Below are positions 1 to 64,000 of a DNA stretch of 64,000 nucleotides, one piece after another. Location of the stretch: positions 496,001 through 560,000 of the forward strand of contig NZ_CP060394.1 in NCBI RefSeq assembly GCF_014274465.1. The letters are read 5' to 3'. A model generated the notes under the pieces. It worked only from the letters and a program-made list of their open reading frames with translations. It ran no database searches and was not told where the DNA came from. The translations under genes were made by a program, and so were the position numbers. The DNA comes from Alloacidobacterium dinghuense (GTDB lineage Bacteria > Acidobacteriota > Terriglobia > Terriglobales > Acidobacteriaceae). The first letter of the stretch is position 1. Every line of letters starts with the position of its first letter.

Positions 1-1
1 A

Positions 2-784
2 TTCACAGCAATTCTCGCGGCTGCATCCCTGACATCGCAGCCTCCGGCAGTTGATCTGACGCGGGATCGCCTAACGAGCCATGAAATCGTCGAGCGCATG
101 CGATGGGTGTTGCCACGCATGTCGAGTCCGCCGCTGAAAGCGCTGGTGCCTCCGAGTTCTATTCAGGTTGCGATTCAGAATTCTCTCTTCGGCAGCGGAA
201 GTGAGAATGATGCGAACGACCGCGCATGGAGCGAATACAACCATCACTGGGCGGGGTTGATCGTACTGGTTGCAGGTTTGCTCGCGCTGCTGGCGCGCTC
301 GGAGCGATTCAAGTGGGCGCATCATTGGCCGCTTTTATTCATCGGGTTGGCGGCGTTTATCCTGCTGCGCGCAGATCCGGAAAACTGGCCGCTTGGACCG
401 AGGCCATTCTGGGCGAGCTTTTCTTCGCCGGATGTTCTCCAGCACCGCATGTATGCGGTATTGATTACGGCCTTTGCTGTCTTCGAGTGGGCGGTTGAGA
501 CGGGCCGGGTGAAATCGCGCAGAGCGTCCTACGTCTTCCCCTTGATGTGTGCCGCGGGCGGCGCGCTGCTGCTGACGCACTCCCACGCGCTGGGAAATAT
601 CAAAGAAGAAATGCTGGCCGAGATGAGCCACACGCCGATTGCATTGCTCGGCGCAACCGCTGGCTGGAGCCGCTGGCTCGAACTCCGCCTGTCGCAAGAC
701 CGTGATTCTAAAATAGCTTCCTATGTCTGGCCGGTGTGCCTGGTTCTGGTCGGGATCGTGCTCCTCGACTACCGCGAATCGTAG
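2..784 (+). CDS. CopD-like integral membrane protein, C-terminal part
   Basis: The reading frame is open from the left edge and stops at 784, so only the C-terminal 260 residues are visible. The start resembles the end of a CopD/YcnJ-type copper-resistance domain: a hydrophobic stretch, then a short soluble loop with 'SLPPA'-like spacing (here SQPPAVDLTRDR). It is followed by at least four further hydrophobic segments with His-rich loops (EYNHHW, HAHHW-like, THSHALG), which suggests metal handling at the membrane. The family assignment is an inference from weak motifs; membrane location is clear. The next gene starts about 105 bp downstream on the same strand. Confidence 0.55.
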   Translation, partial: FTAILAAASLTSQPPAVDLTRDRLTSHEIVERMRWVLPRMSSPPLKALVPPSSIQVAIQNSLFGSGSENDANDRAWSEYNHHWAGLIVLVAGLLALLARSERFKWAHHWPLLFIGLAAFILLRADPENWPLGPRPFWASFSSPDVLQHRMYAVLITAFAVFEWAVETGRVKSRRASYVFPLMCAAGGALLLTHSHALGNIKEEMLAEMSHTPIALLGATAGWSRWLELRLSQDRDSKIASYVWPVCLVLVGIVLLDYRES

Positions 785-889
785 GCAGACCTGAGATTCG
801 ACAACCGTATCCTCCGTTGCATATGGTAAATACAGCGCTCTGAATGCAGTTCTGCCAGAAGCGCACCTCTTTCTCTGTAAAGGAAGGTT

Positions 890-3523
890 ATGCAGCAAGC
901 TATTCGTCGTATTGCAGGATTTGTGTGTTGTGCCACCGCATGTCTTGTCCTTGGAACAGTTTTCAGCCCGAATGCGAGTGCGCAACGGCTGCCGGACACG
1001 GTCCGTCCGGAACACTATGGCCTGATCCTCACTCCCGATCTGAAGAGCGCAACCTTCACCGGCACCGAAACGATCGATGTGCAGATTCAGAAGCCAGTCG
1101 ATTCGATCACGCTGAATGCCATCGAGATTAAATTTCAGAGCGTAAAAGCAAATCTGAACGGCAAGACACTGGAAGCATCCGTTACGGAAGATACAGACAA
1201 GCAGCAGGCGACCTTCCATTTCAATCATCAACTGCCCACAGGCAAGCTGACACTGGCGATTGAGTATACGGGCATTCTCAACAACGAACTGCGCGGCTTC
1301 TACCTGTCGAAGACTGAGAAGCGCAACTACGCCGTCACGCAATTTGAATCGACCGACGCGCGCCGTGCGTTTCCTTCGTTTGATGAGCCGGCATTCAAAG
1401 CAACCTATGATGTGACCCTGGTCGTAGATAAAGGCGATACAGCCATCTCGAACACCAATGTCGTTTCAGACACCGCTGGCCCGTCAGCAGACAAGCACAC
1501 GATCAAGTTTGCTACCACGCCGAAGATGTCGACCTACCTGGTTGCATTTCTCGTGGGCGACTTTCAGTGCACGAGCGGCGAGAGCGACGGTGTGCCGATC
1601 CGCGCCTGTGCCACGCCTGACAAGGTTGAGCTAGGAAAGTACTCCGTGAAGGCAGCGGAGTTTGTGCTGCATTACTACGACACGTATTTCGGTATCAAGT
1701 ATCCCATGCCGAAACTCGACATGATCGCGATCCCCGACTTTGAAGCGGGCGCGATGGAGAACTTCGGCGCGATTACGTATCGCGAGACCGATCTTCTGAT
1801 CGACGAAAAGACCGCCTCAGTTGGGGCAAAGAAAAACGTCGCCGAAGTAGTGGCTCATGAAATGGCTCACCAGTGGTTCGGCGATATGGTAACCATGCAG
1901 TGGTGGGACAACATCTGGCTGAACGAGGGCTTTGCAACCTGGATGGAGAACAAGCCCGTCGCAGCGTGGCACCTGGAGTGGAACATTCCGCAAGATGTTG
2001 CTGCAGGTCTCGACAACACGCTGAATTACGACGCACAGCGTGTTACGCGCACCATACGCGCCAAGGCGGACACTCCGGATCAGATCAACGAAATGTTTGA
2101 CGGCATCTCATATGGCAAGGCCGGCGCGGTTCTGCTGATGGTTGAGAACTACCTCGGCGAAGAAACTTTCCGCAGAGGCGTGCACAACTATCTGGCAGCG
2201 CACATGTACGGCAATGCAACGGCAGAAGACTTCTGGAACGCGCAGACAGCGGAAAGCCATAAGCCTGTCGACAAGATCATGGAAAGCTTCGTCGCGCAGC
2301 CCGGCGTGCCGGTGCTGAACTTCAGTGCGCCGCAGGCCGATAGCGTTGCGGTCAACCAGCAGCGATTCTTCCTGAGCCCTAGCATGAAGGCTGATCAGGC
2401 ACATTCGTGGACCGTTCCTGTGTGCATGAAATCGAGCGGCGGCAAGGAAAATTGCGAGATGCTGTCCGCATCGCAGCAATCGTTGAAGACGCCCAAGTCA
2501 GGTTTCTTCTTTGCCAACGCCGAAGGTAAGGGCTATTACCGCAGCACCTATCCTGCCGACGTTTATGCAAAGATCGTCGACAACGTAGAAAGCGGACTTA
2601 CACCGGAAGAGCGAATCGGTCTGCTAGGCGATGTATGGGCGCAGGTCCGCGCTGACAAAATGCCAGTAGGCGACTATCTGAATCTTGCTGCGGCAGTGAA
2701 AGATGACTCAAGCGGCGCGGTAGTCAGAACGGCTCTGAGCGCTGTCGAAACGATTAACGCGCGTGTCGCCGACAGCGACGAAGAGCGCGATGCTCTGGCC
2801 GCGTGGGTGCGCAAGAACTTCAAGCCCGCATACGAGAGGCTTGGAGAGGCGTCGGACAGTGACACTCCAGAGAAAAAAGAATTACGGGCAACATTGTTTG
2901 CGTACCTGGGCACGCTCGGAAAAGATCCGGACGTGATCGCGCAAGCCAAGCAGATTGCTGAAAAGTATCTGGCGGATCCTTCTTCCGTCGAAGGCACCTT
3001 CGCGCAGACAGCAACAGGCATTGCGGCTGTGAACGGCGATCCTGCGTTCTTTGATCAGTTGCAGCAGACTTTCGAAACATCGGCGAATCCGCAACTGCAG
3101 GAGACTGCATTGCGGCTGTTGGCTGAATTCAAAGATCAATCGCTTGAGCATCGCGCTCTCGATTTCACGGTTTCGGGCAAGGTCAGGAACCAGGATGCCG
3201 CGATTGAGTTGCTGATCATGCTGCGGGCGCGCGAGACGCGTGACCAGGCATGGCAGTACATTCAGCAGAACTGGGACAAGGTACAGGCGCAGCTTACTAC
3301 CGCTATGGGTGGATATCTGGTGAGCGGCACGGGAAATTTCTGCAGCGCCGAAGCTCGTGATCAGGTTGTGAGTTTTTTCGACACGCACAAGGTACCGGCA
3401 TCGGAGCACGCGTTGGCGCGGGCGAAGAACCAGATCAACGACTGCATTGAACTGCGTGCTGCGCAGCAACCAAAGCTGAGGGAGTGGATCCCCGCACAGA
3501 AATCGCTGGGAGGCGGTTTTTAA
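890..3523 (+). CDS. Secreted M1-family zinc aminopeptidase
   Basis: An 877-residue protein. A signal peptide ends near ANASAQ (about residue 31), so it is exported to the periplasm or beyond. The M1 hallmarks are all present: the exopeptidase motif GAMEN near residue 287, HEMAH at 323-327 as the zinc site with the third ligand Glu in NEGFATW about 19 residues on, and a C-terminal helical ERAP1-like domain. The family removes N-terminal residues from peptides; here the role is probably nutrient peptide breakdown. The ATG at 890 is preceded by AGGAAGG at good spacing. It ends at a strong hairpin terminator shared with the convergent gene. Confidence 0.95.
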   Translation: MQQAIRRIAGFVCCATACLVLGTVFSPNASAQRLPDTVRPEHYGLILTPDLKSATFTGTETIDVQIQKPVDSITLNAIEIKFQSVKANLNGKTLEASVTEDTDKQQATFHFNHQLPTGKLTLAIEYTGILNNELRGFYLSKTEKRNYAVTQFESTDARRAFPSFDEPAFKATYDVTLVVDKGDTAISNTNVVSDTAGPSADKHTIKFATTPKMSTYLVAFLVGDFQCTSGESDGVPIRACATPDKVELGKYSVKAAEFVLHYYDTYFGIKYPMPKLDMIAIPDFEAGAMENFGAITYRETDLLIDEKTASVGAKKNVAEVVAHEMAHQWFGDMVTMQWWDNIWLNEGFATWMENKPVAAWHLEWNIPQDVAAGLDNTLNYDAQRVTRTIRAKADTPDQINEMFDGISYGKAGAVLLMVENYLGEETFRRGVHNYLAAHMYGNATAEDFWNAQTAESHKPVDKIMESFVAQPGVPVLNFSAPQADSVAVNQQRFFLSPSMKADQAHSWTVPVCMKSSGGKENCEMLSASQQSLKTPKSGFFFANAEGKGYYRSTYPADVYAKIVDNVESGLTPEERIGLLGDVWAQVRADKMPVGDYLNLAAAVKDDSSGAVVRTALSAVETINARVADSDEERDALAAWVRKNFKPAYERLGEASDSDTPEKKELRATLFAYLGTLGKDPDVIAQAKQIAEKYLADPSSVEGTFAQTATGIAAVNGDPAFFDQLQQTFETSANPQLQETALRLLAEFKDQSLEHRALDFTVSGKVRNQDAAIELLIMLRARETRDQAWQYIQQNWDKVQAQLTTAMGGYLVSGTGNFCSAEARDQVVSFFDTHKVPASEHALARAKNQINDCIELRAAQQPKLREWIPAQKSLGGGF

Positions 3524-3525
3524 CG

Positions 3526-3552
3526 AAGGCCGGAGCCAGTCTCCGGCCTTTT
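3526..3552. terminator. Bidirectional rho-independent terminator
   Basis: Ten-base perfect stem (AAGGCCGGAG / CTCCGGCCTT) with a five-base loop and a T-run. It lies between the convergent aminopeptidase gene and the UvrC-like gene and can serve both, because the 5' arm begins with A's on the top strand. Confidence 0.85.
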
Positions 3553-3555
3553 ACT

Positions 3556-4794
3556 TTATGAGAGATTGCTGCTGTAGACGCGCGAGATGACGCGCAGGAT
3601 TTGCCGTTGCGGTAGCGAGTCTGCGTCCTTGGCAAGAAATGCTTCACCAACACGCTGTGTTTGATTGCGATAGAACCAGCGACTGAAAAGGCAGAGATGA
3701 TCGGAAATTGTCTGCGTGCTGAGCTTCGACTTTGCAGGCGGCGATTTCAAATCAGCCAGCGTTTGCTGGAGACGCTCTTCCAGCACATTGCGCGAGACGG
3801 TCTGAACGATTGATCTCGCGCTTTCTGCTTCCAACGGTAGAGCCTCGACTGTTGTGGGATGAAGATAGAGCGACGTCGATCCTGATTGCTCGTTATGCAG
3901 ACGCATGCCCTGCACGGAGTATGAGATCGGGCCGAGAATAACGCCGCGCGTCAGAAGGAAACAGGCAACACTTTCCGGCTCGGCACACGGTTGCACGACG
4001 AGCGCAACAAGCTTCGAGAGTGGATGGACTGCGGCGGGCATGAGCGAGATGACCGCCTGCACTTTTTGCAGCTTCGCGTGAGCCTGTGCAGCCTGCTCAA
4101 ATTCCAGGTTGGCAGATGCTGCATCACGCTCAGCCCCAATTTTCTCGATAAGGCTGGCGCCGCGAGTTTCAAGGAAGGCATGAACGCTGGCGGCCTCTTC
4201 AGCGTAGCGCGCATCGCTGCAGCCTTTGAAGCAGGGAGCCAGGCACATCTTCATTTCGGAGTAGATGCAGCCGGGAAAGGCCGGATCGGGGTTCAGATCT
4301 TCATGGCAGCGGCGCAGCTCAAAGAGGTTTAGCATCTCGTCGCAAAACTTTTCAGCAGATGCACGTGAAGGGAACGGTCCGAAGAGGTCGTCAAACGCGG
4401 ATTTCGTAATTTTGTTGGTTACATATACGCGCGGGTAGGCATTCTCGCTGGTCATGCGCAGGAAGTATGGCGAGCGAAGATGCATGCGCTTACGCGTTGC
4501 CTCTCCAAAGGCCTGCATCGACGCGGCATAGAGGCAGAGCGCCGATTCGAAGTCGGAACCAGTCAAGGTGTATTCGATGCGCGCAATCTTCTCGGTGAGG
4601 CGCAGACGTTTCGATTGCGATGGCCGTGCATCGAGAAACCGCGTGAGTCGCCGCTTCAGGTTTGGCGTGCGGCTTAGATAGGGCTCGGCGCGCTCATCGG
4701 CAGCAAAGAGTGCAAAGACACCCGGCTGCGCCGGTATCTGCGCAAGGGCCGAGGCAGGATTCGTTGGATCAAAAGCGATGGAGTGGACGAGCAT
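3556..4794 (-). CDS. UvrC-like protein without C-terminal nuclease domain
   Basis: 412 residues. The N-terminus has a degenerate GIY-YIG-like segment (QPGVFALF followed by EPYLSRTPNLKRRL), then a Cys-rich segment (RRCHEDLN, PGCIYSEMKMCLAPC, KGC) as in UvrC and Cho, and a UVR-like helical segment near residue 220 (LEFEQAAQAHAKL). The RNase H-like and HhH domains that finish UvrC are absent, so it cannot make both incisions. The canonical GVY...YVG residues are altered, so the activity is uncertain. It begins 14 bp after the tldE stop and is probably co-transcribed with the tldD operon. It could be a Cho-type accessory excinuclease or a non-catalytic derivative. Confidence 0.7.
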   Translation of the reverse strand: MLVHSIAFDPTNPASALAQIPAQPGVFALFAADERAEPYLSRTPNLKRRLTRFLDARPSQSKRLRLTEKIARIEYTLTGSDFESALCLYAASMQAFGEATRKRMHLRSPYFLRMTSENAYPRVYVTNKITKSAFDDLFGPFPSRASAEKFCDEMLNLFELRRCHEDLNPDPAFPGCIYSEMKMCLAPCFKGCSDARYAEEAASVHAFLETRGASLIEKIGAERDAASANLEFEQAAQAHAKLQKVQAVISLMPAAVHPLSKLVALVVQPCAEPESVACFLLTRGVILGPISYSVQGMRLHNEQSGSTSLYLHPTTVEALPLEAESARSIVQTVSRNVLEERLQQTLADLKSPPAKSKLSTQTISDHLCLFSRWFYRNQTQRVGEAFLAKDADSLPQRQILRVISRVYSSNLS

Positions 4795-4808
4795 GCGACT
4801 CGTCCTTA

Positions 4809-6182
4809 TTATTCGCCAGCGATGGTCATGCCGTCGATGCGTAACGTGGGCGAGGCCACAGAACTGTGAAACACAAGGTCATTGCCGATGGCGGTGATAT
4901 TGCGAAACATCTCTTTGAGATTGCCCGCGACTGTAACCTCCTGCACAGGGAAGGTCAGGTCGCCATTCTCGATCCAGAGGCCGGATGCTCCGCGTGAGTA
5001 GTCGCCCGTGACCATGTTCACCCCTTGCCCGAGCAGCTCCGTGACATAGAAGCCGGTTTTTATGTCACGCAGAATCTCCTCAGGCGAAACCTTGTCCGCT
5101 TCAAGGTAAAGATTGCCGCTGCCGATGCCCGGATTGCCTGCGAGTCCGCGGACGGCGTTGCCGGTGCTTTGCATGTTGAGCTTGCGTGCGGTGTAGGTGT
5201 TCAGTAGGTAGGTTTTGAGCACGCCATTTTGGACGATGACCTTGCGGCGTGACGGCAGTCCTTCGCCATCGAAGGGCGATGAGCCGAAACCGCCAATGAT
5301 GGTTCCATCATCAATGACGTTGATCGACTCGGCGGCGACCTGCTCGCCCAACTTGCCGGTAAAGAAGGATGCACCGCGGTAGATGCTGTCGCCGTTCGCA
5401 GCATCGAAGATGGCTCCGATGAGGGAGCGCGCAATCTCTGGCGCGAATACGATGGGCGCCCGCTGCGTTGGGACGCGGCGCGCATCCAGCCTGCGCAGAG
5501 TACGGCGCGCAGCTTCCGCGCCCACAGATTCAGGGGGGTCAAGTTTTGCGAGTGTGCGCGCAGAGGAGTACCAGTAATCGCGCTGCATCTCGCCGTTCTT
5601 GCTCATGGCAATCGGACTTGTTGAAACGGAGCAGTAGGACGAGCGGTATTCGCCGACGAACCCACGCGAGTTGGCCAGCACTTTGCGACCTGTAGCCGCA
5701 TCGAAGCTACCCCCGTCGCTGTTCTGTATGCGCGTATCGGCCGACATGGCCGCAGCTTCGCAGCGGCGGGCGAAGTCGATGCGCTCGGCGGTTGGCAGCG
5801 AATACACATCCTCGTGATAAAGCTTGAGATCGTCATCCAGCTGACCGAATTCGCCGGCGTCGGCTAACCCGGCGAAGGGATCTTCCGAAGTAACGCGGGC
5901 AAGCGCCAGCGCCCCAGAGATGAGGTGGTCGATGCCTTCCGGCGTGAAGTCGCTCGACGATGTGCTGGCAACTCTCTGGCCGACGAAGACACGCAGACCA
6001 ATGCCGCGCGAGCCGGATTCTTTCAACGTTTCGACTTCGCCTAGACGGACGGTAGCCGAGAATTCGTCGCCTTCGCGGACGACCACCTCCGCGTCAGTAG
6101 CTCCAGCCGCGCGCGCTTTTGTAACGACGTCAGTTGCTAATTGCTTGAGGTTGGTAGTCAGCTCAGTTGAAAGACTGCTCAT
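4809..6182 (-). CDS. tldE: TldE/PmbA metalloprotease partner
   Basis: 457 residues with the PmbA/TldD fold. The N-terminal domain starts KARAAGATDAEVVVREGDEF, as usual for PmbA, and the C-terminal domain carries GDYSRGASGLWIENG, the family signature. As expected for TldE, no HExxxH motif is present; the zinc site is supplied by TldD. The TldD/TldE heterodimer degrades unfolded peptides and matures small peptides (microcin B17, CcdA in E. coli). It sits in one operon with tldD, separated only by a small zinc-ribbon gene whose 3' end overlaps the tldE start by 20 bp. Confidence 0.93.
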   Translation of the reverse strand: MSSLSTELTTNLKQLATDVVTKARAAGATDAEVVVREGDEFSATVRLGEVETLKESGSRGIGLRVFVGQRVASTSSSDFTPEGIDHLISGALALARVTSEDPFAGLADAGEFGQLDDDLKLYHEDVYSLPTAERIDFARRCEAAAMSADTRIQNSDGGSFDAATGRKVLANSRGFVGEYRSSYCSVSTSPIAMSKNGEMQRDYWYSSARTLAKLDPPESVGAEAARRTLRRLDARRVPTQRAPIVFAPEIARSLIGAIFDAANGDSIYRGASFFTGKLGEQVAAESINVIDDGTIIGGFGSSPFDGEGLPSRRKVIVQNGVLKTYLLNTYTARKLNMQSTGNAVRGLAGNPGIGSGNLYLEADKVSPEEILRDIKTGFYVTELLGQGVNMVTGDYSRGASGLWIENGDLTFPVQEVTVAGNLKEMFRNITAIGNDLVFHSSVASPTLRIDGMTIAGE

Positions 6183-6465
6183 TTATGCTCTTTTCATTTG
6201 GCTCAATAGGGCTCGTGGCTGGGCGTTTTATTCCGTCGAAACAATCGCCCAAGGAACAGCCGAGATTTCTTTTCTTGTGTTCGGCTCGATCAGGCATCGA
6301 TTCATTCACGGACCCGCGAAACAGTCCGACAGACCCTTTACACTCGGGACATCGTAAACGAGGCTCAGCTAACTTGAGAGCATCCACAGCAGAGACCGTT
6401 TGCGAAGCATAGCTGCGCGAGCCATCGGGAAGCGTTACAAACTGTTTTACGTCTACTATTCGCAT
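6163..6465 (-). CDS. Small zinc-ribbon protein between tldD and tldE
   Basis: 100 residues. It has a CPEC motif near residue 39 and further Cys/His in EHKKRNLGCSLGDCFDG, giving a plausible four-ligand metal site. Its ATG directly follows the TAA of tldD and its end overlaps tldE by 20 bp, so translational coupling with both partners is likely. The arrangement suggests a job linked to TldDE, for example substrate or adaptor, but that is an inference. The CPEC / GCSxGDxFxG pattern looks like a conserved uncharacterised family rather than a random reading frame. I do not recognise a named function. Confidence 0.7.
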   Translation of the reverse strand: MRIVDVKQFVTLPDGSRSYASQTVSAVDALKLAEPRLRCPECKGSVGLFRGSVNESMPDRAEHKKRNLGCSLGDCFDGIKRPATSPIEPNEKSINEQSFN

Positions 6466-7908
6466 TTAGTGGCCAGTGCCGCCCACAGTCATACGGTCAA
6501 GCTTTACTGTCGGCATGCCTACGCCTACCGGAACACTCTGTCCATCCTTGCCGCATGTGCCGACGCCCTCATCGAGTTCGAGGTCGTTGCCGACCATCGA
6601 GACATATTTCAGAGCCTCAGGCCCGTTGCCGATGAGCGTAGCGTCGCGCACCGGCGCCGTGATCTTGCCGTCTTCGATCAGGTACGCCTCTGACGCGCTG
6701 AAGACAAACTTGCCGCTTGTGATATCGACCGAGCCTCCGCCGAAGTTTACGGCATAAAGCCCACGCTTGACGCTGCGCAGAATATCTTCGGGGGCATCGT
6801 CGCCGGAGAGCATGTACGTGTTCGTCATGCGCGGCATGGGAATCTGCTGGTAGCTCTCGCGGCGACCGTTGCCGGTGTGCGGCATGTTCATGAGGCGCGC
6901 CGAAAGCTTGTCGCTCAGATAGCCCTTAAGGATTCCGTTTTCGATCAGCATCGTTTCCTGCGTGGGCGAGCCCTCGTCGTCGACATTCAGTGATCCGCGA
7001 CGCGACGGCATCGTCCCGTTATCGACGACCGTGACTTTGGAACTTGCGACCTGCCGGCCGATAAGCCCCGCAAAAGCCGAAGTTTTCTTGCGGTTAAAGT
7101 CAGCTTCGAGTCCGTGGCCTACGGCTTCGTGCAGAAGCACTCCAGGCCAGCCTGGACCGAGAACGACTTCCATCTCGCCTGCGGGAGCAGCAACGGCTCC
7201 AAGTTGCAGAATGGCAGTGCGAGCAGCTTCATTGGCAAAGTGTTCCGGAGTCTTCTCCGTCTGGAAGTAGCTGATCTCAACGCGTCCGCCACCACCGGCT
7301 GTACCGCGCGTCGTCTGTTTGCCATCATTCGCAAGAACAAAAACGTTGAGACGCGCGAGCGGCTGCGTATCGCTGGCATAGGTGCCGTCGGAGGCCGCGA
7401 TGAGGATGCGCTTCAGCTCATCCGAGTAACTGGCGCGTACCTGCTTAATGCGCGCATCATAAGCGCGGGCGGCGCGATCGACGCGCATCACGAGATCAAG
7501 CTTCGTGCTCAGATCGGAATCGAGATCGGCGGCGGGAATCGGATATAGATTCGGCGACTGAGTCTCTGTGAACCCGGCGACGAGCTGCTTGGCAGGGCCG
7601 CTGGCAATCAACGCTGCGGTGCGCGCAGCATGCAGCAGACGCTCTGCAGAAAGATCATCCGTGTAGGCGTAACCGGTCCGTTCGCCGGAGACGACGCGGA
7701 TTCCGCATCCTGCGCTTACGCCTTGGCTGGCGGTCTTCACCAGCGATTCGTCGACGCCGATAGACGTTGCCGAGACGGATTCGAAGTAGAGGTCGGCATA
7801 ATCGCCGCCTGCGGAGAGAGCTTCGCCGAGACAGCGCTCCAGAAGTCGCTCGGAAAGGCCGAATTTTTCAAAGAAATAGCGTTTGTGGTTGCTGGGCGGT
7901 GTCGTCAT
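6466..7908 (-). CDS. tldD: TldD zinc metalloprotease
   Basis: 480 residues. The catalytic HExxxH motif is seen as HEAVGH at residues 260-265, and the C-terminus carries SGKFVFSASEAYLIEDGKI and a conserved Cys in DEGVGTCGKDGQ, all standard for TldD. TldD forms a heterodimer with TldE; peptides are threaded to the zinc site. First gene of a minus-strand operon tldD, zinc-ribbon gene, tldE and UvrC-like gene with almost no spacing. Confidence 0.95.
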   Translation of the reverse strand: MTTPPSNHKRYFFEKFGLSERLLERCLGEALSAGGDYADLYFESVSATSIGVDESLVKTASQGVSAGCGIRVVSGERTGYAYTDDLSAERLLHAARTAALIASGPAKQLVAGFTETQSPNLYPIPAADLDSDLSTKLDLVMRVDRAARAYDARIKQVRASYSDELKRILIAASDGTYASDTQPLARLNVFVLANDGKQTTRGTAGGGGRVEISYFQTEKTPEHFANEAARTAILQLGAVAAPAGEMEVVLGPGWPGVLLHEAVGHGLEADFNRKKTSAFAGLIGRQVASSKVTVVDNGTMPSRRGSLNVDDEGSPTQETMLIENGILKGYLSDKLSARLMNMPHTGNGRRESYQQIPMPRMTNTYMLSGDDAPEDILRSVKRGLYAVNFGGGSVDITSGKFVFSASEAYLIEDGKITAPVRDATLIGNGPEALKYVSMVGNDLELDEGVGTCGKDGQSVPVGVGMPTVKLDRMTVGGTGH

Positions 7909-8076
7909 GAATGGACCTGTATCCCTTTAGATGAGGCCGAGCGCTCTTCTGATTCTACGCTGCTTTCCCGCGGGATTCGCTGGGGTTTTCAGTGGCCGCC
8001 GGGGAGGGCTAACGGCGATGGTTCCTCTCGCGATTTCAACAGATGCGCAGCTGGCGATTCTTGCTACGATCGCGGC

Positions 8077-8184
8077 ATGAAGAAGTTGATTGTCCTGTCC
8101 TTGGTGCTGCTGTTCTCGGCCTCAGCGTTTGCGCAACCACATCACCACCGCCACCATCATCGTCATCACCACCGCGCCCGGTAA
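8077..8184 (+). CDS. Tiny exported histidine-rich peptide
   Basis: A 35-residue reading frame: a complete signal peptide (MKK, hydrophobic core, cleavage after AFAQ or before it) followed by only about 15 residues in which three HHH groups alternate with Arg (PHHHRHHHRHHHRAR). The mature peptide would bind Ni, Cu or Zn strongly in the periplasm. The start ATG follows a purine-rich stretch (GATCGCGGC is weak as a ribosome site, which lowers confidence). A GC-rich hairpin (GCGGGC 8190-8195 / GCCCGC 8202-8207) follows the stop. Short signal-peptide genes like this occur in related bacteria as His- or Pro-rich unknowns. Confidence 0.6.
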   Translation: MKKLIVLSLVLLFSASAFAQPHHHRHHHRHHHRAR

Positions 8185-8235
8185 CGCGAGCGGGCCCGCA
8201 AGCCCGCCGTGTTCCTTCTGTGATATTTTTCGCCT

Positions 8236-8763
8236 ATGAGCGAAGATCCTCGTTATCCCGTCGGAAAGTTTTCCGGTCCTGTCGAACAGACCCCGGAGCA
8301 ACGTCGTGCCTCGATTGCCATTCTTGCCGCCTTGCCTGAAAACCTGCGCTCCGCAGTGCAAGGCCTTACAGACAAGCAGGTAGATACTCCTTATCGTGAC
8401 GGCGGTTGGACAGTTCGCCAGCTTGTGCATCACATTGCTGACAGTCACATCAACGCGTATGTGCGCACAAAGCGCGCGCTGACAGAAGACTGGCCTGCCG
8501 TGACTGCATATGACGAGAAGTTGTGGGCTCAGCTTCCTGACGCGCGTACCTTGCCGATCGAAGTTTCGCTGCATCTGCTGGAACCACTGCATCGCCGCTG
8601 GGTCGCGCTCTTCGGATCGCTGACCGATGAGCAGTGGCAGCGCGGATACGTGCACTCTGAAGACGGCCGCCAAAAACTGGCCAATGTGCTGCAGGCATAC
8701 GCGTGGCACTGCCGTCATCACGTCGCGCACGTTACCGAATTGCGGAAGCGCATGGGCTGGTAG
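8236..8763 (+). CDS. DinB-superfamily YfiT/BstA-like metal-dependent protein
   Basis: 175 residues forming a DinB four-helix bundle. The opening DPRYPVGKF is the classical YfiT start. The three metal-binding histidines are visible in VHHIADSH and WHCRHHVAHV. Relatives are putative metal-dependent hydrolases or thiol (bacillithiol) S-transferases involved in detoxification. Acidobacteria are not known bacillithiol users to my certain knowledge, so the thiol cosubstrate stays open. Stand-alone gene on the plus strand, 48 bp before the next. Confidence 0.88.
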   Translation: MSEDPRYPVGKFSGPVEQTPEQRRASIAILAALPENLRSAVQGLTDKQVDTPYRDGGWTVRQLVHHIADSHINAYVRTKRALTEDWPAVTAYDEKLWAQLPDARTLPIEVSLHLLEPLHRRWVALFGSLTDEQWQRGYVHSEDGRQKLANVLQAYAWHCRHHVAHVTELRKRMGW

Positions 8764-8811
8764 CAGGAAAGTGCTTGCTCCGTTGGGTGCCTACGAGCAT
8801 AGTTTTTCTTA

Positions 8812-10368
8812 ATGCCCCCCATCCAAACTGAAACATCTGCAGCGGAGCTGGCCTCTGCACTGGAATCCTTTCTCGCGGAACACCCGCGCGCTGCGGTCCT
8901 GGAAGACGGGCGCGTGCTTTTCGAAATGCAGACTGCCCGCTACGCGCTTTCCGCCGAGCATGGACGCTGCGTGCTGCACCTCTGGTCAGAGGATCGCAAT
9001 CTGGTTCGCACTGTCATGAATCTGGATGCGCGCAAGAATGTGTTGCGCATCGAGACAAGGCGCTTTGGCCAGACCAAGCCGCAGACGCTTCAACTTGTGC
9101 CCGACCGCGACACGCGCACGCCAACCACGCGAGAAGCCACGCGCAAGAAGTTCCTGCGCATGCTGGAACGCGTGATGACGCGCGCTTTCCCCGATCTTGC
9201 GCTTGATAGTCTGGGCAACGCGACCGACCTGGAGCACAGTTTCGGTCCTGCCTATGCGCGCGGCGTCCTGGTGCGCGGCCCGATTGCGTGGGCGGTGATC
9301 GCCGTCAATGCAGAGGAGACACAGGCGACAGTCGATGGCGCATTGACGCTGGGCATTCTGTGGCTGGCCTATTGCCGTGAGCACAGCGGCGGCCGACGTG
9401 TTTTTGAAGGGCTGAAAGTCATTGTTCCCGCAGGCGCCGCAGCCGTCACGAGGGGACGCATGGCGTGGCTCAATCCATCGCTCGCGAAATGGGAGTTGTA
9501 TGAGCTGGACGAACGCTGCGAAACAGTCGAGTCCGCACAGATCGGCGATGAAGGAAATCTCGACATTCGACTGGTACACAGCTTCAGCCATGAACGCGCG
9601 CTGGAGCGGTCGCAGGCCACTGTGGATCGGCTGCTGGCATTACTGCCCGTAAGAATGAAGGCGCGGACAGAGATACGCCCGCTCAGTTCAACGGAGATCA
9701 GTTTCCGGCTGCACGGCCTTGAATTCGCGCGCATCCGGCATGGCCTGGTGGCTGGTTCTTTCGATCGTCAGGACACGATCACTTTCGGCGCAGGAGCCAA
9801 TGAAACTCCGCTCACGCATGAAACAGAAGATCTGTTCCGCGAGCTGATTCAGCGTGTCCATGACGGGCGCTTCGCCGGTGGAAGCGTGCGTAATCCGCTA
9901 TACCGGCTGCAGCCCGAGCGCTGGCTTGAGTCGGAACTGCGGCAAGGGCTGGCGGAGCTGGAACCGTCGATTCGAGAAGAGTTTGTGTACGTGCAGGTGC
10001 CGGCATTCGCGGGCGGCGATCGTGGCATGATCGATCTGCTGAGCGTGACCCGCTCCGGCCGGTTAATGGTGCTGGAATTGAAGGCAGATGAAGACTTGCA
10101 TCTGCCGCTGCAGGGACTAGATTACTGGCTGCGCGTGCGTCAGGTGCACGCAAAAGGCGAATTGCAGACGCATGGATATTTCAACGGCGTAGAGCTATCG
10201 CCGGAGCCACCATTGCTGATGCTTGTTGCGCCCGCGCTGCGTATTCACCCTGCAAACGAGACTGTGCTGCGGTATCTGAAGCCTGAAGTGGATTGGACGC
10301 TCATCGCGCTCGATGAGCACTGGCGGCAGCGCCGACGAGTTATTTTTCGGAAGAGAAGTGAGAGATAG
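8812..10368 (+). CDS. Uncharacterised protein with C-terminal PD-(D/E)XK-like core
   Basis: 518 residues, no signal peptide or membrane segment. The N-terminal 330 residues match nothing I recognise. The C-terminus (about 365-470) shows the order Glu in WLESELRQGL, Asp in GMIDLL, ELK in VLELKADED, then Q...YWLRV. This is the arrangement of the restriction-nuclease-like superfamily seen in NucS or RecB-type nucleases. A role in DNA repair or as a nuclease is therefore plausible but not proven. The gene stands alone between the DinB gene and convergent dusB. Confidence 0.6.
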   Translation: MPPIQTETSAAELASALESFLAEHPRAAVLEDGRVLFEMQTARYALSAEHGRCVLHLWSEDRNLVRTVMNLDARKNVLRIETRRFGQTKPQTLQLVPDRDTRTPTTREATRKKFLRMLERVMTRAFPDLALDSLGNATDLEHSFGPAYARGVLVRGPIAWAVIAVNAEETQATVDGALTLGILWLAYCREHSGGRRVFEGLKVIVPAGAAAVTRGRMAWLNPSLAKWELYELDERCETVESAQIGDEGNLDIRLVHSFSHERALERSQATVDRLLALLPVRMKARTEIRPLSSTEISFRLHGLEFARIRHGLVAGSFDRQDTITFGAGANETPLTHETEDLFRELIQRVHDGRFAGGSVRNPLYRLQPERWLESELRQGLAELEPSIREEFVYVQVPAFAGGDRGMIDLLSVTRSGRLMVLELKADEDLHLPLQGLDYWLRVRQVHAKGELQTHGYFNGVELSPEPPLLMLVAPALRIHPANETVLRYLKPEVDWTLIALDEHWRQRRRVIFRKRSER

Positions 10369-10374
10369 GTATCG

Positions 10375-11505
10375 CTAGCTTGCGATTGCGGCAGGCTCTT
10401 CCTCGATAGAAGCGAAGCGCGGTTCAAAGAATCGCTCTACCGCATCCAGAACAGCTGTGCCGGTCTTCGATTCGTAAATCGACTTCCGGAGCGCCGCGCC
10501 ACCAGGCACACCGTGCGTGAACCATGAAGCAAACTGCTTCATCTTGCCCTGCGCTTCCGGATTGCCCTCGTCGAGCAGCATCTGGAAGTAGGTGCGGATC
10601 ATGCGGTAACGGTCGAGATCGGTAGGTTCGTCGTAGCGTCCCGTTGCCGTGTACTGCGCAATCTGCCGGAAAATCCACGGATTGGCAGGCGCGGCGCGGC
10701 CGATCATCACCGCGTCGCAGTTCGTCTTTGCGACGAGGGCGCAGGCGTCTTCCGGAGTGCGCACGTCGCCATTGCCGATCACCGGGATGCTCACCGCATC
10801 TTTCACTTCGGCGATGTGGTGCCAGCGCGCCTGTCCCGAATAGCCCTGCTCGCGGGTGCGCGCATGCAGCGCGACCGCCTCCAGTCCGCACTCCTCAGCC
10901 AGCCTGGCAAGTGGCACGCAGATGATGTGGTTATCGTTCCAGCCGAGACGGAACTTAACGGTGAAGGGAATTGTCACTGCGGCGCGGACTTCCTCGAAGA
11001 TCTTCGCAATCAGCGGCAGGTCGCGCAGCAATCCGCTGCCGCCATTGCACGCAACCACGCGCTTGGCTGGGCAGCCGAGGTTCAGGTCGACCATGTCAAA
11101 GCCCGTCTGCTCGACAATGCGGGCAGCGTCAGCCAGCGTGGTTGGATTCGAACCGAAGAGCTGCGCGGAAATCGGATGCTCGTCTTCGTAGAAAGTCAGA
11201 TAGCGCTTACGCTTCGATTCGCGCATGCGCGACAGGCCATCCGCCGATGTGAACTCGGTCATAATGAGCCCGCACCCTGACTGCTGGTTGCTGATTTCTG
11301 TGTCGATCGAATCACCGCTGCCGGCCTCTGCTGAAAAGACGCTGGCATTGCGAATGAATCGACGAAAGACCGTGTCCGTGACTCCAGCCATGGGCGCGAG
11401 CACTGTCGCCGGGGCAACGGTCACGTTGCCGATTCGCACAGACGCAGGAACACGCACGCCTTCCGGCATGGCGTGTTCCTGCGGGTTGTCCCAGTGCTTC
11501 TTCAT
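10375..11505 (-). CDS. dusB: tRNA-dihydrouridine synthase (DusB type)
   Basis: 376 residues with the Dus TIM barrel: APMAGVTDTVFRR at the start of the flavin domain, MTEFTSADGL, QLFGSNP, DLNLGCPAKRVV with the active-site Cys, KFRLGWND, VALHARTREQGYSG and PVIGNGDVRTPEDA. It reduces specific D-loop uridines of tRNA using FMN and NADPH. The likely start may be one of the Met residues within the first 30 codons; the reading frame's first Met is used here. Transcribed away from the PD-(D/E)XK-like gene end and just downstream of rpmE, with a terminator between. Confidence 0.93.
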   Translation of the reverse strand: MKKHWDNPQEHAMPEGVRVPASVRIGNVTVAPATVLAPMAGVTDTVFRRFIRNASVFSAEAGSGDSIDTEISNQQSGCGLIMTEFTSADGLSRMRESKRKRYLTFYEDEHPISAQLFGSNPTTLADAARIVEQTGFDMVDLNLGCPAKRVVACNGGSGLLRDLPLIAKIFEEVRAAVTIPFTVKFRLGWNDNHIICVPLARLAEECGLEAVALHARTREQGYSGQARWHHIAEVKDAVSIPVIGNGDVRTPEDACALVAKTNCDAVMIGRAAPANPWIFRQIAQYTATGRYDEPTDLDRYRMIRTYFQMLLDEGNPEAQGKMKQFASWFTHGVPGGAALRKSIYESKTGTAVLDAVERFFEPRFASIEEEPAAIAS

Positions 11506-11534
11506 CGGACTCCGTTACCAGCCAACATAGCAAA

Positions 11535-11556
11535 GCCTCCGACGGGCGGAGGCTTT
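11535..11556 (-). terminator. Hairpin terminator after rpmE
   Basis: Seven-base stem GCCTCCG / CGGAGGC with loop ACGGG. On the minus strand it is followed by TTTG and on the plus strand by TTTT. It separates rpmE from dusB. Confidence 0.6.
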
Positions 11557-11580
11557 TGCTTCAGAAACCGAAGGCTCCGT

Positions 11581-11802
11581 TTATTTGGCAGCCGTCTCCG
11601 CCTTGGCGTACTTGCGGCGGAAGCGCTCGACGCGGCCTGCCGTATCGACCAGCTTCTGCTTGCCGGTGAAGAACGGATGGCAGGCGGAACAGATCTCTAC
11701 GTGAATATCGCCCTTGTGGGTCGAACGGGTCGCGAAGTTGTTGCCGCACGCGCAGACAACCCGGATTTCGTTATAGTTTGGATGAATACCCTGCTTTGGC
11801 AT
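11581..11802 (-). CDS. rpmE: 50S ribosomal protein L31
   Basis: 73 residues, typical length. It opens [10 protein letters not shown] and has the zinc-binding cysteines C18-C20 (CACG) and the later CSACHPFF, so this is the Cys-containing (C+) L31 form. It binds the 50S central protuberance and bridges to 30S. Followed by a hairpin terminator; the upstream neighbour is the hicBA pair. Confidence 0.96.
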
Positions 11803-11886
11803 GACTCTATAAAACCTTTCCCTGCAATCCTTTTATTTTAAGCGGATTTCACTGGATTCGCAACGTTTTAGATGCTCATCAGGCCT

Positions 11887-12099
11887 CTAAAGATCCTCCG
11901 CTTTCAGACCGGTATGCTTAGCAATGCGAGTGAGCATCTTCGGTCCAATCTCTTCACCGTCATGGAAAGCCCAGATGTAGTTTGCGTAGCCTGGACGCGA
12001 TAGTTTGAGGTGAGATCCGACCTGCCCCACCTCTGCCCATCCAATCTTCTTCAGAGCCTTCAGAACGATCTTTGCGCGTGTACTTGGCCAGACACTCAA
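11887..12099 (-). CDS. hicA: HicA-type toxin
   Basis: 70 residues. It has the HicA double-stranded-RNA-binding-like fold with the catalytic His in GSHLKL (residue 30) and the end motif EIGPKMLTRIAKHTGL. HicA toxins cleave mRNA. It starts with TTG, overlapping the hicB stop by four bases, so the antitoxin is made first. The pair lies outside the island, in an otherwise housekeeping region. Confidence 0.88.
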   Translation of the reverse strand: MSVWPSTRAKIVLKALKKIGWAEVGQVGSHLKLSRPGYANYIWAFHDGEEIGPKMLTRIAKHTGLKAEDL

Positions 12100-12299
12100 G
12101 CGCAGGAAAACTCGACGCTGGATTTGAGGGATTCGCGCCCAGTTTCAAGCTTTTCGGCGAGGGCGCGCAGCGCGATTGCCTCCACAGCGGCGAGCGCCTC
12201 TTCCCTCGTCATTCCGTAAGCCATAGCGCCCGGAAGGTTCGTGATCTCTGCGATCCAACGGCCGTCCTCTTCCCGGTCGAATTCCACTTGAAATTGCAT
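12096..12299 (-). CDS. hicB: HicB-type antitoxin
   Basis: 67 residues. The N-terminal partial RNase H-like fold is clear (FQVEFDREEDGRWIAEI, NLPGAMAYGMTREEALA). It lacks a C-terminal DNA-binding extension, so it is the short HicB form and autoregulation through an operator is doubtful. It neutralises the HicA product encoded by the overlapping downstream gene. Confidence 0.88.
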   Translation of the reverse strand: MQFQVEFDREEDGRWIAEITNLPGAMAYGMTREEALAAVEAIALRALAEKLETGRESLKSSVEFSCA

Positions 12300-12413
12300 T
12301 CTGGTCCTTGAGGAAAGATTCGTTTCGCTGAACCAAGTGTATACGTCACGGGGATTTGGTTGCGAGGCAATTGTTGCTCGACAGAGGATGTGTGCTGTGG
12401 TTTAGTGGCGTGC

Positions 12414-13478
12414 ATGAAAAACATTGTGTTTTCCGCTGCTTTACTTGCCATAGTTTCCGCCGCAAGCGCCACAGCGCAAACGACAGCCGCCAACGCGCCT
12501 CAGGCAAATGCCAGCTATATCGACGCCCAGGGGACCGCGCATGTCTCCCGCATCGTGCCGGTTCCAAAGACCATCAGCCCGGAAGCGCAGAAGAGCCTTG
12601 CACGGCCTGATTCCGACGCCCCGGTAGCCGAGCCGCTGGCAGACCGTCGGTCAAAGACCGATGCATGGCAGGCCAAGGCAGGGGAGGCTTACCGCGAGGT
12701 GTATCCGGCGACGGTGAGCGCGGGCACAATCGGGGGCGTGCCTGTCCGCATCGTGACTCCTCCAATTGTGGGAACCGGCAAAGCAGACCGCGTTCTAGTG
12801 AACTTCCATGGTGGCGGATTTAACTCTGATTCGGGCTCGCTGACCGAGTCCATTCCAATCGCGAATCTCACCCAGACGAAAGTGATTTCGGTGCTCTACC
12901 GCCTCGCACCTGAGCATCCGTTTCCCGCTTCGGTTGAAGACACAATTGCCGTCTACAAAGAGCTGTTGAAGACCTACAAACCGCACAACATCGCGCTCTA
13001 CGGAACCTCGGCAGGAGCCATCCTGACCGCAGAGACGGCCGTAAAAATTAAGCAACTCGGGTTGCCGATGCCGGGCGCTCTAGGAATTTTCTCGGGTCTC
13101 GGCGATTTCAGCCTTGCAGGAGACTCGCAATCGATGTACGCGTTGCGCGGCCTTTCCGGCTATCTTTCACCACCCGTACTCGAAGGCGTTCACGATCCCG
13201 AGTATGTAGGCACGACAAATCCGAAGGATCCCGTGCTTTCTCCGCTCTATGCCGACTTGCGAGGAATGCCCCCGACGCTTTTTGTCACCAGCGGACGCGA
13301 TCTGTTGCTGAGCGGAACGACGATCCTGCATCGCGCATTCTTAAGAGCCGGCGTGGACGCGCACCTGGTCGTCTTCGAAGCGTTGCCGCATGCTTTCTGG
13401 AATGACGTCGATCTTCCCGAGTCACGCGAGGCCGACGAGGTCATGGCGCACTTTTTCGATACCCGCGTCGGGAAGTAG
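12414..13478 (+). CDS. Exported alpha/beta hydrolase of the HSL (family IV) esterase type
   Basis: 354 residues from the ATG that opens the signal peptide MKNIVFSAALLAIVSAASATA. The oxyanion motif HGGG is in NFHGGGFNSDSGS, the nucleophile is Ser199 in GTSAGA, Asp296 lies in SGRDLLLS and His326 in LPHAFW, so the catalytic triad is complete. It probably hydrolyses short acyl esters in the periplasm. An upstream in-frame start (12360) adds a Cys-rich tail that would hide the signal peptide and is not favoured. Confidence 0.9.
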   Translation: MKNIVFSAALLAIVSAASATAQTTAANAPQANASYIDAQGTAHVSRIVPVPKTISPEAQKSLARPDSDAPVAEPLADRRSKTDAWQAKAGEAYREVYPATVSAGTIGGVPVRIVTPPIVGTGKADRVLVNFHGGGFNSDSGSLTESIPIANLTQTKVISVLYRLAPEHPFPASVEDTIAVYKELLKTYKPHNIALYGTSAGAILTAETAVKIKQLGLPMPGALGIFSGLGDFSLAGDSQSMYALRGLSGYLSPPVLEGVHDPEYVGTTNPKDPVLSPLYADLRGMPPTLFVTSGRDLLLSGTTILHRAFLRAGVDAHLVVFEALPHAFWNDVDLPESREADEVMAHFFDTRVGK

Positions 13479-13660
13479 CGGTTTACTCTCGTCGTTCCGT
13501 CCGTCGCGGCAGAATCGCCGGAGGAGCCGCACCGGAGTCCTTCCATTCAACCTGGAGGGCTCCGGAGTGTTGCCGGATCTTTGGGATTACTTTGCACACA
13601 TCCAGCCCGGTTTTCCAAAGCCGGATCGCAGCCCCTCTGAGATATCCTTGGGAGAAGATC

Positions 13661-14413
13661 ATGAACGAAGTTTGTCCAAAGTGTGACGGCATGGGAATGC
13701 GCGTTTTCCGGCGTGCAGACGGCATCCAGGCTGCCGAGGTCTGCGATTGTGTGCACGAGCAGCGCGTTGGTCGCCTGCTGGCACGGGCCGCGATTCCTCG
13801 CCGCTACGAACACTGCATTTTGGAAAGTTTCGAGCTACCGAGGGAGACGCACGATTCGGTGCGCAACGCTCGCAGAACGGCCGAGAAATTTGTCACAGTG
13901 TACCCGGTGGATACCGATGGCAGAGGGCTACTTTTAACTGGGTCCATTGGAGTAGGAAAGACCCACCTGGCGGTAGCCATCCTGCAGGCGCTCATTCTTG
14001 AAAAAGGCGTACATGGCCTCTTCTGCGACTACCGTGAGTTACTCAAAGAGATTCAGAACTCCTACAACCCGCAGGTCGCGACCACCGAGTTGGAAATTCT
14101 CCGACCGGTGTTCGACGCCGAGATCTTGGTGATTGATGAGCTCGGCGCGGCCAAGCCAACCGACTGGGTATGGGACACCGTCGCCCACATTCTGAACACG
14201 CGCTACAACGACAAGCGGACGACAATTATCACCACAAACTATGCAGATCAGCCTCCTGGCGGTGGCGGCGGTACAAATCGCGCCATGCGCGAAGAGACAT
14301 TAGGCGATCGCATTGGCGAGCGCATGCGCTCCCGTTTGGCAGAAATGTGCGTTGTGGTGGAAATGAGCGGAAATGATTTTCGTCGTAGCGTGCGTCGGGC
14401 CAGTTTCGCGTAG
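13661..14413 (+). CDS. DnaC/IstB-like AAA+ ATPase
   Basis: 250 residues, starting at an ATG with GGAGAAG upstream. The N-terminus carries a small Cys cluster (CPKCDGMG then VCDC) resembling the zinc region of DnaC-like loaders. Walker A is GSIGVGKTH, Walker B is ILVIDELG, and a sensor segment TTIITTNYAD follows. The family loads replicative helicase or assists IstA-type transposases. No transposase gene is next to it, so a chromosomal helicase-loader role is preferred. A Gly-rich loop (GGGGG) after the sensor segment is unusual. Confidence 0.85.
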   Translation: MNEVCPKCDGMGMRVFRRADGIQAAEVCDCVHEQRVGRLLARAAIPRRYEHCILESFELPRETHDSVRNARRTAEKFVTVYPVDTDGRGLLLTGSIGVGKTHLAVAILQALILEKGVHGLFCDYRELLKEIQNSYNPQVATTELEILRPVFDAEILVIDELGAAKPTDWVWDTVAHILNTRYNDKRTTIITTNYADQPPGGGGGTNRAMREETLGDRIGERMRSRLAEMCVVVEMSGNDFRRSVRRASFA

Positions 14414-14785
14414 CGATTTCGCGAACCAGCTCTCGCGTCTAGACCGTGGCAGTCAACAACAAAAGCAGCGCAGCAGCAACCGTTGCCGCTTGATATACAT
14501 AGTCTGCGGCCTTCCTGCGCTGCGTCAGTTTGGGATGGGACGTGTTCGGCGTCTGCTCCATATCAGCCTCAACTCAACAAAATTACGAATGCGTTAGATG
14601 GTGTAGCTCGCTGTGTTTACGTTTCAACTAACCCGGCGGATGGACTTCCGCCTTCCAACTTAGACCCATTTTGCGCCCAATTGATGCGTTTTCTGTAAAA
14701 ACTTTTTGTCAAGGAAGTGTCGTTTTGGTTAAGGTTCGTTCAGGTCCCCAATGTGGATTGCGGTTGTGGATGTAGAATCGACCCG
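14414..14785. other. Intergenic stretch without a recognisable gene
   Basis: About 370 bp between the DnaC-like gene and the next membrane-anchored protein gene. Only short, compositionally unlikely reading frames are present, and I see no clear RNA structure. It should hold the promoter of the downstream gene. Confidence 0.5.
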
Positions 14786-15328
14786 ATGGCAGCCGATCAA
14801 CAGAAAGCACCCGAGTTTTTCGCTGGGCAGTCCACCGGAAAAGAGAGTCGTTCGTACCTTCCCTGGATCGTTGCGGGTGCCGTTGTGGTTCTCGGAATTG
14901 GCCTGCTCCTCGTCTTCGGTGGGAAAAAGACACCTCCAGTAAATCCCGGCGGAGCCGTGCTGGCGCAAGCTGATCCGTATGCGGCCAGTCTGCCAATTAC
15001 TGACCTTAAGATGAGTGAATCGAGCAATTTTGCCGGCGGCAAGGTGACATATGTAGACGGCCACATCGCCAACAACGGCAGCAAGACAGTCACCGATATC
15101 ACCGTGCAGATAGGTTTCCACGACTTCGGAAACCAGCTGGTGCAAAAAGAAACCATGCCGCTGAGTCTGATTCGCATGCGTGAGCCCTACGTGGATACGC
15201 AACCTGTCTCGGCCGCCCCGCTCAAACCAGGCGACGCACAGGATTTTCGCCTTGTCTTGGATCACATTGCGCAGGATTGGAACGGTCAGTACCCCGAAGT
15301 GCGTGTTATTCAGGTCGCTGGCAAGTAA
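14786..15328 (+). CDS. Membrane-anchored FxLYD/DUF2393-like protein
   Basis: 180 residues from the ATG (MAADQQKAPEFF). One transmembrane helix lies at about 27-46 (WIVAGAVVVLGIGLLLVF). The remainder is a beta-rich domain with KVTYVDGHIANNGSKTV, the pattern of FxLYD/DUF2393 domains that report on unfolded or incoming segments at the envelope. The exact function is unknown. The longer in-frame start at 14717 would add a Cys-rich tail before the helix and is disfavoured. Confidence 0.7.
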   Translation: MAADQQKAPEFFAGQSTGKESRSYLPWIVAGAVVVLGIGLLLVFGGKKTPPVNPGGAVLAQADPYAASLPITDLKMSESSNFAGGKVTYVDGHIANNGSKTVTDITVQIGFHDFGNQLVQKETMPLSLIRMREPYVDTQPVSAAPLKPGDAQDFRLVLDHIAQDWNGQYPEVRVIQVAGK

Positions 15329-15600
15329 GTTTTACTTCTCTCCCACCGCGCAATTTTTTCCCTTTTTAAAGCGAAAACTGCTCTCAGCGCCTCTGTGAAT
15401 GGCGGCCCTGAAGTGCTGCAAATCTTCATATCATCCCCGCACATTTCTTCCTAAGCTATTGATATTCAATGAACATATGGATTTTCTTCACTTGGCTTCG
15501 CGGGTTTGGCATGCCAACTGCACATACTCATGGCGTAACGGGACGCTGCGCAGCATCCGGAGTGTGTTCTAGTAGAGCAGTTTACGAAGGATACAAGACG

Positions 15601-16596
15601 ATGATGAGGAAAATGACTACAAAAAATCCCGATCTCCGAATGGTTGCAACACTTGTATTAGCGACCGCTTTGGGAATTCCAGCGCTGGCGCAATCCAATA
15701 CGTCAAATCAATCCCCCACCCCTCCCCCCACCCCCAACGCTCAGGTGCAGACGGGCACCTCGGCAAGCGGCACGTCGAACGGAATGAATCCGGGCGACAA
15801 CAGTACCTACGCGACAGGACAGCCGCTGCCGACCAAGTCGAATGAGGGCTTCTGGGGTCACATGAACCCGTTTGCCCGTAAGAAGTGGGTCAATCGGCAG
15901 TTGGATCCAGTCAAGGATCGCCTGAATGAACTTGATCAGCTGACCGCGAAGAACGCAAACGACATCAAGGATGTTGATTCGCGGGCACAAGCTGGCATCA
16001 AGCAGGCGCAGGGCACTGCGGATCAGGCAAGCCAGACGGCCCAAAGCGCCAACAGCACCGCAAACCAGGCTCAGACGCTCGCTCAGAACGCCAGCGATCA
16101 GACGGGCAAGCTGAACACTACGGTTTCCGGGCTCGACCAGTATTCGAAAGTCAGCGATACGGAGATTCATTTCCGTTCCGGCCAGACTGCCCTGAATGCA
16201 AAAGCAAAGGACGCACTCGATCAGATTGCGACCCAGCTGCAGGGACAGAAGGGCTACATCGTAGAGGTGGAAGGTTACTCGCGCACCCGCGGCCAGGCTG
16301 GAATTCAGAGTTCGCAGCACATGGCTGACGCGGTTGTCCGTTACCTCGTCACCGAGCATCAGATTCCGGTCTATCGCATTCACCAGGTTGCGATGGGCAA
16401 CGCCCAGATTCAAACAGCAGACGGCACTTCGACCACGGGAAGCGTGGTTCGGGTGTCGACAATGCAAAACAGTTTAGCGGCCTTGAACTCGACATCTTCG
16501 AATGCGGGTTCACCGATTGGTGCGACGCAGCAGTCTTCCGCGCAGCCCTCCCCTCAGGGTGCTGCGTCGCAACCAGCGGCTCAACCACATAACTAA
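15601..16596 (+). CDS. OmpA-family outer-membrane protein with alanine-rich coiled coil
   Basis: 331 residues. A signal peptide ends near IPALAQ (about 31). A Pro/Thr/Asn-rich linker follows, then a heptad region (about 95-175, AQAGIKQAQGTADQASQ and similar) resembling Lpp- or Pal-associated coiled coils. The C-terminal OmpA-like domain begins at TEIHFRSGQTALNAKAKD and should bind peptidoglycan. It is close to single-protein envelope tethers. The start ATG has GAAGGAT upstream; an earlier in-frame ATG (15469) gives a long non-signal extension. It ends at a strong terminator. Confidence 0.85.
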   Translation: MMRKMTTKNPDLRMVATLVLATALGIPALAQSNTSNQSPTPPPTPNAQVQTGTSASGTSNGMNPGDNSTYATGQPLPTKSNEGFWGHMNPFARKKWVNRQLDPVKDRLNELDQLTAKNANDIKDVDSRAQAGIKQAQGTADQASQTAQSANSTANQAQTLAQNASDQTGKLNTTVSGLDQYSKVSDTEIHFRSGQTALNAKAKDALDQIATQLQGQKGYIVEVEGYSRTRGQAGIQSSQHMADAVVRYLVTEHQIPVYRIHQVAMGNAQIQTADGTSTTGSVVRVSTMQNSLAALNSTSSNAGSPIGATQQSSAQPSPQGAASQPAAQPHN

Positions 16597-16645
16597 AAGA
16601 GGTCCGCAACCAAGCTCTCACACAACGAGAGAACCAAGGCAGATT

Positions 16646-16673
16646 GGCCCCTCCCCCGAGGGGCCCTTTTTTT
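16646..16673 (+). terminator. Rho-independent terminator of the OmpA-family gene
   Basis: Eight-base perfect stem GGCCCCTC / GAGGGGCC with a CCCC loop and a seven-T tail. Confidence 0.93.
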
Positions 16674-17306
16674 GCCTGTAGAATGATCCAGCTCCCGCCA
16701 GATTCACCACCGGATTTGACGAGTCCGTACCTCCATCATCTTCTGCGGATTGATCGATCATCCCCCAGTCAGTTCCTTATCTGACGGCTCAGTCAGCACT
16801 CTTTTTGCTTGAGCGGGGGCTTTCTACCGCGTGGCCACCGGATTAGCCCATCCCCAATCTCATCGATGTCAAGCCCCTCCGCTGGAAATTTTCGTCTAAC
16901 CCACTCATTTTAAAGAGGAAAAACCTGCCTTGATTTGGCATAAAATTATGCAGAATCCGATAAAATAGAAGTAGAGAAGCGAAAAGGTCAGGGCCCGTCC
17001 AAACGCGGGCCTTAACTTTTGTAGAATCAATATTTTGCATGCAACGCATGATTTTTCAATATTTTAGCGATTTAAGTGAGGAGAGGGCCGAGCATTTCCA
17101 AAGGCTTAGGTACTCTCCCTCACATAGCCGAGAGCCTCAGTCTCCAAAATTTAGGAACTAGGAGCGGGACCTAGCCAAGGGGTCTGAAATGTGTGCGAAA
17201 GCAATTTCTTGGAAACTAACCCACGCTTAAGCCATTGAAAATGGCGAATTTACGAAAACCAAGGGGGAGGGAAGCCGCTTCCTCTGGAACGGAAAAGCGG
17301 CTGGTC
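16674..17306. ncRNA. Gene-free stretch with candidate structured RNA
   Basis: Some 630 bp without a believable reading frame, but with several hairpins: GGCCCG 16992-16997 / CGGGCC 17006-17011 followed by a T-rich stretch; GTGAGGAGAG 17076-17085 pairing with CTCTCCCTCAC 17113-17123; CTAGG 17158-17162 / CCTAG 17170-17174; and AGCCGCTT 17273-17280 / AAGCGGCT 17295-17302. The unpaired parts are purine-rich and do not look coding. It could be a small RNA or a leader. It does not match the tmRNA, SRP or RNase P cores I know. Strand and limits are unknown. Confidence 0.35.
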
Positions 17307-18014
17307 CTACTGCTGAGGCGGAGTTGAGCCGGAGCTGGGAGGCGGTGTGGCAGCTGGCGTGGCCGCAGGCTTCTTCTTCTTCTTGGGAGCAGTCGTCTGG
17401 GCTGGGCCGTCGTTCACTACCGTGGTCTTCGGGGCGGCTGCAGGCGGAGCTGCGGCAGCCTTCTGAATGACCAGCTTCAGATTTTGCACTTCCGTTTCGT
17501 TGTTTTTTGAAGCGTTGAGAATCGCGTTCGCCAAATCGGCGCGCGCCGACTCAAGTTTGGAGAGCGCGTCCGAAACACTCGAAACTTCATTGGCAGGAGC
17601 AGCGAGCATGGCCGTTCCAGAGACGCGCAGCAGGACGTCGTAGAGAGCGTCGATATTGCGGTAGACCGGAAAAACAGCGGAAACCGATTCGGGATTTCCG
17701 TCAGCAGTTGCGAGCAGTCCGGGCAATGTGTTGTTCAGATCGCGCTGGATGGAGTCGACGTTCTGCTGGGTAGCAGAACGCACTTCGCCGGGAGCTTTCC
17801 AGCGGGAAATGTTCAGCGCAACAATTGCCTGACTGACTTGGCTCAGCGCCGGATGCAACACATCAGAAGCCTTCGGCGATGCCTGCGCGGGCTGGCTCGG
17901 CAATGGTGCGCTGGTTACGCCCATCTGGCAAAAAGACACCGGGGCCAACAGGGTGAGAGCGAACGATAGGGCGCCTTGCCAACGCCTTGCAGAACTCAAT
18001 TGCATGAAGGGCAT
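17307..18014 (-). CDS. Secreted alanine/proline-rich protein of unknown function
   Basis: 235 residues. The signal peptide core is ALSFALTLLAPVSFC near residues 15-30, with a Cys that might make it a lipoprotein (not a strict lipobox). The middle (60-190) is helical and regular, ending in NNETEVQNLKLVIQKA. The tail is low-complexity (KKKKK, then Pro/Thr/Ser/Gln repeats). I do not recognise a family. It lies divergent to the tRNA-Ala gene and just outside the island. Confidence 0.65.
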   Translation of the reverse strand: MPFMQLSSARRWQGALSFALTLLAPVSFCQMGVTSAPLPSQPAQASPKASDVLHPALSQVSQAIVALNISRWKAPGEVRSATQQNVDSIQRDLNNTLPGLLATADGNPESVSAVFPVYRNIDALYDVLLRVSGTAMLAAPANEVSSVSDALSKLESARADLANAILNASKNNETEVQNLKLVIQKAAAAPPAAAPKTTVVNDGPAQTTAPKKKKKPAATPAATPPPSSGSTPPQQ

Positions 18015-18156
18015 ATGAAAGTCCCGATGCCCAATTATGTCAAAATGGTTGCTGTCAGTTGGAAGAAAACATTCATCCTTGAAAAGCTTGTTTTTCCTTG
18101 AGGCGGTTTGACGAAACGTCGTCTGTCACAGAAAATAGAAAAAGGTTTCCGAAAGT

Positions 18157-18232
18157 GGGCCTGTGGCGCAGCTGGGAGCGCGCTTCCATGGCATGGAAGA
18201 GGTCGTCGGTTCGATCCCGACCAGGTCCACCA
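18157..18232 (+). tRNA. tRNA-Ala (anticodon GGC), CCA encoded
   Basis: A full cloverleaf of 76 nt. Acceptor GGGCCTG / CAGGTCC includes the G3:U70 pair diagnostic for alanine; the D-stem is GCGC/GCGC; the anticodon stem CTTCC/GGAAG encloses ATGGCAT, giving anticodon GGC; T-stem and loop are GGTTCGATCCC-type; and CCA is encoded. Its 3' half is the insertion site of the genomic island. Confidence 0.95.
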
Positions 18233-18233
18233 A
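18188..18233 (+). repeat. attL: island attachment site in tRNA-Ala 3' half
   Basis: 46 bp covering the anticodon loop to the CCA end of the tRNA, repeated at 56749-56794. The single difference is C18212 versus T56773 in the T-loop region. The intact tRNA stays at the left, integrase-proximal end, as is usual. Confidence 0.92.
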
Positions 18234-18239
18234 ATCATT

Positions 18240-19621
18240 TCAAATATTTAGCAGATTCCCTCCCAAACTGTTTGCCCGCATTTTGCCCGCAAATTGCAAA
18301 AGCTTACCGCGAGGCGGCACTTCCTTCTTCTTTTCCTCTCCTTCCGAAGCGCTCCTGCGCTCCATTGTTGAACTACGTTCTTGGACAAACGCTCGGGGAT
18401 TAACTTCGCTTTCTGGGTTCTGCGCAAACGTCGCCCCTGGCTGCTGAGAAGGAGGTCCTTCGGTTCCCGTGGCTACCAACTCGTCGTGAATAGAGTTGAT
18501 CGCAGTACGCACTTCCTTCTCCAACGACTGCATGTAGATTTCCATCGTCGTCGCTAGTCGGCTATGCCGCATCAGGCCCTGGATATCTTTGGGGTGTCCT
18601 TTCGTCTTGCCGAGGGTGGCGATGGTGCGACGGATTACCTGGAAGTTCAGCTTCGGGAAGCCCAGCTCTTTGGCTAGTTTATGCAGGACGCGATGACGAT
18701 AATTGCTCGAATCCATCGGTCCCCCGAAGCGGCCCGGAAACATAAAGCCGTCCGGAGAAACGTCCTCCCCCTTCTTCCTGCACTCCTCTCGGTACTCCAC
18801 AATCTCGCCTGCCAGTACGTCAGCGATCGGAACCTGCGTCAGACTTCCTTTGGTTTTTCCGTAAGGGCGAATCTTCCCCTTATAGACCGTCTCCTGAATG
18901 TCCAGAATATGTGTCTCTTCGAGGAAGCAGCTCCACCGGAGTGGAAACAACTCGCTGGGCCGAAGAGCATTCGACATATCCAGTTTCATCAGGATCCAAT
19001 CGCGAAGACTGAGTTCGTCCAGCTTCTCTAAGGCTGCACGCAGTTGATCCCACGATAACGTTGTCTTGTCGACCTCGCGCAGGTTCGCGGGAGGTTTGAC
19101 CTTACGCGCGGGATCTTTGGCGAGGAAGTCCTGGTCGACTGCTTCCGCGAAAATTGCTCGCATATAGGATCGGATCTGCAACACTCTGTCCCTTGAGTGA
19201 ATCTTCGCCAGCTTATTAAGGTGGTTCTGCAGGATGACTTTGTCGAAGTTTTCCAGCCGACAATCGTGGAACGCATCGACGAGATCTGCCTGGATCAAGT
19301 ATCTCGTTACCTTGGCAGTCTCTTCCCTCCAGTCCCCCTCTTTTAAATGGCAGGTAACGGTTTTTGACGAACCATTCAAAGGTGACTGCTCCATGTGCGA
19401 CGATTTGATCCCCCGCTGGAGCGACCCCCTAGTTTGGCAAGTTCATCCTCCAGCTTTTCCCGGGCTTGGAACTTGGACATTTCAGACCTAAGCCCAAGGA
19501 CGATCGATGCTGTGATGAGTTTCGGTTCATTCGTTGCAGAGTCAAGCTCGGTGCGGCGGAAACAGCCGTGCCATTTCTTCCCCCGTGGCCTGACCCATCC
19601 TTTTTGATATGAAATTCCCAT
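18240..19621 (-). pseudogene. Tyrosine-recombinase integrase, split by two frameshifts
   Basis: The catalytic part (18240-about 19394) has RPSELFPLRW with the first Arg, RRTIATL (R in place of the usual HxxR lead), LMRHSRLATT and the nucleophile Tyr in TMEIYMQS. The N-terminal part (about 19400-19621) carries YQKGWVRPRGKKWHG, a typical integrase start. The segment between them (TFEWFVKNRYLPF) is in a third frame. Removing one G from each of two G5 runs (C5 at 19410-19414 and at 19334-19338 on the plus strand) restores one continuous protein of about 460 residues. Either the gene is inactivated or these are homopolymer sequencing errors. It abuts attL. Confidence 0.85.
18272..18293. repeat. 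Left copy of tandem TTGCCCGCA repeat
   Basis: A 22-bp unit made of two TTGCCCGCA-type nonamers, within the last codons of the integrase gene, 39 bp inside attL. An identical 22-bp copy lies at 56654-56675, about 75 bp inside attR, in the same orientation. It could be an integrase or excisionase arm-binding site or the footprint of an older integrase gene end. Confidence 0.6.
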
Positions 19622-19667
19622 TTGTTCCTCAATTTCTGTGTGGAGGAAACAAGTGGCCGTCCCTATT

Positions 19668-19898
19668 TTACCGGCGTTTGCGGCGTAAACTAGAGGACTG
19701 TTCCCGCTCGGTCAGGAACGCTTCGATCTGACTGGCCCGGTAGCGCAACGCTCCGTCGCTCATCCGGATCACCGGCAGGTAAGGCAATCTCCGGGATGAG
19801 TGGTCCCAAACCCAGTCCCTGCTTACTTTGAGTCGCTCGGCGACATCCTCCGCGGTCAGAAGGGGATCTGCCGAAGACGTTTGCTCTGTAATCTGCAC
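19668..19898 (-). CDS. Excisionase-like HTH protein
   Basis: 76 residues, GTG start. The winged-helix HTH_17/AlpA signature is LLTAEDVAERLKVSRDWVWDH followed by RYRASQIEAFL (quoted in parts). Such proteins bend DNA at att sites or regulate the integrase. It lies 46 bp upstream of the integrase on the same strand, as in many tRNA-borne islands. Confidence 0.8.
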   Translation of the reverse strand: MQITEQTSSADPLLTAEDVAERLKVSRDWVWDHSSRRLPYLPVIRMSDGALRYRASQIEAFLTEREQSSSLRRKRR

Positions 19899-19901
19899 TA
19901 A

Positions 19902-21230
19902 CGCTATGCCCGTGACCTCTTCAACCTCTTCTATCGGATGACGCCCCGGCAGATGGTGGCAGAAGGCTTTGCGGCGGGCGGTTCGGGAAGACGAGACTTT
20001 GCTGAACGCTATGGCGTTCTCGAATCCATTGAGAAAATCCCGGATGCCGACAACGCCTGCAGCCGGGCTCAGAAGACGACCGTGCGACAGGTGCGAAAGC
20101 CCGGGGCTTCACCGCTGGTCTTCGGCAAGTTCCTCATGGCGTCCACGGCCTTCGTGACGCTCGAGGATATCGCCGCATACCTGCCTTCGTATGAAGAGAG
20201 CGTCATCGAGATGGAGATGGATGCAGAGCTCGGCAAGGCGTATGCAGAGATCGAAAAGGACATACGCGAAGCGGTCAAGAAGAACCGCGGAAACCGCAGC
20301 CTGATGAGTCTCATGATGCATCGCCTGCTTCTTTATCCCGATCATCCGTTCGGGATCGGGGAAATCTGGGGCAAACGGTTTAACCCTCATCTCGGTTGTC
20401 TTGAGCCGTTCCTGGTAACGACAGCACCGGATCTTTCCGAAGACTTCGTGTATGCCAAAGAGCGCAGGCTCATCGAGGACATCCGCGGAGAGTTGGGGAA
20501 AGGAAGGCGTTGCCAGGTCTATGCAACCTTCACAGGTGAGCACGATGTTGTAGCTCGCCTCGAGCGAGTACTTCGTCAGGCAGGGCTGCGTGTCGCTGTA
20601 TTTCGGCCCACGGTGCCGACGCTCAAGCGAGAGCTCTGGTACGAGAAGGAGCTCAAAGACGGCGTCGAAGTCGTGATCTGTCATCCAAAATTGGTAGAGA
20701 CGGGCCTCGATCTTCTGGCGTTTCCGACCCTCTACTTCTACGAGACCGGATACTCTCTCCACACGCTGCGACAGGCCTCGCGGCGGTCGTGGCGCATCGG
20801 ACAGAAGCATCCAGTGCGGGTGAAGTTCCTCGTGTCCAAAGCCACGACACAGACCACGTGTCTACGACTGATGGGGAAGAAGATGCTGGTGGCCCTGATG
20901 ATGGAGGGCAAGTTCTCGGGCGAAGGCATTCATTCACTCGAGAGCGACGAAGACATGATGAGCGCCATGGCACGTGAGTTGGTCGAGCGCGGACGCGTGG
21001 GCGAGTCGGCCGATGCCGTCTGGGCTGATCTCAAGCGCGAACGTGCCCAGCAGATGCCATCAATGCCGATGGTGTCGCAGCCGGAGTTGGTGGCAGAGGA
21101 CGATCCACTGTTGCCTCGTCAGTCGCAGGTGCCAGTAGCACCATCGTCACCTTCGAAGAAGCAGCAGAACCCTTCCGCGCTTTGGCCCACCGGCTACTCG
21201 GAGGGAGAGCAGTTGCTGCTCTTCGCATGA
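19902..21230 (+). pseudogene. SNF2-type helicase, C-terminal half only
   Basis: The frame is open from a TAA at 19899-19901 and homologous sequence starts immediately (RYARDLFNLFYRM, before the first ATG at 19938). Helicase lobe 2 is present: CHPKLVETGLDL, then LHTLRQASRRSWRIGQ with the arginine finger, as in Swi2/Snf2 proteins. The Walker A/B lobe is missing, so the protein cannot hydrolyse ATP. The cut coincides with the start of the excisionase-like gene, implying that the integration module replaced the 5' half. The protein is about 430 residues if translated from 19938. Confidence 0.75.
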
Positions 21231-21309
21231 ACCATTGCATGTGAGCCTGTGGCGGATTTTCTGCCAGGCTCACATGCGTGGAGCTTTTCAATGACAAACC
21301 GGAGATTTT

Positions 21310-21972
21310 ATGGCTAGCAAAGCGACACCTCTGATCCCGTTTCAAAGCACAACTGCAACGCAGTCGTCTCCCACGGCGCTAGCAACGGATCACTCTCTGC
21401 TTGAGCTGGACTTCGAACTCGATGCGCTGCTCGACCAGATTCAGGATGAGATCGATGACCAGGGCGAAGCGAGCGCCGGAGCAATGGAACGCTTGCAACT
21501 GTTCTGCCAGGCGATGGACGTAAAGATCGATCGGATCGGCAGGTTTCTCAGGGTCATGGAGACGCGCGCCGAACACTGCAAGAAGGAGTCGGCAAGATAC
21601 GCCGCTCGTGCCAGGAGGGCACTAAGCAAGATTGAGCGGACCGAGTCCATGGTCCTCTACTACCTTCCCAGCCACGATCTCAAGAAGATCGAGAGCCACG
21701 AATTCACGCTGAAGCGGAACAAGAACTCTCAGAACAGCGTGGAGATCACACAGCCGGACAGCATCCCCAATCACCTTAGGCGCTTTGAAGCCAAGATTGA
21801 TGGGCCGCTATGGATCGAAGTGATCGAAGCATTGCCCAAGACGCTGGCAGAACCGCTCGCGGCTTCGGTCAAATCTGAGCCCTCGAATAGCGCCATCAAG
21901 CAACACATTGCCAACGGTGGCATGATCGAAGGAGCTTCGATCAAACGCGGATACCATCTGCGGATCGAATAA
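21310..21972 (+). CDS. Siphovirus Gp157-like protein
   Basis: 220 residues, mostly helical. The pattern KIDRIGRFLRVMETRAEHCKK, followed by a basic region and a beta-rich end (LKRNKNSQ, then IPNHLRR), fits the Gp157 family. In Streptococcus phages members of that family confer superinfection resistance; here the role is unknown. It follows the helicase remnant by about 80 bp, the same helicase/Gp157 order seen in phage-like replication modules. It looks intact. Confidence 0.7.
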   Translation: MASKATPLIPFQSTTATQSSPTALATDHSLLELDFELDALLDQIQDEIDDQGEASAGAMERLQLFCQAMDVKIDRIGRFLRVMETRAEHCKKESARYAARARRALSKIERTESMVLYYLPSHDLKKIESHEFTLKRNKNSQNSVEITQPDSIPNHLRRFEAKIDGPLWIEVIEALPKTLAEPLAASVKSEPSNSAIKQHIANGGMIEGASIKRGYHLRIE

Positions 21973-22557
21973 TGGGAAAGTCAATTCAGAGATCTACAGA
22001 CACAGTGGGTTGGACTGGCGCTGGCCCCGTTGCTTTGTCACCAGGAGAGATCGCGTATAACCCTGAGTAGGAAAATCACCACTCCAAAAGCTGGCCCGTT
22101 CGCGGACGGATTAGCCTGCCTCTTCAGCAAGCGAGATACGTGTGGCGTCATCGTCAGTCGACGGCGGAAACGCACTTGTCCGAGAAGTGGACTATTCGAT
22201 CGAGTGGATTGGTGCGGCGAAGCACGACCAATGGGCATTCCCAGACCTTTGCGGGTTGCCATTACCCTTCCTGTAGCCCTCAGCCGCAATTCGAGGCTTA
22301 CTGTGGGATACGCTCACGGCAAAGATTCCTTAAAAAGCCGTCGAGAATTTCGAGGCCCAATTTAAAAGCCTATTATCGCTATTTCGGTACCGGTTGATTA
22401 CTTCTTCGATATGGACCACACGTTCCTCTGGAACGCATTCAATTGTCAATGAGTGCGTTGGCGATCAGGGAGTAATCGGCGACGTGTTTTCTGCCAACGC
22501 CCGACCAGGCGGGGAGAATGTACACTTCCAACTTACGATTAATAAGCTTTCCGGAAC
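21973..22557. other. Gene-poor stretch before the SulP transporter gene
   Basis: About 585 bp with only short frames of unlikely composition on both strands. I could not match any piece to a known family. It should contain the promoter of the transporter gene and may be decayed coding DNA. Confidence 0.45.
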
Positions 22558-24225
22558 TTGACTTTGTTGAAACTCTTTCAAGCAATACGGCCGTTCGAGC
22601 GGGCAGCTGCCTTACGCGACGGACTCGCTGGATTCACGCTTGCGTCAATGAATATCCCGCAAGCCTTGGGGTACACCAAAATTGCCGGCATGCCCGTGGT
22701 CACTGGTCTTTACACGTTGTTGCTGCCCCTCGTGGCATTCGCAACGTTCGGTTCCTCCCGCTACTTGGTGGTTTCTGCCGACTCAGCGACCGCGGCCATC
22801 TTTGCCGGTGGAGTCTCTGACTTGGCGCCCGCAGCGAGCGTGCGATATGTGGCACTGGCGGGTACAGTGGCGCTGCTCACCGCCGGTTTCCTGTTCTTGG
22901 CGCGATTGCTAAGACTCGGCTTCATCGCCGACTTTCTCTCGGAGACGGTGCTCGCGGGCTTTCTCACCGGCGTTGGGTGTCAGGTCGGAATCGCGGTGCT
23001 TGGAGAGATGCTGGGCGTGCCGGTTTCAGCTCACCGAACAATTCCGCAATTGGCTGAAGTCTGCGGGAGATTGCCGGACGTGCATCCGCCGACCCTAGCC
23101 GTTTCCGTCTTTGTTGTGGGGGCTCTTCTCTTGCTTCAACGCTTTGCGCCAAGAGTGCCGGCAGCGCTCATAGCGGTTGTCGGAGCAGTGGCGGCGAGCG
23201 CGATCTGGAACTTTAACGAGCATGGCATTGCCATCATCGGACCGGTGGCCGGCGGCCTTCCTCATTTTGGATATCCTGCCGTAAGTTGGAGGGATATTCC
23301 GCCGCTGATTCCGATAGCCGCATCGTGTTGCATCATGATCGTCACGCAAAGTGCTGCAACTGCCAGAGTCTATGCGGCACGGCATCAGCAGCATCTGGAT
23401 GCGAACGCGGACCTGGTCGGTCTTTGCGCGGCAAACGCCATGGCCGGATTGAGCGGGACCTTCGTAGTCAATGGAAGCCCCACGCAGACCGCATTGGTCG
23501 AAAGCGCAGGCGCTCAGAGCCAGATACCTCAGCTTGCAACCGCAGTGAGCGTCGCGCTGGTTCTGCTCTTTCTCACCAAACCGCTCCAGTATCTACCGCA
23601 CTGCGTGCTTGGTGCCCTGGTGTTCATGATCGCCATCCGGTTGATCAAGTTGCGAGCCCTCCTGACGATTCGCCGCCAGAGTCCGGGGGAGTTTGCTTTA
23701 GCTCTAACCACTGCGGTAGTGGTGGTCGCGGTGGGTGTCGAGCAGGGGATATTGTTGGCGATGGTTCTCTCGTTGTTCCGCATCGTCCAGCACAGCTACC
23801 ACCCTCACACCGGAGTCATGGTTCTAAACGACGACGGAACTTGGAATCTAAATCCCCTGGCGCCAGGCGCAGTGACGAAACCCGGACTGGTGATGTACCG
23901 CTTCGGAGCGGCACTCTTTTATGCAAATGCCAACCGGTTCGCAGAAGAGGTGAATTGTCTGGTGGGACAACCGCCTTCGCAGGTCCGCTGGCTGATTGTC
24001 GATGCCGAGGCTATCACACGTTTGGATTACTCGGCGGCGCACGTAGTGCGGGAGTTGCAGCAGAACCTGATGAACTGCGGAACCGAACTAGGCTTTGCCC
24101 GGATGTCTGGGGACCTGAGAGCGGATTTCGCCCGTCATCACCTGATCGAGGTCATCGCCCCCTCGCGACTATTCAATCGGCTGCATGACGCATTGGCCGC
24201 CTTCGAGAGGCGACGGAGCTCTTGA
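22558..24225 (+). CDS. SulP-family anion transporter with STAS domain
   Basis: 555 residues. It has 11-12 hydrophobic segments with the SulP signature region (AGFTLASMNIPQALGYTKIAG, quoted in parts as GFTLASMNIPQALGY) and conserved QSAATARVYA and NGSPTQTA motifs. A C-terminal STAS domain spans about 440-550 (VMYRFGAALFYANANRF, IVDAEAITRLDYSAA). It probably moves sulfate, bicarbonate or another oxyanion. The start is a TTG; no better start is seen. Complete and the best preserved gene of the left half of the island. Confidence 0.9.
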   Translation: MTLLKLFQAIRPFERAAALRDGLAGFTLASMNIPQALGYTKIAGMPVVTGLYTLLLPLVAFATFGSSRYLVVSADSATAAIFAGGVSDLAPAASVRYVALAGTVALLTAGFLFLARLLRLGFIADFLSETVLAGFLTGVGCQVGIAVLGEMLGVPVSAHRTIPQLAEVCGRLPDVHPPTLAVSVFVVGALLLLQRFAPRVPAALIAVVGAVAASAIWNFNEHGIAIIGPVAGGLPHFGYPAVSWRDIPPLIPIAASCCIMIVTQSAATARVYAARHQQHLDANADLVGLCAANAMAGLSGTFVVNGSPTQTALVESAGAQSQIPQLATAVSVALVLLFLTKPLQYLPHCVLGALVFMIAIRLIKLRALLTIRRQSPGEFALALTTAVVVVAVGVEQGILLAMVLSLFRIVQHSYHPHTGVMVLNDDGTWNLNPLAPGAVTKPGLVMYRFGAALFYANANRFAEEVNCLVGQPPSQVRWLIVDAEAITRLDYSAAHVVRELQQNLMNCGTELGFARMSGDLRADFARHHLIEVIAPSRLFNRLHDALAAFERRRSS

Positions 24226-24612
24226 AACGATGCCCCTTGCCGAATCGATTCCGAGCATGAATAAGGTCGAGCGGCATTTGAAACTTGTGCGCCGCAGATC
24301 CTGATTCGACCCTATCCCGGAATGCACGGCATGACCCAGCTCCATGCATCCCCTTGAGCCTGGCAACGGTATCAGTCCCAGTCGCGACCGAGGGATTCGG
24401 ATCGATCGTTGGAGCGAATTGCTTAGAAGCCTCGTTCTCAAGGAACTATGTGATGCCACTTGTCCGATAAACCGGCTACTCGTACAAGTGACGGTTGCAT
24501 GTAGCCCCCGAACGTCTTTTACAACTCAGTGTTGAGAAATAGTCTGCTGTTGAGCTGTAGGTTAGATACATTCGCAGAGCCTTGAGCAGTCAGCTTCTTG
24601 GGCCGCAGCTTC
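24226..24612. other. Intergenic stretch, nothing recognised
   Basis: 387 bp between the convergent SulP and LuxR-type genes. Only short frames are present, with no T-tailed hairpin that I can defend. Confidence 0.45.
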
Positions 24613-25278
24613 TCAAATCGCGACCAGACCACGCGTCATGCCGATGGTGACGGCTTCCGTGCGGCTGGCTGCGCCGAGTTTCGCCAGGATGGAACTGACG
24701 TGAAACTTCGCTGTGTGTTCAGAAATATCAAGCCTCGCGGCGATCTCTTTATTTCCCAAGCCAAGTGCCATCAAGCGCAATACTATTGTCTCTCGTGCCG
24801 TCAGATGGTTGGCAAGCCTACCTGCTAGCCCGATTCCCTCCGCCGTGTTTGAGGCGGCATATGCTTCTCTCGTTTGTACGAGCGGCTCCAATGTAACTGC
24901 CAGGCCCGCCACCGTAGCCTGGATTGCGGCGAGCAGTTGATCCGATGTCACGTCGAGAGGAAGGACGGAACGAATATGCAAGGCTGCGGCGCGCTTCTTG
25001 AGAACGGCGTGGATTCGGCCGCTCAGCAGAACAGTCGGCGTTGAGGAGAACACCTCTATCAGATCGCTGTCGTTCTGGCCTGCAAACGTTGCGACATCTT
25101 CCGCGATGATCACGATTGCATCCGGATCATCGTTCAATGCGCGATAGACAAGAGTCGAAACCGGTGCAATCGCGAGCATCTCGACTCCTATCGTGGATCG
25201 AAGAAAGGTGATCGAATGCGTCCGCACACTTGCATCAACGCATGGCAATACTCGCAAGGGGTTGGAACGGGCGATCAC
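24613..25278 (-). CDS. LuxR-type transcriptional regulator with degenerate receiver
   Basis: 221 residues. The C-terminal HTH is clear: [22 protein letters not shown], followed by [21 protein letters not shown]. The N-terminal region (about 20-130) has a receiver-like alternation ([36 protein letters not shown]) but no convincing acidic pocket plus phosphoacceptor Asp, so phosphorylation is doubtful. It follows the protease-homologue gene by 39 bp on the same strand and is likely co-transcribed. Confidence 0.82.
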
Positions 25279-25317
25279 GCCTACCTCTGTTCTCGGTGGC
25301 TTGCCATGAGCGTTGAA

Positions 25318-26232
25318 TCAGCCGCGATCAGCGACACTCAAAGTCAGATCCACTCTTGCACCTCCGCGGGAGACAGTCAGGGAGATAGTGTCTCCGATGC
25401 GCGAGGCACGAAGCCGATGCAGGATTTCGCGCAAGCCAGGAACAGGCCCTCCATTGAATGAGACGATTACGTCTCCTACCATCACACCCGCCAGGGCAGC
25501 AGGCGCCTTCGGTTCAACATGCGTTACCAGAAGCGTTTCATCTACCCCGTTAGGAAAAAGCCCCTGCGCCGGCTCGGGGATGGGAATCGGCTGCATGGCA
25601 AGACCAAGAAATGGACGAGGCACATGACCCAGTTCCAGGATGGCTTTAACAACGCGGTTGATGGTCTGAGCCGGAATGGTGATAACGGCCTGGCTGGCCA
25701 ATGCCGGACTATTGATGCCCAGCACCTGTCGCTGTTCGTTGACCAGTGCGCTGCCTGCCTGACCCACGTACAGCCGGATATCCGGACGGATGAGACGGTC
25801 GATCGCTCCTCCCCGCCAGCTTCGCCATGCGCTTCCGGTTCGGGCAATAATTCCACAACTCGCAGAGATATCTCCCAACCGGGAACGTCCGATCGACAGC
25901 ACTACTTCTCCGGCGCGCGTGACGAGATCGTTCGTACTTGAAACCGGCGTCAACTTATCCGAGTCGATGCCAAGCACGGCGAGATCAGTTGTTATATCGC
26001 TCCCGATCCAACGTGCGCTGAGCGATTCTTCTGCGAGAAGGATCTTGAGGTTCTCGCGAAAGCGAAGGGCGTGATGCGTCGTTACGATCACGCCCGGCCG
26101 CCAAACCACGCCGCTCGAAGTCGATCTTCCTCCTCCGTCAATCGCGACGATGCTGCTCTCAAGTTCCGTGATTGCGTCCGCAAAAGCACTCGACAGTTGA
26201 GTCCATACTGACTTTTCCGTTCCATTTGTCAC
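25318..26232 (-). CDS. Trypsin-like/PDZ protein lacking the serine nucleophile
   Basis: 304 residues from a GTG with AGGGGA upstream; the frame extends to 26439 but the extra residues look non-coding. The fold is HtrA-like: the catalytic His lies in VTTHHAL and Asp in TTDLAVLG. At the active serine position the sequence reads GQAGSALVN where family members have GxSGGPLVN, so the nucleophile is Ala (a Ser follows two positions later). A PDZ domain covers the last 95 residues (PFLGLAMQPI, GVMVGDVIVSFNG). It is probably a binding or sensing pseudoprotease. No signal peptide with this start. Confidence 0.78.
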   Translation of the reverse strand: MTNGTEKSVWTQLSSAFADAITELESSIVAIDGGGRSTSSGVVWRPGVIVTTHHALRFRENLKILLAEESLSARWIGSDITTDLAVLGIDSDKLTPVSSTNDLVTRAGEVVLSIGRSRLGDISASCGIIARTGSAWRSWRGGAIDRLIRPDIRLYVGQAGSALVNEQRQVLGINSPALASQAVITIPAQTINRVVKAILELGHVPRPFLGLAMQPIPIPEPAQGLFPNGVDETLLVTHVEPKAPAALAGVMVGDVIVSFNGGPVPGLREILHRLRASRIGDTISLTVSRGGARVDLTLSVADRG

Positions 26233-26483
26233 GACATTCCCCTGCGAAGTTATCGTGACACGTCCGCATGCCGCGCACATCCGCCAGTTGACTAGGGCAC
26301 AGCCGAATCGTTCAGGGGTCGCAAGGGATGAGATCGGTTCGCAGGCAGATAGGAAATCGAACACTTTTTTCCCCTGAAAACACACTCGAGGGCAGCCCTT
26401 TCGTGTGCCGTTTGACCGAGTTTTGAACCTGGGGTACAAACCATGCTTCGGTGCGCATGTTGCACCAAGGAAGGAGGTTTTTT

Positions 26484-26883
26484 ATGTCTCAGCTTGCGAG
26501 TGCGGCAGCTGATCGAGAAACGTCACAGCAGGAGGATCCGTCCGGTCCGCCGGCCGCCAACCGCCATCGCCTGCCGGACGAGCGGGCGGGCATCACACAC
26601 CACTTCTCTATCGCTGGTCACGAGGGGTATTTGACTGTAGGCCTTTATCCCAACGGGCAGCCGGGTGAAATCTTCATCCGGATGGCAAAGGAGGGCTCGA
26701 CGATCGCGGGATTGATGGAGTGCTTCGGCACTGTCGTCTCCGTAAGCCTGCAGCATGGGGTACCTCTCAGGGTTCTTTTGACAAACTCTCGCATACGCGG
26801 TTTGAACCATCGGGCTGGACGGGGAATCAAGAACTGGGCTATGTCAAGTCGATCATGGATTATGTTGTCCCCGCATTTATGTG
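26484..26883 (+). pseudogene. NrdJ-type ribonucleotide reductase C-terminal (TSCPD) fragment
   Basis: It begins with a strong ribosome site (AAGGAGG) and ATG. Residues 28-95 match the C-terminal part of class II ribonucleotide reductases, or the separate NrdJb subunit of Pseudomonas: LPDERAGITHHF, GHEGYLTVGLYPNGQ, MAKEGSTIAGLMECFG. At about 26775 the frame is lost; in the next frame the end of the domain continues (HTRFEPSGWTGNQELGYVKS). The final Cys region is absent. Catalytically useless alone, so treated as a remnant. Confidence 0.75.
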
Positions 26884-26937
26884 ATGTTCGGGCGGGCTTG
26901 GTGCATAAAGGGCGAAGCGCAGCCGAACGTCACATAA
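26877..26937. repeat. 15-bp inverted repeat beside the recombinase fragment
   Basis: TTATGTGATGTTCGG (26877-26891) and its near-perfect inverse CCGAACGTCACATAA (26923-26937, one mismatch), 31 bp apart. It lies between the NrdJ fragment and the end of the recombinase remnant and may be the end of a recombinase-driven transposon. Confidence 0.6.
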
Positions 26938-26942
26938 GTTGG

Positions 26943-27404
26943 TTAGAGTTGAGCCAGGAACTGCAGCAGATCCGGATTATCCCGCCAGCGCCGTCTCCGG
27001 GACGATACGCCTTCGCACATGCCAAGCGCCCTCGCTTTCATCTGCAGATCGCTTTCCGCGTAGATGTTCGTCGTATCGATTGAGGCGTGACCGAGCCAAG
27101 CCCGGATGGTGTTGATGTCAACTCCTGCCCGCAACAGATGGGTGGCCGTGGTGTGGCGAATCGTGTGCGGCCCGATTCGTTTATTCCGTAAGCCGGGATG
27201 ATTGTCCCTCGCCTTCCTGGCGCAGCGGGTAACGACATTGTGTACGCCGAATCGGGTCATGGCGCGTGCAGAGCGGCCAAGAAACACCCGCTCCTCTTCG
27301 CCACGCCCTCGGATCAACTCCTTGAGAACCGCTGCGGTAGACGCCCAAAGCGGACACAAGCGAACTTTGTTCCCCTTCCCGTGCAGTTGCGCAAATGACT
27401 GGGA
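26943..27404 (-). pseudogene. XerD-like tyrosine recombinase, C-terminal fragment
   Basis: About 150 residues. LHGKGNKVRLCPLW is followed by the catalytic HTIRHTTATHLLRAG, LGHASIDTTNIYAE (Tyr nucleophile) and WRDNPDLLQFL. These end features fit the third recombinase of the 'three-recombinase' transposable elements. The N-terminal half with the first catalytic Arg is missing; sequence beyond about 27404 belongs to the MFS fragment on the opposite strand. Confidence 0.75.
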
Positions 27405-27431
27405 CTTCTCCTGGCGTCCCCGCAACCGCAG

Positions 27432-28541
27432 GTCGGATTTACTGCGATCACCATGGCAGTTGGTCCCGTTCTAGGCGGGTGGCTCGTTGAGCATGCTTCC
27501 TGGCGCTGGGTCTTTTTCATTAACTTTCCGCTTGCAGCGGCTGTGATCGCTATTTCGATGTGGCGAATCCCGGAAACCAACAGCACGGCCGCACGTCGAG
27601 TCGATTGGGCTGGAGCACTCCTGGCAACCGTTGGACTGGGCGGCGTTGTCTTTGGCTTTATCGAGTCAACCGACCTTGGATGGGGAAATCCTTTAGTCTT
27701 CGGCACTTTAATCGTCGCCTTTGGCTGTCTCATTGGATTCGCCGCGCTCGAAATCGGCACTGCTTTTCCAATGGTGCCGCTCGTTCTTTTTAAGAATCCG
27801 AGCTTTAGTGGCGCAAACCTGCTCACTTTGTTCCTGTACGCAGCCCTCGGAATTTTCTTCTTCTTGTTTCCGCTAAACCTGATCCAGATTCAGAAATACT
27901 CCTCAACTTCAGCCGGCGCAGCGATCCTGCCGCTCATTCTCCTAGTCTTTCTTCTTTCGCGTTGGTCTGGCGGACTTGTCGCTCGCTACGGCGCAAGAAG
28001 GCCATTGATCGTCGGCCCCCTCATTGTTGCGCTTGGCTTCGTCCTCTTTGCCATACCCGCCATCGCGCATAGCTACTGGTTGATGTTTTTTCCCCCGGTG
28101 GTCATTCTCGGATTCGGGATGGCGGTCACCGTGGCACCTCTCACCACTGTAGTGATGAATTCAGCGGACCAGGAGCACGTCGGCACAGCATCTGGAATCA
28201 ACAATGCAATCGCTCGTGTGGCCGGTATTCTTGCCATCGCAATCCTCGGGCTTGTGATCGTCTATGCCTTTCGCATACGGCTCAATCACGCGTTGGATCA
28301 CCTCGCTCTACCGCCAGCGATACTGCACGATCTTCGCGCTCATGAGTCCAGGCTCGCCGCCCTGGAGGCACCCGCCAATCTCGATCCGAATATAAGAGCC
28401 GCCATCAACAATTCGATTCGGCAAGCGTTCGTATTCGGATTCCGCCTGGTAATGTTGTTCTGCGCCGGCCTATCGTTAGGAAGTGCCGCAGTTGCCTGGC
28501 TTATGCTTCCGAGAGCTTTTATGACCCGGCGGGTTTACTGA
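27432..28541 (+). pseudogene. DHA2-type MFS drug exporter lacking its N-terminus
   Basis: About 365 residues. Homology begins in the middle of transmembrane helix 5 (VGPVLGGWLVEHASWRWVFFIN, quoted as VGPVLGGWLVEHASWRWVFF), the antiporter-motif C region of 14-helix DHA2 exporters (EmrB/QacA type). Helices 5-14 are intact and the frame is undisturbed to 28541. The missing first four helices lie across the junction with the recombinase fragment, so this is a deletion fusion. It may be translated from 27453 but should not transport. Confidence 0.75.
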
Positions 28542-28565
28542 CTCTGAGAAATCATGCAACCGTTC

Positions 28566-28893
28566 TCAATCGGAGGCGAGACTCAAACTATCTTCCAGGT
28601 TCGAGCAATTGCGGCGTTTCAGGGTCTCATAGATCGGTTCACTGTCCAGCAGCATCGTTATCAACATCGTCGTCAGCGAACCCGCAAGGAGCGGGAGCGT
28701 GATGTCGCCACGTCGTGTCATCTCTACCGCCAGTACAATGCCGGTGAGCGGCGCGCGCACGCAGGCGGTAAATAGTGTGGCCATGCCGACCACAGCACAA
28801 GCGAAAGGTGATCTGCAGTGCGGGCAGGAAGTGGTTCAGCACCTCGCCAAAAAGCGCGCCGAGAGTGGCTCCCACCACCAACATCGGTGCCTC
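28566..28893 (-). pseudogene. CLC chloride channel fragment with frameshift
   Basis: Two frames together give the C-terminal membrane part of a CLC protein: APMLVVGATLGALFGEV, then, after a shift near 28808, ACAVVGMATLFTACVRAPLTG and the end SEPIYETLKRR. Both 5' truncation and frameshift are visible. Remnant only. Confidence 0.7.
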
Positions 28894-29011
28894 GGCCTGG
28901 TATCGACGACCTTGTTAGGACCAGGATGCTACGGTTGAATTGAACGGGTGGCCAAGCGATCGCGGAATCCACCGGTGGTCACCCTCTCTCGCATAGGCTC
29001 TCATCCCATCC

Positions 29012-29181
29012 GGCCCAGGCCGAGCGCATCTTCGACGCATTTTTCACCACCAAGTAGGTTGGCACCGGCATGGATTGGTGATAGCTGTTCGATTATCGAG
29101 TCTCAAGGTGGCCGTTTGTGGTTCACTCCTAGTGCCGGGAGAGGGGTTACGGTCAAATTCACTCTGCCGGTTGAAGTATAG
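29012..29181 (+). pseudogene. Histidine-kinase ATP-binding domain remnant
   Basis: The top strand reads AERIFDAFFTTK in one frame, broken by a TAG and two further stops, then IIESQGGRLWFTPSAGRGVT and FTLPVEV in another. It corresponds to the last 55 residues of a sensor kinase like the three intact ones downstream, so it is probably a fourth, older copy. Confidence 0.7.
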
Positions 29182-29354
29182 AAATCGATTTCGGCAGTCC
29201 GAAACTGAAAATGGAAAAAGGGGACAAAATGGCTGATCGGAGCGGATATTCAATATCGATTCAGAAACCTTGGATCCCTGAATGGGCACTGCGATTAAAG
29301 CGAGGTTCGCTCCCCAAGAGCCTCCGTAATACGGAGAATTAGCTATACCTTCGC

Positions 29355-32300
29355 ATGATGTTTGGGCTCATTTTAATTGGCTCGTTTTGTTTCTTACCGT
29401 CGGGACACGGCTGGGCAGCTGACGAATCAGTCGCAAGAACCGTCGTTCAGGAGGCGAGTATTGATCGCCGACAGATTCGCATGCCCATGATCGACGGCAC
29501 GGATATTCGCTTCGCTCGCTTCTATACCGTTGAAGGCCCCTCCAAATCAAATACAGGGCCCTTCGCGCAAGATAACCAGGGATTTATTTGGTTCGGCACG
29601 CCCTACGGCCTTAACCGATTCGATGGCTACACCTTCAAGGTGTTCGTTCACGACCCCGCAAATCCCAAGAGTATTAGTAGTTCGTACGTCCATGCCTTGT
29701 TTACGGACCGCAGTGGGACGCTCTGGGTAGGATGCGATCAGTATTTGAACAGATTCGATAGCGAGAATGAAACCTTTACTCGCTATCCTGTTCCGCACGT
29801 GAATCACATTAGCCAGGACAGCCACGGCTTCCTGTGGCTCTCCGCACCAACCGGTTTGTACGCGCTGAGTCCCGCAAACGGCCGTATCCAACGGTATTCC
29901 CATGATCCTGCCAATCCGGCCAGCCTTGAAAGCAACGACATCAAATCCAGCGGTGAAGACAGAGAGGGCAGATTCTGGGTCGGCACAAGCGAAGGGCTTG
30001 ATTTGTTCGATCGAAGTTCCGGAAAGGTCACACTGCATATACCCGTTTACGAGGCTTCCCTATTTCTCTCGTTCTATGAGGATCGGTTTGGGGTGTTTTG
30101 GATCTACCACGTTTCTGGAAATCCATTGGTGTTTGATCGGAAGACAAACACTCTGACTCAGTTTTCCTTCGAACAAGAGCCTTCACAAGGCGCGAAATTG
30201 ACAGGTATTACCGGAATGCTGGAAGACCAGAATGGTGACCTGTGGCTGGCGACCAATGGTGCTGGTCTCCTCAAGTTTGACCGAGGGCATCGACGATTTA
30301 TTCGTTATCGCCATAGCCTCGGTGATCCCGAGAGCCTGGCTCAAGACAGTGTTCGCAGTATTTTTCAGGACCGCGAGGGGATCATCTGGGCGAGCCTGGG
30401 CGGTTTTGGACTGACACGCTTTACGACCAAAAGACTTCCATTCAAACGCTATCGTCACGACTTTGGCAATCCTGCCGATCGAGATGAACCATTCGTAGGT
30501 GCTATCCTCGAGGACTCTCAGGGAATCCTGTGGATCGGCACCCATGATGCGCTTCATCGTATCGACAGAAAGAAACAGCAATACAAGGATTTTCACCTTA
30601 CTGGCCCTGGGAAGGGCACCGATGCCATCACGATCTGTCAAGATCGCTCAGGCTACCTTTGGGTGGGCACCTATGGTCATGGACTATTTCAATTTGACCC
30701 CCGAACTAGCCGTTATAAAAATTTCAAACACGACCCTGCAAACCCTCAGACCCTGAGCAATGATATAGTTCCTCGCGTTTTTGTGGACCATACCGGAACG
30801 CTCTGGGCAGCTACGAGCGATGGGCTGGATCGTTTCGACTCCGCCGCGAACTCCTTCACAACTTATAGGGTTAGGCCGCAAGCCGAGCACACCTATTACC
30901 TGGACATTGCGGAAGATCGTGAAGGAAGACTCTGGCTGGGAACGGAATCTTCTGGGCTCTTGCGGTTCGATCCAGCCACCGGCGAATTCATGGTCTTTCA
31001 ACGTGACATCGACCGTCCCGGAACATTGAGTAGTAACCGAGTAAATTCGGTGCACTTTGATCATTCGGGCACTATGTGGGTCGGCACTCAGGAAGGACTG
31101 GATCGATTCGACCGCGGTACAGGTAGATTTAGCACCCTTTCACAGCGCGACGGCTTGCCCGGCAATGATGTGGCCTGTGTTCTCGAAGATGATCTCGGTG
31201 ACCTTTGGATGAGCACCGATAACGGAGTGGCGCAGTTCAGTCAGCGAACGCGTTCGGTGCAGAACTATTCCACCGCGGACGGGCTTCCTGGCCCGGATCT
31301 AACCGGATGGGGAACATGCTTAAAAAGTAAAACGGGTGAAATGTTCTTTGGCGGATTCAGCGGAGCGACCGCATTCTACCCGAAGGACGTGAGAGATCGC
31401 CAATATATCCCTCCTATCTCTCTGACGGACTTCAGGCTCTTCGGCGGTGAAGTAGAGCCTGGCACCAAGTCGCCACTTCACAAATCGATCAACCATACTA
31501 ACGCAATAACACTTTCACATGAGCAGAACATATTTTCGGTTGGCTTCTCGGCTTTGAGCTACCTGAACCCAACAACGAATCGGTATCGTTACATGCTGGA
31601 GGGTCTTGATCGAAGTTGGAATGAAGTTGGAAGCGATCGGCGGTTCGCAACTTATACGACGTTGCCAGCAGGGAAATACACATTTCGCGTTGAGGGTGCT
31701 ACGAGCCGAGGCCTCTGGGATGAGCCGGGAGCAATTCTCCATATCGAGATTCTGCCAGCGTGGTGGAACACTGAGTGGTTTCGAATTGTGTGCCTTGCCG
31801 CCCTGCTTCTGCTCGTAACCGCGATTTATATCCACCGAAGACATTTGAGGGAAGAGGAAAACGAACGAATCGAGAGGCTACGTCAAGCGCAGACGGACCT
31901 TGCCCGCGCCAGCAGAGTTATCACTATGGGCGAATTAGCCGCGTCTCTGGCGCACGAAATCAAACAGCCGATTGGAGCGGCCGTCACAAATGCGGAAACG
32001 TGCGTACGATTAATCGATCGCGATCAGCCCGATCTGCCGGAGGCGCGCGAAGCTGCCCTGGAGATGGCCAGAGACGCTCGGCGTGCAGCCGACATCATCG
32101 AGCATGTTCGTTCCGTGTACCGAAAGGACTCTTCATACGAGGAGATAGTTGACGTAAACGAAGTCATCCGAGAGATGGCCGTGATGCTCCAGAAAGAGGC
32201 GAATCGGCATTCGGTTACGATCCGTGCCGATCTCACCGAAGGGCTCCCTAATGTGATGGCCGATCGTGTGCAGCTACAGCAGGCATTGATGAATCTCATG

Positions 32301-32600
32301 GGCAATGGGATTGAGGCGATGGGGGACACAACCGGTGAGCTCAGCATCAAGTCACAGTTGGGAGAAGACGGTCAAGTGCTGATCTCGGTCAGCGATACCG
32401 GTGTGGGGCTGCCCACTGGAAAAGCTGACCAGATCTTTAACGCGTTCTTTACCACCAAGCCACAAGGCACCGGTATGGGACTGGCGATTACTCGTTCCAT
32501 TGTCGAGTCGCATGGCGGCCGTATCTGGGCCACCGCGAACTTCGGACCCGGGGCAACGTTTCATTTCACGCTGCCCATCAGAGAGGCAGTCTGCAGATGA
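29355..32600 (+). CDS. Sensor histidine kinase 1 (Reg_prop propeller, Y_Y_Y, kinase)
   Basis: 1081 residues. A signal peptide or anchor (MFGLILIGSFCFLPSGHGWA) is followed by a two-component beta-propeller of Reg_prop repeats (about 55-690; recurring D..G.LW.GT..GL.RFD), a Y_Y_Y domain (about 700-785, ending PAWWNTEW), one transmembrane helix (about 793-813), a dimerisation helix with His867 in AHEIKQP and an HATPase domain (NLMGNGIEAM, DTGVGLP, GTGMGLA). The propeller is predicted to be periplasmic. The kinase core is nearly identical in protein and DNA to those at 34442 and 45768. The response-regulator gene that overlaps its stop is decayed. Confidence 0.93.
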   Translation: MMFGLILIGSFCFLPSGHGWAADESVARTVVQEASIDRRQIRMPMIDGTDIRFARFYTVEGPSKSNTGPFAQDNQGFIWFGTPYGLNRFDGYTFKVFVHDPANPKSISSSYVHALFTDRSGTLWVGCDQYLNRFDSENETFTRYPVPHVNHISQDSHGFLWLSAPTGLYALSPANGRIQRYSHDPANPASLESNDIKSSGEDREGRFWVGTSEGLDLFDRSSGKVTLHIPVYEASLFLSFYEDRFGVFWIYHVSGNPLVFDRKTNTLTQFSFEQEPSQGAKLTGITGMLEDQNGDLWLATNGAGLLKFDRGHRRFIRYRHSLGDPESLAQDSVRSIFQDREGIIWASLGGFGLTRFTTKRLPFKRYRHDFGNPADRDEPFVGAILEDSQGILWIGTHDALHRIDRKKQQYKDFHLTGPGKGTDAITICQDRSGYLWVGTYGHGLFQFDPRTSRYKNFKHDPANPQTLSNDIVPRVFVDHTGTLWAATSDGLDRFDSAANSFTTYRVRPQAEHTYYLDIAEDREGRLWLGTESSGLLRFDPATGEFMVFQRDIDRPGTLSSNRVNSVHFDHSGTMWVGTQEGLDRFDRGTGRFSTLSQRDGLPGNDVACVLEDDLGDLWMSTDNGVAQFSQRTRSVQNYSTADGLPGPDLTGWGTCLKSKTGEMFFGGFSGATAFYPKDVRDRQYIPPISLTDFRLFGGEVEPGTKSPLHKSINHTNAITLSHEQNIFSVGFSALSYLNPTTNRYRYMLEGLDRSWNEVGSDRRFATYTTLPAGKYTFRVEGATSRGLWDEPGAILHIEILPAWWNTEWFRIVCLAALLLLVTAIYIHRRHLREEENERIERLRQAQTDLARASRVITMGELAASLAHEIKQPIGAAVTNAETCVRLIDRDQPDLPEAREAALEMARDARRAADIIEHVRSVYRKDSSYEEIVDVNEVIREMAVMLQKEANRHSVTIRADLTEGLPNVMADRVQLQQALMNLMGNGIEAMGDTTGELSIKSQLGEDGQVLISVSDTGVGLPTGKADQIFNAFFTTKPQGTGMGLAITRSIVESHGGRIWATANFGPGATFHFTLPIREAVCR

Positions 32601-32710
32601 CGTCTGCCGATTCACCTATTGCGATGATCGTCGACGCCCATATCCATGTGTGTGTGTCGCAATCCAGCGTTTATTAAAGGTAGTAGTTTTGCATTTCGAG
32701 CCGGACGGAG
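32597..32710 (+). pseudogene. Decayed response-regulator gene after kinase 1
   Basis: It starts in an ATGA overlap with the kinase stop, exactly as the intact regulator at 49145. The DNA remains alignable (the GCAG/CCAGCGTTTATTAA block and TTTGCATT...CGAG), but the acidic residues are lost and the frame ends after about 26 codons. Confidence 0.75.
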
Positions 32711-32880
32711 TTAGGGGGTCAGATCAGGAGTGTACTCCCTGCTTAAGATGTGGACCGCAGTACCGGTCGTTCCGACACACGTGCCATCCACGAGCTTGGT
32801 TAACAATCTTCAAACCTAATTCCTTTCGTTCATCGCCAAGCCCGGCGGATAGTGCTCGATTTCGCACATGTCTTGCGACG

Positions 32881-33036
32881 CACGATATGTCGTGAGATAG
32901 ACGGCGTCACGATGGGGCGGATAACGAAATATCGTGAGCTGCCTTGAGCGATTCTGACATCCCTCGAGTAAAGCCTATTTGTTCTAAACAGATTAACGAT
33001 AGGCAGCCAATCAGATTCTTTGGCAAGGCGTGTGCA
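32881..33036 (+). promoter_or_regulatory. Sigma-54 cassette 1: twin palindromes and GG-N10-GC promoter
   Basis: Two copies of an ACGA-N4-TCGT palindrome (32882-32893 and 32924-32935, 42 bp apart, each followed by GAG), then, about 85 bp on, TTTGGCAAGGCGTGTGCA with GG at 33022-33023 and GC at 33034-33035, the invariant spacing of -24/-12 promoters. The same layout recurs at 40951 and 51853. Its direction points to the small decayed frame at 33266 and the rhodanese gene at 33403. Confidence 0.75.
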
Positions 33037-33265
33037 CTCTTCAAAGTCAGTTGCTGAGACATCAACATGCTCAATGCGGTGCAACAACAAAATCTGAGCA
33101 ACGAGAGTACCCGGTGGACAAAGCACCTCTGATCGGATTCACAGGCGTCATCGTAACCGCGATGAGCACGCAGTTGAATGCGCAGCACTGTCAAGGAAAA
33201 ATCATAATATTGAAAGGCTCGAGGAGCCATGGATCGGCGTGACAGAGACCAAGGAGGAATTCAAA

Positions 33266-33398
33266 TGAAAAGCGATCCCGATGATGAACCCGGTATTTAT
33301 CTCTTCTACGCGCTCATCATGTTCGTGGCCTTATTGCTGTAGGTGTGATTGCGGCCGGAATTATGGTCCACGTCACGCTCTATGGGGACAGGAGATGA
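33266..33398 (+). pseudogene. Probably decayed small membrane-protein gene
   Basis: An ATG with a perfect AAGGAGG site starts MKSDPDDEPGIY; the hydrophobic continuation (LFYALIMFVAL, then VGVIAAGIMVHVTLYGDRR) lies in the two other frames. It looks like a single-helix protein of about 45 residues broken by two frameshifts. The same frame as given reads into a Cys-rich tail that is not credible. Confidence 0.35.
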
Positions 33399-33402
33399 TA
33401 AA

Positions 33403-34146
33403 GTGAACCGCCGTACCATCCGCTTTCTCTTTCTGTTGATCGCCGCATTGTGTCCGGCAGTTACCAGAAGTGCTCAGTCTTTCGGACATAGCCTGCAGCC
33501 GACAGCTCTTTACGGCAGAGCTGCGGATGGAAATGGCGCAGCACGGAAGGTAGCCTTCGTTCTGAGCGGCTCTGGTGAACGGTGGCCACTTAGCGTCCAC
33601 GACGACGGGGTGATTGGCATCGGCTCTTGGCTTTTGCCAGGACGCATTCTCGAGAATCAATTGCAAATGCCCACCCGACTTGAACATTTCGCCGTCGGCG
33701 CACTTGTCGCCGCCGGTCTGACGCTCCTTGGGTTCGTCTATTGGAAGCGGCGAGCCCTACGCCGCCGGATCTGGTCATCGCGGATTTCGCCCCAGGAACT
33801 TCACGACATGATGAGTAACGGACACAATCCCCTGATCATTGACCTGCGAACTCCGCTTGATATGCTCGCCGATCCTCGGATGATTCCGGGAGCCATTCGC
33901 CTCACCCAGGAAGAAATATCCACGGCAGCTTCCACCTTGCCGCACGATTGCGATCTTGTCCTCTACTGCACCTGCCCCAACCAGGAATCGAGCATTGATG
34001 TTGCTCTCAAGCTCCGGAACACGGGTCTTACGCGCATACGCCTTCTGTCGGGGGGCTTCCAGGCCTGGAAACAGCTCGGCTTCAAACTCCAGGATGCAAG
34101 CGACAAGATTCACTGGCGTCTCTCGTCGGCTTTCAAACACTTTTGA
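33403..34146 (+). CDS. Membrane-anchored rhodanese-domain protein
   Basis: 247 residues from a GTG preceded by GGAGATGATAAA; a longer in-frame TTG start (33349) is less likely. An N-terminal hydrophobic segment (FLFLLIAALCPAV) is probably a signal or anchor; a second helix (AVGALVAAGLTLLGFVYW) precedes a cytoplasmic rhodanese domain (about 135-235). The domain has LIIDLRTPLDM, the catalytic Cys in YCTCPNQESS and the end LSGGFQAWKQLGF. Rhodaneses carry persulfide sulfur, which fits redox or sulfide handling. Probable target of sigma-54 cassette 1. Confidence 0.82.
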   Translation: MNRRTIRFLFLLIAALCPAVTRSAQSFGHSLQPTALYGRAADGNGAARKVAFVLSGSGERWPLSVHDDGVIGIGSWLLPGRILENQLQMPTRLEHFAVGALVAAGLTLLGFVYWKRRALRRRIWSSRISPQELHDMMSNGHNPLIIDLRTPLDMLADPRMIPGAIRLTQEEISTAASTLPHDCDLVLYCTCPNQESSIDVALKLRNTGLTRIRLLSGGFQAWKQLGFKLQDASDKIHWRLSSAFKHF

Positions 34147-34441
34147 GCGATCTTGCGGCGATGCTTTAGAGCTCAATCACTAAATTCACTGTGACATTTG
34201 GCATGAGCTTTGCACCGTCATGAGTCAAGGGCACGGGGATTTCAAATGGAGATTGCAACTATGACTCACACTCAATCTTTCTCGCTTCTGCCGCGAAATG
34301 GTCATTCTGCGTATATGTAGTCAGTTGTTGATTGCTGTCGGAATGTGGTTTTAGAATCGCCTCAAAAGGCATCGTCGTCCCTCGTGCTCGGTGTGGACCA
34401 ATCAAAGCCAATAAGCGCGGTGATGCCCGTGAGGGATCGTC

Positions 34442-37400
34442 ATGCAACTTTCGGGGTATTCCCTCGAGCGTCTTCGTGATGACGGAGAATTCATTCTGTA
34501 CCGAGCCCATGCGGGGCAACCAGAGCTTCCTCCTGTTCTGTTGCTGGCTCCGGCTTCAACTCGGCCCAGCTCGGAGACACTCAAGAAGATTGATCACGAA
34601 TACTCTTTAAGGAGCGAACTGGACTCAGCTTGGGCAGTGCGTCCCTTAGCCCTTTCGGAGCGAGACGGGCAGACAAAGCTCGTATTTGAAGATCCTGGCG
34701 GCGAAACCCTCGATGGAATCCTTTCGGGGCCGATGGAGATGAGGCAGTTCTTAGGCTTCGCGGTCGGTCTCGCAACAGCTCTTGGCGGTTTGCACGAACG
34801 GAAATTGATCCACAAGGATATAAAGCCCACCAATATTCTGGTTAACTCTACGACCGGTCAGGTCTGGCTCACGGGCCTTGGGATCGCTTCCCGCCTTCGG
34901 CGCGAGCACCAGGCCCCCGAACCTCCCGAGTTCATCGCCGGAACACTGCCTTACATGGCTCCGGAACAAACCGGGCGGATGAATCGCTCGATCGACTCGC
35001 GAAGCGACCTCTATGCCCTCGGAGTCACGCTTTACGAGATGCTGACCGGAAAGCTGCCCTTCACAGCTTCCGATCCGATTGAATGGGTACACTGCCACAT
35101 CGCAAGGTATCCGGTGCCACCTCATGAACGAGCAGAGGGTGTGCCGGCCTGTGTCTCTGCGATCATCATGAAACTGCTGGCCAAAACTCCCGAGGAACGC
35201 TACCAGACTGCGTCCGGGGTGGAGAGTGATCTTCGGCGCTGCCTCGCCGATTGGGAAGCGCACGGCGATATCACGGATTTCACACCCGGCCAGCTCGACG
35301 TCCCAGATCGTCCACTAATCCCTGAGAAATTGTACGGGCGAGCACGCGAGATTGAGACCCTGCTTACTGCGTTTGATCGTGTAGTAGCCGGCGGCAGACC
35401 GGAGTTGGTACTGGTTTCCGGCTATTCCGGAATCGGCAAATCCGCCGTCGTCAATGAGCTTCACAAACCGCTGGTTCCTCCTCGTGGCCTTTTTGCATCG
35501 GGCAAATTCGACCAGTATAAGCGGGATATCCCCTATGCCACGCTCGCGCAGGCCTTTCAGAGTCTTATCCGCCCACTACTTAACAGGAGCGAAGATGAGT
35601 TAGGCAGGTGGCGCAACGTCCTTCGTGAGGCGCTCGATCCGAACGCGCAGTTGATCGTCGGGCTGGTCCCGGAACTAAAGGCCATCATTGGAGAACAGCC
35701 AGTGGTGCCCGAACTTCCGCAGCAGGACGCCCAGCGCCGGTTCCATCTCGTAATCCGGAGATTTATCAAGGTATTCGCGCGGCCGGAACATCCGTTAGCC
35801 CTGTTTCTCGACGATTTGCAATGGCTCGACACTGCGACGTTGGACCTGATGGAGGACCTGCTGGTGCAGCCGGATGTGAAACACTTGCTTTTGATCGGCG
35901 CTTATCGGGACAACGAGGTGGACGCCACACATCCGTTGATGCGCAAGTTACAATGCATCCGCCGGGCGGGAGCGTTACTAGATGACATCGTCCTGGCGCC
36001 TCTAGCTCGTGAAGACCTGAAGCAGTTGATTGCGGATTCTCTCCATTGTGAACCGTGGCATGTTGGCCCGCTCGTGGAGCTGGTTCATGACAAGACAACA
36101 GGCAATCCATTTTTTGCCATCCAGTTCATTTCTGCGCTCTTTGAAGAGGGCTTGCTGACTTTTGATCCTCGCGAACGACGATGGTCTTGGGATCTGAATT
36201 GGATTCACGCCAAGGGGTACACCGATAATGTGGTGGACCTCATGGCCCGAAAGTTAACCCGCCTGGTTCCCGAGACCCAGAACGCATTGAAGCAGCTCGC
36301 CTGCTTGGGTAACAGTGCGGAATTCACGATGCTACGCGTAGTCTACCGAGACTCCATGGAGCAAATGCATGCTCAACTTCTGGAAGCGGTCAGAGCGGGC
36401 TTTATCATGCGCTCGAAAGTCTCCTATCGCTTCCTTCACGATCGCGTTCAAGAGGCAGCGTATTCTCTGATCCCGCAAGAATTGCGCGCAGAGGCGCATC
36501 TTCGAATCGGCACGTTGATGGCATCACACACGCCTCCAGAAGAGCTTGAAGAACGAATCTTCGAAATCGTCAACCAACTCAACCGCGGCTCTCACCTGAT
36601 CACGTCGCGTGCGGAGCGTGAACGCATTGCAGAATTGAACCTCATTGCGGGTAGGCGCGCAAAAATCTCAACCGCGTACGACTCCGCGCTTAAGTACCTT
36701 CACACCGCAAGAGGGTTGTTGACAGACGAAACATGGGACGTTAACTACGATCTTGTCTTCTCGATCGAATATCTCCTGGCCGAGTGCGAATTATTGACCA
36801 CGGATATGGCTGCTGCGGAAAGTAGGCTGTCCATGTTGGCCGAGGAGGCAAAAAACGCCCATGATATCGCCCTCGTCACGCGATTGCGCCTGACGCTCTA
36901 TACAACCATGGACCGCAGCTATCGCGCCGCGGAGGTCTTTCTTGAATACTGGAGAGTTCGCGGCACGGATTGGTCCGCGCACCCTACTGAGGAGGAAGTA
37001 CAACGAGAGTACGACCAGATCTGGTTCTTGCTGGGAAACCGTCAGATCGAGGATCTCGTTGAGTTGCCTTTGATAACCGATCAAGAAGTGCTCGATGTTC
37101 TCGATGTTTTCACTGAAATCGTGACACCTGCGTTGTTCATTGACGCCAAATTTCTTGCTCTCGTGATTTGTCGGATGGTCACCCTTAGTCTGGAGCATGG
37201 CAACTGCGATGGATCGTGTTACGCCTACGTATGGTTGGGTATGCTCGCTGGACCTCACTTCGGAAACTATCAGGCCGGATTCCGGTTTGGGAAGCTTGGC
37301 TACGATTTGGTAGAGAAGCGTGGTTTGGTTCGCTATCAAGCCCGCACCTATATGTCTTTTGGAACTCTTATTATTCCCTGGACGAGACACGTCAAGACCG

Positions 37401-40321
37401 CTCGAGAGCTCCACCGCCGCTGTTTCGTCGCCGCGAACAGGATTGGTGATCTTACTTACGCCGGATACAGCTGCAACACCTTATACACAAATCTCCTTGC
37501 GACAGGAGAACCATTAGCGGATGTACAGCGTGAAGCTGAGGCGGGTCTCAAATTTGCGGTTGACATCCGATTCGCACATGTCATAGATACCATCACGGCG
37601 CAACTCGGCCTCATCCGGACGCTTCGTGGCTTGACAGCAAGATTCGGGTTGTTCAATGACGAGCGCTTCGACGAGCTTCGGTTCGAGCAGCATTTGGCGA
37701 GTGACCCCGTTTTGGCGCTACCCGAGTGTTGGTATTGGATCCGAAAGCTGCAAGCGCGTTTCTTTGCGGGAGACTACCCTTCCGCGATTGAGGCGTCTTT
37801 GAATGCAGAACGACTGCTCTGGGCATCGCCCGCCTTCTTCGAGACAGCCGAGTATCAATTTTACAGTGCACTCTCGCGAGCTGCGTCCTTTGATTCCGCG
37901 ACGCACGACTTGCGCCAGCTGCATTTCGAGGCCCTGGTTGTTCACCAGAAACAGCAGGAGATATGGGCGCAGCATTGCCCGGAGAACTTTGAGAACCGGG
38001 CCGCACTGATAGGCGCGGAGATCGCTCGGATTGAAGGCCGCGTGCTCGACGCCGAGCAGCTATATGAACAGGCCATCCGCTCGGCGCACAGCAATGGATT
38101 TGTTAATAGTGAGGCGATCGCCTATGAACTCGCCGCGCGGTTCTACGCAGCACGTGGTTTCCAAAAATTCGCAGATGCGTATCTGCTCGAAGCCCGGTAC
38201 TGCTATCAGCGCTGGGGTGCTGATGGCAAAGTAGCCCAACTGGACCGTTTGTATCCTCAGCTCAAGAAGGAATCGTTGATCTCGACACCGGCAAGCGCAA
38301 TCCTGGCGCCTACCGAACTCCTAGATCTGGCTACCGTGATGAAGGTCTCACAGGCTGTTTCTGGCGAGATGGTTTTGGAAAAGCTGATCGACAGTCTCAT
38401 GCGCGCTGCGATCGAGCACGCTGGCGCCGAACGAGGGCTCTTGATCCTTTCACGAGGTGATCAGCTCCAGGTTGAAGCAGAGGCTACCAGCGGCGGAAAC
38501 GACGTCACGGTGCATCAGCGAGATGCCTCAATCAATGCGGATGTGGTACCTGAGTCTGTTGTTCGCTACGTGATGCGCACGCGAAATGACGTAATTCTCG
38601 ACGATGCCAGCCTAGGGAACCCGTTTTCCGCCGATTCCTACATCCTTCAGTCTCGCGTGAGATCCATTCTCTGTTTACCGTTGATTAACCAAACAAAAAT
38701 CACAGGTGTTCTCTATCTAGAAAACAACTTGGCTGCGCGCGTCTTCACGCCTGACCGGATTACGGTGTTGAGGGTACTTGTTTCGCAGGCTTCCATCTCG
38801 CTCGAGAATACGCGGCTTTATCGCGATCTTGAAGATCATGAACGGAAAATCCGGCGACTGATCGATTCGAATATCATCGGGATCGTCATCTGGGATCTGG
38901 ACGGACGACTTATCGATGCCAATGACGCGTTTCTCCGTATTGTGGGGTACGAGCGCGCGGATTTGCAGGCAGGGCTTCGATGGTTCGACATGACACCTCC
39001 GGATTGGCAGGAGGTGCACGCTCGCTACGAGGCCGAGGAGCTCAAGGCGACGGGCATGATGCAAGCCCGTGAGAAAGAGTACTTCCGGAAGGACGGCAGC
39101 CGTGTGCCTGTGCTGATCGGGGCAGCTTGCTTCGAAGGCCAACCCAACCAAGGAGTCGCCTACATTCTCGATTTGAGCGAGCAAAAGCGAGCCGAGGAAG
39201 CTCTGCGGCGGAGCGAGGCTTATCTAGCCGAAGCGCAGAGGCAAACCCACACAGGAAGTTGGGCCATTGATGGCACCAGCAGAGAGACCGTTTACTGGTC
39301 TGACGAAATGTTCCGACTCTTCGGCGTCGATCCACAACAGGGCCCACCCACTTGGGAGCAATTCCTGGAGCAGATACACTCAGAAGATCGCGAGAAGGTG
39401 AGGTTTGCGAGCGATACGACGTTTCGCACCGAAGTGAATTGGGACGTCGAATTCAGAATCGTGAAGCCTGACGGAGCGGTCAAGCACATTCATGCCATCG
39501 GCCATCCTGTCTTGGGTCCCTCTGGGCAGCTTGTTCAAGTGCTCGGCACGATGGTCGATGTTACAGAGCGCACGCTTGCCGAAGAAGCACGCGACAGGCT
39601 GCGCCAGCTAGAGGCGGACCTTGCGCATATAACTCGGGTGACTACGATGGGCGAGTTGACCGCCTCGCTCGCGCACGAAATCAAGCAACCAATTGGAGCG
39701 GCGGTAACCAACGCGGAAGCGTGTTCTCGACTACTTGATCGAGATCAGCCGGACCTGCCCGAGGCGCGAGAAGCTGCGTCGGCAATGGCCAGAGATACCA
39801 GACGTGCAGCCGATATCATCGACCGCGTCCGCTCGCTCTACCAGAAGGGTTCTCCACATCTGTATGTAGTTGATGTGAACGAACTCATCAGAGAGATGGT
39901 CACTGTGCTGCACAGTGAGGCGAATCGCCATTCGGTTACGATGCGCACGGATCTTGCCAAAGGGCTCTGCACGGTGCAGGCCGATCGAGTGCAGTTGCAG
40001 CAGGCATTGATGAATCTCATGCGCAACGGCATTGAGTCGATGCAGGACACGAGCGGTGAGCTCACCATCAAGTCACAGTTGACCGGGAACTATGAACTGC
40101 TGATTTCAATCACGGACTCGGGTGTGGGACTGCCCGCCCAGAACATCGACAAGATTTTTAACGCATTCTTCACTACGAAGTATCAAGGTACAGGTCTCGG
40201 ACTGCCAATTGCCCGTTCTATTGTCGAGTCACATGGTGGCCGCGTCTGGGCCACCGCTAACTCCGGACCAGGGGCGACGTTTCAGTTTACGCTGCCCATT
40301 AGGGAGCCAGCCGGCGGATGA
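34442..40321 (+). CDS. Giant kinase 2: protein-kinase-like, AAA ATPase, GAF, two PAS, histidine kinase
   Basis: 1959 residues. Order: Ser/Thr-kinase-like domain (about 1-280), AAA_16/STAND ATPase (about 295-600, Walker A GYSGIGKS at 326-333, LALFLDDLQWLD as Walker B), a long helical repeat region (about 640-1270), GAF (about 1295-1450), PAS (about 1460-1590), PAS (about 1600-1715), then the kinase core with His1745 in AHEIKQP and HATPase to the end. The kinase-like domain has HKDIKPTN but TGLG where DFG belongs, and no clear VAIK Lys, so it is probably a pseudokinase. Such fusions occur in many soil bacteria. No transmembrane helix: cytoplasmic. Confidence 0.9.
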   Translation: MQLSGYSLERLRDDGEFILYRAHAGQPELPPVLLLAPASTRPSSETLKKIDHEYSLRSELDSAWAVRPLALSERDGQTKLVFEDPGGETLDGILSGPMEMRQFLGFAVGLATALGGLHERKLIHKDIKPTNILVNSTTGQVWLTGLGIASRLRREHQAPEPPEFIAGTLPYMAPEQTGRMNRSIDSRSDLYALGVTLYEMLTGKLPFTASDPIEWVHCHIARYPVPPHERAEGVPACVSAIIMKLLAKTPEERYQTASGVESDLRRCLADWEAHGDITDFTPGQLDVPDRPLIPEKLYGRAREIETLLTAFDRVVAGGRPELVLVSGYSGIGKSAVVNELHKPLVPPRGLFASGKFDQYKRDIPYATLAQAFQSLIRPLLNRSEDELGRWRNVLREALDPNAQLIVGLVPELKAIIGEQPVVPELPQQDAQRRFHLVIRRFIKVFARPEHPLALFLDDLQWLDTATLDLMEDLLVQPDVKHLLLIGAYRDNEVDATHPLMRKLQCIRRAGALLDDIVLAPLAREDLKQLIADSLHCEPWHVGPLVELVHDKTTGNPFFAIQFISALFEEGLLTFDPRERRWSWDLNWIHAKGYTDNVVDLMARKLTRLVPETQNALKQLACLGNSAEFTMLRVVYRDSMEQMHAQLLEAVRAGFIMRSKVSYRFLHDRVQEAAYSLIPQELRAEAHLRIGTLMASHTPPEELEERIFEIVNQLNRGSHLITSRAERERIAELNLIAGRRAKISTAYDSALKYLHTARGLLTDETWDVNYDLVFSIEYLLAECELLTTDMAAAESRLSMLAEEAKNAHDIALVTRLRLTLYTTMDRSYRAAEVFLEYWRVRGTDWSAHPTEEEVQREYDQIWFLLGNRQIEDLVELPLITDQEVLDVLDVFTEIVTPALFIDAKFLALVICRMVTLSLEHGNCDGSCYAYVWLGMLAGPHFGNYQAGFRFGKLGYDLVEKRGLVRYQARTYMSFGTLIIPWTRHVKTARELHRRCFVAANRIGDLTYAGYSCNTLYTNLLATGEPLADVQREAEAGLKFAVDIRFAHVIDTITAQLGLIRTLRGLTARFGLFNDERFDELRFEQHLASDPVLALPECWYWIRKLQARFFAGDYPSAIEASLNAERLLWASPAFFETAEYQFYSALSRAASFDSATHDLRQLHFEALVVHQKQQEIWAQHCPENFENRAALIGAEIARIEGRVLDAEQLYEQAIRSAHSNGFVNSEAIAYELAARFYAARGFQKFADAYLLEARYCYQRWGADGKVAQLDRLYPQLKKESLISTPASAILAPTELLDLATVMKVSQAVSGEMVLEKLIDSLMRAAIEHAGAERGLLILSRGDQLQVEAEATSGGNDVTVHQRDASINADVVPESVVRYVMRTRNDVILDDASLGNPFSADSYILQSRVRSILCLPLINQTKITGVLYLENNLAARVFTPDRITVLRVLVSQASISLENTRLYRDLEDHERKIRRLIDSNIIGIVIWDLDGRLIDANDAFLRIVGYERADLQAGLRWFDMTPPDWQEVHARYEAEELKATGMMQAREKEYFRKDGSRVPVLIGAACFEGQPNQGVAYILDLSEQKRAEEALRRSEAYLAEAQRQTHTGSWAIDGTSRETVYWSDEMFRLFGVDPQQGPPTWEQFLEQIHSEDREKVRFASDTTFRTEVNWDVEFRIVKPDGAVKHIHAIGHPVLGPSGQLVQVLGTMVDVTERTLAEEARDRLRQLEADLAHITRVTTMGELTASLAHEIKQPIGAAVTNAEACSRLLDRDQPDLPEAREAASAMARDTRRAADIIDRVRSLYQKGSPHLYVVDVNELIREMVTVLHSEANRHSVTMRTDLAKGLCTVQADRVQLQQALMNLMRNGIESMQDTSGELTIKSQLTGNYELLISITDSGVGLPAQNIDKIFNAFFTTKYQGTGLGLPIARSIVESHGGRVWATANSGPGATFQFTLPIREPAGG

Positions 40322-40407
40322 CCTCCCCTTATTCAGCTATTGTGATGATCGTCGGCGACGGTACCCACATGTGCGGTAATGCAGCGCCTATTGAAGACGG
40401 TAGGACG
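40318..40407 (+). pseudogene. Decayed response-regulator gene after kinase 2
   Basis: ATGA overlap with the kinase stop, then MTSPYSAIVMIVGDGTHM in place of the [18 protein letters not shown] of the intact paralogue at 49145. The acidic pocket is lost and similarity stops after about 90 bp. Confidence 0.72.
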
Positions 40408-40559
40408 AAACGAAACACACCGGTACCGGGCCAAGTGATTGGGTATTCCGCAGCCGCAAGCGTCACACTCCGCGTTACGTTCACGCTACCGGAGATACTG
40501 AAAACTCAGATAGTTGCACAGTCTCTGCCCTGGTTTTTCGTTGTCTTGCTGCGCGCTCA

Positions 40560-40865
40560 CTACCGGCCCTGGTTCGCACAACCGTCCACGTGGAGTACCT
40601 CCCTGGTCATGTTGCATACCTCGGTCAGATAAACGACGGCGTCAGCGACATCACTGACGCTGGAGATCGCACCCATCGATGATAGCGTCTTGAAGAAGTC
40701 CTTCGAGGTGTTGGCGTGCATTGGAGTGTCGACAATGCCGAGCCCAACTTCGTTGAAGCGAATGTTTTTTTGCGTACTCGCTCGCAACGCTGCGGGTGAC
40801 GGCTTCGATACCGCCCTTCGTGATCATCGATACGGACCCCAGTGCGGCCAGCAAATCGGAGTCGA
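40560..40865 (-). pseudogene. Short-chain dehydrogenase, C-terminal fragment
   Basis: Two frames together encode the last ~95 residues of an SDR: ALGSVSMITKGGIEAVTRSVASEYAKK, quoted here only as SMITKGGIEAVTRSV, then FNEVGLGIVDTPMHA and DAVVYLTEV...VLHVDGCA. The shift lies in a run of seven A's (T's on the plus strand, about 40767-40775). The cofactor-binding half is gone. Confidence 0.7.
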
Positions 40866-40950
40866 TCCTCTGTGATCGCGGTCAGAGCAGGAGCGCGCTC
40901 CGTGCTTGGAGGTGCAGGGCATTACGGTCGTTACGGCACCCGCGCGACTT

Positions 40951-41107
40951 ACGATATGTCGTGAGCTAAGGAGGCGCAACGATGGGTAGATGACGAAATG
41001 TCGTGAGTTCCCTTTGGCTCGCTCTGACATCCCCTCGCGCTAAGTCTCCTTGTACTACGTAGATCAGCGATAAGCATCCGACCAGATCATTTGGCAATGA
41101 ATGTGCA
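40951..41107 (+). promoter_or_regulatory. Sigma-54 cassette 2: twin palindromes and GG-N10-GC promoter
   Basis: ACGA-N4-TCGT palindromes at 40951-40962 and 40993-41004, 42 bp apart, then TTTGGCAATGAATGTGCA with GG 41093-41094 and GC 41105-41106. It reads toward the PEP-mutase-like gene at 41332. After it, at 41157-41240, comes a block that in cassette 3 follows the cupin gene, so the cupin has been deleted here. Confidence 0.75.
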
Positions 41108-41331
41108 ACTTCTACGACATCAGGGAATGAGATCCCCGCAGCTCCAGTGAAAGAGGTTCGGCGGATGAATCGGTAATCACAATTTGAGAAGTAGATCACT
41201 CACCTCCGAGAGATTCTCGGGCTCAGAGCTCGATTAACGGTTTCCGTCGCTAGAAGCAATCAGAGTTCCTACCCGCATCAGATCGCGCTGTTTCCCTCGA
41301 TCTGGCAGGGTTGACTGCGATCGGAGATGCA

Positions 41332-42270
41332 ATGAACACGTTCAAGAAACCAATGACAACGCACCCTATCGAAACGGAAGGCCTGGGATCGCAAGAGAAC
41401 TTCAGAGCCCGTCGCCGGGCTTTCCGCACTCTGCATGAGGCAGGCTGTTTCGTGATTCCGAATCCGTGCGACATCGGCTCTGCACGGTACCTGCAGCAGC
41501 TCGGATTCCCCGCGCTGGCGACGACCAGCGCGGGCTTCGCGTTCTCGAAGGGGCTTCCTGACTCCGAAGTTGCGCTCACTTGTGAGCGTAACCTGGCATA
41601 CATTGCCGATATCGCGGGCGCGGTCGATGTTCCGGTCAATGCGGACTTTGCGTCCGGCTATGGAGAGTCACCGCAAGACGTGGCCGGTAATGTCACACGC
41701 TGCATCGCGACCGGCGTCGCGGGACTGTCGATCGAGGATGCAACTGGCGATCCATCGTCGCCGCTTTACGAGCTGCCGCTCGCCGTCGAGCGTGTGCGCG
41801 CTGCGCGCGAGGCGATCGATCAGTCCCGTGCCGACGTCCTGCTGACGGCCAGGGCAGAATGTTTCCTTGTTGGCCATCATGATGCGCTTCGCGAGTCGGT
41901 CCGGCGTCTGCAGGCATTCGCTGAGGCGGGGGCGGACGTGCTATTCGCGCCCGGCCCCCACGATCCCACAGCGATCAAAGCGCTCGTTGACGCGGTTCGG
42001 CCGAAGCCGATCAACGTCCTGGTGGTTCGGGACAGTGGCTTGAGCGTCGCCGACATCGCGGCGCTCGGCGTGCGACGCATCAGTGTCGGCGGCGCGTTGG
42101 CGCTTGCTGCATGGACCGGTTTCATGCGCGCAGCGCAGAAGTTGAAGTCGGAGGGGAGTTTCGCAGGCTTCACGAGCTTGGTGTCGTACGCCGACATCAA
42201 CGGGTTCTTCGTGACCGACTACCGCAGGCGGCAGTCTGATGGGGGGCGATCGGCGGGGTCACCAAGCTGA
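41332..42270 (+). CDS. Isocitrate lyase/PEP mutase superfamily enzyme
   Basis: 312 residues from an ATG with GGAGATGCA upstream. A TIM barrel of the ICL/PEPM class: LHEAGCFVIPNPCDIGSARYL, NADFASGYGES with the metal-binding Asp, LSIEDATG, TARAECF (in place of the usual ARTD) and PINVLVVRDSG. The catalytic loop Cys of isocitrate lyase (KKCGH) is absent, so it is more like oxaloacetate decarboxylase or phosphonopyruvate-type enzymes. Substrate unknown. Probable first gene of the sigma-54 cassette 2 operon. Confidence 0.87.
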   Translation: MNTFKKPMTTHPIETEGLGSQENFRARRRAFRTLHEAGCFVIPNPCDIGSARYLQQLGFPALATTSAGFAFSKGLPDSEVALTCERNLAYIADIAGAVDVPVNADFASGYGESPQDVAGNVTRCIATGVAGLSIEDATGDPSSPLYELPLAVERVRAAREAIDQSRADVLLTARAECFLVGHHDALRESVRRLQAFAEAGADVLFAPGPHDPTAIKALVDAVRPKPINVLVVRDSGLSVADIAALGVRRISVGGALALAAWTGFMRAAQKLKSEGSFAGFTSLVSYADINGFFVTDYRRRQSDGGRSAGSPS

Positions 42271-42289
42271 GTATTCAAGGAGGCGACAG

Positions 42290-42343
42290 ATGACAAGAGT
42301 GGATTACACCAAAGTGGCACCGGGGAGCGTAAAGGCAGTGTAA
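42290..42343 (+). pseudogene. Start of a carboxymuconolactone-decarboxylase-like gene
   Basis: Follows AAGGAGGCGACAG. The 17 residues MTRVDYTKVAPGSVKAV match the conserved start of AhpD/CMD-type proteins and then stop at TAA. A peroxidase-linked function has been lost here. Confidence 0.6.
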
Positions 42344-42499
42344 CGCCCTCGAGTTCGTCAAGCGGTTCACATAAACCGGATCTCTCATCAGACCCCTAGG
42401 CTACGTGGAGGTGCGGTATGAAGAAGAACGAATTTCGAATCAGCGAAGGTGGGTGCGTCGACGTTCCGCTCGCACTTTGCTGTCCAAAGCGAGTGACGT

Positions 42500-44182
42500 G
42501 TGACTGAGACCGCACGCTCGACGCTGCTCTCAAACGCCGCGAATGCAGCGCTCATGTTTCCGGTGTTGAGTTCTGCGCAGATTGCACGGATTGCTTCGCA
42601 CGGAGTGATTCGTCCAATCACCCGCGGCGAAGTGTTGATCGAGAATGGCCAAACCAACGTGCCGTTCTTTGTAGTGAAGGCCGGTGAGATCGAGGTCATT
42701 CGCCCATCGGCACTGGACGAGATTCTGGTCGCGATTGTCGGGCCGGCTCAGTTCACCGGTGACATCAGCATGATCCTCGGTCGCCCCGCGCAGATGCGCC
42801 TCCGTGTGAGTGACTCTGGCGAAGTCGTCCAACTGACACGCGACCAGATGCACGCCCTCATTCAAACCGACGCCGAAATCAGCGAAGTGCTGATGAGAGC
42901 GTTGATCCAACGACGGGTCGCGGTGGTTGCGCAGGGGATCGGTGACGTGCTGCTCATCGGCTCCGTCGGGTCCAGGGCAACGCTACGAATCAAACAATTC
43001 TTAACGCGCAATGGCCACCCCTTCAAGTACCTCGATCTTGATCGGGACGTCGATGTACGGCAATTGCTCGATCGCTTTCACGCGGAGCCGGCGGAGATAC
43101 CTGTCGTGATCTGCCGCGATGAGGCGGTGTTGAAGAATCCCAGCAATCAGGAGATCGCCGACTGTCTCGGCTTCAATATGGGGATCGATCGCACCCAGCG
43201 GCGCGATGTCGTCATCGTTGGCGCCGGACCAGCGGGTCTTGCGGCCGCCGTTTACGCGGCTTCCGAGGGACTCGATGTGCTGGTTATCGAGGCGAGCTCG
43301 CCTGGAGGACAAGCGGGCTCGAGCTCGAGAATCGAGAACTACCTTGGATTTCCAACAGGGATTTCAGGGGGAGAGCTGGCCGGACGCGCCTACGCCCAGG
43401 CACAGAAGTTTGGCGCCGAGGTCATGATCGCGAAAGGCGCCGCGGAGTTGGCCTGCGAACACAACGCCTACGGCGTGAGACTCGACGACGGCGTGACCAT
43501 CCCGGCTCGCACAGTGGTCATTGCCACTGGGGCTCGATACCGTAGGCCGTCGCTCGCGAATCTCGGTCAGTTCGAAGGTGTGGGTGTCTACTACAACGCG
43601 ACTTTCATGGAAGCGCAGCTCTGCGACGGCGATGAAGTCATAGTCGTAGGCGGAGCGAACTCGGCCGGCCAGGCCGCGTTGTTTCTGGCGCAGACGGTGA
43701 GACGCGTGCATCTGCTCGTCCGCTCCAGCAGTCTTTCGGCGAGCATGTCGCGATACCTGATTCGGCGTATCGAGGAGACCCCAACAATCCAGATCAAGAC
43801 GAGAACCGAAATCGTGGCTCTTGAGGGAAACGGACATCTAGAGCGTGTGCGGTGGCGCGACGGCACGGGCGCGGTAACGAATCAAAATATTAAGCACGTA
43901 TTCTTGATGACGGGCGCAGAAGCCAACACCGGTTGGCTGAATGGCCGTGTCGCGCTCGATACGAGAGGTTTTATCAAGACCGGATGGGACCTCACGCAGG
44001 AAGATCTCGCCGCTGCCCATTGGCCGCTCGACCGCTCACCATATCTGCTCGAAACCTCACTTCCGGGCGTGTTCGCCGTGGGTGACGTTCGGTGCGGCAA
44101 TGTCAAACGCGTGGCATCGGCAGTCGGTGAAGGATCGATCGCGGTTTCGTTTGTCCATCGCGCGCTTGACCGCGCGATTTGA
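42500..44182 (+). CDS. Cyclic-nucleotide-binding/thioredoxin-reductase-like flavoprotein
   Basis: 560 residues, GTG start. An N-terminal cNMP-binding domain (about 15-135, including TGDISMILGRPAQMRLRV), a thioredoxin/glutaredoxin-like middle (about 150-225, without a CxxC), then a two-dinucleotide-domain oxidoreductase (about 235-560: VVIVGAGPAGLAAAVYAASEG for FAD, VIVVGGANSAGQAA for NAD(P)H, GVFAVGDVRCG at the end). The redox-active CxxC of thioredoxin reductase is missing, so it should use another acceptor. The fusion suggests a redox step gated by a nucleotide signal. In the presumed cassette 2 operon. Confidence 0.88.
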   Translation: MTETARSTLLSNAANAALMFPVLSSAQIARIASHGVIRPITRGEVLIENGQTNVPFFVVKAGEIEVIRPSALDEILVAIVGPAQFTGDISMILGRPAQMRLRVSDSGEVVQLTRDQMHALIQTDAEISEVLMRALIQRRVAVVAQGIGDVLLIGSVGSRATLRIKQFLTRNGHPFKYLDLDRDVDVRQLLDRFHAEPAEIPVVICRDEAVLKNPSNQEIADCLGFNMGIDRTQRRDVVIVGAGPAGLAAAVYAASEGLDVLVIEASSPGGQAGSSSRIENYLGFPTGISGGELAGRAYAQAQKFGAEVMIAKGAAELACEHNAYGVRLDDGVTIPARTVVIATGARYRRPSLANLGQFEGVGVYYNATFMEAQLCDGDEVIVVGGANSAGQAALFLAQTVRRVHLLVRSSSLSASMSRYLIRRIEETPTIQIKTRTEIVALEGNGHLERVRWRDGTGAVTNQNIKHVFLMTGAEANTGWLNGRVALDTRGFIKTGWDLTQEDLAAAHWPLDRSPYLLETSLPGVFAVGDVRCGNVKRVASAVGEGSIAVSFVHRALDRAI

Positions 44183-44184
44183 TT

Positions 44185-44290
44185 TGCACTCTTTGTAATC
44201 GAACGAACAATTGTGAGCACTCTGATGACCGGAAGCTGATGAAGATTGAGACTGCGCGGCTACTATTTCCGTATCTTCACCACGCTTAAC
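44185..44290 (+). pseudogene. Remnant of the 3' end of a TetR gene
   Basis: The DNA matches the last 100 bp of the intact TetR gene at 53485-54054 (TGTAATCGAACGAAC, CACTCTGA, AGACTGCGCGGCTACT) but with stops. It shows that cassettes 2 and 3 derive from one duplicated segment. Confidence 0.75.
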
Positions 44291-44342
44291 GAAAACGCTG
44301 AAATCTAAGCCTGAACGAGGCAACGCTAAAATGGAAGGGCTC

Positions 44343-45674
44343 ATGAATCAATGCGCCACATCGGTCCCAAATCACTGCCCAACCCAGGCGCGAGCCGGAG
44401 TGGCAATCGATGCATCGCTGAACCCCTCAATGTATGCTCGGATGTTTCCCGAGTTGCCGTCTTTTCAGGCCGACGAGCAATTCCTTCACGCACTCGGTCG
44501 TGGGGGCGGTCTCTGCGATTGCGGTGACGTCGATGACTCCCCCTCCTCTCTGGGGGACACTGCGGCTGGTTGGCCTATCTTCGGCCAATTCGTGGCTCAC
44601 GACATAACAGCTGACCGCTCCATTTTGCGATCTCATACCCAAACTGCAGAATTACGCAATGCACGCAGCCCGCAACTCAACCTTGAATGCCTATATGGTG
44701 ACGGGCCGACCGGTCATCCATTCCTCTACCGGCGTGACGATCCAGCGAAGTTCCTGCTTGGCTTGGACGAAGCGGACCTCCAACGAAATTCAGAAGGCAT
44801 CGCGATTATCAGTGACCCGCGCAACGATTCGCACATGCTCATGTCGCAACTGCATCTCGCCATGCTCAAGGCACACAACGCGTTTGTCGATGAAGCTCGG
44901 CTCGCGGGAGTAGCGAACGATCGCGTGTTTGAAGAAGCGGCTCGGCAGATGCGGTGCCACTATCAATGGATTGTTCTCAACGAATTTCTACCTACGCTCG
45001 TCGGGCGGTCGCTTGCAGACGAGGTGCTTCGAGAAGGCCCGCAATGGTTTCGCTCGAGTCATGGCGCATTCATACCGCTCGAGTTTGCTGACGCAGCCTA
45101 CCGGTATGGCCACTCTCAGATTCGCCACCGCTACCAATTGAACTTGCATAGTGATCCCATACCGCTCTTTCCTGATCTCCTGGGATTCCGTGAGGTACCG
45201 CGTCAGCGCACGGTCGACTGGAGGCTGTTCTTCGACGCGCCCGGTTCGACATCCGCCCAGCGATCCAAGAAGATCGATGGAAAGCTTGTGCGAGCACTCA
45301 TTAAGTTGCCAGTAGCCGTCACCGGTGAGTGCGAGATCGAAGACTATCATTCACTCGCCGTGCGCGACCTGCAACGGGGACAAGGTGTCGGGCTACCGTC
45401 TGGCGAGGCCGTAGCCCGCCATATCGGAATCGCGCCGCTCAACGCGGAGCAGGTCGGCCTCGCTCCCATGGGTTGGCGTGGTGAAACTCCTTTGTGGTAC
45501 TACGTTCTCCGCGAAGCTGACGTCTGTACGGGTGGTCATCGTCTTGGTCCAGTTGGCGGCCTGATCGTGGCAGAGGTTTTGATCGCACTTATCGATGCAG
45601 ACGCGACATCGTTTCGCCGGAGCCATGAGGAATGGCGGCCTCGAAAAAGACTTACCGAGTTGCTGGCCCCTTAA
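44343..45674 (+). CDS. Animal-type haem peroxidase
   Basis: 443 residues from the ATG that follows GGAAGGGCTC; an upstream ATG at 44331 is four codons earlier. Members of the peroxidase-cyclooxygenase superfamily show the distal His in GQFVAHDIT (His86 here) and the proximal His in YRYGHSQIRHRY (His257), with FIPLEFADAA before it. Both are present. Such bacterial enzymes oxidise halides or phenolics with peroxide. No signal peptide is visible, so it is presumably cytosolic, or exported by another route. Closely follows the flavoprotein gene and may draw on the same redox circuit. Confidence 0.88.
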   Translation: MNQCATSVPNHCPTQARAGVAIDASLNPSMYARMFPELPSFQADEQFLHALGRGGGLCDCGDVDDSPSSLGDTAAGWPIFGQFVAHDITADRSILRSHTQTAELRNARSPQLNLECLYGDGPTGHPFLYRRDDPAKFLLGLDEADLQRNSEGIAIISDPRNDSHMLMSQLHLAMLKAHNAFVDEARLAGVANDRVFEEAARQMRCHYQWIVLNEFLPTLVGRSLADEVLREGPQWFRSSHGAFIPLEFADAAYRYGHSQIRHRYQLNLHSDPIPLFPDLLGFREVPRQRTVDWRLFFDAPGSTSAQRSKKIDGKLVRALIKLPVAVTGECEIEDYHSLAVRDLQRGQGVGLPSGEAVARHIGIAPLNAEQVGLAPMGWRGETPLWYYVLREADVCTGGHRLGPVGGLIVAEVLIALIDADATSFRRSHEEWRPRKRLTELLAP

Positions 45675-45767
45675 TGGCGAACGAGACTGTTGCGCTCCTC
45701 GGTGAAGCGCGCCAAACTATTTTGCCGCAGTACAAAGACCCCGTTAACCTAATGAATGTGACGAACG

Positions 45768-48700
45768 GTGGCACGCTGTCGTTCCTTGGGCTCCTACGCT
45801 GTTTCGGTCTTTTTTGCCATGAATTTTTCCGAGTTCCAAACGACTGACCCCGAATCGGCAATGCGGGCTATTCGACGAAATCCAGAACGATTGACCGATG
45901 TCGTAAGGTTCTTTGCCCGGAACACAACCCGTCAGAGGAGATTCGACCTCTGGCTCTGGTCTTGGCTCGTATTTCTCTGCGTTCCCCTTTACGGGATTGA
46001 CCGTGATCGCAGCCTCAACCAGCTCTACCACACTGCCTGGACCCATCTGGAAGGAGCGCCGGGTGAGGTACGCGCGTTGGCCCAAACCGCGGACGGCTAT
46101 TTGTGGCTAGGGACTGCAACTGGATTATTTCGTTTCGATGGAATTCGATTCGAACCCTACAAACCGCAATCCGGGCAGGCCTTTCCCCAACGTAGCATTT
46201 CCTCTCTATTCGCCGAGCCAGACGGCGGCCTATGGGTGAGTTATTGGTACGGAGGGGCCAGTTTCATTAAGAATGGGACAGTGACCGAGTACGGGAAGGA
46301 GGAGGGGCTTCCTTCCCGTCCAGTGTTGGCCTTCGCGCGTGACCGGAAAGGGGTATTTTGGATAGCAGCAGGGAAAGATGGGCTCGCTCGACTCGAGGGC
46401 TCACGTTGGAGAAAGATTGGTCCTGAATTAGGTTTCGCAGGACCAGCCAACACCGTTTTCGTAGATCACACCGGCACGGTTTGGGTGGGGACGCCGACCA
46501 GTGTCGTATATCTCATGGAGGCGGGAAACCGTTTTCAGATAGCTGCACAGGGCTTGGCAGCTGTCTATAATTTTGCCGAATCGCCAGACGGCAAATTGTG
46601 GATGGCCGAAACGGGCTACGGGGTACGGGCTGTTCCGTTGCCAGCAAAAAGTCATGGAAAGCCGAGCCCGGCAATCTTTGTGGGATCTCAGGCAATCACA
46701 TTTGACAAGCAAGGAAGTCTTTGGATTACCAGCTTGGGCGGTGGAATCCGTCGAGTTCCGTATCCCGAGCATCTGCATCAAACGCAGACAATAAGTCCGT
46801 CTGCGTGGCAGTTCCACAATTCCGAGATCGAGGCGTTCACGCAAAAGGATGGTCTTACAAGCGATTACATATATAGCGTGCTCGAGGACCGCGAGGGCAA
46901 CGTATGGATCGGCGCGAGCGGCGGATTAGATCGATTCCGTGAGAGTCCCGTCGTTTCAGTGCCTCTTCAGCCAATTTCTTACCGTGGTGCTTTGCCGATC
47001 CCATCATTGCACTCTTTTACAACGAGCGCGCTGGCAGTGGGCGACCAAGGGTCGCTTTGGGCTGCCGGTGTGGGACCTCAGCTCCTGCTGAAGATTCAAA
47101 AGGACAGCATCGCGACGCAACTGCGCGACCATCCGGCTGAATGCGCCTATCGTGATTCAAATGGAGTTGTCTGGTTCGCGACGCCCTATTCCGTTTTCCG
47201 TCTTTCAGACGAGCGTTTGGACGCGATTGGTCTGAAGCAAGGAGCAATTACTTATAACTACGATGGCGCCGAGCCTGATGGGCAGGGACTGACACTGCGC
47301 CGCCGCGATTTGCCAACAGCAGGTGGGATCACTCCGAATCCCCGACCGCGCGTTAAAGCTCTCACTGAGGACTCTTTGGGCAGGCTGTGGATATCGATGG
47401 AGTCCGGAACCTTTCGATTAGAGCGGGCCGGTTGGACAAGCCTCGAGAGCTTGGGAGGTCCGCAGGGCACCGCAACTGCAGAGTTCACTGATTCGCAGGA
47501 GCGAATATGGTTCGGGTTCGCGAATATGGTCGCGATGCTGGACGGAGACGGAGTCAGGATTTTTTCTGGGAAGGACGGCGTTCAAGTCGGAGCCGTTACA
47601 TCGATCCAGGGCAAAGGAACGAAGATTTGGATTGGTGGCGAGTTGGGATTAGAGTTTTTTGATGGCAGCCGTTTTCACCCAGTACATCCATCGGATGGCA
47701 GCGCCTTAGGCGGCGTTTCAGGAATCGTTGTCGCTCCTGAAGATGGCTTATGGTTTTCAGAAAATCGGGGAATCATTCACATTCCCGAAGCTCAGCTTCG
47801 ACAGGTGGGCTCCAGTAAAGTGGAATTCGAGACCTTCGGTTTCCTAGACGGGTTGACCGCAGACCTCAGGGGCCCCCTCTCTTCACCGTCGGCTGTACAA
47901 ACAACAGACGACCGCATCTGGTTCGCCACAACAAATGGGGTAGCTTGGATCAATCCGAAGCGTATCGTACGGAACGCAGTGCCTCCGCCAGTATTGATCG
48001 AGTCTGTTATTGCTGACGGTAGGAAATACGGGATCTCAACTTCTTTGAAGTTGCCGCCACGAGCTGGAGATGTGCAAATCGCCTATACGGCTACAAGTCT
48101 CACTGTTCCCGAACGGGTTCGCTTTCGCTATAGGCTTGAAGGACAAGATAAGGAGTGGCAGGATGCAGGAACGCGCCGGGAGGCTTTCTACACAAACCTC
48201 GATCCGGGACCTTATCACTTCCGTGTGATCGCATGTAACAACGACGGGGTCTGGAATGAAGCTGGAACAGTGCTGGATTTTGTTGTGCTGCCGGCGTTCT
48301 ACCAAACGGTCACATTCAGAATTCTCTGTGTCCTCGCCCTAGTGGCGGTTTTGTGGTCGCTCTACCTGCTGCGGGTCCGCAGCATCGAGCAACGTCATCT
48401 CGAACGCAATCGCGCTGAAGAAATGCTTCGGCACGCCCGGGCAGAGCTTGCACACATGAACCGAGTGAGTACCATGGGCGAACTGACCGCCTCGCTGGCG
48501 CACGAAATCAAACAGCCGATTGGGGCGGCTGTCGCAAATGCGGAAGCGTGCTTGCGACTACTCAATCGTAATCAGCCCGATCTGCCGGAGGCACGCGAAG
48601 CTGCCATGGAGATGGCGAGAGATGCTCGGCGTGCAGCCGATATCATCGACCATGTCCGATCTTTGTTCCGAAAGGATTCGTCACACCAGGAAATAATTGA

Positions 48701-49148
48701 CCTAAACGAAGTCATCCAAGAGATGGTTGTGATGCTCCAGAAAGAGGCAAATCGACATTCCGTTACGATGCGTACCAATCCTTCCGAAGGACTTCCCAAG
48801 GTGATGGCGGATCGTGTGCAGATACAGCAGGCATTGATGAATCTCATGCTCAATGGGATTGAGGCCATGGGGGACACGAGCGGCGAGCTCAGCATCAACT
48901 CGCAGTTGAGGGACGACGGTCAAGTGCTGATCGCGGTCAGCGATACCGGCGTGGGGCTGCCCACTGAAAACGCCGACGAGATCTTTAATGCGTTCTTTAC
49001 CACCAAGTCGCAAGGCACCGGTCTGGGCTTGGCGATCACTCGTTCCATTGTCGAGTCGCATGGCGGCCGTATCTGGGCCACCGCGAACTCCGGACCCGGG
49101 GCAACGTTTCAATTTACGCTGCCGATCAGACAGGCAGGAGCTGCATGA
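45768..49148 (+). CDS. Sensor histidine kinase 3 (Reg_prop propeller, Y_Y_Y, kinase)
   Basis: 1126 residues as an open frame from a GTG; ATGs at 45819 or 45861 are equally possible because no ribosome site decides. An N-terminal helix ([17 protein letters not shown]) serves as anchor. Reg_prop propeller about 85-760, Y_Y_Y about 770-850, transmembrane helix about 855-880 ([19 protein letters not shown]), His912 in AHEIKQP and HATPase to the end. The only one of the three kinases with an intact response regulator; ATGA overlap couples them. Signal unknown. Confidence 0.92.
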
Positions 49149-49783
49149 CCTCTCCCGATACTCCTACTGTGTTCATTGTTGATGATGATGCCCGCATGCG
49201 CGCGGCCACGCAGCGTTTATTAAGGACAGTAGGTTTGCATTCCGAGTCGTTTGCTACGCCGGAGGATTTTCTACGGCGCAAGCTTCCAGATGGTCCCAGT
49301 TGCCTTTTGCTAGACGTGCGACTCCCTGGAATGAGTGGTTTGGAGGTCCAACACAAATTAATTGAAGCGGGAGCGCAGATCCCTATCATTTTCATCACGG
49401 GCCATGCAGACATCCCAATGACTGTGAAAGCAATGAAGTCAGGAGCAGTGGAATTTTTGCCAAAGCCTTTCCGGGATCAGGATCTGATAGATGCGATTCA
49501 GCTGGCTCTGAAGCGTGACAGCGAAACAAGGCGACAGCAGAACGAGATTGCGGAATTGAAAGCACGCTACGCGAAGTTGACCGCACGCGAGCGCGAGGTA
49601 ATGCGACTGATAGTTTCAGGTATGCTCACAAAACAGATCGCCTCGACACTTGGTACGACCGAAATCACTGTGACGGTGCAGCGTGGGCAAGTAATGCACA
49701 AGATGCAAGCCAACTCCCCCGCTGAACTGGGAAGAATGGCAGAAAAGCTTAAGCTGCCGACAACGGCTAGCCCAAACGGCTGA
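49145..49783 (+). CDS. FixJ/NarL-type response regulator
   Basis: 212 residues. The receiver has [10 protein letters not shown], phosphoacceptor Asp57 in [22 protein letters not shown] and the Lys in FLPKPFRD. The C-terminal LuxR HTH is [20 protein letters not shown] followed by [20 protein letters not shown]. Typical FixJ length and layout. The gene overlaps the sensor kinase by four bases, so the two form a pair. Confidence 0.94.
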
Positions 49784-49915
49784 GGACCTTTCCCAACTCG
49801 CTTTACTCGATCGCCTTTATACATACATATCGGTACCCTTATCACAATCCATAATTGCGTTCGACGGATAACTGATCAATCCTGTACCTGTATGGCTAGA
49901 GAGAGGCAGGAAAAA

Positions 49916-50269
49916 ATGGTTGCAGTTATCGAAGACGACGAATCGTATCGAGTCGCCGTCCAACGTTTGCTGAAGTCGACAGGCTTTTCAGTGCAATCGT
50001 TCGCCTCTGCGGAGGATTTCTTGAATTCTGGCCAGCAACACGAAACTGGGTGTCTGATCAGTGATATCAGAATGCCGGGGATGTCAGGGCTAGAGCTCCA
50101 GTCCAAGCTGAATTCTGATCATTGCCGGATCCCGACCATCTTCATCACCGCACACGGCGACGAAAAGATGCGCCTGCAGGCAATGCGAGGCGGTGCCGTG
50201 AAATTTCTCGCGAAGCCTTTTGACGGCGAAACTCTACTTGAGGCTGTTCGAGTGGCCCTGAACGGTTGA
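49916..50269 (+). CDS. Stand-alone receiver domain
   Basis: 117 residues from the ATG preceded by AGGCAGGAAAAA; an ATG at 49892 adds eight residues. VAVIEDDESYR, phosphoacceptor Asp50 in LISDIRMPGMSG, IPTIFITAHG and FLAKPFDG are all intact, and no output domain follows. 43 bp downstream begins a sigma-54 activator with no receiver of its own, so the two may act as a divided NtrC. Confidence 0.9.
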   Translation: MVAVIEDDESYRVAVQRLLKSTGFSVQSFASAEDFLNSGQQHETGCLISDIRMPGMSGLELQSKLNSDHCRIPTIFITAHGDEKMRLQAMRGGAVKFLAKPFDGETLLEAVRVALNG

Positions 50270-50312
50270 GAGCTGATCCTTGTTGCCGGCACAGACTTAG
50301 TGGAAGGTATTT

Positions 50313-51425
50313 GTGAGCTCTCTCACGAGACTTCGGTGTGACGAACAAGACGAGAGAGACCGCGAATTTGCCCAAATCGTAGGCAGTAGCACTGCTCTGG
50401 AGTCTGTACTCGCCGAAGTTGAGCGCGTAGCACCAACTGATTCCACCGTGCTGGTCCTGGGAGAAACCGGTACAGGCAAAGAGTTGATCGCGCGCGCTAT
50501 TCACAACATAAGCTCACGCTATGGACATCCATTCGTGAAGTTAAACTGCGCAGCCATTCCCTTCGATCTGTTGGAGAGTGAGTTGTTTGGGCACGAGAAA
50601 GGTGCCTTTACGGGGGCCGTAGCACAAAGAGTGGGCCGCTTCGAAATGGCTGATACCGGCACTCTCTTCCTAGACGAAATCGGAGACTTACCGCTAGCCC
50701 TGCAACCGAAACTCTTGCGCGTTTTACAGGAGCAGGAGTTCGAGCGGCTGGGCGGCGGCCGCACACATCGCATCAACATCCGTCTCTTGGCTGCCACTCA
50801 TCGCGACCTGGAGCAAATGGTCGCACGCGATGAATTCCGCGGCGATCTTTACTATCGGCTGAATGTATTTCCTGTCGCAATACCGCCCCTTCGCGAGCGC
50901 CGGGATGACATACCTCAGCTGGTCCTGCACTTCGTAGAGGAGTTCTCCAGGCGTATGGGGAAGCGAATTGAGCATATACCAGAAACAACAATGAATGCAT
51001 TCTCTACATACCATTGGCCCGGCAATGTGCGAGAACTCCAGAACCTGGTTGAACGCGCCGTGATCCGATCGGATAATGGAGTGCTTCCGAACCCGCTGTC
51101 GACATCACAGTCCTCTTGGAGCTCTGCCCTCAAACTCGGGGCGGATCCTCTATCGGCGGAGGAATCTGGCAGGAGAATAGAAGCGGAAATTATGTCCGAG
51201 CCGCGGTCCATGGATTCACTCGAGGATGTACAACGCCAACATATTCTGCGAGTGCTCGAGAGAACCGGCTGGGTGATCAGCGGACCTAACGGCGCTGGAG
51301 CTATTCTCAATGTCCATCCCAATACACTTCGCAGTCTGATGAGCAGGCTGGGGATTCGGCACCAGGAAGTGCCACGCACTCGACGTGAGTTTTCTCAGCC
51401 GGTGCCCGACGCGTGTCCTGACTAA
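50313..51425 (+). CDS. Sigma-54 transcriptional activator without receiver
   Basis: 370 residues, GTG start with GGAAGG upstream. Walker A GETGTGKE at 50-57, the sigma-54 contact loop GAFTGA at 97-102, Walker B TLFLDEIGDL, an Arg-finger region (FRGDLYYRLNVFPV) and a Fis-type HTH at the end (NGAGAILNVHPNTLRSLMSRL). No N-terminal sensor or receiver domain, so it is either constitutive or regulated in trans by the adjacent receiver. Probable activator of the three sigma-54 cassettes in the island, because it is the only sigma-54 activator visible and the palindromes suit a Fis-type HTH. Confidence 0.93.
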   Translation: MSSLTRLRCDEQDERDREFAQIVGSSTALESVLAEVERVAPTDSTVLVLGETGTGKELIARAIHNISSRYGHPFVKLNCAAIPFDLLESELFGHEKGAFTGAVAQRVGRFEMADTGTLFLDEIGDLPLALQPKLLRVLQEQEFERLGGGRTHRINIRLLAATHRDLEQMVARDEFRGDLYYRLNVFPVAIPPLRERRDDIPQLVLHFVEEFSRRMGKRIEHIPETTMNAFSTYHWPGNVRELQNLVERAVIRSDNGVLPNPLSTSQSSWSSALKLGADPLSAEESGRRIEAEIMSEPRSMDSLEDVQRQHILRVLERTGWVISGPNGAGAILNVHPNTLRSLMSRLGIRHQEVPRTRREFSQPVPDACPD

Positions 51426-51431
51426 GGCCAT

Positions 51432-51660
51432 CCTCAAGTTCGACAATCTTGCGACGATCCGCTGTGACCATGGTCCGGAGATATCCAGTCGCCATTTTCT
51501 GGCATGGACAATCGAGCAAACGACCGACGTGGTCCACATCGGCCCTGGCATGCCCACGGCGAACTCCTTTATAGGAAGCGTCAATAGAAGATCCGTGACG
51601 AGTGTTTGAATACCGGCAGGTTCTGGATCTTTTCGATGCGCGCCAGGATATCGGAATCTT
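51432..51660 (+). pseudogene. IS3-type transposase (orfB) fragment
   Basis: RCDHGPEISSRHFLAWTIEQ is the DDE-type integrase core region seen in IS3/IS481 transposases, with the following VHIGPGMPTANSFIGS. Stops and shifts follow and neither end of the element is evident. Confidence 0.7.
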
Positions 51661-51852
51661 GTGCCCGGGCTCATGGGCCTCACTCCGCGCTGAGCTACAA
51701 ACACAGCACGAGTTGAACTGCGGTGAATAGTTGCTTGCCGTCCTCAGTGAGCACCATGGTTGAGAACCAACCACCGCGTCAAGACAACCATGACGGTTTC
51801 CGCTTTGCCCCGGCGGCAGCTATCGCCCAATTCCGCACGTCTTTTGCGACGC

Positions 51853-52008
51853 ACGATATGTCGTGAGAGAGAGGGCGTCACGATGGGCGGATGACGAAAT
51901 GTCGTAAGTTGTCTTGAGCGCTTCTGATCATCCACTCGCGCCAGGTTCCTTTGTTCCAGCCAGATAGCCGTTAGCAGCGATGTGCATTCGTTTGGCAAGG
52001 CGTGTGCA
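51853..52008 (+). promoter_or_regulatory. Sigma-54 cassette 3: twin palindromes and GG-N10-GC promoter
   Basis: ACGA-N4-TCGT palindromes at 51853-51864 and 51894-51905 (41 bp apart), then TTTGGCAAGGCGTGTGCA with GG 51994-51995 and GC 52006-52007, 60 bp before the cupin start. The best placed of the three copies: an ordinary leader with AGGAGAAAG follows, then the ATG of the cupin gene. Confidence 0.8.
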
Positions 52009-52066
52009 TTCTTTTAAGGCATTAGGAAATGAGAACCACAACTCATAAGGCAGGAGAAAGCTAGCG

Positions 52067-52447
52067 ATGAAAAAGATTCTGTTCATATTGTTCCTGGCAT
52101 GCAGCCCGCTGATTGCACAGGATGCAAAGGTGACCCCGCTTATGTCGAAGGATTTGGCGGACTACAGTGGTAAAGAAGGCCTGATGATCAACGTCGAATA
52201 TCCGCCAGGCGCTTCGGACCCCATTCATCGGCACAATGCTCATGCGTTTCTCTACGTGCTCGAGGGATCCATCGTAATGCAGGTCAAAGGTGGAAAGCCT
52301 GTCACCCTGACACCTGGACAGACCTTCTATGAAGGTCCTAATGACATTCACGTTGTTGGTCGCAATGCCAGCAATACCAAACCAGCCAGATTCATCGTTT
52401 TCCTGCTCAAAGACAAAGATGCGCCTGTTCTGATTCCGGTCAAGTAG
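52067..52447 (+). CDS. Exported cupin protein
   Basis: 126 residues: a short signal peptide (MKKILFILFLACSPLIA) and one cupin barrel with metal ligands in HRHNAHAFLYVLEG and the second motif PGQTFYEGPNDIH. Small periplasmic cupins of this kind are common in acidobacteria and proteobacteria; the metal and substrate are unknown. First gene of the cassette 3 operon; its ribosome site is AGGAGAAAG. This gene is deleted from cassette 2. Confidence 0.88.
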   Translation: MKKILFILFLACSPLIAQDAKVTPLMSKDLADYSGKEGLMINVEYPPGASDPIHRHNAHAFLYVLEGSIVMQVKGGKPVTLTPGQTFYEGPNDIHVVGRNASNTKPARFIVFLLKDKDAPVLIPVK

Positions 52448-52550
52448 GTTTGGCGGATGCATCGCTAACCACAACTTGAGAAGTAAATACTCATCTCCGA
52501 TAGATCTCGGACTCAACCTGCTCGATTGCGGGCATCACGAAAGGACAGTC

Positions 52551-53303
52551 ATGAAAATCGTAGTCATCGGCGGCACTGGACTCATAGGATCAAAGCTCGT
52601 CAAGAAGCTTCGTGAGCACGGGCACGAAGCGGTAGCGGCATCACCCAATACCGGCGTCAACACGCTGACTGGTGAGGGATTGGCCGAAGCGCTGAAGGGT
52701 GCATCGGTAGTCGTAGACGTATCCAATGCCCCCGTATGGGAAGACGCGGCTGTGCTGAATTTCTTTGAGACGTCAACCCGTAATCTTCTTGCCGCTGAAA
52801 CAGTTGCAGGTGTGAAACATCACGTTGCGTTGTCGGTCGTAGGAACCGAACGTCTGCTCGAAAGCGGCTACTTCCGTGCAAAGATCGCTCAGGAAAAGCT
52901 GATCAAAGCTTCATCCATCCCTTACTCGATCGTCCGCGCGACGCAGTTTTATGAATTCGTCAAGGGCATTGCCGATTTCTCCACCAAGGGCAACGAGGTG
53001 CACCTGCCCACTGCACTTATCCAACCTATGGCCGCTGACGATGTCGCGAGTGCAGTAGGCCGAATTGCGACGAGTTCACCGGTGAATGCCATCGTGGAAG
53101 TGGGTGGGCCGGAACAATTCCGCCTCGATGAACTTATCCGGCACGGCCTGGCCGCATACAAGGACCCGCGAAAAGTTGTCGCTGACCCGCAGGCAACGTA
53201 CTACGGCACAAAGCTGACTGAACGCGCACTCGTTCCCGAAAGCAACGCAAGTCTTGGCAAGATCCGATTCGACGAATGGCTTGCCCAACCTGTTTCGGCT
53301 TAA
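52551..53303 (+). CDS. NAD(P)-binding NmrA/SDR-like oxidoreductase
   Basis: 250 residues from the ATG with GAAAGGACAGTC before it. Rossmann motif VVIGGTGLIGSKLV; the later SPNTGVNTLTGEGL and VVVDVSNAP are typical of the NmrA-type SDR group that includes quinone or NADP sensors. The catalytic YxxxK of classical SDRs is not evident. About 100 bp behind the cupin gene, same strand. A role in redox sensing or quinone reduction is plausible. Confidence 0.85.
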   Translation: MKIVVIGGTGLIGSKLVKKLREHGHEAVAASPNTGVNTLTGEGLAEALKGASVVVDVSNAPVWEDAAVLNFFETSTRNLLAAETVAGVKHHVALSVVGTERLLESGYFRAKIAQEKLIKASSIPYSIVRATQFYEFVKGIADFSTKGNEVHLPTALIQPMAADDVASAVGRIATSSPVNAIVEVGGPEQFRLDELIRHGLAAYKDPRKVVADPQATYYGTKLTERALVPESNASLGKIRFDEWLAQPVSA

Positions 53304-53484
53304 AAAAGTAGTCTTCTTTGTTTTCGGAGCCGGCACGCGAAGCGTAACGGTAGCCTCTCGTGCCGGGCTTGACTGCGGTTGGAGCGGAGGAAAATCCGTT
53401 GGCGAGGTCGCCGGCAGTCATAAGATGGCATCCCTGCCCGGACCGTCATTGCGCAACCCCCGATTCAATGCCATGGAGGAAATC

Positions 53485-54054
53485 ATGCTGGGGATCGAAC
53501 AAAGCGTTGGAGTCAAGGATGCGATGATCACGGCCTTTTGGGATGTTTTCTGTCAAGACACCAGTCTAGAGGCTGAGATCTCGGAGGTAATAGCAACAGT
53601 CCGAGTGTCAGAGTCTGCCTTCTATGAAGAATTTCAATCAAAAGAAGATCTCGTCTCAGCATTTCTGAAAGATCGCCATGTCATCTGGATGCGCTGGTTT
53701 GAGAACGAGATCGAGGCGAGTTACAAAGCCACTGGCGGCGGCCTGGAAATCATTGCTGACGTTTTACAGGCGGGGTTCGAAGATCCGAAGTGTTTTGGTT
53801 GTGCTTTTATCAATATCGTTACCGATGGAGGCGACTTCGACAATGAACCTTTTGTAATCGCCAGAGAGCAGAAGGAACACTTGGGACGGTTTATTGAACA
53901 GCTTGCCGTAAAAATGGGTCTCCAACAGCCGGATATGGCCGCATCTGCGGCTGTTCTTGTAATCGAACGAACGATCGTGCGCACTCTGAGAACTGGAAGC
54001 CTGGCAGAGGTTCAGACTGCGCGGCTACTCCTTCAGTGTCTTCAGCACGCATGA
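53485..54054 (+). CDS. TetR/AcrR-family regulator
   Basis: 189 residues from the ATG preceded by GGAGGAAATC. N-terminal HTH: SLEAEISEVIATVRVSESAF then YEEFQSKEDLVSAFL, the TetR DNA-reading fold, though less regular than usual. The C-terminal ligand domain is of the type with a Cys-containing helix (GCAFINIVTDGG). It probably controls its own cluster. A decayed copy of its 3' end lies at 44185. Confidence 0.82.
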   Translation: MLGIEQSVGVKDAMITAFWDVFCQDTSLEAEISEVIATVRVSESAFYEEFQSKEDLVSAFLKDRHVIWMRWFENEIEASYKATGGGLEIIADVLQAGFEDPKCFGCAFINIVTDGGDFDNEPFVIAREQKEHLGRFIEQLAVKMGLQQPDMAASAAVLVIERTIVRTLRTGSLAEVQTARLLLQCLQHA

Positions 54055-54132
54055 GTGAACACACATTCGTTCCTGAAGAGGATGCGAAGCTTGGTAAGTG
54101 CGATTTGGAGATTGGGAAGAGAGGAAAACACA

Positions 54133-54363
54133 ATGGCAATCGAGAGCCATAGCGACGAAGTAATTCCAACATATGACGAGTCTTACTACGAGGCACTTGC
54201 AAGTGAAGAAGAGATATACCTTGAAGAAATAGAAGAAGAACTACGTTCGGAATTGATCTCGGATGCGCCACAGAACGATCGCCCACAACCAGACGATGGT
54301 GAGGAGCTTGAAACAGCATTCGAATCGTATCGAGAGGCGCAGGCAAGTCTATTTCAGGAATGA
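54133..54363 (+). CDS. Small highly acidic protein
   Basis: 76 residues from an ATG with GAGAGGAAAA upstream; an in-frame GTG at 54055 would give 102. 25 of 76 residues are Asp or Glu, there are three Arg and no Lys, giving a very low isoelectric point. No Cys, no membrane segment. It might be a DNA mimic or a chaperone-like acidic protein, but no family is recognised. Placed tightly between the TetR gene and the TMEM175-like gene. Confidence 0.55.
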   Translation: MAIESHSDEVIPTYDESYYEALASEEEIYLEEIEEELRSELISDAPQNDRPQPDDGEELETAFESYREAQASLFQE

Positions 54364-54375
54364 GGATCACGACAG

Positions 54376-54912
54376 ATGTCGCTTCAACTCACAGCTGGGC
54401 GCATGGCCGCATTCTCTGACGGCGTGATTGCCGTCATCATCACCGTCATGGTACTCGAGCTTAAGGTTCCAGCCCACGATCTGCAGGACCTGGATGCTAT
54501 TCGCAAGACACTCCCGATGCTCGTGATCTATGCTCTTAGCTTTGTGGAAGTGGGCATCTATTGGGTCAATCATCACTACATGGTTGATGATGTGGAACAA
54601 GTCAGTCACGGCCTGCTCTGGGCCAACCTGGGTTTTCTATTCACACTGTCGCTGACCCCATTCGGAACCGCGTGGGTCGGCGAACGCGGTCTTACTCCGT
54701 TCGCTTTGTCGCTCTATACGATCTGTTGCGCACTCCCGGCGGTTTCCTGGATTGTGCTCTCGCTCGTGGTTCGACACCGAACTTATATCCCTCTTGCCGG
54801 CAGTCCGATGAAGCAGGCAGCTTCCTCGGCCGTTTATGTAGGAGTCATTCCGATTTCTTACCACTCGCTTACAACTGCGATGGCGATGCTTGCTGCTGTT
54901 GCGATTTTATGA
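54376..54912 (+). CDS. TMEM175-like potassium channel subunit, C-terminally clipped
   Basis: 178 residues with the signature RMAAFSDGVIAVIITVMVLE of bacterial TMEM175 (DUF1211) channels and five to six membrane helices. The stop TGA replaces a codon that in relatives is Trp; in frame beyond it the usual tail LIPPKRVME can be read. The last helix therefore ends early (AAVAIL). It may still form a tetramer. The homologues conduct potassium or act in proton-coupled ion balance. Confidence 0.82.
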   Translation: MSLQLTAGRMAAFSDGVIAVIITVMVLELKVPAHDLQDLDAIRKTLPMLVIYALSFVEVGIYWVNHHYMVDDVEQVSHGLLWANLGFLFTLSLTPFGTAWVGERGLTPFALSLYTICCALPAVSWIVLSLVVRHRTYIPLAGSPMKQAASSAVYVGVIPISYHSLTTAMAMLAAVAIL

Positions 54913-55024
54913 CTTATCCCACCAAAAAGGGTCATGGAAATGACGCGTGCCAAAAGGATCCATCAACATAGTTAGTGACTGAAAGTTAGGTACGTAACGG
55001 ATGGCAGGCGGTAAGTAGGTGATC

Positions 55025-55744
55025 ATGGACGTATATAAGGCAGTCAGAAGCCGACGGGCGGTGCGCGCATTCACCGACGAGCCTGTGTCGAGGGAGGTGA
55101 TGGAGCGCGTGCTGTCCGCCGCGGCTTGGGCGCCTTCCGGATCGAATATCCAGCCGTGGCATGTCTACGTGCTGACCGGCGGCCCGCTTGTCGAGCTCAA
55201 GAGGCGCGCCGGCGAGCGCGTGGCCGCAGGCGACCCCGGGGACGAGCGGGAGTACGAGATGTACCCGCCTGCACTGAAGTCCCCGTACCACGAGCGCCGA
55301 GCCGCCTTTGGCAAGCAGCGCTACGGCGCACTCGGTATTTCGCGCGAGGACCAGGAGGCGCGCCGGAGGATCGCGGCCGCGAATTGGAACTTTTTCGGCG
55401 CGCCTGCCGGGCTGTTCTGCTACATCGACCGTGACCTGGGCCTGCCCCAATGGGCCGACGTCGGCGAGTATCTGCAGACCGTCATGCTGCTGCTCCGCGC
55501 CGAGGGGCTGCACAGTTGCCTGCAGATTGGGTGGTCGGTGTATCGCAGGACCGTCGCGGAGGTCCTGTCCCCCCCGGATGAGCTCATCCTCTATAGCGGC
55601 ATGTCGATCGGGTTCGAGGACGTCTCGGTGCGTGAAGACCATACGGGCCGGGCGCCCCTCGACGAGACGGTCATGTTCGTCGACAGTTTAGTTGCTCGCC
55701 TCCCGGAAGGTGAGAACCCAAAGTGGCAATCCGATCATACCTAA
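55025..55744 (+). CDS. Nitroreductase-family flavoenzyme
   Basis: 239 residues from the ATG with AGGTGATC before it (a GTG lies two codons upstream). RRAVRAFTDEPV, AAAWAPSGSNIQPWHVYV, GLFCYIDRDLGLPQWADVGEYL and GLHSCLQIGW are typical of the NfnB/Frm2-type FMN-dependent nitroreductases. G+C content and codon use are higher than in the neighbours, suggesting a separate transfer. The last dozen residues run into the IS91 remnant on the opposite strand, so the true C-terminus has probably been replaced. Confidence 0.86.
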   Translation: MDVYKAVRSRRAVRAFTDEPVSREVMERVLSAAAWAPSGSNIQPWHVYVLTGGPLVELKRRAGERVAAGDPGDEREYEMYPPALKSPYHERRAAFGKQRYGALGISREDQEARRRIAAANWNFFGAPAGLFCYIDRDLGLPQWADVGEYLQTVMLLLRAEGLHSCLQIGWSVYRRTVAEVLSPPDELILYSGMSIGFEDVSVREDHTGRAPLDETVMFVDSLVARLPEGENPKWQSDHT

Positions 55745-55966
55745 CGAGTTTCTGTTGTTCTTGGTGAGGGACAAAGGCGCTCCACGGTTGTGCCCGCCAA
55801 GTAAAAGCAGCGATCGCGATATCCGCCCATCGCAGCCGTGCGGCAGCGTGCAATGGCCAGCAGCACTTCTCGGTGTTGCCAGTTCATCCACTTGCGGCTG
55901 TGCTCAAGAAATGCTTGTCCGGCACAGCGAACACATGTCGGCCATCTCCAGCAGAGGCCGGCTCAT
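55740..55966 (-). pseudogene. IS91-family transposase N-terminal remnant
   Basis: Read with one frameshift near the start, it gives MSRPLLEMAD then FLEHSRKWMNWQHREVLLAI and ARCRTAAMGGYRDRC, the classical IS91/ISCR transposase start. It overlaps the stop of the recombinase remnant by four bases (ATGA), the standard order for these elements. Truncated after about 70 residues. Confidence 0.75.
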
Positions 55967-56443
55967 GAACTGTGCATCGGTCCTCCTTGCGCAGAGAACG
56001 TAAGTGCATCGAGAGGGCTAGCTGTTGCGCTAAGATGCCGCTGGGACAGATGCAGATAGATCGTCGTTTCCTCAAGGTCGCGATGACCGAGCTGCATCTG
56101 GATGGCGCGCAGGTCAGCATCGGCTTCCAGAAGATGCGTGGCGAAGCAGTGCCTCAAGGGGTGTGCGGCTGAATGTGCCTGTCCCCGAGTCCGGCGCGGC
56201 GAGCCGCGGTCCAGCATATGTTCCATATCGTCTTGTCGGAGATCGGCTGGTCCACTCCCCGATGGCCGCTGCTGCTCGGAAACAGGTAGACGCGAGGGCG
56301 CCTGGAGCGCCAGTAGACGCGCAGGGCATCGAGCAGCTTCGGACTCAACATGAAATCGCGGTTCTTGCGCCCCTTGCCTCCCTGAATATGGACAACCATG
56401 CGGGGCTGTCGATGTCGCTGACTTTCAACGTCAGAATACCGTC
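55963..56443 (-). pseudogene. IS91-associated tyrosine recombinase, frameshifted remnant
   Basis: Three frames together read LKVSDIDSP, VVHIQGGKGRKNRDFMLSPK and, after another shift, LRHCFATHLLEADADL and LGHRDLEETTIYLHLS. The second shift is at a CCCC run (about 56160), the first at AGCCCCGC (about 56407). The N-terminal half is missing. It is the accessory recombinase normally preceding the IS91-like transposase. Confidence 0.78.
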
Positions 56444-56653
56444 AAGCCTGTCCCCTTACTGTGTTCCCGATCCTCGTTCCAACATTTGATCTTGGATCAA
56501 ATGGTTCCGATGGGCTGTAGGGAGCTTCTTTGTACTTTCGTGAAAGTGTCCCGCGGCAATTGTGCAGCAGGTTGCCGCACAATTGCTGGGGACGTAATGA
56601 AGGAGTTCGGGCCGATCCCAGACGGATCAGCCCACTGGCCACTCGTTGTAATG

Positions 56654-56675
56654 TTGCCCGCATTTTGCCCGCAAA
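56654..56675. repeat. Right copy of tandem TTGCCCGCA repeat
   Basis: Identical to 18272-18293, in direct orientation, 74 bp inside attR. In this copy it would code for FAGKMRA on the minus strand as the left copy does, but within no credible gene. Confidence 0.6.
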
Positions 56676-56748
56676 CACCGCCCATTGTGCCGGTTTTGCC
56701 GACTCAGCCGACTCGTAAGTGCTGTGCCGTCGATAATTTGTGGTTTGA

Positions 56749-56794
56749 ATGGCATGGAAGAGGTCGTCGGTTTGATCCCGACCAGGTCCACCAA
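56749..56794 (+). repeat. attR: duplicate of tRNA-Ala 3' half
   Basis: 46 bp, 45 identical to 18188-18233. No 5' half of a tRNA is present before it, so this copy is non-functional. Confidence 0.92.
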
Positions 56795-56806
56795 TAAACC
56801 CAACAA

Positions 56807-57157
56807 TTAGCGGATTCGCAGACCCGGCTTTGCGCTTCCCCGCTGGGGCAACTCCAGCATGAGCGCACGGAATTCCGTCACTTCCAACGGTTCCGTGACC
56901 CGCTTCTTAGTCTGGCCAGGCTTGCTTGTGAGCCGATTCGCCATCGTTACGAACTGCCTGTACGTCCCTTGGTAGCCAACGTCTCGCAATATCCGCCAAA
57001 CAGCTTTCCATGGCAGTCCGATTTCTGAGATGGCCTTCAACTCCGCGGTAAGCCTCCGCAACTTAGTTAGGGGAAGCAGTGCCGCGAGTAAATCTAAGGG
57101 GTAAAGATTGGCGTCTCTTAAACCGGCTTGAGCGAGTGGGCTGCGCCCTTTTCCCAC
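56807..57157 (-). CDS. Small protein with possible HTH, third gene of the hip operon
   Basis: 116 residues. The segment IGLPWKAVWRILRDVGYQGT followed by YRQFVTMANRL looks like a TraK-type helix-turn-helix; the rest is basic. It overlaps the end of hipA by 40 bp, so it is translationally coupled. A third gene after hipBA is unusual, and its role in toxin control or DNA binding is unknown. It ends 12 bp before attR, which suggests it could be cut short by the island. Confidence 0.55.
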   Translation of the reverse strand: MGKGRSPLAQAGLRDANLYPLDLLAALLPLTKLRRLTAELKAISEIGLPWKAVWRILRDVGYQGTYRQFVTMANRLTSKPGQTKKRVTEPLEVTEFRALMLELPQRGSAKPGLRIR

Positions 57158-58347
57158 TCCTGCAGCATGCGCTCGCCAATGTCTGCGAAGTCCTGATGTT
57201 CTTTCACATAAGCACGCACTTCATTCGAGATACTGTCAATTGCTTCCGCGATGCGCTCCAGGATGCCTCTAATCTGCGACGGCGAGCCGCCGATTCGTGT
57301 TTCACCGAGGCGTTGAAGGTCTTTTGTGGCCGGCCACCGGGTGCTTCCGTTGAGTGTCAGCGCCATGCTGTCTCTGGGCAGGTAAACGGCGGTTGTAACC
57401 AAGTCGTAGACCGGCGCCAAGCGGGCCTCACCAAGTACATCTTCATAAACGATTCCGAAATTCTTCAGATGCGCGTCGCCGTTGCGCAGCGCGCAGTTAA
57501 GGGCGATTAACGTGAAGAGCTTTTCGAGATCTGTGTAGACGTGAGGCGAGTTCGCGAATTGCTGGAAGCGTTTAAGGATTGAGGTTTCATAGCTGCCGCT
57601 GTATTTTTGATCGGTGCGCCGTGCATTGAGCACACAGAAATCTTCAAAGCCACGGTACGTTCCGTCGAGGCGAAGGTCGAAGCGGTCGATTACCAGCGTG
57701 CCGCCATCATCGGAGAGTTGGAATGGGGGAACGTCGAGCCCGCATTTCTTCGCAACTTTCAGGCAAAGGTACTCGTTCGCCGCCAGTTGCGGATATTCGT
57801 TCGGTTCCCAGAACTTCACGATATGCGTCGCACCCCGATAGCTCTGCGAGAGCCGCGCATCTTTATAATCGGCCGCGAAAGCTTGCTCATCACGGACCAG
57901 TACTTTAGGCTGAACCCCACTGATGCCGGAGAATGAAGCGAATCGCTCAATTAGGTAGCGAAACAAGTCGCCGCCGCGCCGACGCTCCAGAATTTCATCG
58001 ACGGATTGGAAGGGAACATCTTCTTCGAGATTTTGCTTCTGGCCGGTGTAGCGGATGCGACCGACCTGTGAGCGGCCCACGATGGCCAGCAAATCAAAGT
58101 CATCAAACGTGCCGGTGGCTTTCGCAAACGTGAGCCGCAACCGTTCGCGCAGCACGCCCTCAGGGAGATTCATCTCGAAAATGGGTGGAAGACCAAAACG
58201 CATGTCCCAGGACGCGAGGCGCACCGGCATGGTTACGGAGACCGTGCGCTCTCCAATGGTTTCGGGCAAATAGAGGAACGTGCTGCCGCGATCGCCAGAG
58301 CGGTCGAGCAGTCCTGCCTCAGCGCCGTCGGTCCAGACTTTGATCAT
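57118..58347 (-). CDS. hipA: HipA-family serine/threonine kinase toxin
   Basis: 409 residues. MPVRLASWDMRFGLPPIFEMN (quoted as LPPIFEMNLPEG), SGISGVQPKVLV, THIVKFWEPNEYPQLAANEY, the catalytic NGDAHLKNFGI and the metal-binding YDLVTTAV are in standard order. HipA proteins phosphorylate aminoacyl-tRNA synthetases and cause persistence. The gene overlaps hipB by 29 bp. Confidence 0.92.
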   Translation of the reverse strand: MIKVWTDGAEAGLLDRSGDRGSTFLYLPETIGERTVSVTMPVRLASWDMRFGLPPIFEMNLPEGVLRERLRLTFAKATGTFDDFDLLAIVGRSQVGRIRYTGQKQNLEEDVPFQSVDEILERRRGGDLFRYLIERFASFSGISGVQPKVLVRDEQAFAADYKDARLSQSYRGATHIVKFWEPNEYPQLAANEYLCLKVAKKCGLDVPPFQLSDDGGTLVIDRFDLRLDGTYRGFEDFCVLNARRTDQKYSGSYETSILKRFQQFANSPHVYTDLEKLFTLIALNCALRNGDAHLKNFGIVYEDVLGEARLAPVYDLVTTAVYLPRDSMALTLNGSTRWPATKDLQRLGETRIGGSPSQIRGILERIAEAIDSISNEVRAYVKEHQDFADIGERMLQEWEKGAAHSLKPV

Positions 58348-58597
58348 CGCGATCCTCTTCCATCAGTTCTTCCAGCGTTGGCCGACGCCCAGCCGATTCC
58401 TGGATATGGAGTTCCACTCCGAGGGCCGACAGGAGTCGGACAATCTTGGAGAGGCCCAGTTCCCCGAGACGACCATTCTCCAGCGCGTCGAGCGTGGAAT
58501 GCCCGACCTTGGCCTGTTTCGCCAGCGCAGCCTGGCTGAGGCCCAGCGTTTTGCGTCGTGCGGCGATCTGCTCGCCTATAGAGGACAGCGTTAACAA
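58319..58597 (-). CDS. hipB: HipB-like XRE-family antitoxin
   Basis: 92 residues. HTH: IGEQIAARRKTLGLSQAALA, followed by KVGHSTLDALENGRLGELG. Binds the operator upstream and the HipA toxin. Overlap with hipA ensures coupled synthesis. Confidence 0.9.
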   Translation of the reverse strand: MLTLSSIGEQIAARRKTLGLSQAALAKQAKVGHSTLDALENGRLGELGLSKIVRLLSALGVELHIQESAGRRPTLEELMEEDRDDQSLDRRR

Positions 58598-58604
58598 GAA
58601 CCCA

Positions 58605-58650
58605 ATATATAAGGTAAATAGTAACCCGTCAATGGATTAACCTTATATAT
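58605..58650. promoter_or_regulatory. Probable HipB operator, inverted repeat
   Basis: A perfect 11-bp inverted repeat, ATATATAAGGT (58605-58615) and ACCTTATATAT (58640-58650), 24 bp between arms, in an A+T-rich spot just before hipB. Two HipB dimers bound side by side would repress the operon. Confidence 0.75.
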
Positions 58651-58809
58651 GAGGTATTATACGTCAGCCACAAACAACGAACCGGTAGCCCGCCTGGTGA
58701 AATCTGCCCGGATGAGTCGCCACGAATCGAACTACTCAAATCAAGATTCCCAACCTCTGGCTCCAGTTTGACGGTCAGTTGCACTTTCGAGCCCTATCTA
58801 TTGGGAAGT

Positions 58810-59673
58810 CTAAATGACATGAAAAGAGCGCAGCAGGACGCAGAGCCCAATCGCCAGGACGACAAACGTTATACCTGCTTGGACGACGACCACAAGCCGT
58901 AACTTTCCGATCTGAGCTGTTTGTGCCTCGACGGCAGACTGCATATCTTCGATCTGGGCATTTAGATCACCCTTGACACCTTCAAATGTTTGAGCCAGAG
59001 ACGGCAGAGCTTCTGATACGTATTTCGACGTGGCACTAAAGTCGCCGTCAAGTTTCTCTAGACGGCTCAGAATCTGGTCTAACTTGCGTCTACCCTCTGA
59101 AGCCTTTGCGGCCTCCGAGGATAGAGTTTCGTCCAGGATCTTCAATGCCTCGGTGATGGCGTAAACGGATTCCTCGGTAGCGATGCTCAGCTCGAATTGC
59201 GACACACCATCGACAATTATCCCTTCCGGTGGGGTGATGGCATCAGGACTCTCATGTTGCTCGGTGGTTCCTGGATCAACGCGGGAGGCTTCTTGACTCC
59301 CCTGTGGTTTGATTGCGGTATCGATCTCTTGTCCCACTCCAAAACCTATTGACCCCAATAATGCCGCAAGCGCAGCAGCCGGCAAACCGACTGCCCATCC
59401 CATGCTGGCAATACCAATTCCACCGATCGCAATCGCAATGATGGTGAACAAAATCGTGAGGGATACCTTTCCACCTTCCCGTCGAACTACTGCGTTCCCA
59501 AGCCGGACGACATCTCTTCGAAATGTCGTGTCCTTTTTCAGCTTGACGATGAATCGCCAAATATTCTTTGGACTTCCGAACTCTACTTGGTGGCGATGAA
59601 AAAGATTCTGAAACTCGTCAATATGGTTCTTGAACCTGCTTACAGTTTCCTTTGTATCGGCAAAAAATGACAT
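58810..59673 (-). CDS. Membrane protein with internal coiled coil, function unknown
   Basis: 287 residues. A short N-terminal helix pair (VSRFKNHIDEFQNLF) precedes two close hydrophobic segments (about 70-115, ILFTIIAIAIGGIGIASMGWAV and LAALLGSIGFG), a Pro/Thr linker, a long heptad region (about 165-255) and a final helix (about 262-280). The start is on the same DNA as the start of the divergent DNase II gene (about seven bases of overlap). No family recognised; could be an immunity or envelope-stress protein. Confidence 0.65.
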   Translation of the reverse strand: MSFFADTKETVSRFKNHIDEFQNLFHRHQVEFGSPKNIWRFIVKLKKDTTFRRDVVRLGNAVVRREGGKVSLTILFTIIAIAIGGIGIASMGWAVGLPAAALAALLGSIGFGVGQEIDTAIKPQGSQEASRVDPGTTEQHESPDAITPPEGIIVDGVSQFELSIATEESVYAITEALKILDETLSSEAAKASEGRRKLDQILSRLEKLDGDFSATSKYVSEALPSLAQTFEGVKGDLNAQIEDMQSAVEAQTAQIGKLRLVVVVQAGITFVVLAIGLCVLLRSFHVI

Positions 59674-60632
59674 GTTCTGAGCGGCCTCCGGTTGGGGCTA
59701 CATTCGATGAAATCTACAATGGCGCCTATCATTACGTAATCTGGAACGATCAGTTCTATGATGATCCCAAGATCAACGGATGCACAAAGGAGTGCGGCGC
59801 ACCCTGGGGACATTCAAAAGGGATGGTTGCCTGGAATGAAGCGGGCGAGGGATTTGTAATGCAGGTTTCCACGCCTTCGTGGCCAGCATCGGGCAGTGCC
59901 AGATCGCCGAGGACGACTGATGGCAACACGCTGGGCTGTGTGAAGGATGATGATGTCGAAGTCAGCCAACACTTTTTCGCCTTGCGGCTGTCCAAGGATG
60001 ATCTGGTCAAGGTCCTGACGGCGCTTGGCAATGCGAGCGTGGTGACTGATCCGAAGAATCCTCAGATTGTGAGTAACGGTGGGCCACCCGATGTTCAGCA
60101 GTTGGTCGAAAATCTGGGCGTGCTCTCGAAGAGCGAGAGCTACTCATCCGTTCAGTTGTCAACGGGCGTCGAGTTGATCTCGAAGCCGTCACACTTGAAT
60201 GTTCCGCCATGGCAAATGGTGTCCGCGATCCTCGGTGGCGTTCCGTTGCGAACTGCCACATGGTGGGCCTCCCCGGAGATCTATTCGACTACGGCAACCT
60301 CCGACATCGGCTGCTGGAGCAATTCGCTGGGCAAGCCGGGACCGGTCGAGATTGCGACGACGGGAACATGGCAGGGAAAGACATTCGGTCTGACCGGCGG
60401 CCTGGGCACGAATTTCAATCATGCGAAGCTCGGTGTGTCCACGTCCGATACGTATCACTACGCGATCTTCGGCGACATGAACCAGCAGGGCGCGATATCG
60501 GGAAGTGACTGCGGAAGTAGCCAGAACGGGCGAGGCGGCACGTTTTATGCGATCGACAATGCACAATTGTCTCAGAGTCTTACCAGTCTGATTTCAGGAT
60601 CGACTGCGCCAACCGAGGCTCCGTCTAAGTAG
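59667..60632 (+). CDS. DNase II-family protein
   Basis: 321 residues from ATG 59667. Both HxK catalytic sites of the phospholipase-D-like DNase II fold are seen: WGHSKGMVAWNE with His49, and NFNHAKLGVS with His252; MQVSTPSWPASGS and QHFFALRLS also fit. In animals the family cleaves DNA in acid compartments; bacterial members are secreted. Here no signal peptide is visible and the usual first segment is missing, so the 5' end may be cut (a TTG at 59652 adds only five residues). The start overlaps the divergent membrane-protein gene. Confidence 0.72.
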   Translation: MTCSERPPVGATFDEIYNGAYHYVIWNDQFYDDPKINGCTKECGAPWGHSKGMVAWNEAGEGFVMQVSTPSWPASGSARSPRTTDGNTLGCVKDDDVEVSQHFFALRLSKDDLVKVLTALGNASVVTDPKNPQIVSNGGPPDVQQLVENLGVLSKSESYSSVQLSTGVELISKPSHLNVPPWQMVSAILGGVPLRTATWWASPEIYSTTATSDIGCWSNSLGKPGPVEIATTGTWQGKTFGLTGGLGTNFNHAKLGVSTSDTYHYAIFGDMNQQGAISGSDCGSSQNGRGGTFYAIDNAQLSQSLTSLISGSTAPTEAPSK

Positions 60633-60680
60633 GGTCGCACGCTGGCTTGTTTCGCGAGTTGATTTCTAAGCGGGTGGGGT

Positions 60681-62771
60681 TCAGTGGGGCAGTACTGCGT
60701 CGATATTCGCGATGTACTTGCGTGAGCGCTGCGCTTCGTCTGTATCGGGGATCAGGGCGATCACCGTGCTGAAGTGAAGACGGGCTTCCTTAAGCAATTC
60801 CGTGTTGCCGTTTCCGTTGTATTCTTCCGCATACACTATGCCCAGCCGGTAGTTGGCATAAGGGTCGTCGTGCACATAGGTCAGTGCTTTCTGGCATGAT
60901 TCCGCCGCTTGCTGAAATTGCTTCTGCATCCATTGGCAATCGCAGATGCCTACGTCGGCCTGCGCCCGCAACTCACGCCAGATGTCTTGCTGGGCCGCTC
61001 GCTTTTTCTTTCCGACTCCGAAGAGGCTTCCCAGGAGGTAGTAATTGAGCTGACCTCCGAGGGCGCTGTTGAAGTTGCTGAGCGAGAGATACTGCGTGTA
61101 TTCGACATTCGCCTCTGAGCATTGATTGGCCTGACGCAGCGATTCCGCGAGCCAGAGATGCGCTTCAGCGTTCGCCGGGGTGAATTTGACGGCGTTCCTT
61201 CCTGAGTCGATTCCCTGATCGAAAGTGCCTTTGCGATAGAACGCCTGCGATTGCAGATACCATGCCATGCCGTTTTTGGGATCGAGTTGAACGACGGCAT
61301 TGGTCTGGCGTATAGCTTCGTCAAACCCTCCGGTGTCGAGCAGTGCGGCAGCATAGCTGAGGCGCGCTTCAGAGTAGTCCGGATCGATATCGATGGCGCG
61401 CTTCAGATAAACCTCTGCTTTTTCCGGATCGTAAAGCGCCTGCCAAGTGCGTCCGAGATAGAGCGCTGCTTGACTGTATTCGGGGTCGATCTGCAATGCT
61501 TTTTCGAATTCGACCGCCGCTGCCTTGTAATTGTCCGCGAATCCGCGCGTGTAGAGTTCCATGCCTTTGTTGAAGGGCACTTCGGCTGCGTGATCCTTGT
61601 GCCTAGCGATCAGGATGCGGATACTGACGGTTGTGTCCTGCCCCGGATAAATCTGCTCCTCGCGCGGACCATCTGGCTCATAGCCGAGATGGACGCCTTT
61701 GATCGTATGCGGTCCGGGAGCAATGCCGGGGAAACGCTGCGGCTTGGCCTTGTCGATGATCCCCAGACTCTTGTCGTCAAGCCAGACTTCAGTACCGTCC
61801 ATGTTGGTCTGGATCACCATGGTGCCGTAGCGCGGAGTTCCCGGGCAATTCGGTCCGGTGCATTTTGCGGAGCGCCCCGGGTTGTAGGCCAGCACCATAT
61901 TTGGGTCGAAGCTTCCACGATCTGAGGTTGGATTTTGCAGTGTCTTCGTTGCGAGACGCACGTTGCTGTGGACGTATTCAGCAAGTTCGTCCGCGGTCAC
62001 GATGCCATCGCCCGAAGCGTCGGCTTCTCCCTGCAATCCGCGAATGACGTAATAGGTGAAGATTCCGTGGCCGCCGCCCCACTGTGGGCTCTCGAAGCTT
62101 TGCTCGCGATCGCGGCTGGCAGTGAGCGAAAACATGGAAGTATTGAGGTCGAGAAGACTGTGGTTCACTTGCGCGGTGTCATCTTCTGGTGTAATTGCTC
62201 CGCTATGACACGCATCGGTGATGAGAACTTTCCACTTGCCGTGAATCTCTGTGCCGATATCTTTGCCCAAGTCCTCCATCGGCATCGCTGTAGTCGAGAG
62301 GTGCGCGATGTCAACGTCAGTCGGTGCGAGATAGGCTTTGCCGCCTGCGATGAATCCGTGACCAGCAAAATAGATGAGGACGCGGTCTTGCGGTCCGGTG
62401 ACCGATGGCAGCCATTGTTCGAGTTCCTTGCGCAGGTTCTGTAGCGTGGCCTGTTCATTGGTCAGCTTGTGCACGTTCTCGGCAGGGAAGTTGCCGCCCT
62501 CGGCGCTGATGAGCGTGGTGTAAACGTCTTCGGCGTCGCGGTCGGCGAACTGAAGTTGTGCTTTCGCAGGAAGGTGTGTGTAATGCGCGATTCCAACAAC
62601 CAGAGCGTAGCTATGCGGAATGACTGGAGCGGCCGGAGTGGGAGGTTCGGGGGCGGATTCCTTTACATGTGTGAGGTCGCGATTTTGCTGGTCGGGTGGC
62701 GGTGTGGGATTTTGCGCCGCGCCAACGGCGCTCATGCCAAGAGCAAGTACCAAAGAAAGAATGCCGCGCAT
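60681..62771 (-). CDS. Exported caspase-like peptidase with PEGA and TPR domains
   Basis: 696 residues. Signal peptide to about residue 19; caspase (C14) domain about 50-300 with His138 in YFAGHGF and Cys188 in ITDACHSG, and an EF-hand-like loop DASGDGIVTADEL. A PEGA domain (about 315-390) and six or more TPR repeats (about 405-690) follow. Likely a periplasmic or surface protease; the Ca-binding loop hints at calcium activation. Shares an operon with the two DUF4384 genes, so the three may form one assembly. Confidence 0.9.
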   Translation of the reverse strand: MRGILSLVLALGMSAVGAAQNPTPPPDQQNRDLTHVKESAPEPPTPAAPVIPHSYALVVGIAHYTHLPAKAQLQFADRDAEDVYTTLISAEGGNFPAENVHKLTNEQATLQNLRKELEQWLPSVTGPQDRVLIYFAGHGFIAGGKAYLAPTDVDIAHLSTTAMPMEDLGKDIGTEIHGKWKVLITDACHSGAITPEDDTAQVNHSLLDLNTSMFSLTASRDREQSFESPQWGGGHGIFTYYVIRGLQGEADASGDGIVTADELAEYVHSNVRLATKTLQNPTSDRGSFDPNMVLAYNPGRSAKCTGPNCPGTPRYGTMVIQTNMDGTEVWLDDKSLGIIDKAKPQRFPGIAPGPHTIKGVHLGYEPDGPREEQIYPGQDTTVSIRILIARHKDHAAEVPFNKGMELYTRGFADNYKAAAVEFEKALQIDPEYSQAALYLGRTWQALYDPEKAEVYLKRAIDIDPDYSEARLSYAAALLDTGGFDEAIRQTNAVVQLDPKNGMAWYLQSQAFYRKGTFDQGIDSGRNAVKFTPANAEAHLWLAESLRQANQCSEANVEYTQYLSLSNFNSALGGQLNYYLLGSLFGVGKKKRAAQQDIWRELRAQADVGICDCQWMQKQFQQAAESCQKALTYVHDDPYANYRLGIVYAEEYNGNGNTELLKEARLHFSTVIALIPDTDEAQRSRKYIANIDAVLPH

Positions 62772-62776
62772 AGGTC

Positions 62777-63475
62777 CTACTTGTGTGCCAATCGAAACTC
62801 ATAAATCAGCGGACCATTCTCTCCGCTGCTGGGGGCGACAACTGTGGTCGTCGGCTTGTTGATGACGGTGATGTCGCGCGCGCTGGTTCCGGGAATGGCC
62901 GGGAGCTGCGCGGGCAGAGGGTCATCCTTGCTTACGGCGTGTGGGCCGGCCATGACATCGATACACTCGCCGCGCGCGCGAAATACGGAGTCATCGCAAC
63001 GCGGAAGCAGTTCAGCCGGAGCGCCCGGGGGCGGCGGTTCGGGAGGCAACGGTGCTGGTGTGGTCTTCGTCAGCCTTACCGGGCTGATGACGAAGTAGAC
63101 GGTCTCGTATCCCGGAGGATCATCGACGCGAAACCACTCGCCCTGGGCAGGCGGAATCAGATATTCGATGTCGCGTTCGACGCGATTTGTGTCCTGCGCG
63201 TCTTTTCCGGGGTACAGGACAATGTACTTGCCCGACGTACTCTGATCCATAACGTAGAGGTAGCCGTCGAAGGACGGCTTAAAGCGGAAGCGTACCAGGT
63301 CGCCGGAACGAAAGACGTGCTGCGGACTGGTGACTTCAACGTTCTTGTCTTTCGTCTGACGCTCGACCCTGATCTCCATCCGAGGAGTCTGTTGCGCGTA
63401 CAAAAGATTTTGGGAGACAGCGCTCAGTGAAAAGATCAGAGCCAATAGGGAGGCATGAAACAAGCGTCTTCGCAT
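62777..63475 (-). CDS. Exported DUF4384-domain protein
   Basis: 232 residues from the ATG of MRRRLFHASLLALIFSLSAV; the longer frame start at 63547 would bury the signal. DUF4384 core: VFRSGDLVRFRFKPSFDGYLYV and YPGKDAQDTN, then a Pro-rich linker (PEPPPPGAP) and a C-terminal segment with ECIDV that ends at the caspase gene six bases ahead. DUF4384 proteins often stand beside or are fused to caspase-like peptidases. Confidence 0.82.
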   Translation of the reverse strand: MRRRLFHASLLALIFSLSAVSQNLLYAQQTPRMEIRVERQTKDKNVEVTSPQHVFRSGDLVRFRFKPSFDGYLYVMDQSTSGKYIVLYPGKDAQDTNRVERDIEYLIPPAQGEWFRVDDPPGYETVYFVISPVRLTKTTPAPLPPEPPPPGAPAELLPRCDDSVFRARGECIDVMAGPHAVSKDDPLPAQLPAIPGTSARDITVINKPTTTVVAPSSGENGPLIYEFRLAHK

Positions 63476-63503
63476 GATTTGATTCGCCCTCAGGGACGGA
63501 CTT

Positions 63504-64000
63504 TCATTCATGATCCAGCACAAGAGGTGCGACGACCCTCGATCCATGCGATTCAGCAGAAAGTGAATTCACGACATAGACGGCTTTTTCACTTTGCTGG
63601 GTATCATCGTTGGCCGCTGTGTTTACCTGCTCCCGAACTGGAACCAGATCGCGGCTCTGGAGTTGTTGTACTAGCGTGTCGGTGATTTGGTTCGACGCTT
63701 CCAGCGTTTCGGAGGCAGAAGGCTGGGCCGGTTGAGTAGGCGCTGTTTTCTGATCCTTAAGTCCGAAGATTGCTCCGTCGAGATCATTGATGGGGTTGAC
63801 GCTCAGCATGATGAACAGATGTTCTTTGCCTGCCTGCTTGTTCAACTCAAATGCGCCATCATTGGGAATCTCGTACACCTGGCCGGATTCAACGTAGTTT
63901 GAGCCTTGCGCCGCGTCTTGACTGGGGAAGATCGGCGACCATGTGCCGCTCGATCCTTGCTGGATGATGTAGAGATAGCCCGCATGATTGGCCATGATGC
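63504..64000 (-). CDS. DUF4384-domain protein, partial (5' end beyond window)
   Basis: The frame is open at the right edge. NHAGYLYIIQQGSSGTWSPIFPSQ and VYEIPNDGAFEL are the middle of a DUF4384 domain; then FIMLSVNP, a linker and an end (VVAPLVLDHE). 28 bp before the next gene of the same operon. Confidence 0.75.
   Translation of the reverse strand, partial: IMANHAGYLYIIQQGSSGTWSPIFPSQDAAQGSNYVESGQVYEIPNDGAFELNKQAGKEHLFIMLSVNPINDLDGAIFGLKDQKTAPTQPAQPSASETLEASNQITDTLVQQLQSRDLVPVREQVNTAANDDTQQSEKAVYVVNSLSAESHGSRVVAPLVLDHE

Follow-up and report, generated by a model that had tools for sequence, protein, structure and literature searches.

Three matching control cassettes in the genome of Alloacidobacterium dinghuense are very probably sigma-54 promoters with a two-site enhancer, switched by the activator encoded at 50313, and the regulon that they would form is carried as cargo by one integrative element. 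Positions refer to the window, the whole stretch of 64,000 nucleotides that was analysed. This mobile island seems to possess its own private switch, in which three like control sites are served by a single hybrid activator. In the proposed mechanism, the C-terminal helix-turn-helix of 50313 would bind each ACGA-N4-TCGT palindrome as a dimer, and two such dimers, about four helical turns apart, would seed the AAA+ ring. About 100 bp downstream, at the GG/GC promoter, the ring would then touch RNA polymerase-sigma54 and open the promoter, presumably allowing transcription.

Architecture and rarity of the cassettes

The three cassettes named in the original prediction are present on the forward strand, each with two ACGA-N4-TCGT palindromes followed by a GG-N10-GC promoter. 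Cassette A (32882-33036) begins with its first palindrome at 32882 rather than at 32881 as first given. Its twin palindromes, ACGATATGTCGT and ACGAAATATCGT (32882-32935, starting at 32882 and 32924), are 42 bp apart and form a predicted upstream activator site, followed by the promoter TTTGGCAAGGCGTGTGCA at 33019-33036. Cassette B (40951-41107) carries ACGATATGTCGT and ACGAAATGTCGT at 40951-41004 (starts 40951 and 40993, again 42 bp apart) and the promoter variant TTTGGCAATGAATGTGCA at 41090-41107. Cassette C (51853-52008) has the same two palindromes as cassette B at 51853-51905, with starts at 51853 and 51894 and thus a spacing of 41 bp, and the same promoter as cassette A at 51991-52008. 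The promoter lies 97-99 bp from the start of the second palindrome. Relative to TGG, the palindromes of A, B and C stand at -139/-97, -141/-99 and -140/-99, i.e., 97-141 bp upstream, which is within the range of about 80-200 bp before the start where activator sites are placed. The GG-N10-GC elements have the -24/-12 form of a sigma-54-dependent promoter, and the genome contains one rpoN (195.7 bits). Their sequence departs from the consensus in having A instead of C following TGGCA and G instead of T preceding TGCA.

ACGAN4TCGT has 9 occurrences in the window where 1.28 would be expected, a count reached in 0 of 100 shuffles, and the full cassette pattern occurs three times, compared with none in 100 shuffles. 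Across the genome (6.27 Mb) only three palindrome pairs match the pattern, all of them in these cassettes on the element. A scan of a viral collection for the cassette found none; the same collection holds 14 relatives of the activator.

It might be argued that the cassettes are simply copies of one segment that was duplicated along with histidine-kinase genes and has no shared present function, as three kinase 3' regions, each upstream of a cassette, are 72-86% identical over 300 nt. However, strong conservation between cassettes is confined to the double site (80-90%) and the promoter (83-100%), while the spacer reaches 63-67%. The flanks are mostly at shuffle level: neither the 100 bp upstream nor the 60 bp downstream show identity above that of shuffles, apart from the downstream stretch of B and C (67%). 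Moreover, like cassettes have been retained in other genera, which makes mere duplication highly improbable.

The hybrid activator and its mobile element

The gene 50313 (50313-51425, forward strand) is, as predicted, the only Sigma54_activat match in the range of the window, and it is located on the same element as the cassettes. Its product combines an AAA+ domain (241 bits, with the GAFTGA motif present) with a C-terminal helix-turn-helix bearing an HPNTLRSLM helix, and it has no sensor domain. Although the HTH_8 match is weak (20.8 bits, the cut-off being 22), this combination of a GAFTGA-containing AAA+ domain and a Fis-type helix-turn-helix is that of a sensor-less enhancer-binding protein. 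The ATPase is 86% identical to those of receiver-linked short activators and the DNA-binding domain is 73-78% identical to those of longer activators. By these identities, 50313 is a domain-swap hybrid of a short-activator ATPase and a longer-activator DNA-binding domain.

A receiver-only protein is encoded directly upstream (49892-50269, forward strand). A receiver gene occupies this position beside the short activator at 18 of 21 loci, window included, and the receiver 49892 is 83-86% identical to those adjoining the three nearest short-activator loci. Such adjacency of a receiver gene and an AAA-HTH gene is the arrangement of a split NtrC-type regulator. 50313 lacks a sensor domain, and the switch is likely to be the adjacent receiver, supplied by the neighbouring histidine kinase(s), so that the pair would act as a regulator of this type, with the receiver presumably controlling 50313.

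All three cassettes and the activator gene lie within a 38.6-kb element (18188-56794). It is bounded by attL (18188-18233, forward strand), a 46-bp direct repeat in the 3' part of tRNA-Ala(GGC), and by attR (56749-56794, forward strand), a 46-bp repeat 98% identical to attL. A tyrosine integrase gene (Phage_integrase) is located at 18240-19394 on the reverse strand. With its tRNA target, flanking direct repeats and integrase, the island is a real integrative element. When an empty att site was sought in a genome of the same genus (G070), att-like repeats 17 kb apart were found at this tRNA, which suggests an occupied site in that genome as well.

The genes headed by the cassettes, all on the forward strand, agree in large part with the original prediction. 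Cassette A heads a rhodanese-domain gene (33349-34146), and cassette C a cupin gene (52067-52447) with an NmrA/NAD(P)-binding gene behind it (52476-53303). Behind cassette B, the expected flavoprotein and peroxidase genes are preceded by a PEP mutase-like gene (41311-42270), which is the first of the series; the cNMP-binding and Pyr_redox_2 flavoprotein (42500-44182) and the animal-type haem peroxidase (44331-45674) come next. The forward strand also encodes a Ser/Thr kinase-AAA-GAF-PAS-histidine kinase (34442-40321), a Reg_prop/Y_Y_Y sensor histidine kinase (45768-49148) and a FixJ/LuxR-type response regulator (49145-49783). Additionally, a 25-codon ORF at 33265, with AAGGAGG upstream, precedes the rhodanese gene. 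Scans of these regions for sigma-70-like and terminator-like signals gave counts at chance, so operon boundaries are putative, as is an autoregulation whereby cassette B may drive the regulator genes too. One terminator-like stem (44157-44178) falls inside the proposed cassette B operon. The entire regulon, with its kinases, receiver, activator and three target operons, would thus be cargo of a single element. Its physiology may concern redox stress, as the names of its genes suggest.

The operator and its activator class in other genomes

The pairing of operator and activator was followed in a family sample (200 genomes), a class sample (299 genomes) and a wide pattern scan (84,980 species). 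The helix-coding pattern occurs in 6/200 family genomes, and in one of them (G027) it falls in a non-activator. All five HPNTLR-helix activators have a cassette close by, in line with the predicted co-occurrence; the palindromes are exact in four cases, while G053 has one palindrome with a single base off. The geometry is similar elsewhere, with palindromes at -137/-97 (G051), -135/-96 (G177) and -136/-97 (G084). Furthermore, G272 has two cassettes with 42-bp spacing, their promoters following after 97 and 99 bp, and one of the two cassettes precedes a cupin 70% identical to that at 52067. Its activator (L114) shares 76% identity with 50313 in the DNA-binding domain and 58% in the ATPase. At 19 loci (340 kb) of other short activators no palindrome pair was found, where 0.55 would be expected, and use of this operator by the short-activator family as a whole was rejected.

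The genome has 28 Sigma54_activat matches, 23 of them above 170 bits, and any of these strong candidates could in principle act on the cassettes, which would leave 50313 as a non-cognate neighbour or as only one among several activators. Such an assignment has only a small chance of being correct, as the single HPNTLR-coding site in the genome lies within 50313, the helix pairs with the site in the family, and the helix class does likewise in the wide scan.

Outside the family, the strict link between cassette and activator loosens. The helix pattern is present in 17/299 genomes of the class sample, whereas the strict cassette occurs only in the window's own genome (G000); the strict operator is hence not found wherever the helix is, and in the other helix genomes of this sample the sites are degenerate, have another spacing or were not found. 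Of the three DNA-binding-domain relatives that are closest, two (L115, L116) have no pair in about 10 kb on either side, and palindrome spacing differs at L117 and L118.

The wide scan yielded 34 pattern matches, of which 20 lie within 1.5 kb of a sigma-54 activator frame. Wherever the helix at these 20 could be read, it was of one class, [PA][TN]TL (18/18), and all 20 have a promoter pointing away from the activator gene. In five, the matched promoter is inside the activator frame and spurious, a better one being located opposite, only 47-69 bp from the sites. For the other 14, the DNA retrieved contains no activator, and several of them look like chance matches. A third, middle palindrome (search allowing up to 2 mismatches; 0 or 1 found) is present in 14/15 non-acidobacterial activator-side matches compared with 0/5 acidobacterial ones. 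Across genomes, the operator therefore co-occurs with the DNA-binding class of the activator in the family sample and in the wide scan.

These data also bear on the idea that the palindromes are operators of the TetR-like 53254, LuxR 24613 or FixJ-type 49145 protein, with the GG/GC likeness incidental or secondary. Genes of all three types are on the element, although the TetR match is below the Pfam cut-off, and palindromes of such size fit TetR operators. Nevertheless, the palindrome array with its sigma-54-type promoter is seen again in several phyla, next to activators of one helix class, and was not found around the 19 loci of another activator class, so this explanation is very unlikely. 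The TetR-like and LuxR/FixJ-type proteins may be further binders of the palindromes. A single sigma-54 regulon run by 50313, as originally predicted, is a well-supported reading of the sequences on account of the rpoN gene, the geometry conserved in other genera and the pairing of the site with the DNA-binding-domain class, even though the strict cassette is confined to the window's own genome in the class sample.

There is perhaps an even chance that these sigma-54 activators represent an exchangeable kit, in which the [HK]P[NT]TL[AR]S[RK] class reads ACGA-N4-TCGT arrays in several phyla while modules are swapped and operators and targets stay. The swapped signal modules in front of the DNA-binding class would be PAS-GAF, or a separate receiver with a bare ATPase. 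The window would be a mobile example, its swap travelling with the whole regulon and run by a two-gene receiver/ATPase switch. If true, this would provide a cis/trans code that can be read for one group of sigma-54 activators in several phyla, and an integrative element that brings its own complete activator-dependent regulon. The window would likewise offer a naturally occurring domain swap where the operator goes with the DNA-binding domain, which would allow input and output modules to be tested independently.

Comparison with known systems

Regulation by sigma-54 and enhancers is textbook knowledge. The original view that the system had not been described before holds only in part: the operator class was not found in the open-access literature searched (operator strings gave unrelated matches only), but the underlying logic is established and the regulators CynF and NitA are published. 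In the same literature, nothing related was found on an FhlA upstream activating sequence with a palindrome, nor anything on sigma-54 in Acidobacteria, and a term search of PMC12316311 gave no mention of Acidobacteria in the text covered.

FhlA of E. coli is the best NCBIfam match of 50313, but its score of 401.3 bits is under the equivalog cut-off of 830 bits and 50313 is not a member. The C-terminal helix-turn-helix is of the same type, with the helix KRTTLLSRM instead. ACGA-N4-TCGT is absent from the 15-kb hyc/hyp/fhlA region of E. coli, which has TTTCGACA-like repeats instead, and use of the same site by FhlA was rejected on this ground. The receiver-linked short activators (L026-L045) resemble 50313 in the ATPase (up to 86% identical) and, in most cases, in the receiver-only gene directly upstream. 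They differ in their KRTTL-type helix, in the DNA-binding domain, where the closest reach 40-50% identity, and in having no ACGA-N4-TCGT pair nearby. Conversely, the longer acidobacterial HPNTLR activators (L033, L087-L089, L075, L114) share helix class and operator with the window, at a similar promoter distance, but are longer proteins with sensor regions, in which PAS and GAF are Pfam-confirmed for L114 only. Targets beside L077 and L072 differ, being a STAS-like protein and an ECF sigma factor.

The same operator class also occurs at cyanate and nit1C gene sets. According to passages of PMC6627978, cynABDS requires CynF and has a putative sigma-54 promoter, and NitA is presented in part of PMC11049912 as a Fis-family sigma-54 regulator; no printed operator for either was found in the portions of open-access literature searched. 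At L053, L063, L054 and L069, the array is located between a sigma-54 activator (KPTTLASR helix) and a gene set. That of L053 includes a Nit6803-type nitrilase and an MSMEG_0572-family gene, and L063 has a like nitrilase (by eye); L054 has an ABC transporter with cyanase, and L069 a like transporter gene. Judged from gene order, the four activators are probably CynF or NitA. Their loci carry three palindromes about 20 bp apart (the third with at most 1 mismatch) as opposed to two that are 39-42 bp apart, and a single target gene set unlike the genes of the window. The two activators tested (L054, L063) have a PAS-type sensor region, in contrast to the sensor-less 50313.

Cassettes and their integrative element

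Three cassettes, each consisting of two ACGA-N4-TCGT palindromes and a GG-N10-GC -24/-12 promoter, had been claimed in the original prediction, and all are present in the window as described: A (32882-33036), B (40951-41107) and C (51853-52008). The palindromes are ACGATATGTCGT and ACGAAATATCGT in A and ACGATATGTCGT and ACGAAATGTCGT in both B and C, with starts 42 (A, B) or 41 bp (C) apart, and the promoter TGG lies 97 (A), 99 (B) and 99 bp (C) from the second-palindrome start. The window holds nine ACGA-N4-TCGT sites against 1.28 expected, a count reached in 0 of 100 shuffles, while the full cassette pattern occurs three times in the window and never in 100 shuffles. Across the whole 6.27-Mb single-contig genome, the palindrome pair is found only in these cassettes. 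Similarity among them is strongest in the double site and promoter, with 63–67% in the spacer; their flanks compare at shuffle level, the one exception being B against C, which share 67% over the 60 bp that follow. A cassette lies downstream of each of three kinase 3' regions that are 72–86% identical (31872-32222, 39593-39943 and 48420-48770); each kinase may have been copied along with its cassette. Additionally, a strong -24/-12-like match, TGGCATGAGCTTTGCA (34199-34214), occurs upstream of a 1959-aa kinase gene; the window motif scan found no ACGA-N4-TCGT near it.

All three cassettes and the sigma-54 activator gene 50313 are contained in the 38.6 kb between two att repeats. These are 46-bp copies (18188-18233 and 56749-56794; 98% identity) of the 3' end of a tRNA-Ala(GGC) gene (18157-18232), and a Phage_integrase gene (18240-19394) adjoins the tRNA-end repeat. 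By Pfam, the cargo includes a SulP transporter, a trypsin/PDZ protease, an MFS protein, three kinases and a rhodanese, as well as PEP mutase-like, flavoprotein, haem peroxidase, cupin, NmrA-type, TMEM175 and nitroreductase proteins. A 22-bp repeat lies close to both element ends (18272 and 56654), and a remnant at 44193-44285, ahead of the peroxidase gene, repeats the final stretch (53957-54050) of the TetR-like gene 53254. Just beyond the element are a HipA-like gene (57118-58347) and a caspase-domain/TPR gene (60681-62771). In a congener (G070), the same tRNA-Ala carries att-like repeats 17 kb apart (C29:32130-32175 and 49164-50045). The tRNA-Ala site is likely an integration hotspot.

The activator and its receiver-only neighbour

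The claim that the window's sole sigma-54 activator resides on the element holds, 50313 being the only Sigma54_activat match in the window range. Genome-wide there are 28 such matches, 23 of them scoring above 170 bits, and one rpoN. The 370-aa product of 50313 comprises an AAA+ domain plus HTH, and no sensor domain was found in it. Its ATPase is 85–86% identical to those of three short, receiver-linked activators (L026-L028), whose DNA-binding domains reach only 40–45%, whereas its DNA-binding domain is 73–78% identical to those of three longer activators (L114-L116), whose ATPases reach 57–59%. Since the two domains thus resemble different groups, 50313 is a domain-swap hybrid. PAS and GAF domains were confirmed by Pfam in the L114 activator.

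A receiver-only gene directly precedes the short activator in 18 of 21 scored cases, window included; among the exceptions, L035 begins at a contig end, L043 has a truncated frame and L041 is without explanation. The window receiver (49892..50269) is 83–86% identical to the receivers at L026 and L028, and to one of the pair found at L027. A receiver-only gene just ahead of a bare AAA-HTH activator is a common split NtrC-like pair in this family (L026-L045).

The link between operator and helix class

The strongest single comparison for the cassettes is G272, the genome of the HPNTLRSLM activator L114. It has two cassettes separated by 902 bp, each palindrome with one substitution, with palindrome spacing of 42 bp in both and GG-N10-GC elements (TGGAAGTGCGGTTGCA and TGGAAGGGCGGTTGCA) 97 and 99 bp from the second-palindrome start. 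Behind one lies a metallo-beta-lactamase-fold gene and behind the other a cupin gene 70% identical to the window cupin, and the activator frame starts about 2.7 kb away. Among 200 genomes of its family, this site form is found only at these two sites. An NmrA-type gene near the L115 activator is 64% identical to that of the window.

Co-occurrence of the cassette with a 50313-type activator in related genomes was borne out in the family sample. There, 200 genomes were scanned for the codon pattern of HPNTLR-xx-M, which occurs in six, the G027 match not being in an activator. All five activators with the helix have a cassette in the examined flanking DNA, one base off in one palindrome in G053; G000 is the window's own genome, known from the original prediction, G051 was found via its cassette, and G053, G177 and G084 via the helix pattern. 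Pairs with a gap of 28–33 occur in three of the 200 (G000, G051 and G193), a scan that misses G177 and G084, where the gap is 27; G193 has no helix match, and no cassette match once the promoter is required. However, in its strict form the co-occurrence did not extend to the class sample, in which 17 of 299 genomes have the helix pattern and G000 alone the strict cassette. In that sample, 16 of 18 helix-pattern places are inside activator frames, the window's own counted. The HPNTLRSRM activators L117, L118 and L120 have related sites, degenerate or otherwise spaced; they are very long (open frames of 1870–2046 aa), with these sites close by. No palindrome pair was found in the DNA examined around the HPNTLRSLM activators L115 and L116, nor in three 20-kb stretches and the short loci of the R(H/N/Y)RM group. 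Twelve RSRM/RSLM loci hold 12 pairs against 0.45 expected, in eight of the 12, a count that is not unbiased as some loci were found through their cassettes; one pair, at window 59507 (two mismatches, outside the element), is likely chance. Nineteen KRTTL-type loci, including the truncated L043 in which the helix is not seen, hold none against 0.55 expected.

A broad scan for the cassette pattern, with one genome per species, gave 34 matches in 84,980 species. Twenty have a sigma-54 activator frame, identified from two or more sequence motifs, no more than 1.5 kb away, and for 18 of them that open frame is at most 20 nt off; with 23 strong activator genes per 6.3 Mb, such proximity would arise by chance in an estimated few per cent. 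L072, L073 and L077, all among the 20, correspond to G084, G177 and G051 and so repeat the family test. The helix is readable in 18 and starts with [PA][TN]TL in all 18; none is KRTTL, though the search criteria would have accepted it. Ten of the 20 have the activator behind the promoter and facing the other way, and five, all acidobacterial, have it upstream in the same direction. In the other five (L051, L054, L067, L071 and L079), the matched promoter must be spurious because it falls inside the activator's own frame; in each, a TGGCAC-type promoter lies across the array, 47–69 bp off, pointing away from the activator. The arrays are thus sound, and the 97–99 bp promoter distance is not universal. 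These five form a second spacing class, with the promoter divergent from the activator. Of the 15 non-acidobacterial activator-side matches, 14 have a further palindrome, with 0 or 1 mismatch, inside the pair; none of the 5 acidobacterial ones does. Among the remaining 14 matches of the scan, L070 is next to a transporter gene resembling the one at L069, L048 shows a TGGCAC-type promoter across the array, and L062 and L076 share one promoter; several of the others look like chance.

Genes behind acidobacterial cassettes encode a STAS-like protein (L077) and an ECF sigma factor (L072), and a sigma-54 to ECF cascade is possible. Where sigma-54-like sites occur close to activators with the KRTTL helix (L031, L034 and L035) or at E. 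coli FhlA targets (L080, hyc/hyp), GTCGA/TCGAC-like repeats were seen by eye upstream of them, possibly a second operator class.

Proposed mechanism and relation to known systems

Activator dimers would sit on both palindromes, which are separated by about four helical turns, a DNA loop would bring them to sigma-54 polymerase, and ATP would drive opening. Dimer binding, looping and ATP-driven opening are established for the sigma-54 activator family, and this mechanism fits the cassette geometry. The receiver-only protein may control 50313, as gene adjacency suggests. Moreover, gene order on one strand from 41311 to 51425 suggests that cassette B could drive the regulator genes too, giving autoregulation; a terminator-like stem (44157-44178) falls between cassette B and 50313, in a terminator scan at chance level. 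A redox role is tentatively read from gene names only.

Sigma-54 enhancers and activators are already known, and CynF and NitA are published regulators of cyanate and nit1C genes, respectively. In a partial search of the open literature, judged from listings, the operator strings were not found in a relevant context. Within this known kind of regulation, what appears to be new is the operator class with its tie to one type of helix, as well as the hybrid activator and a regulon carried on an integrative element.
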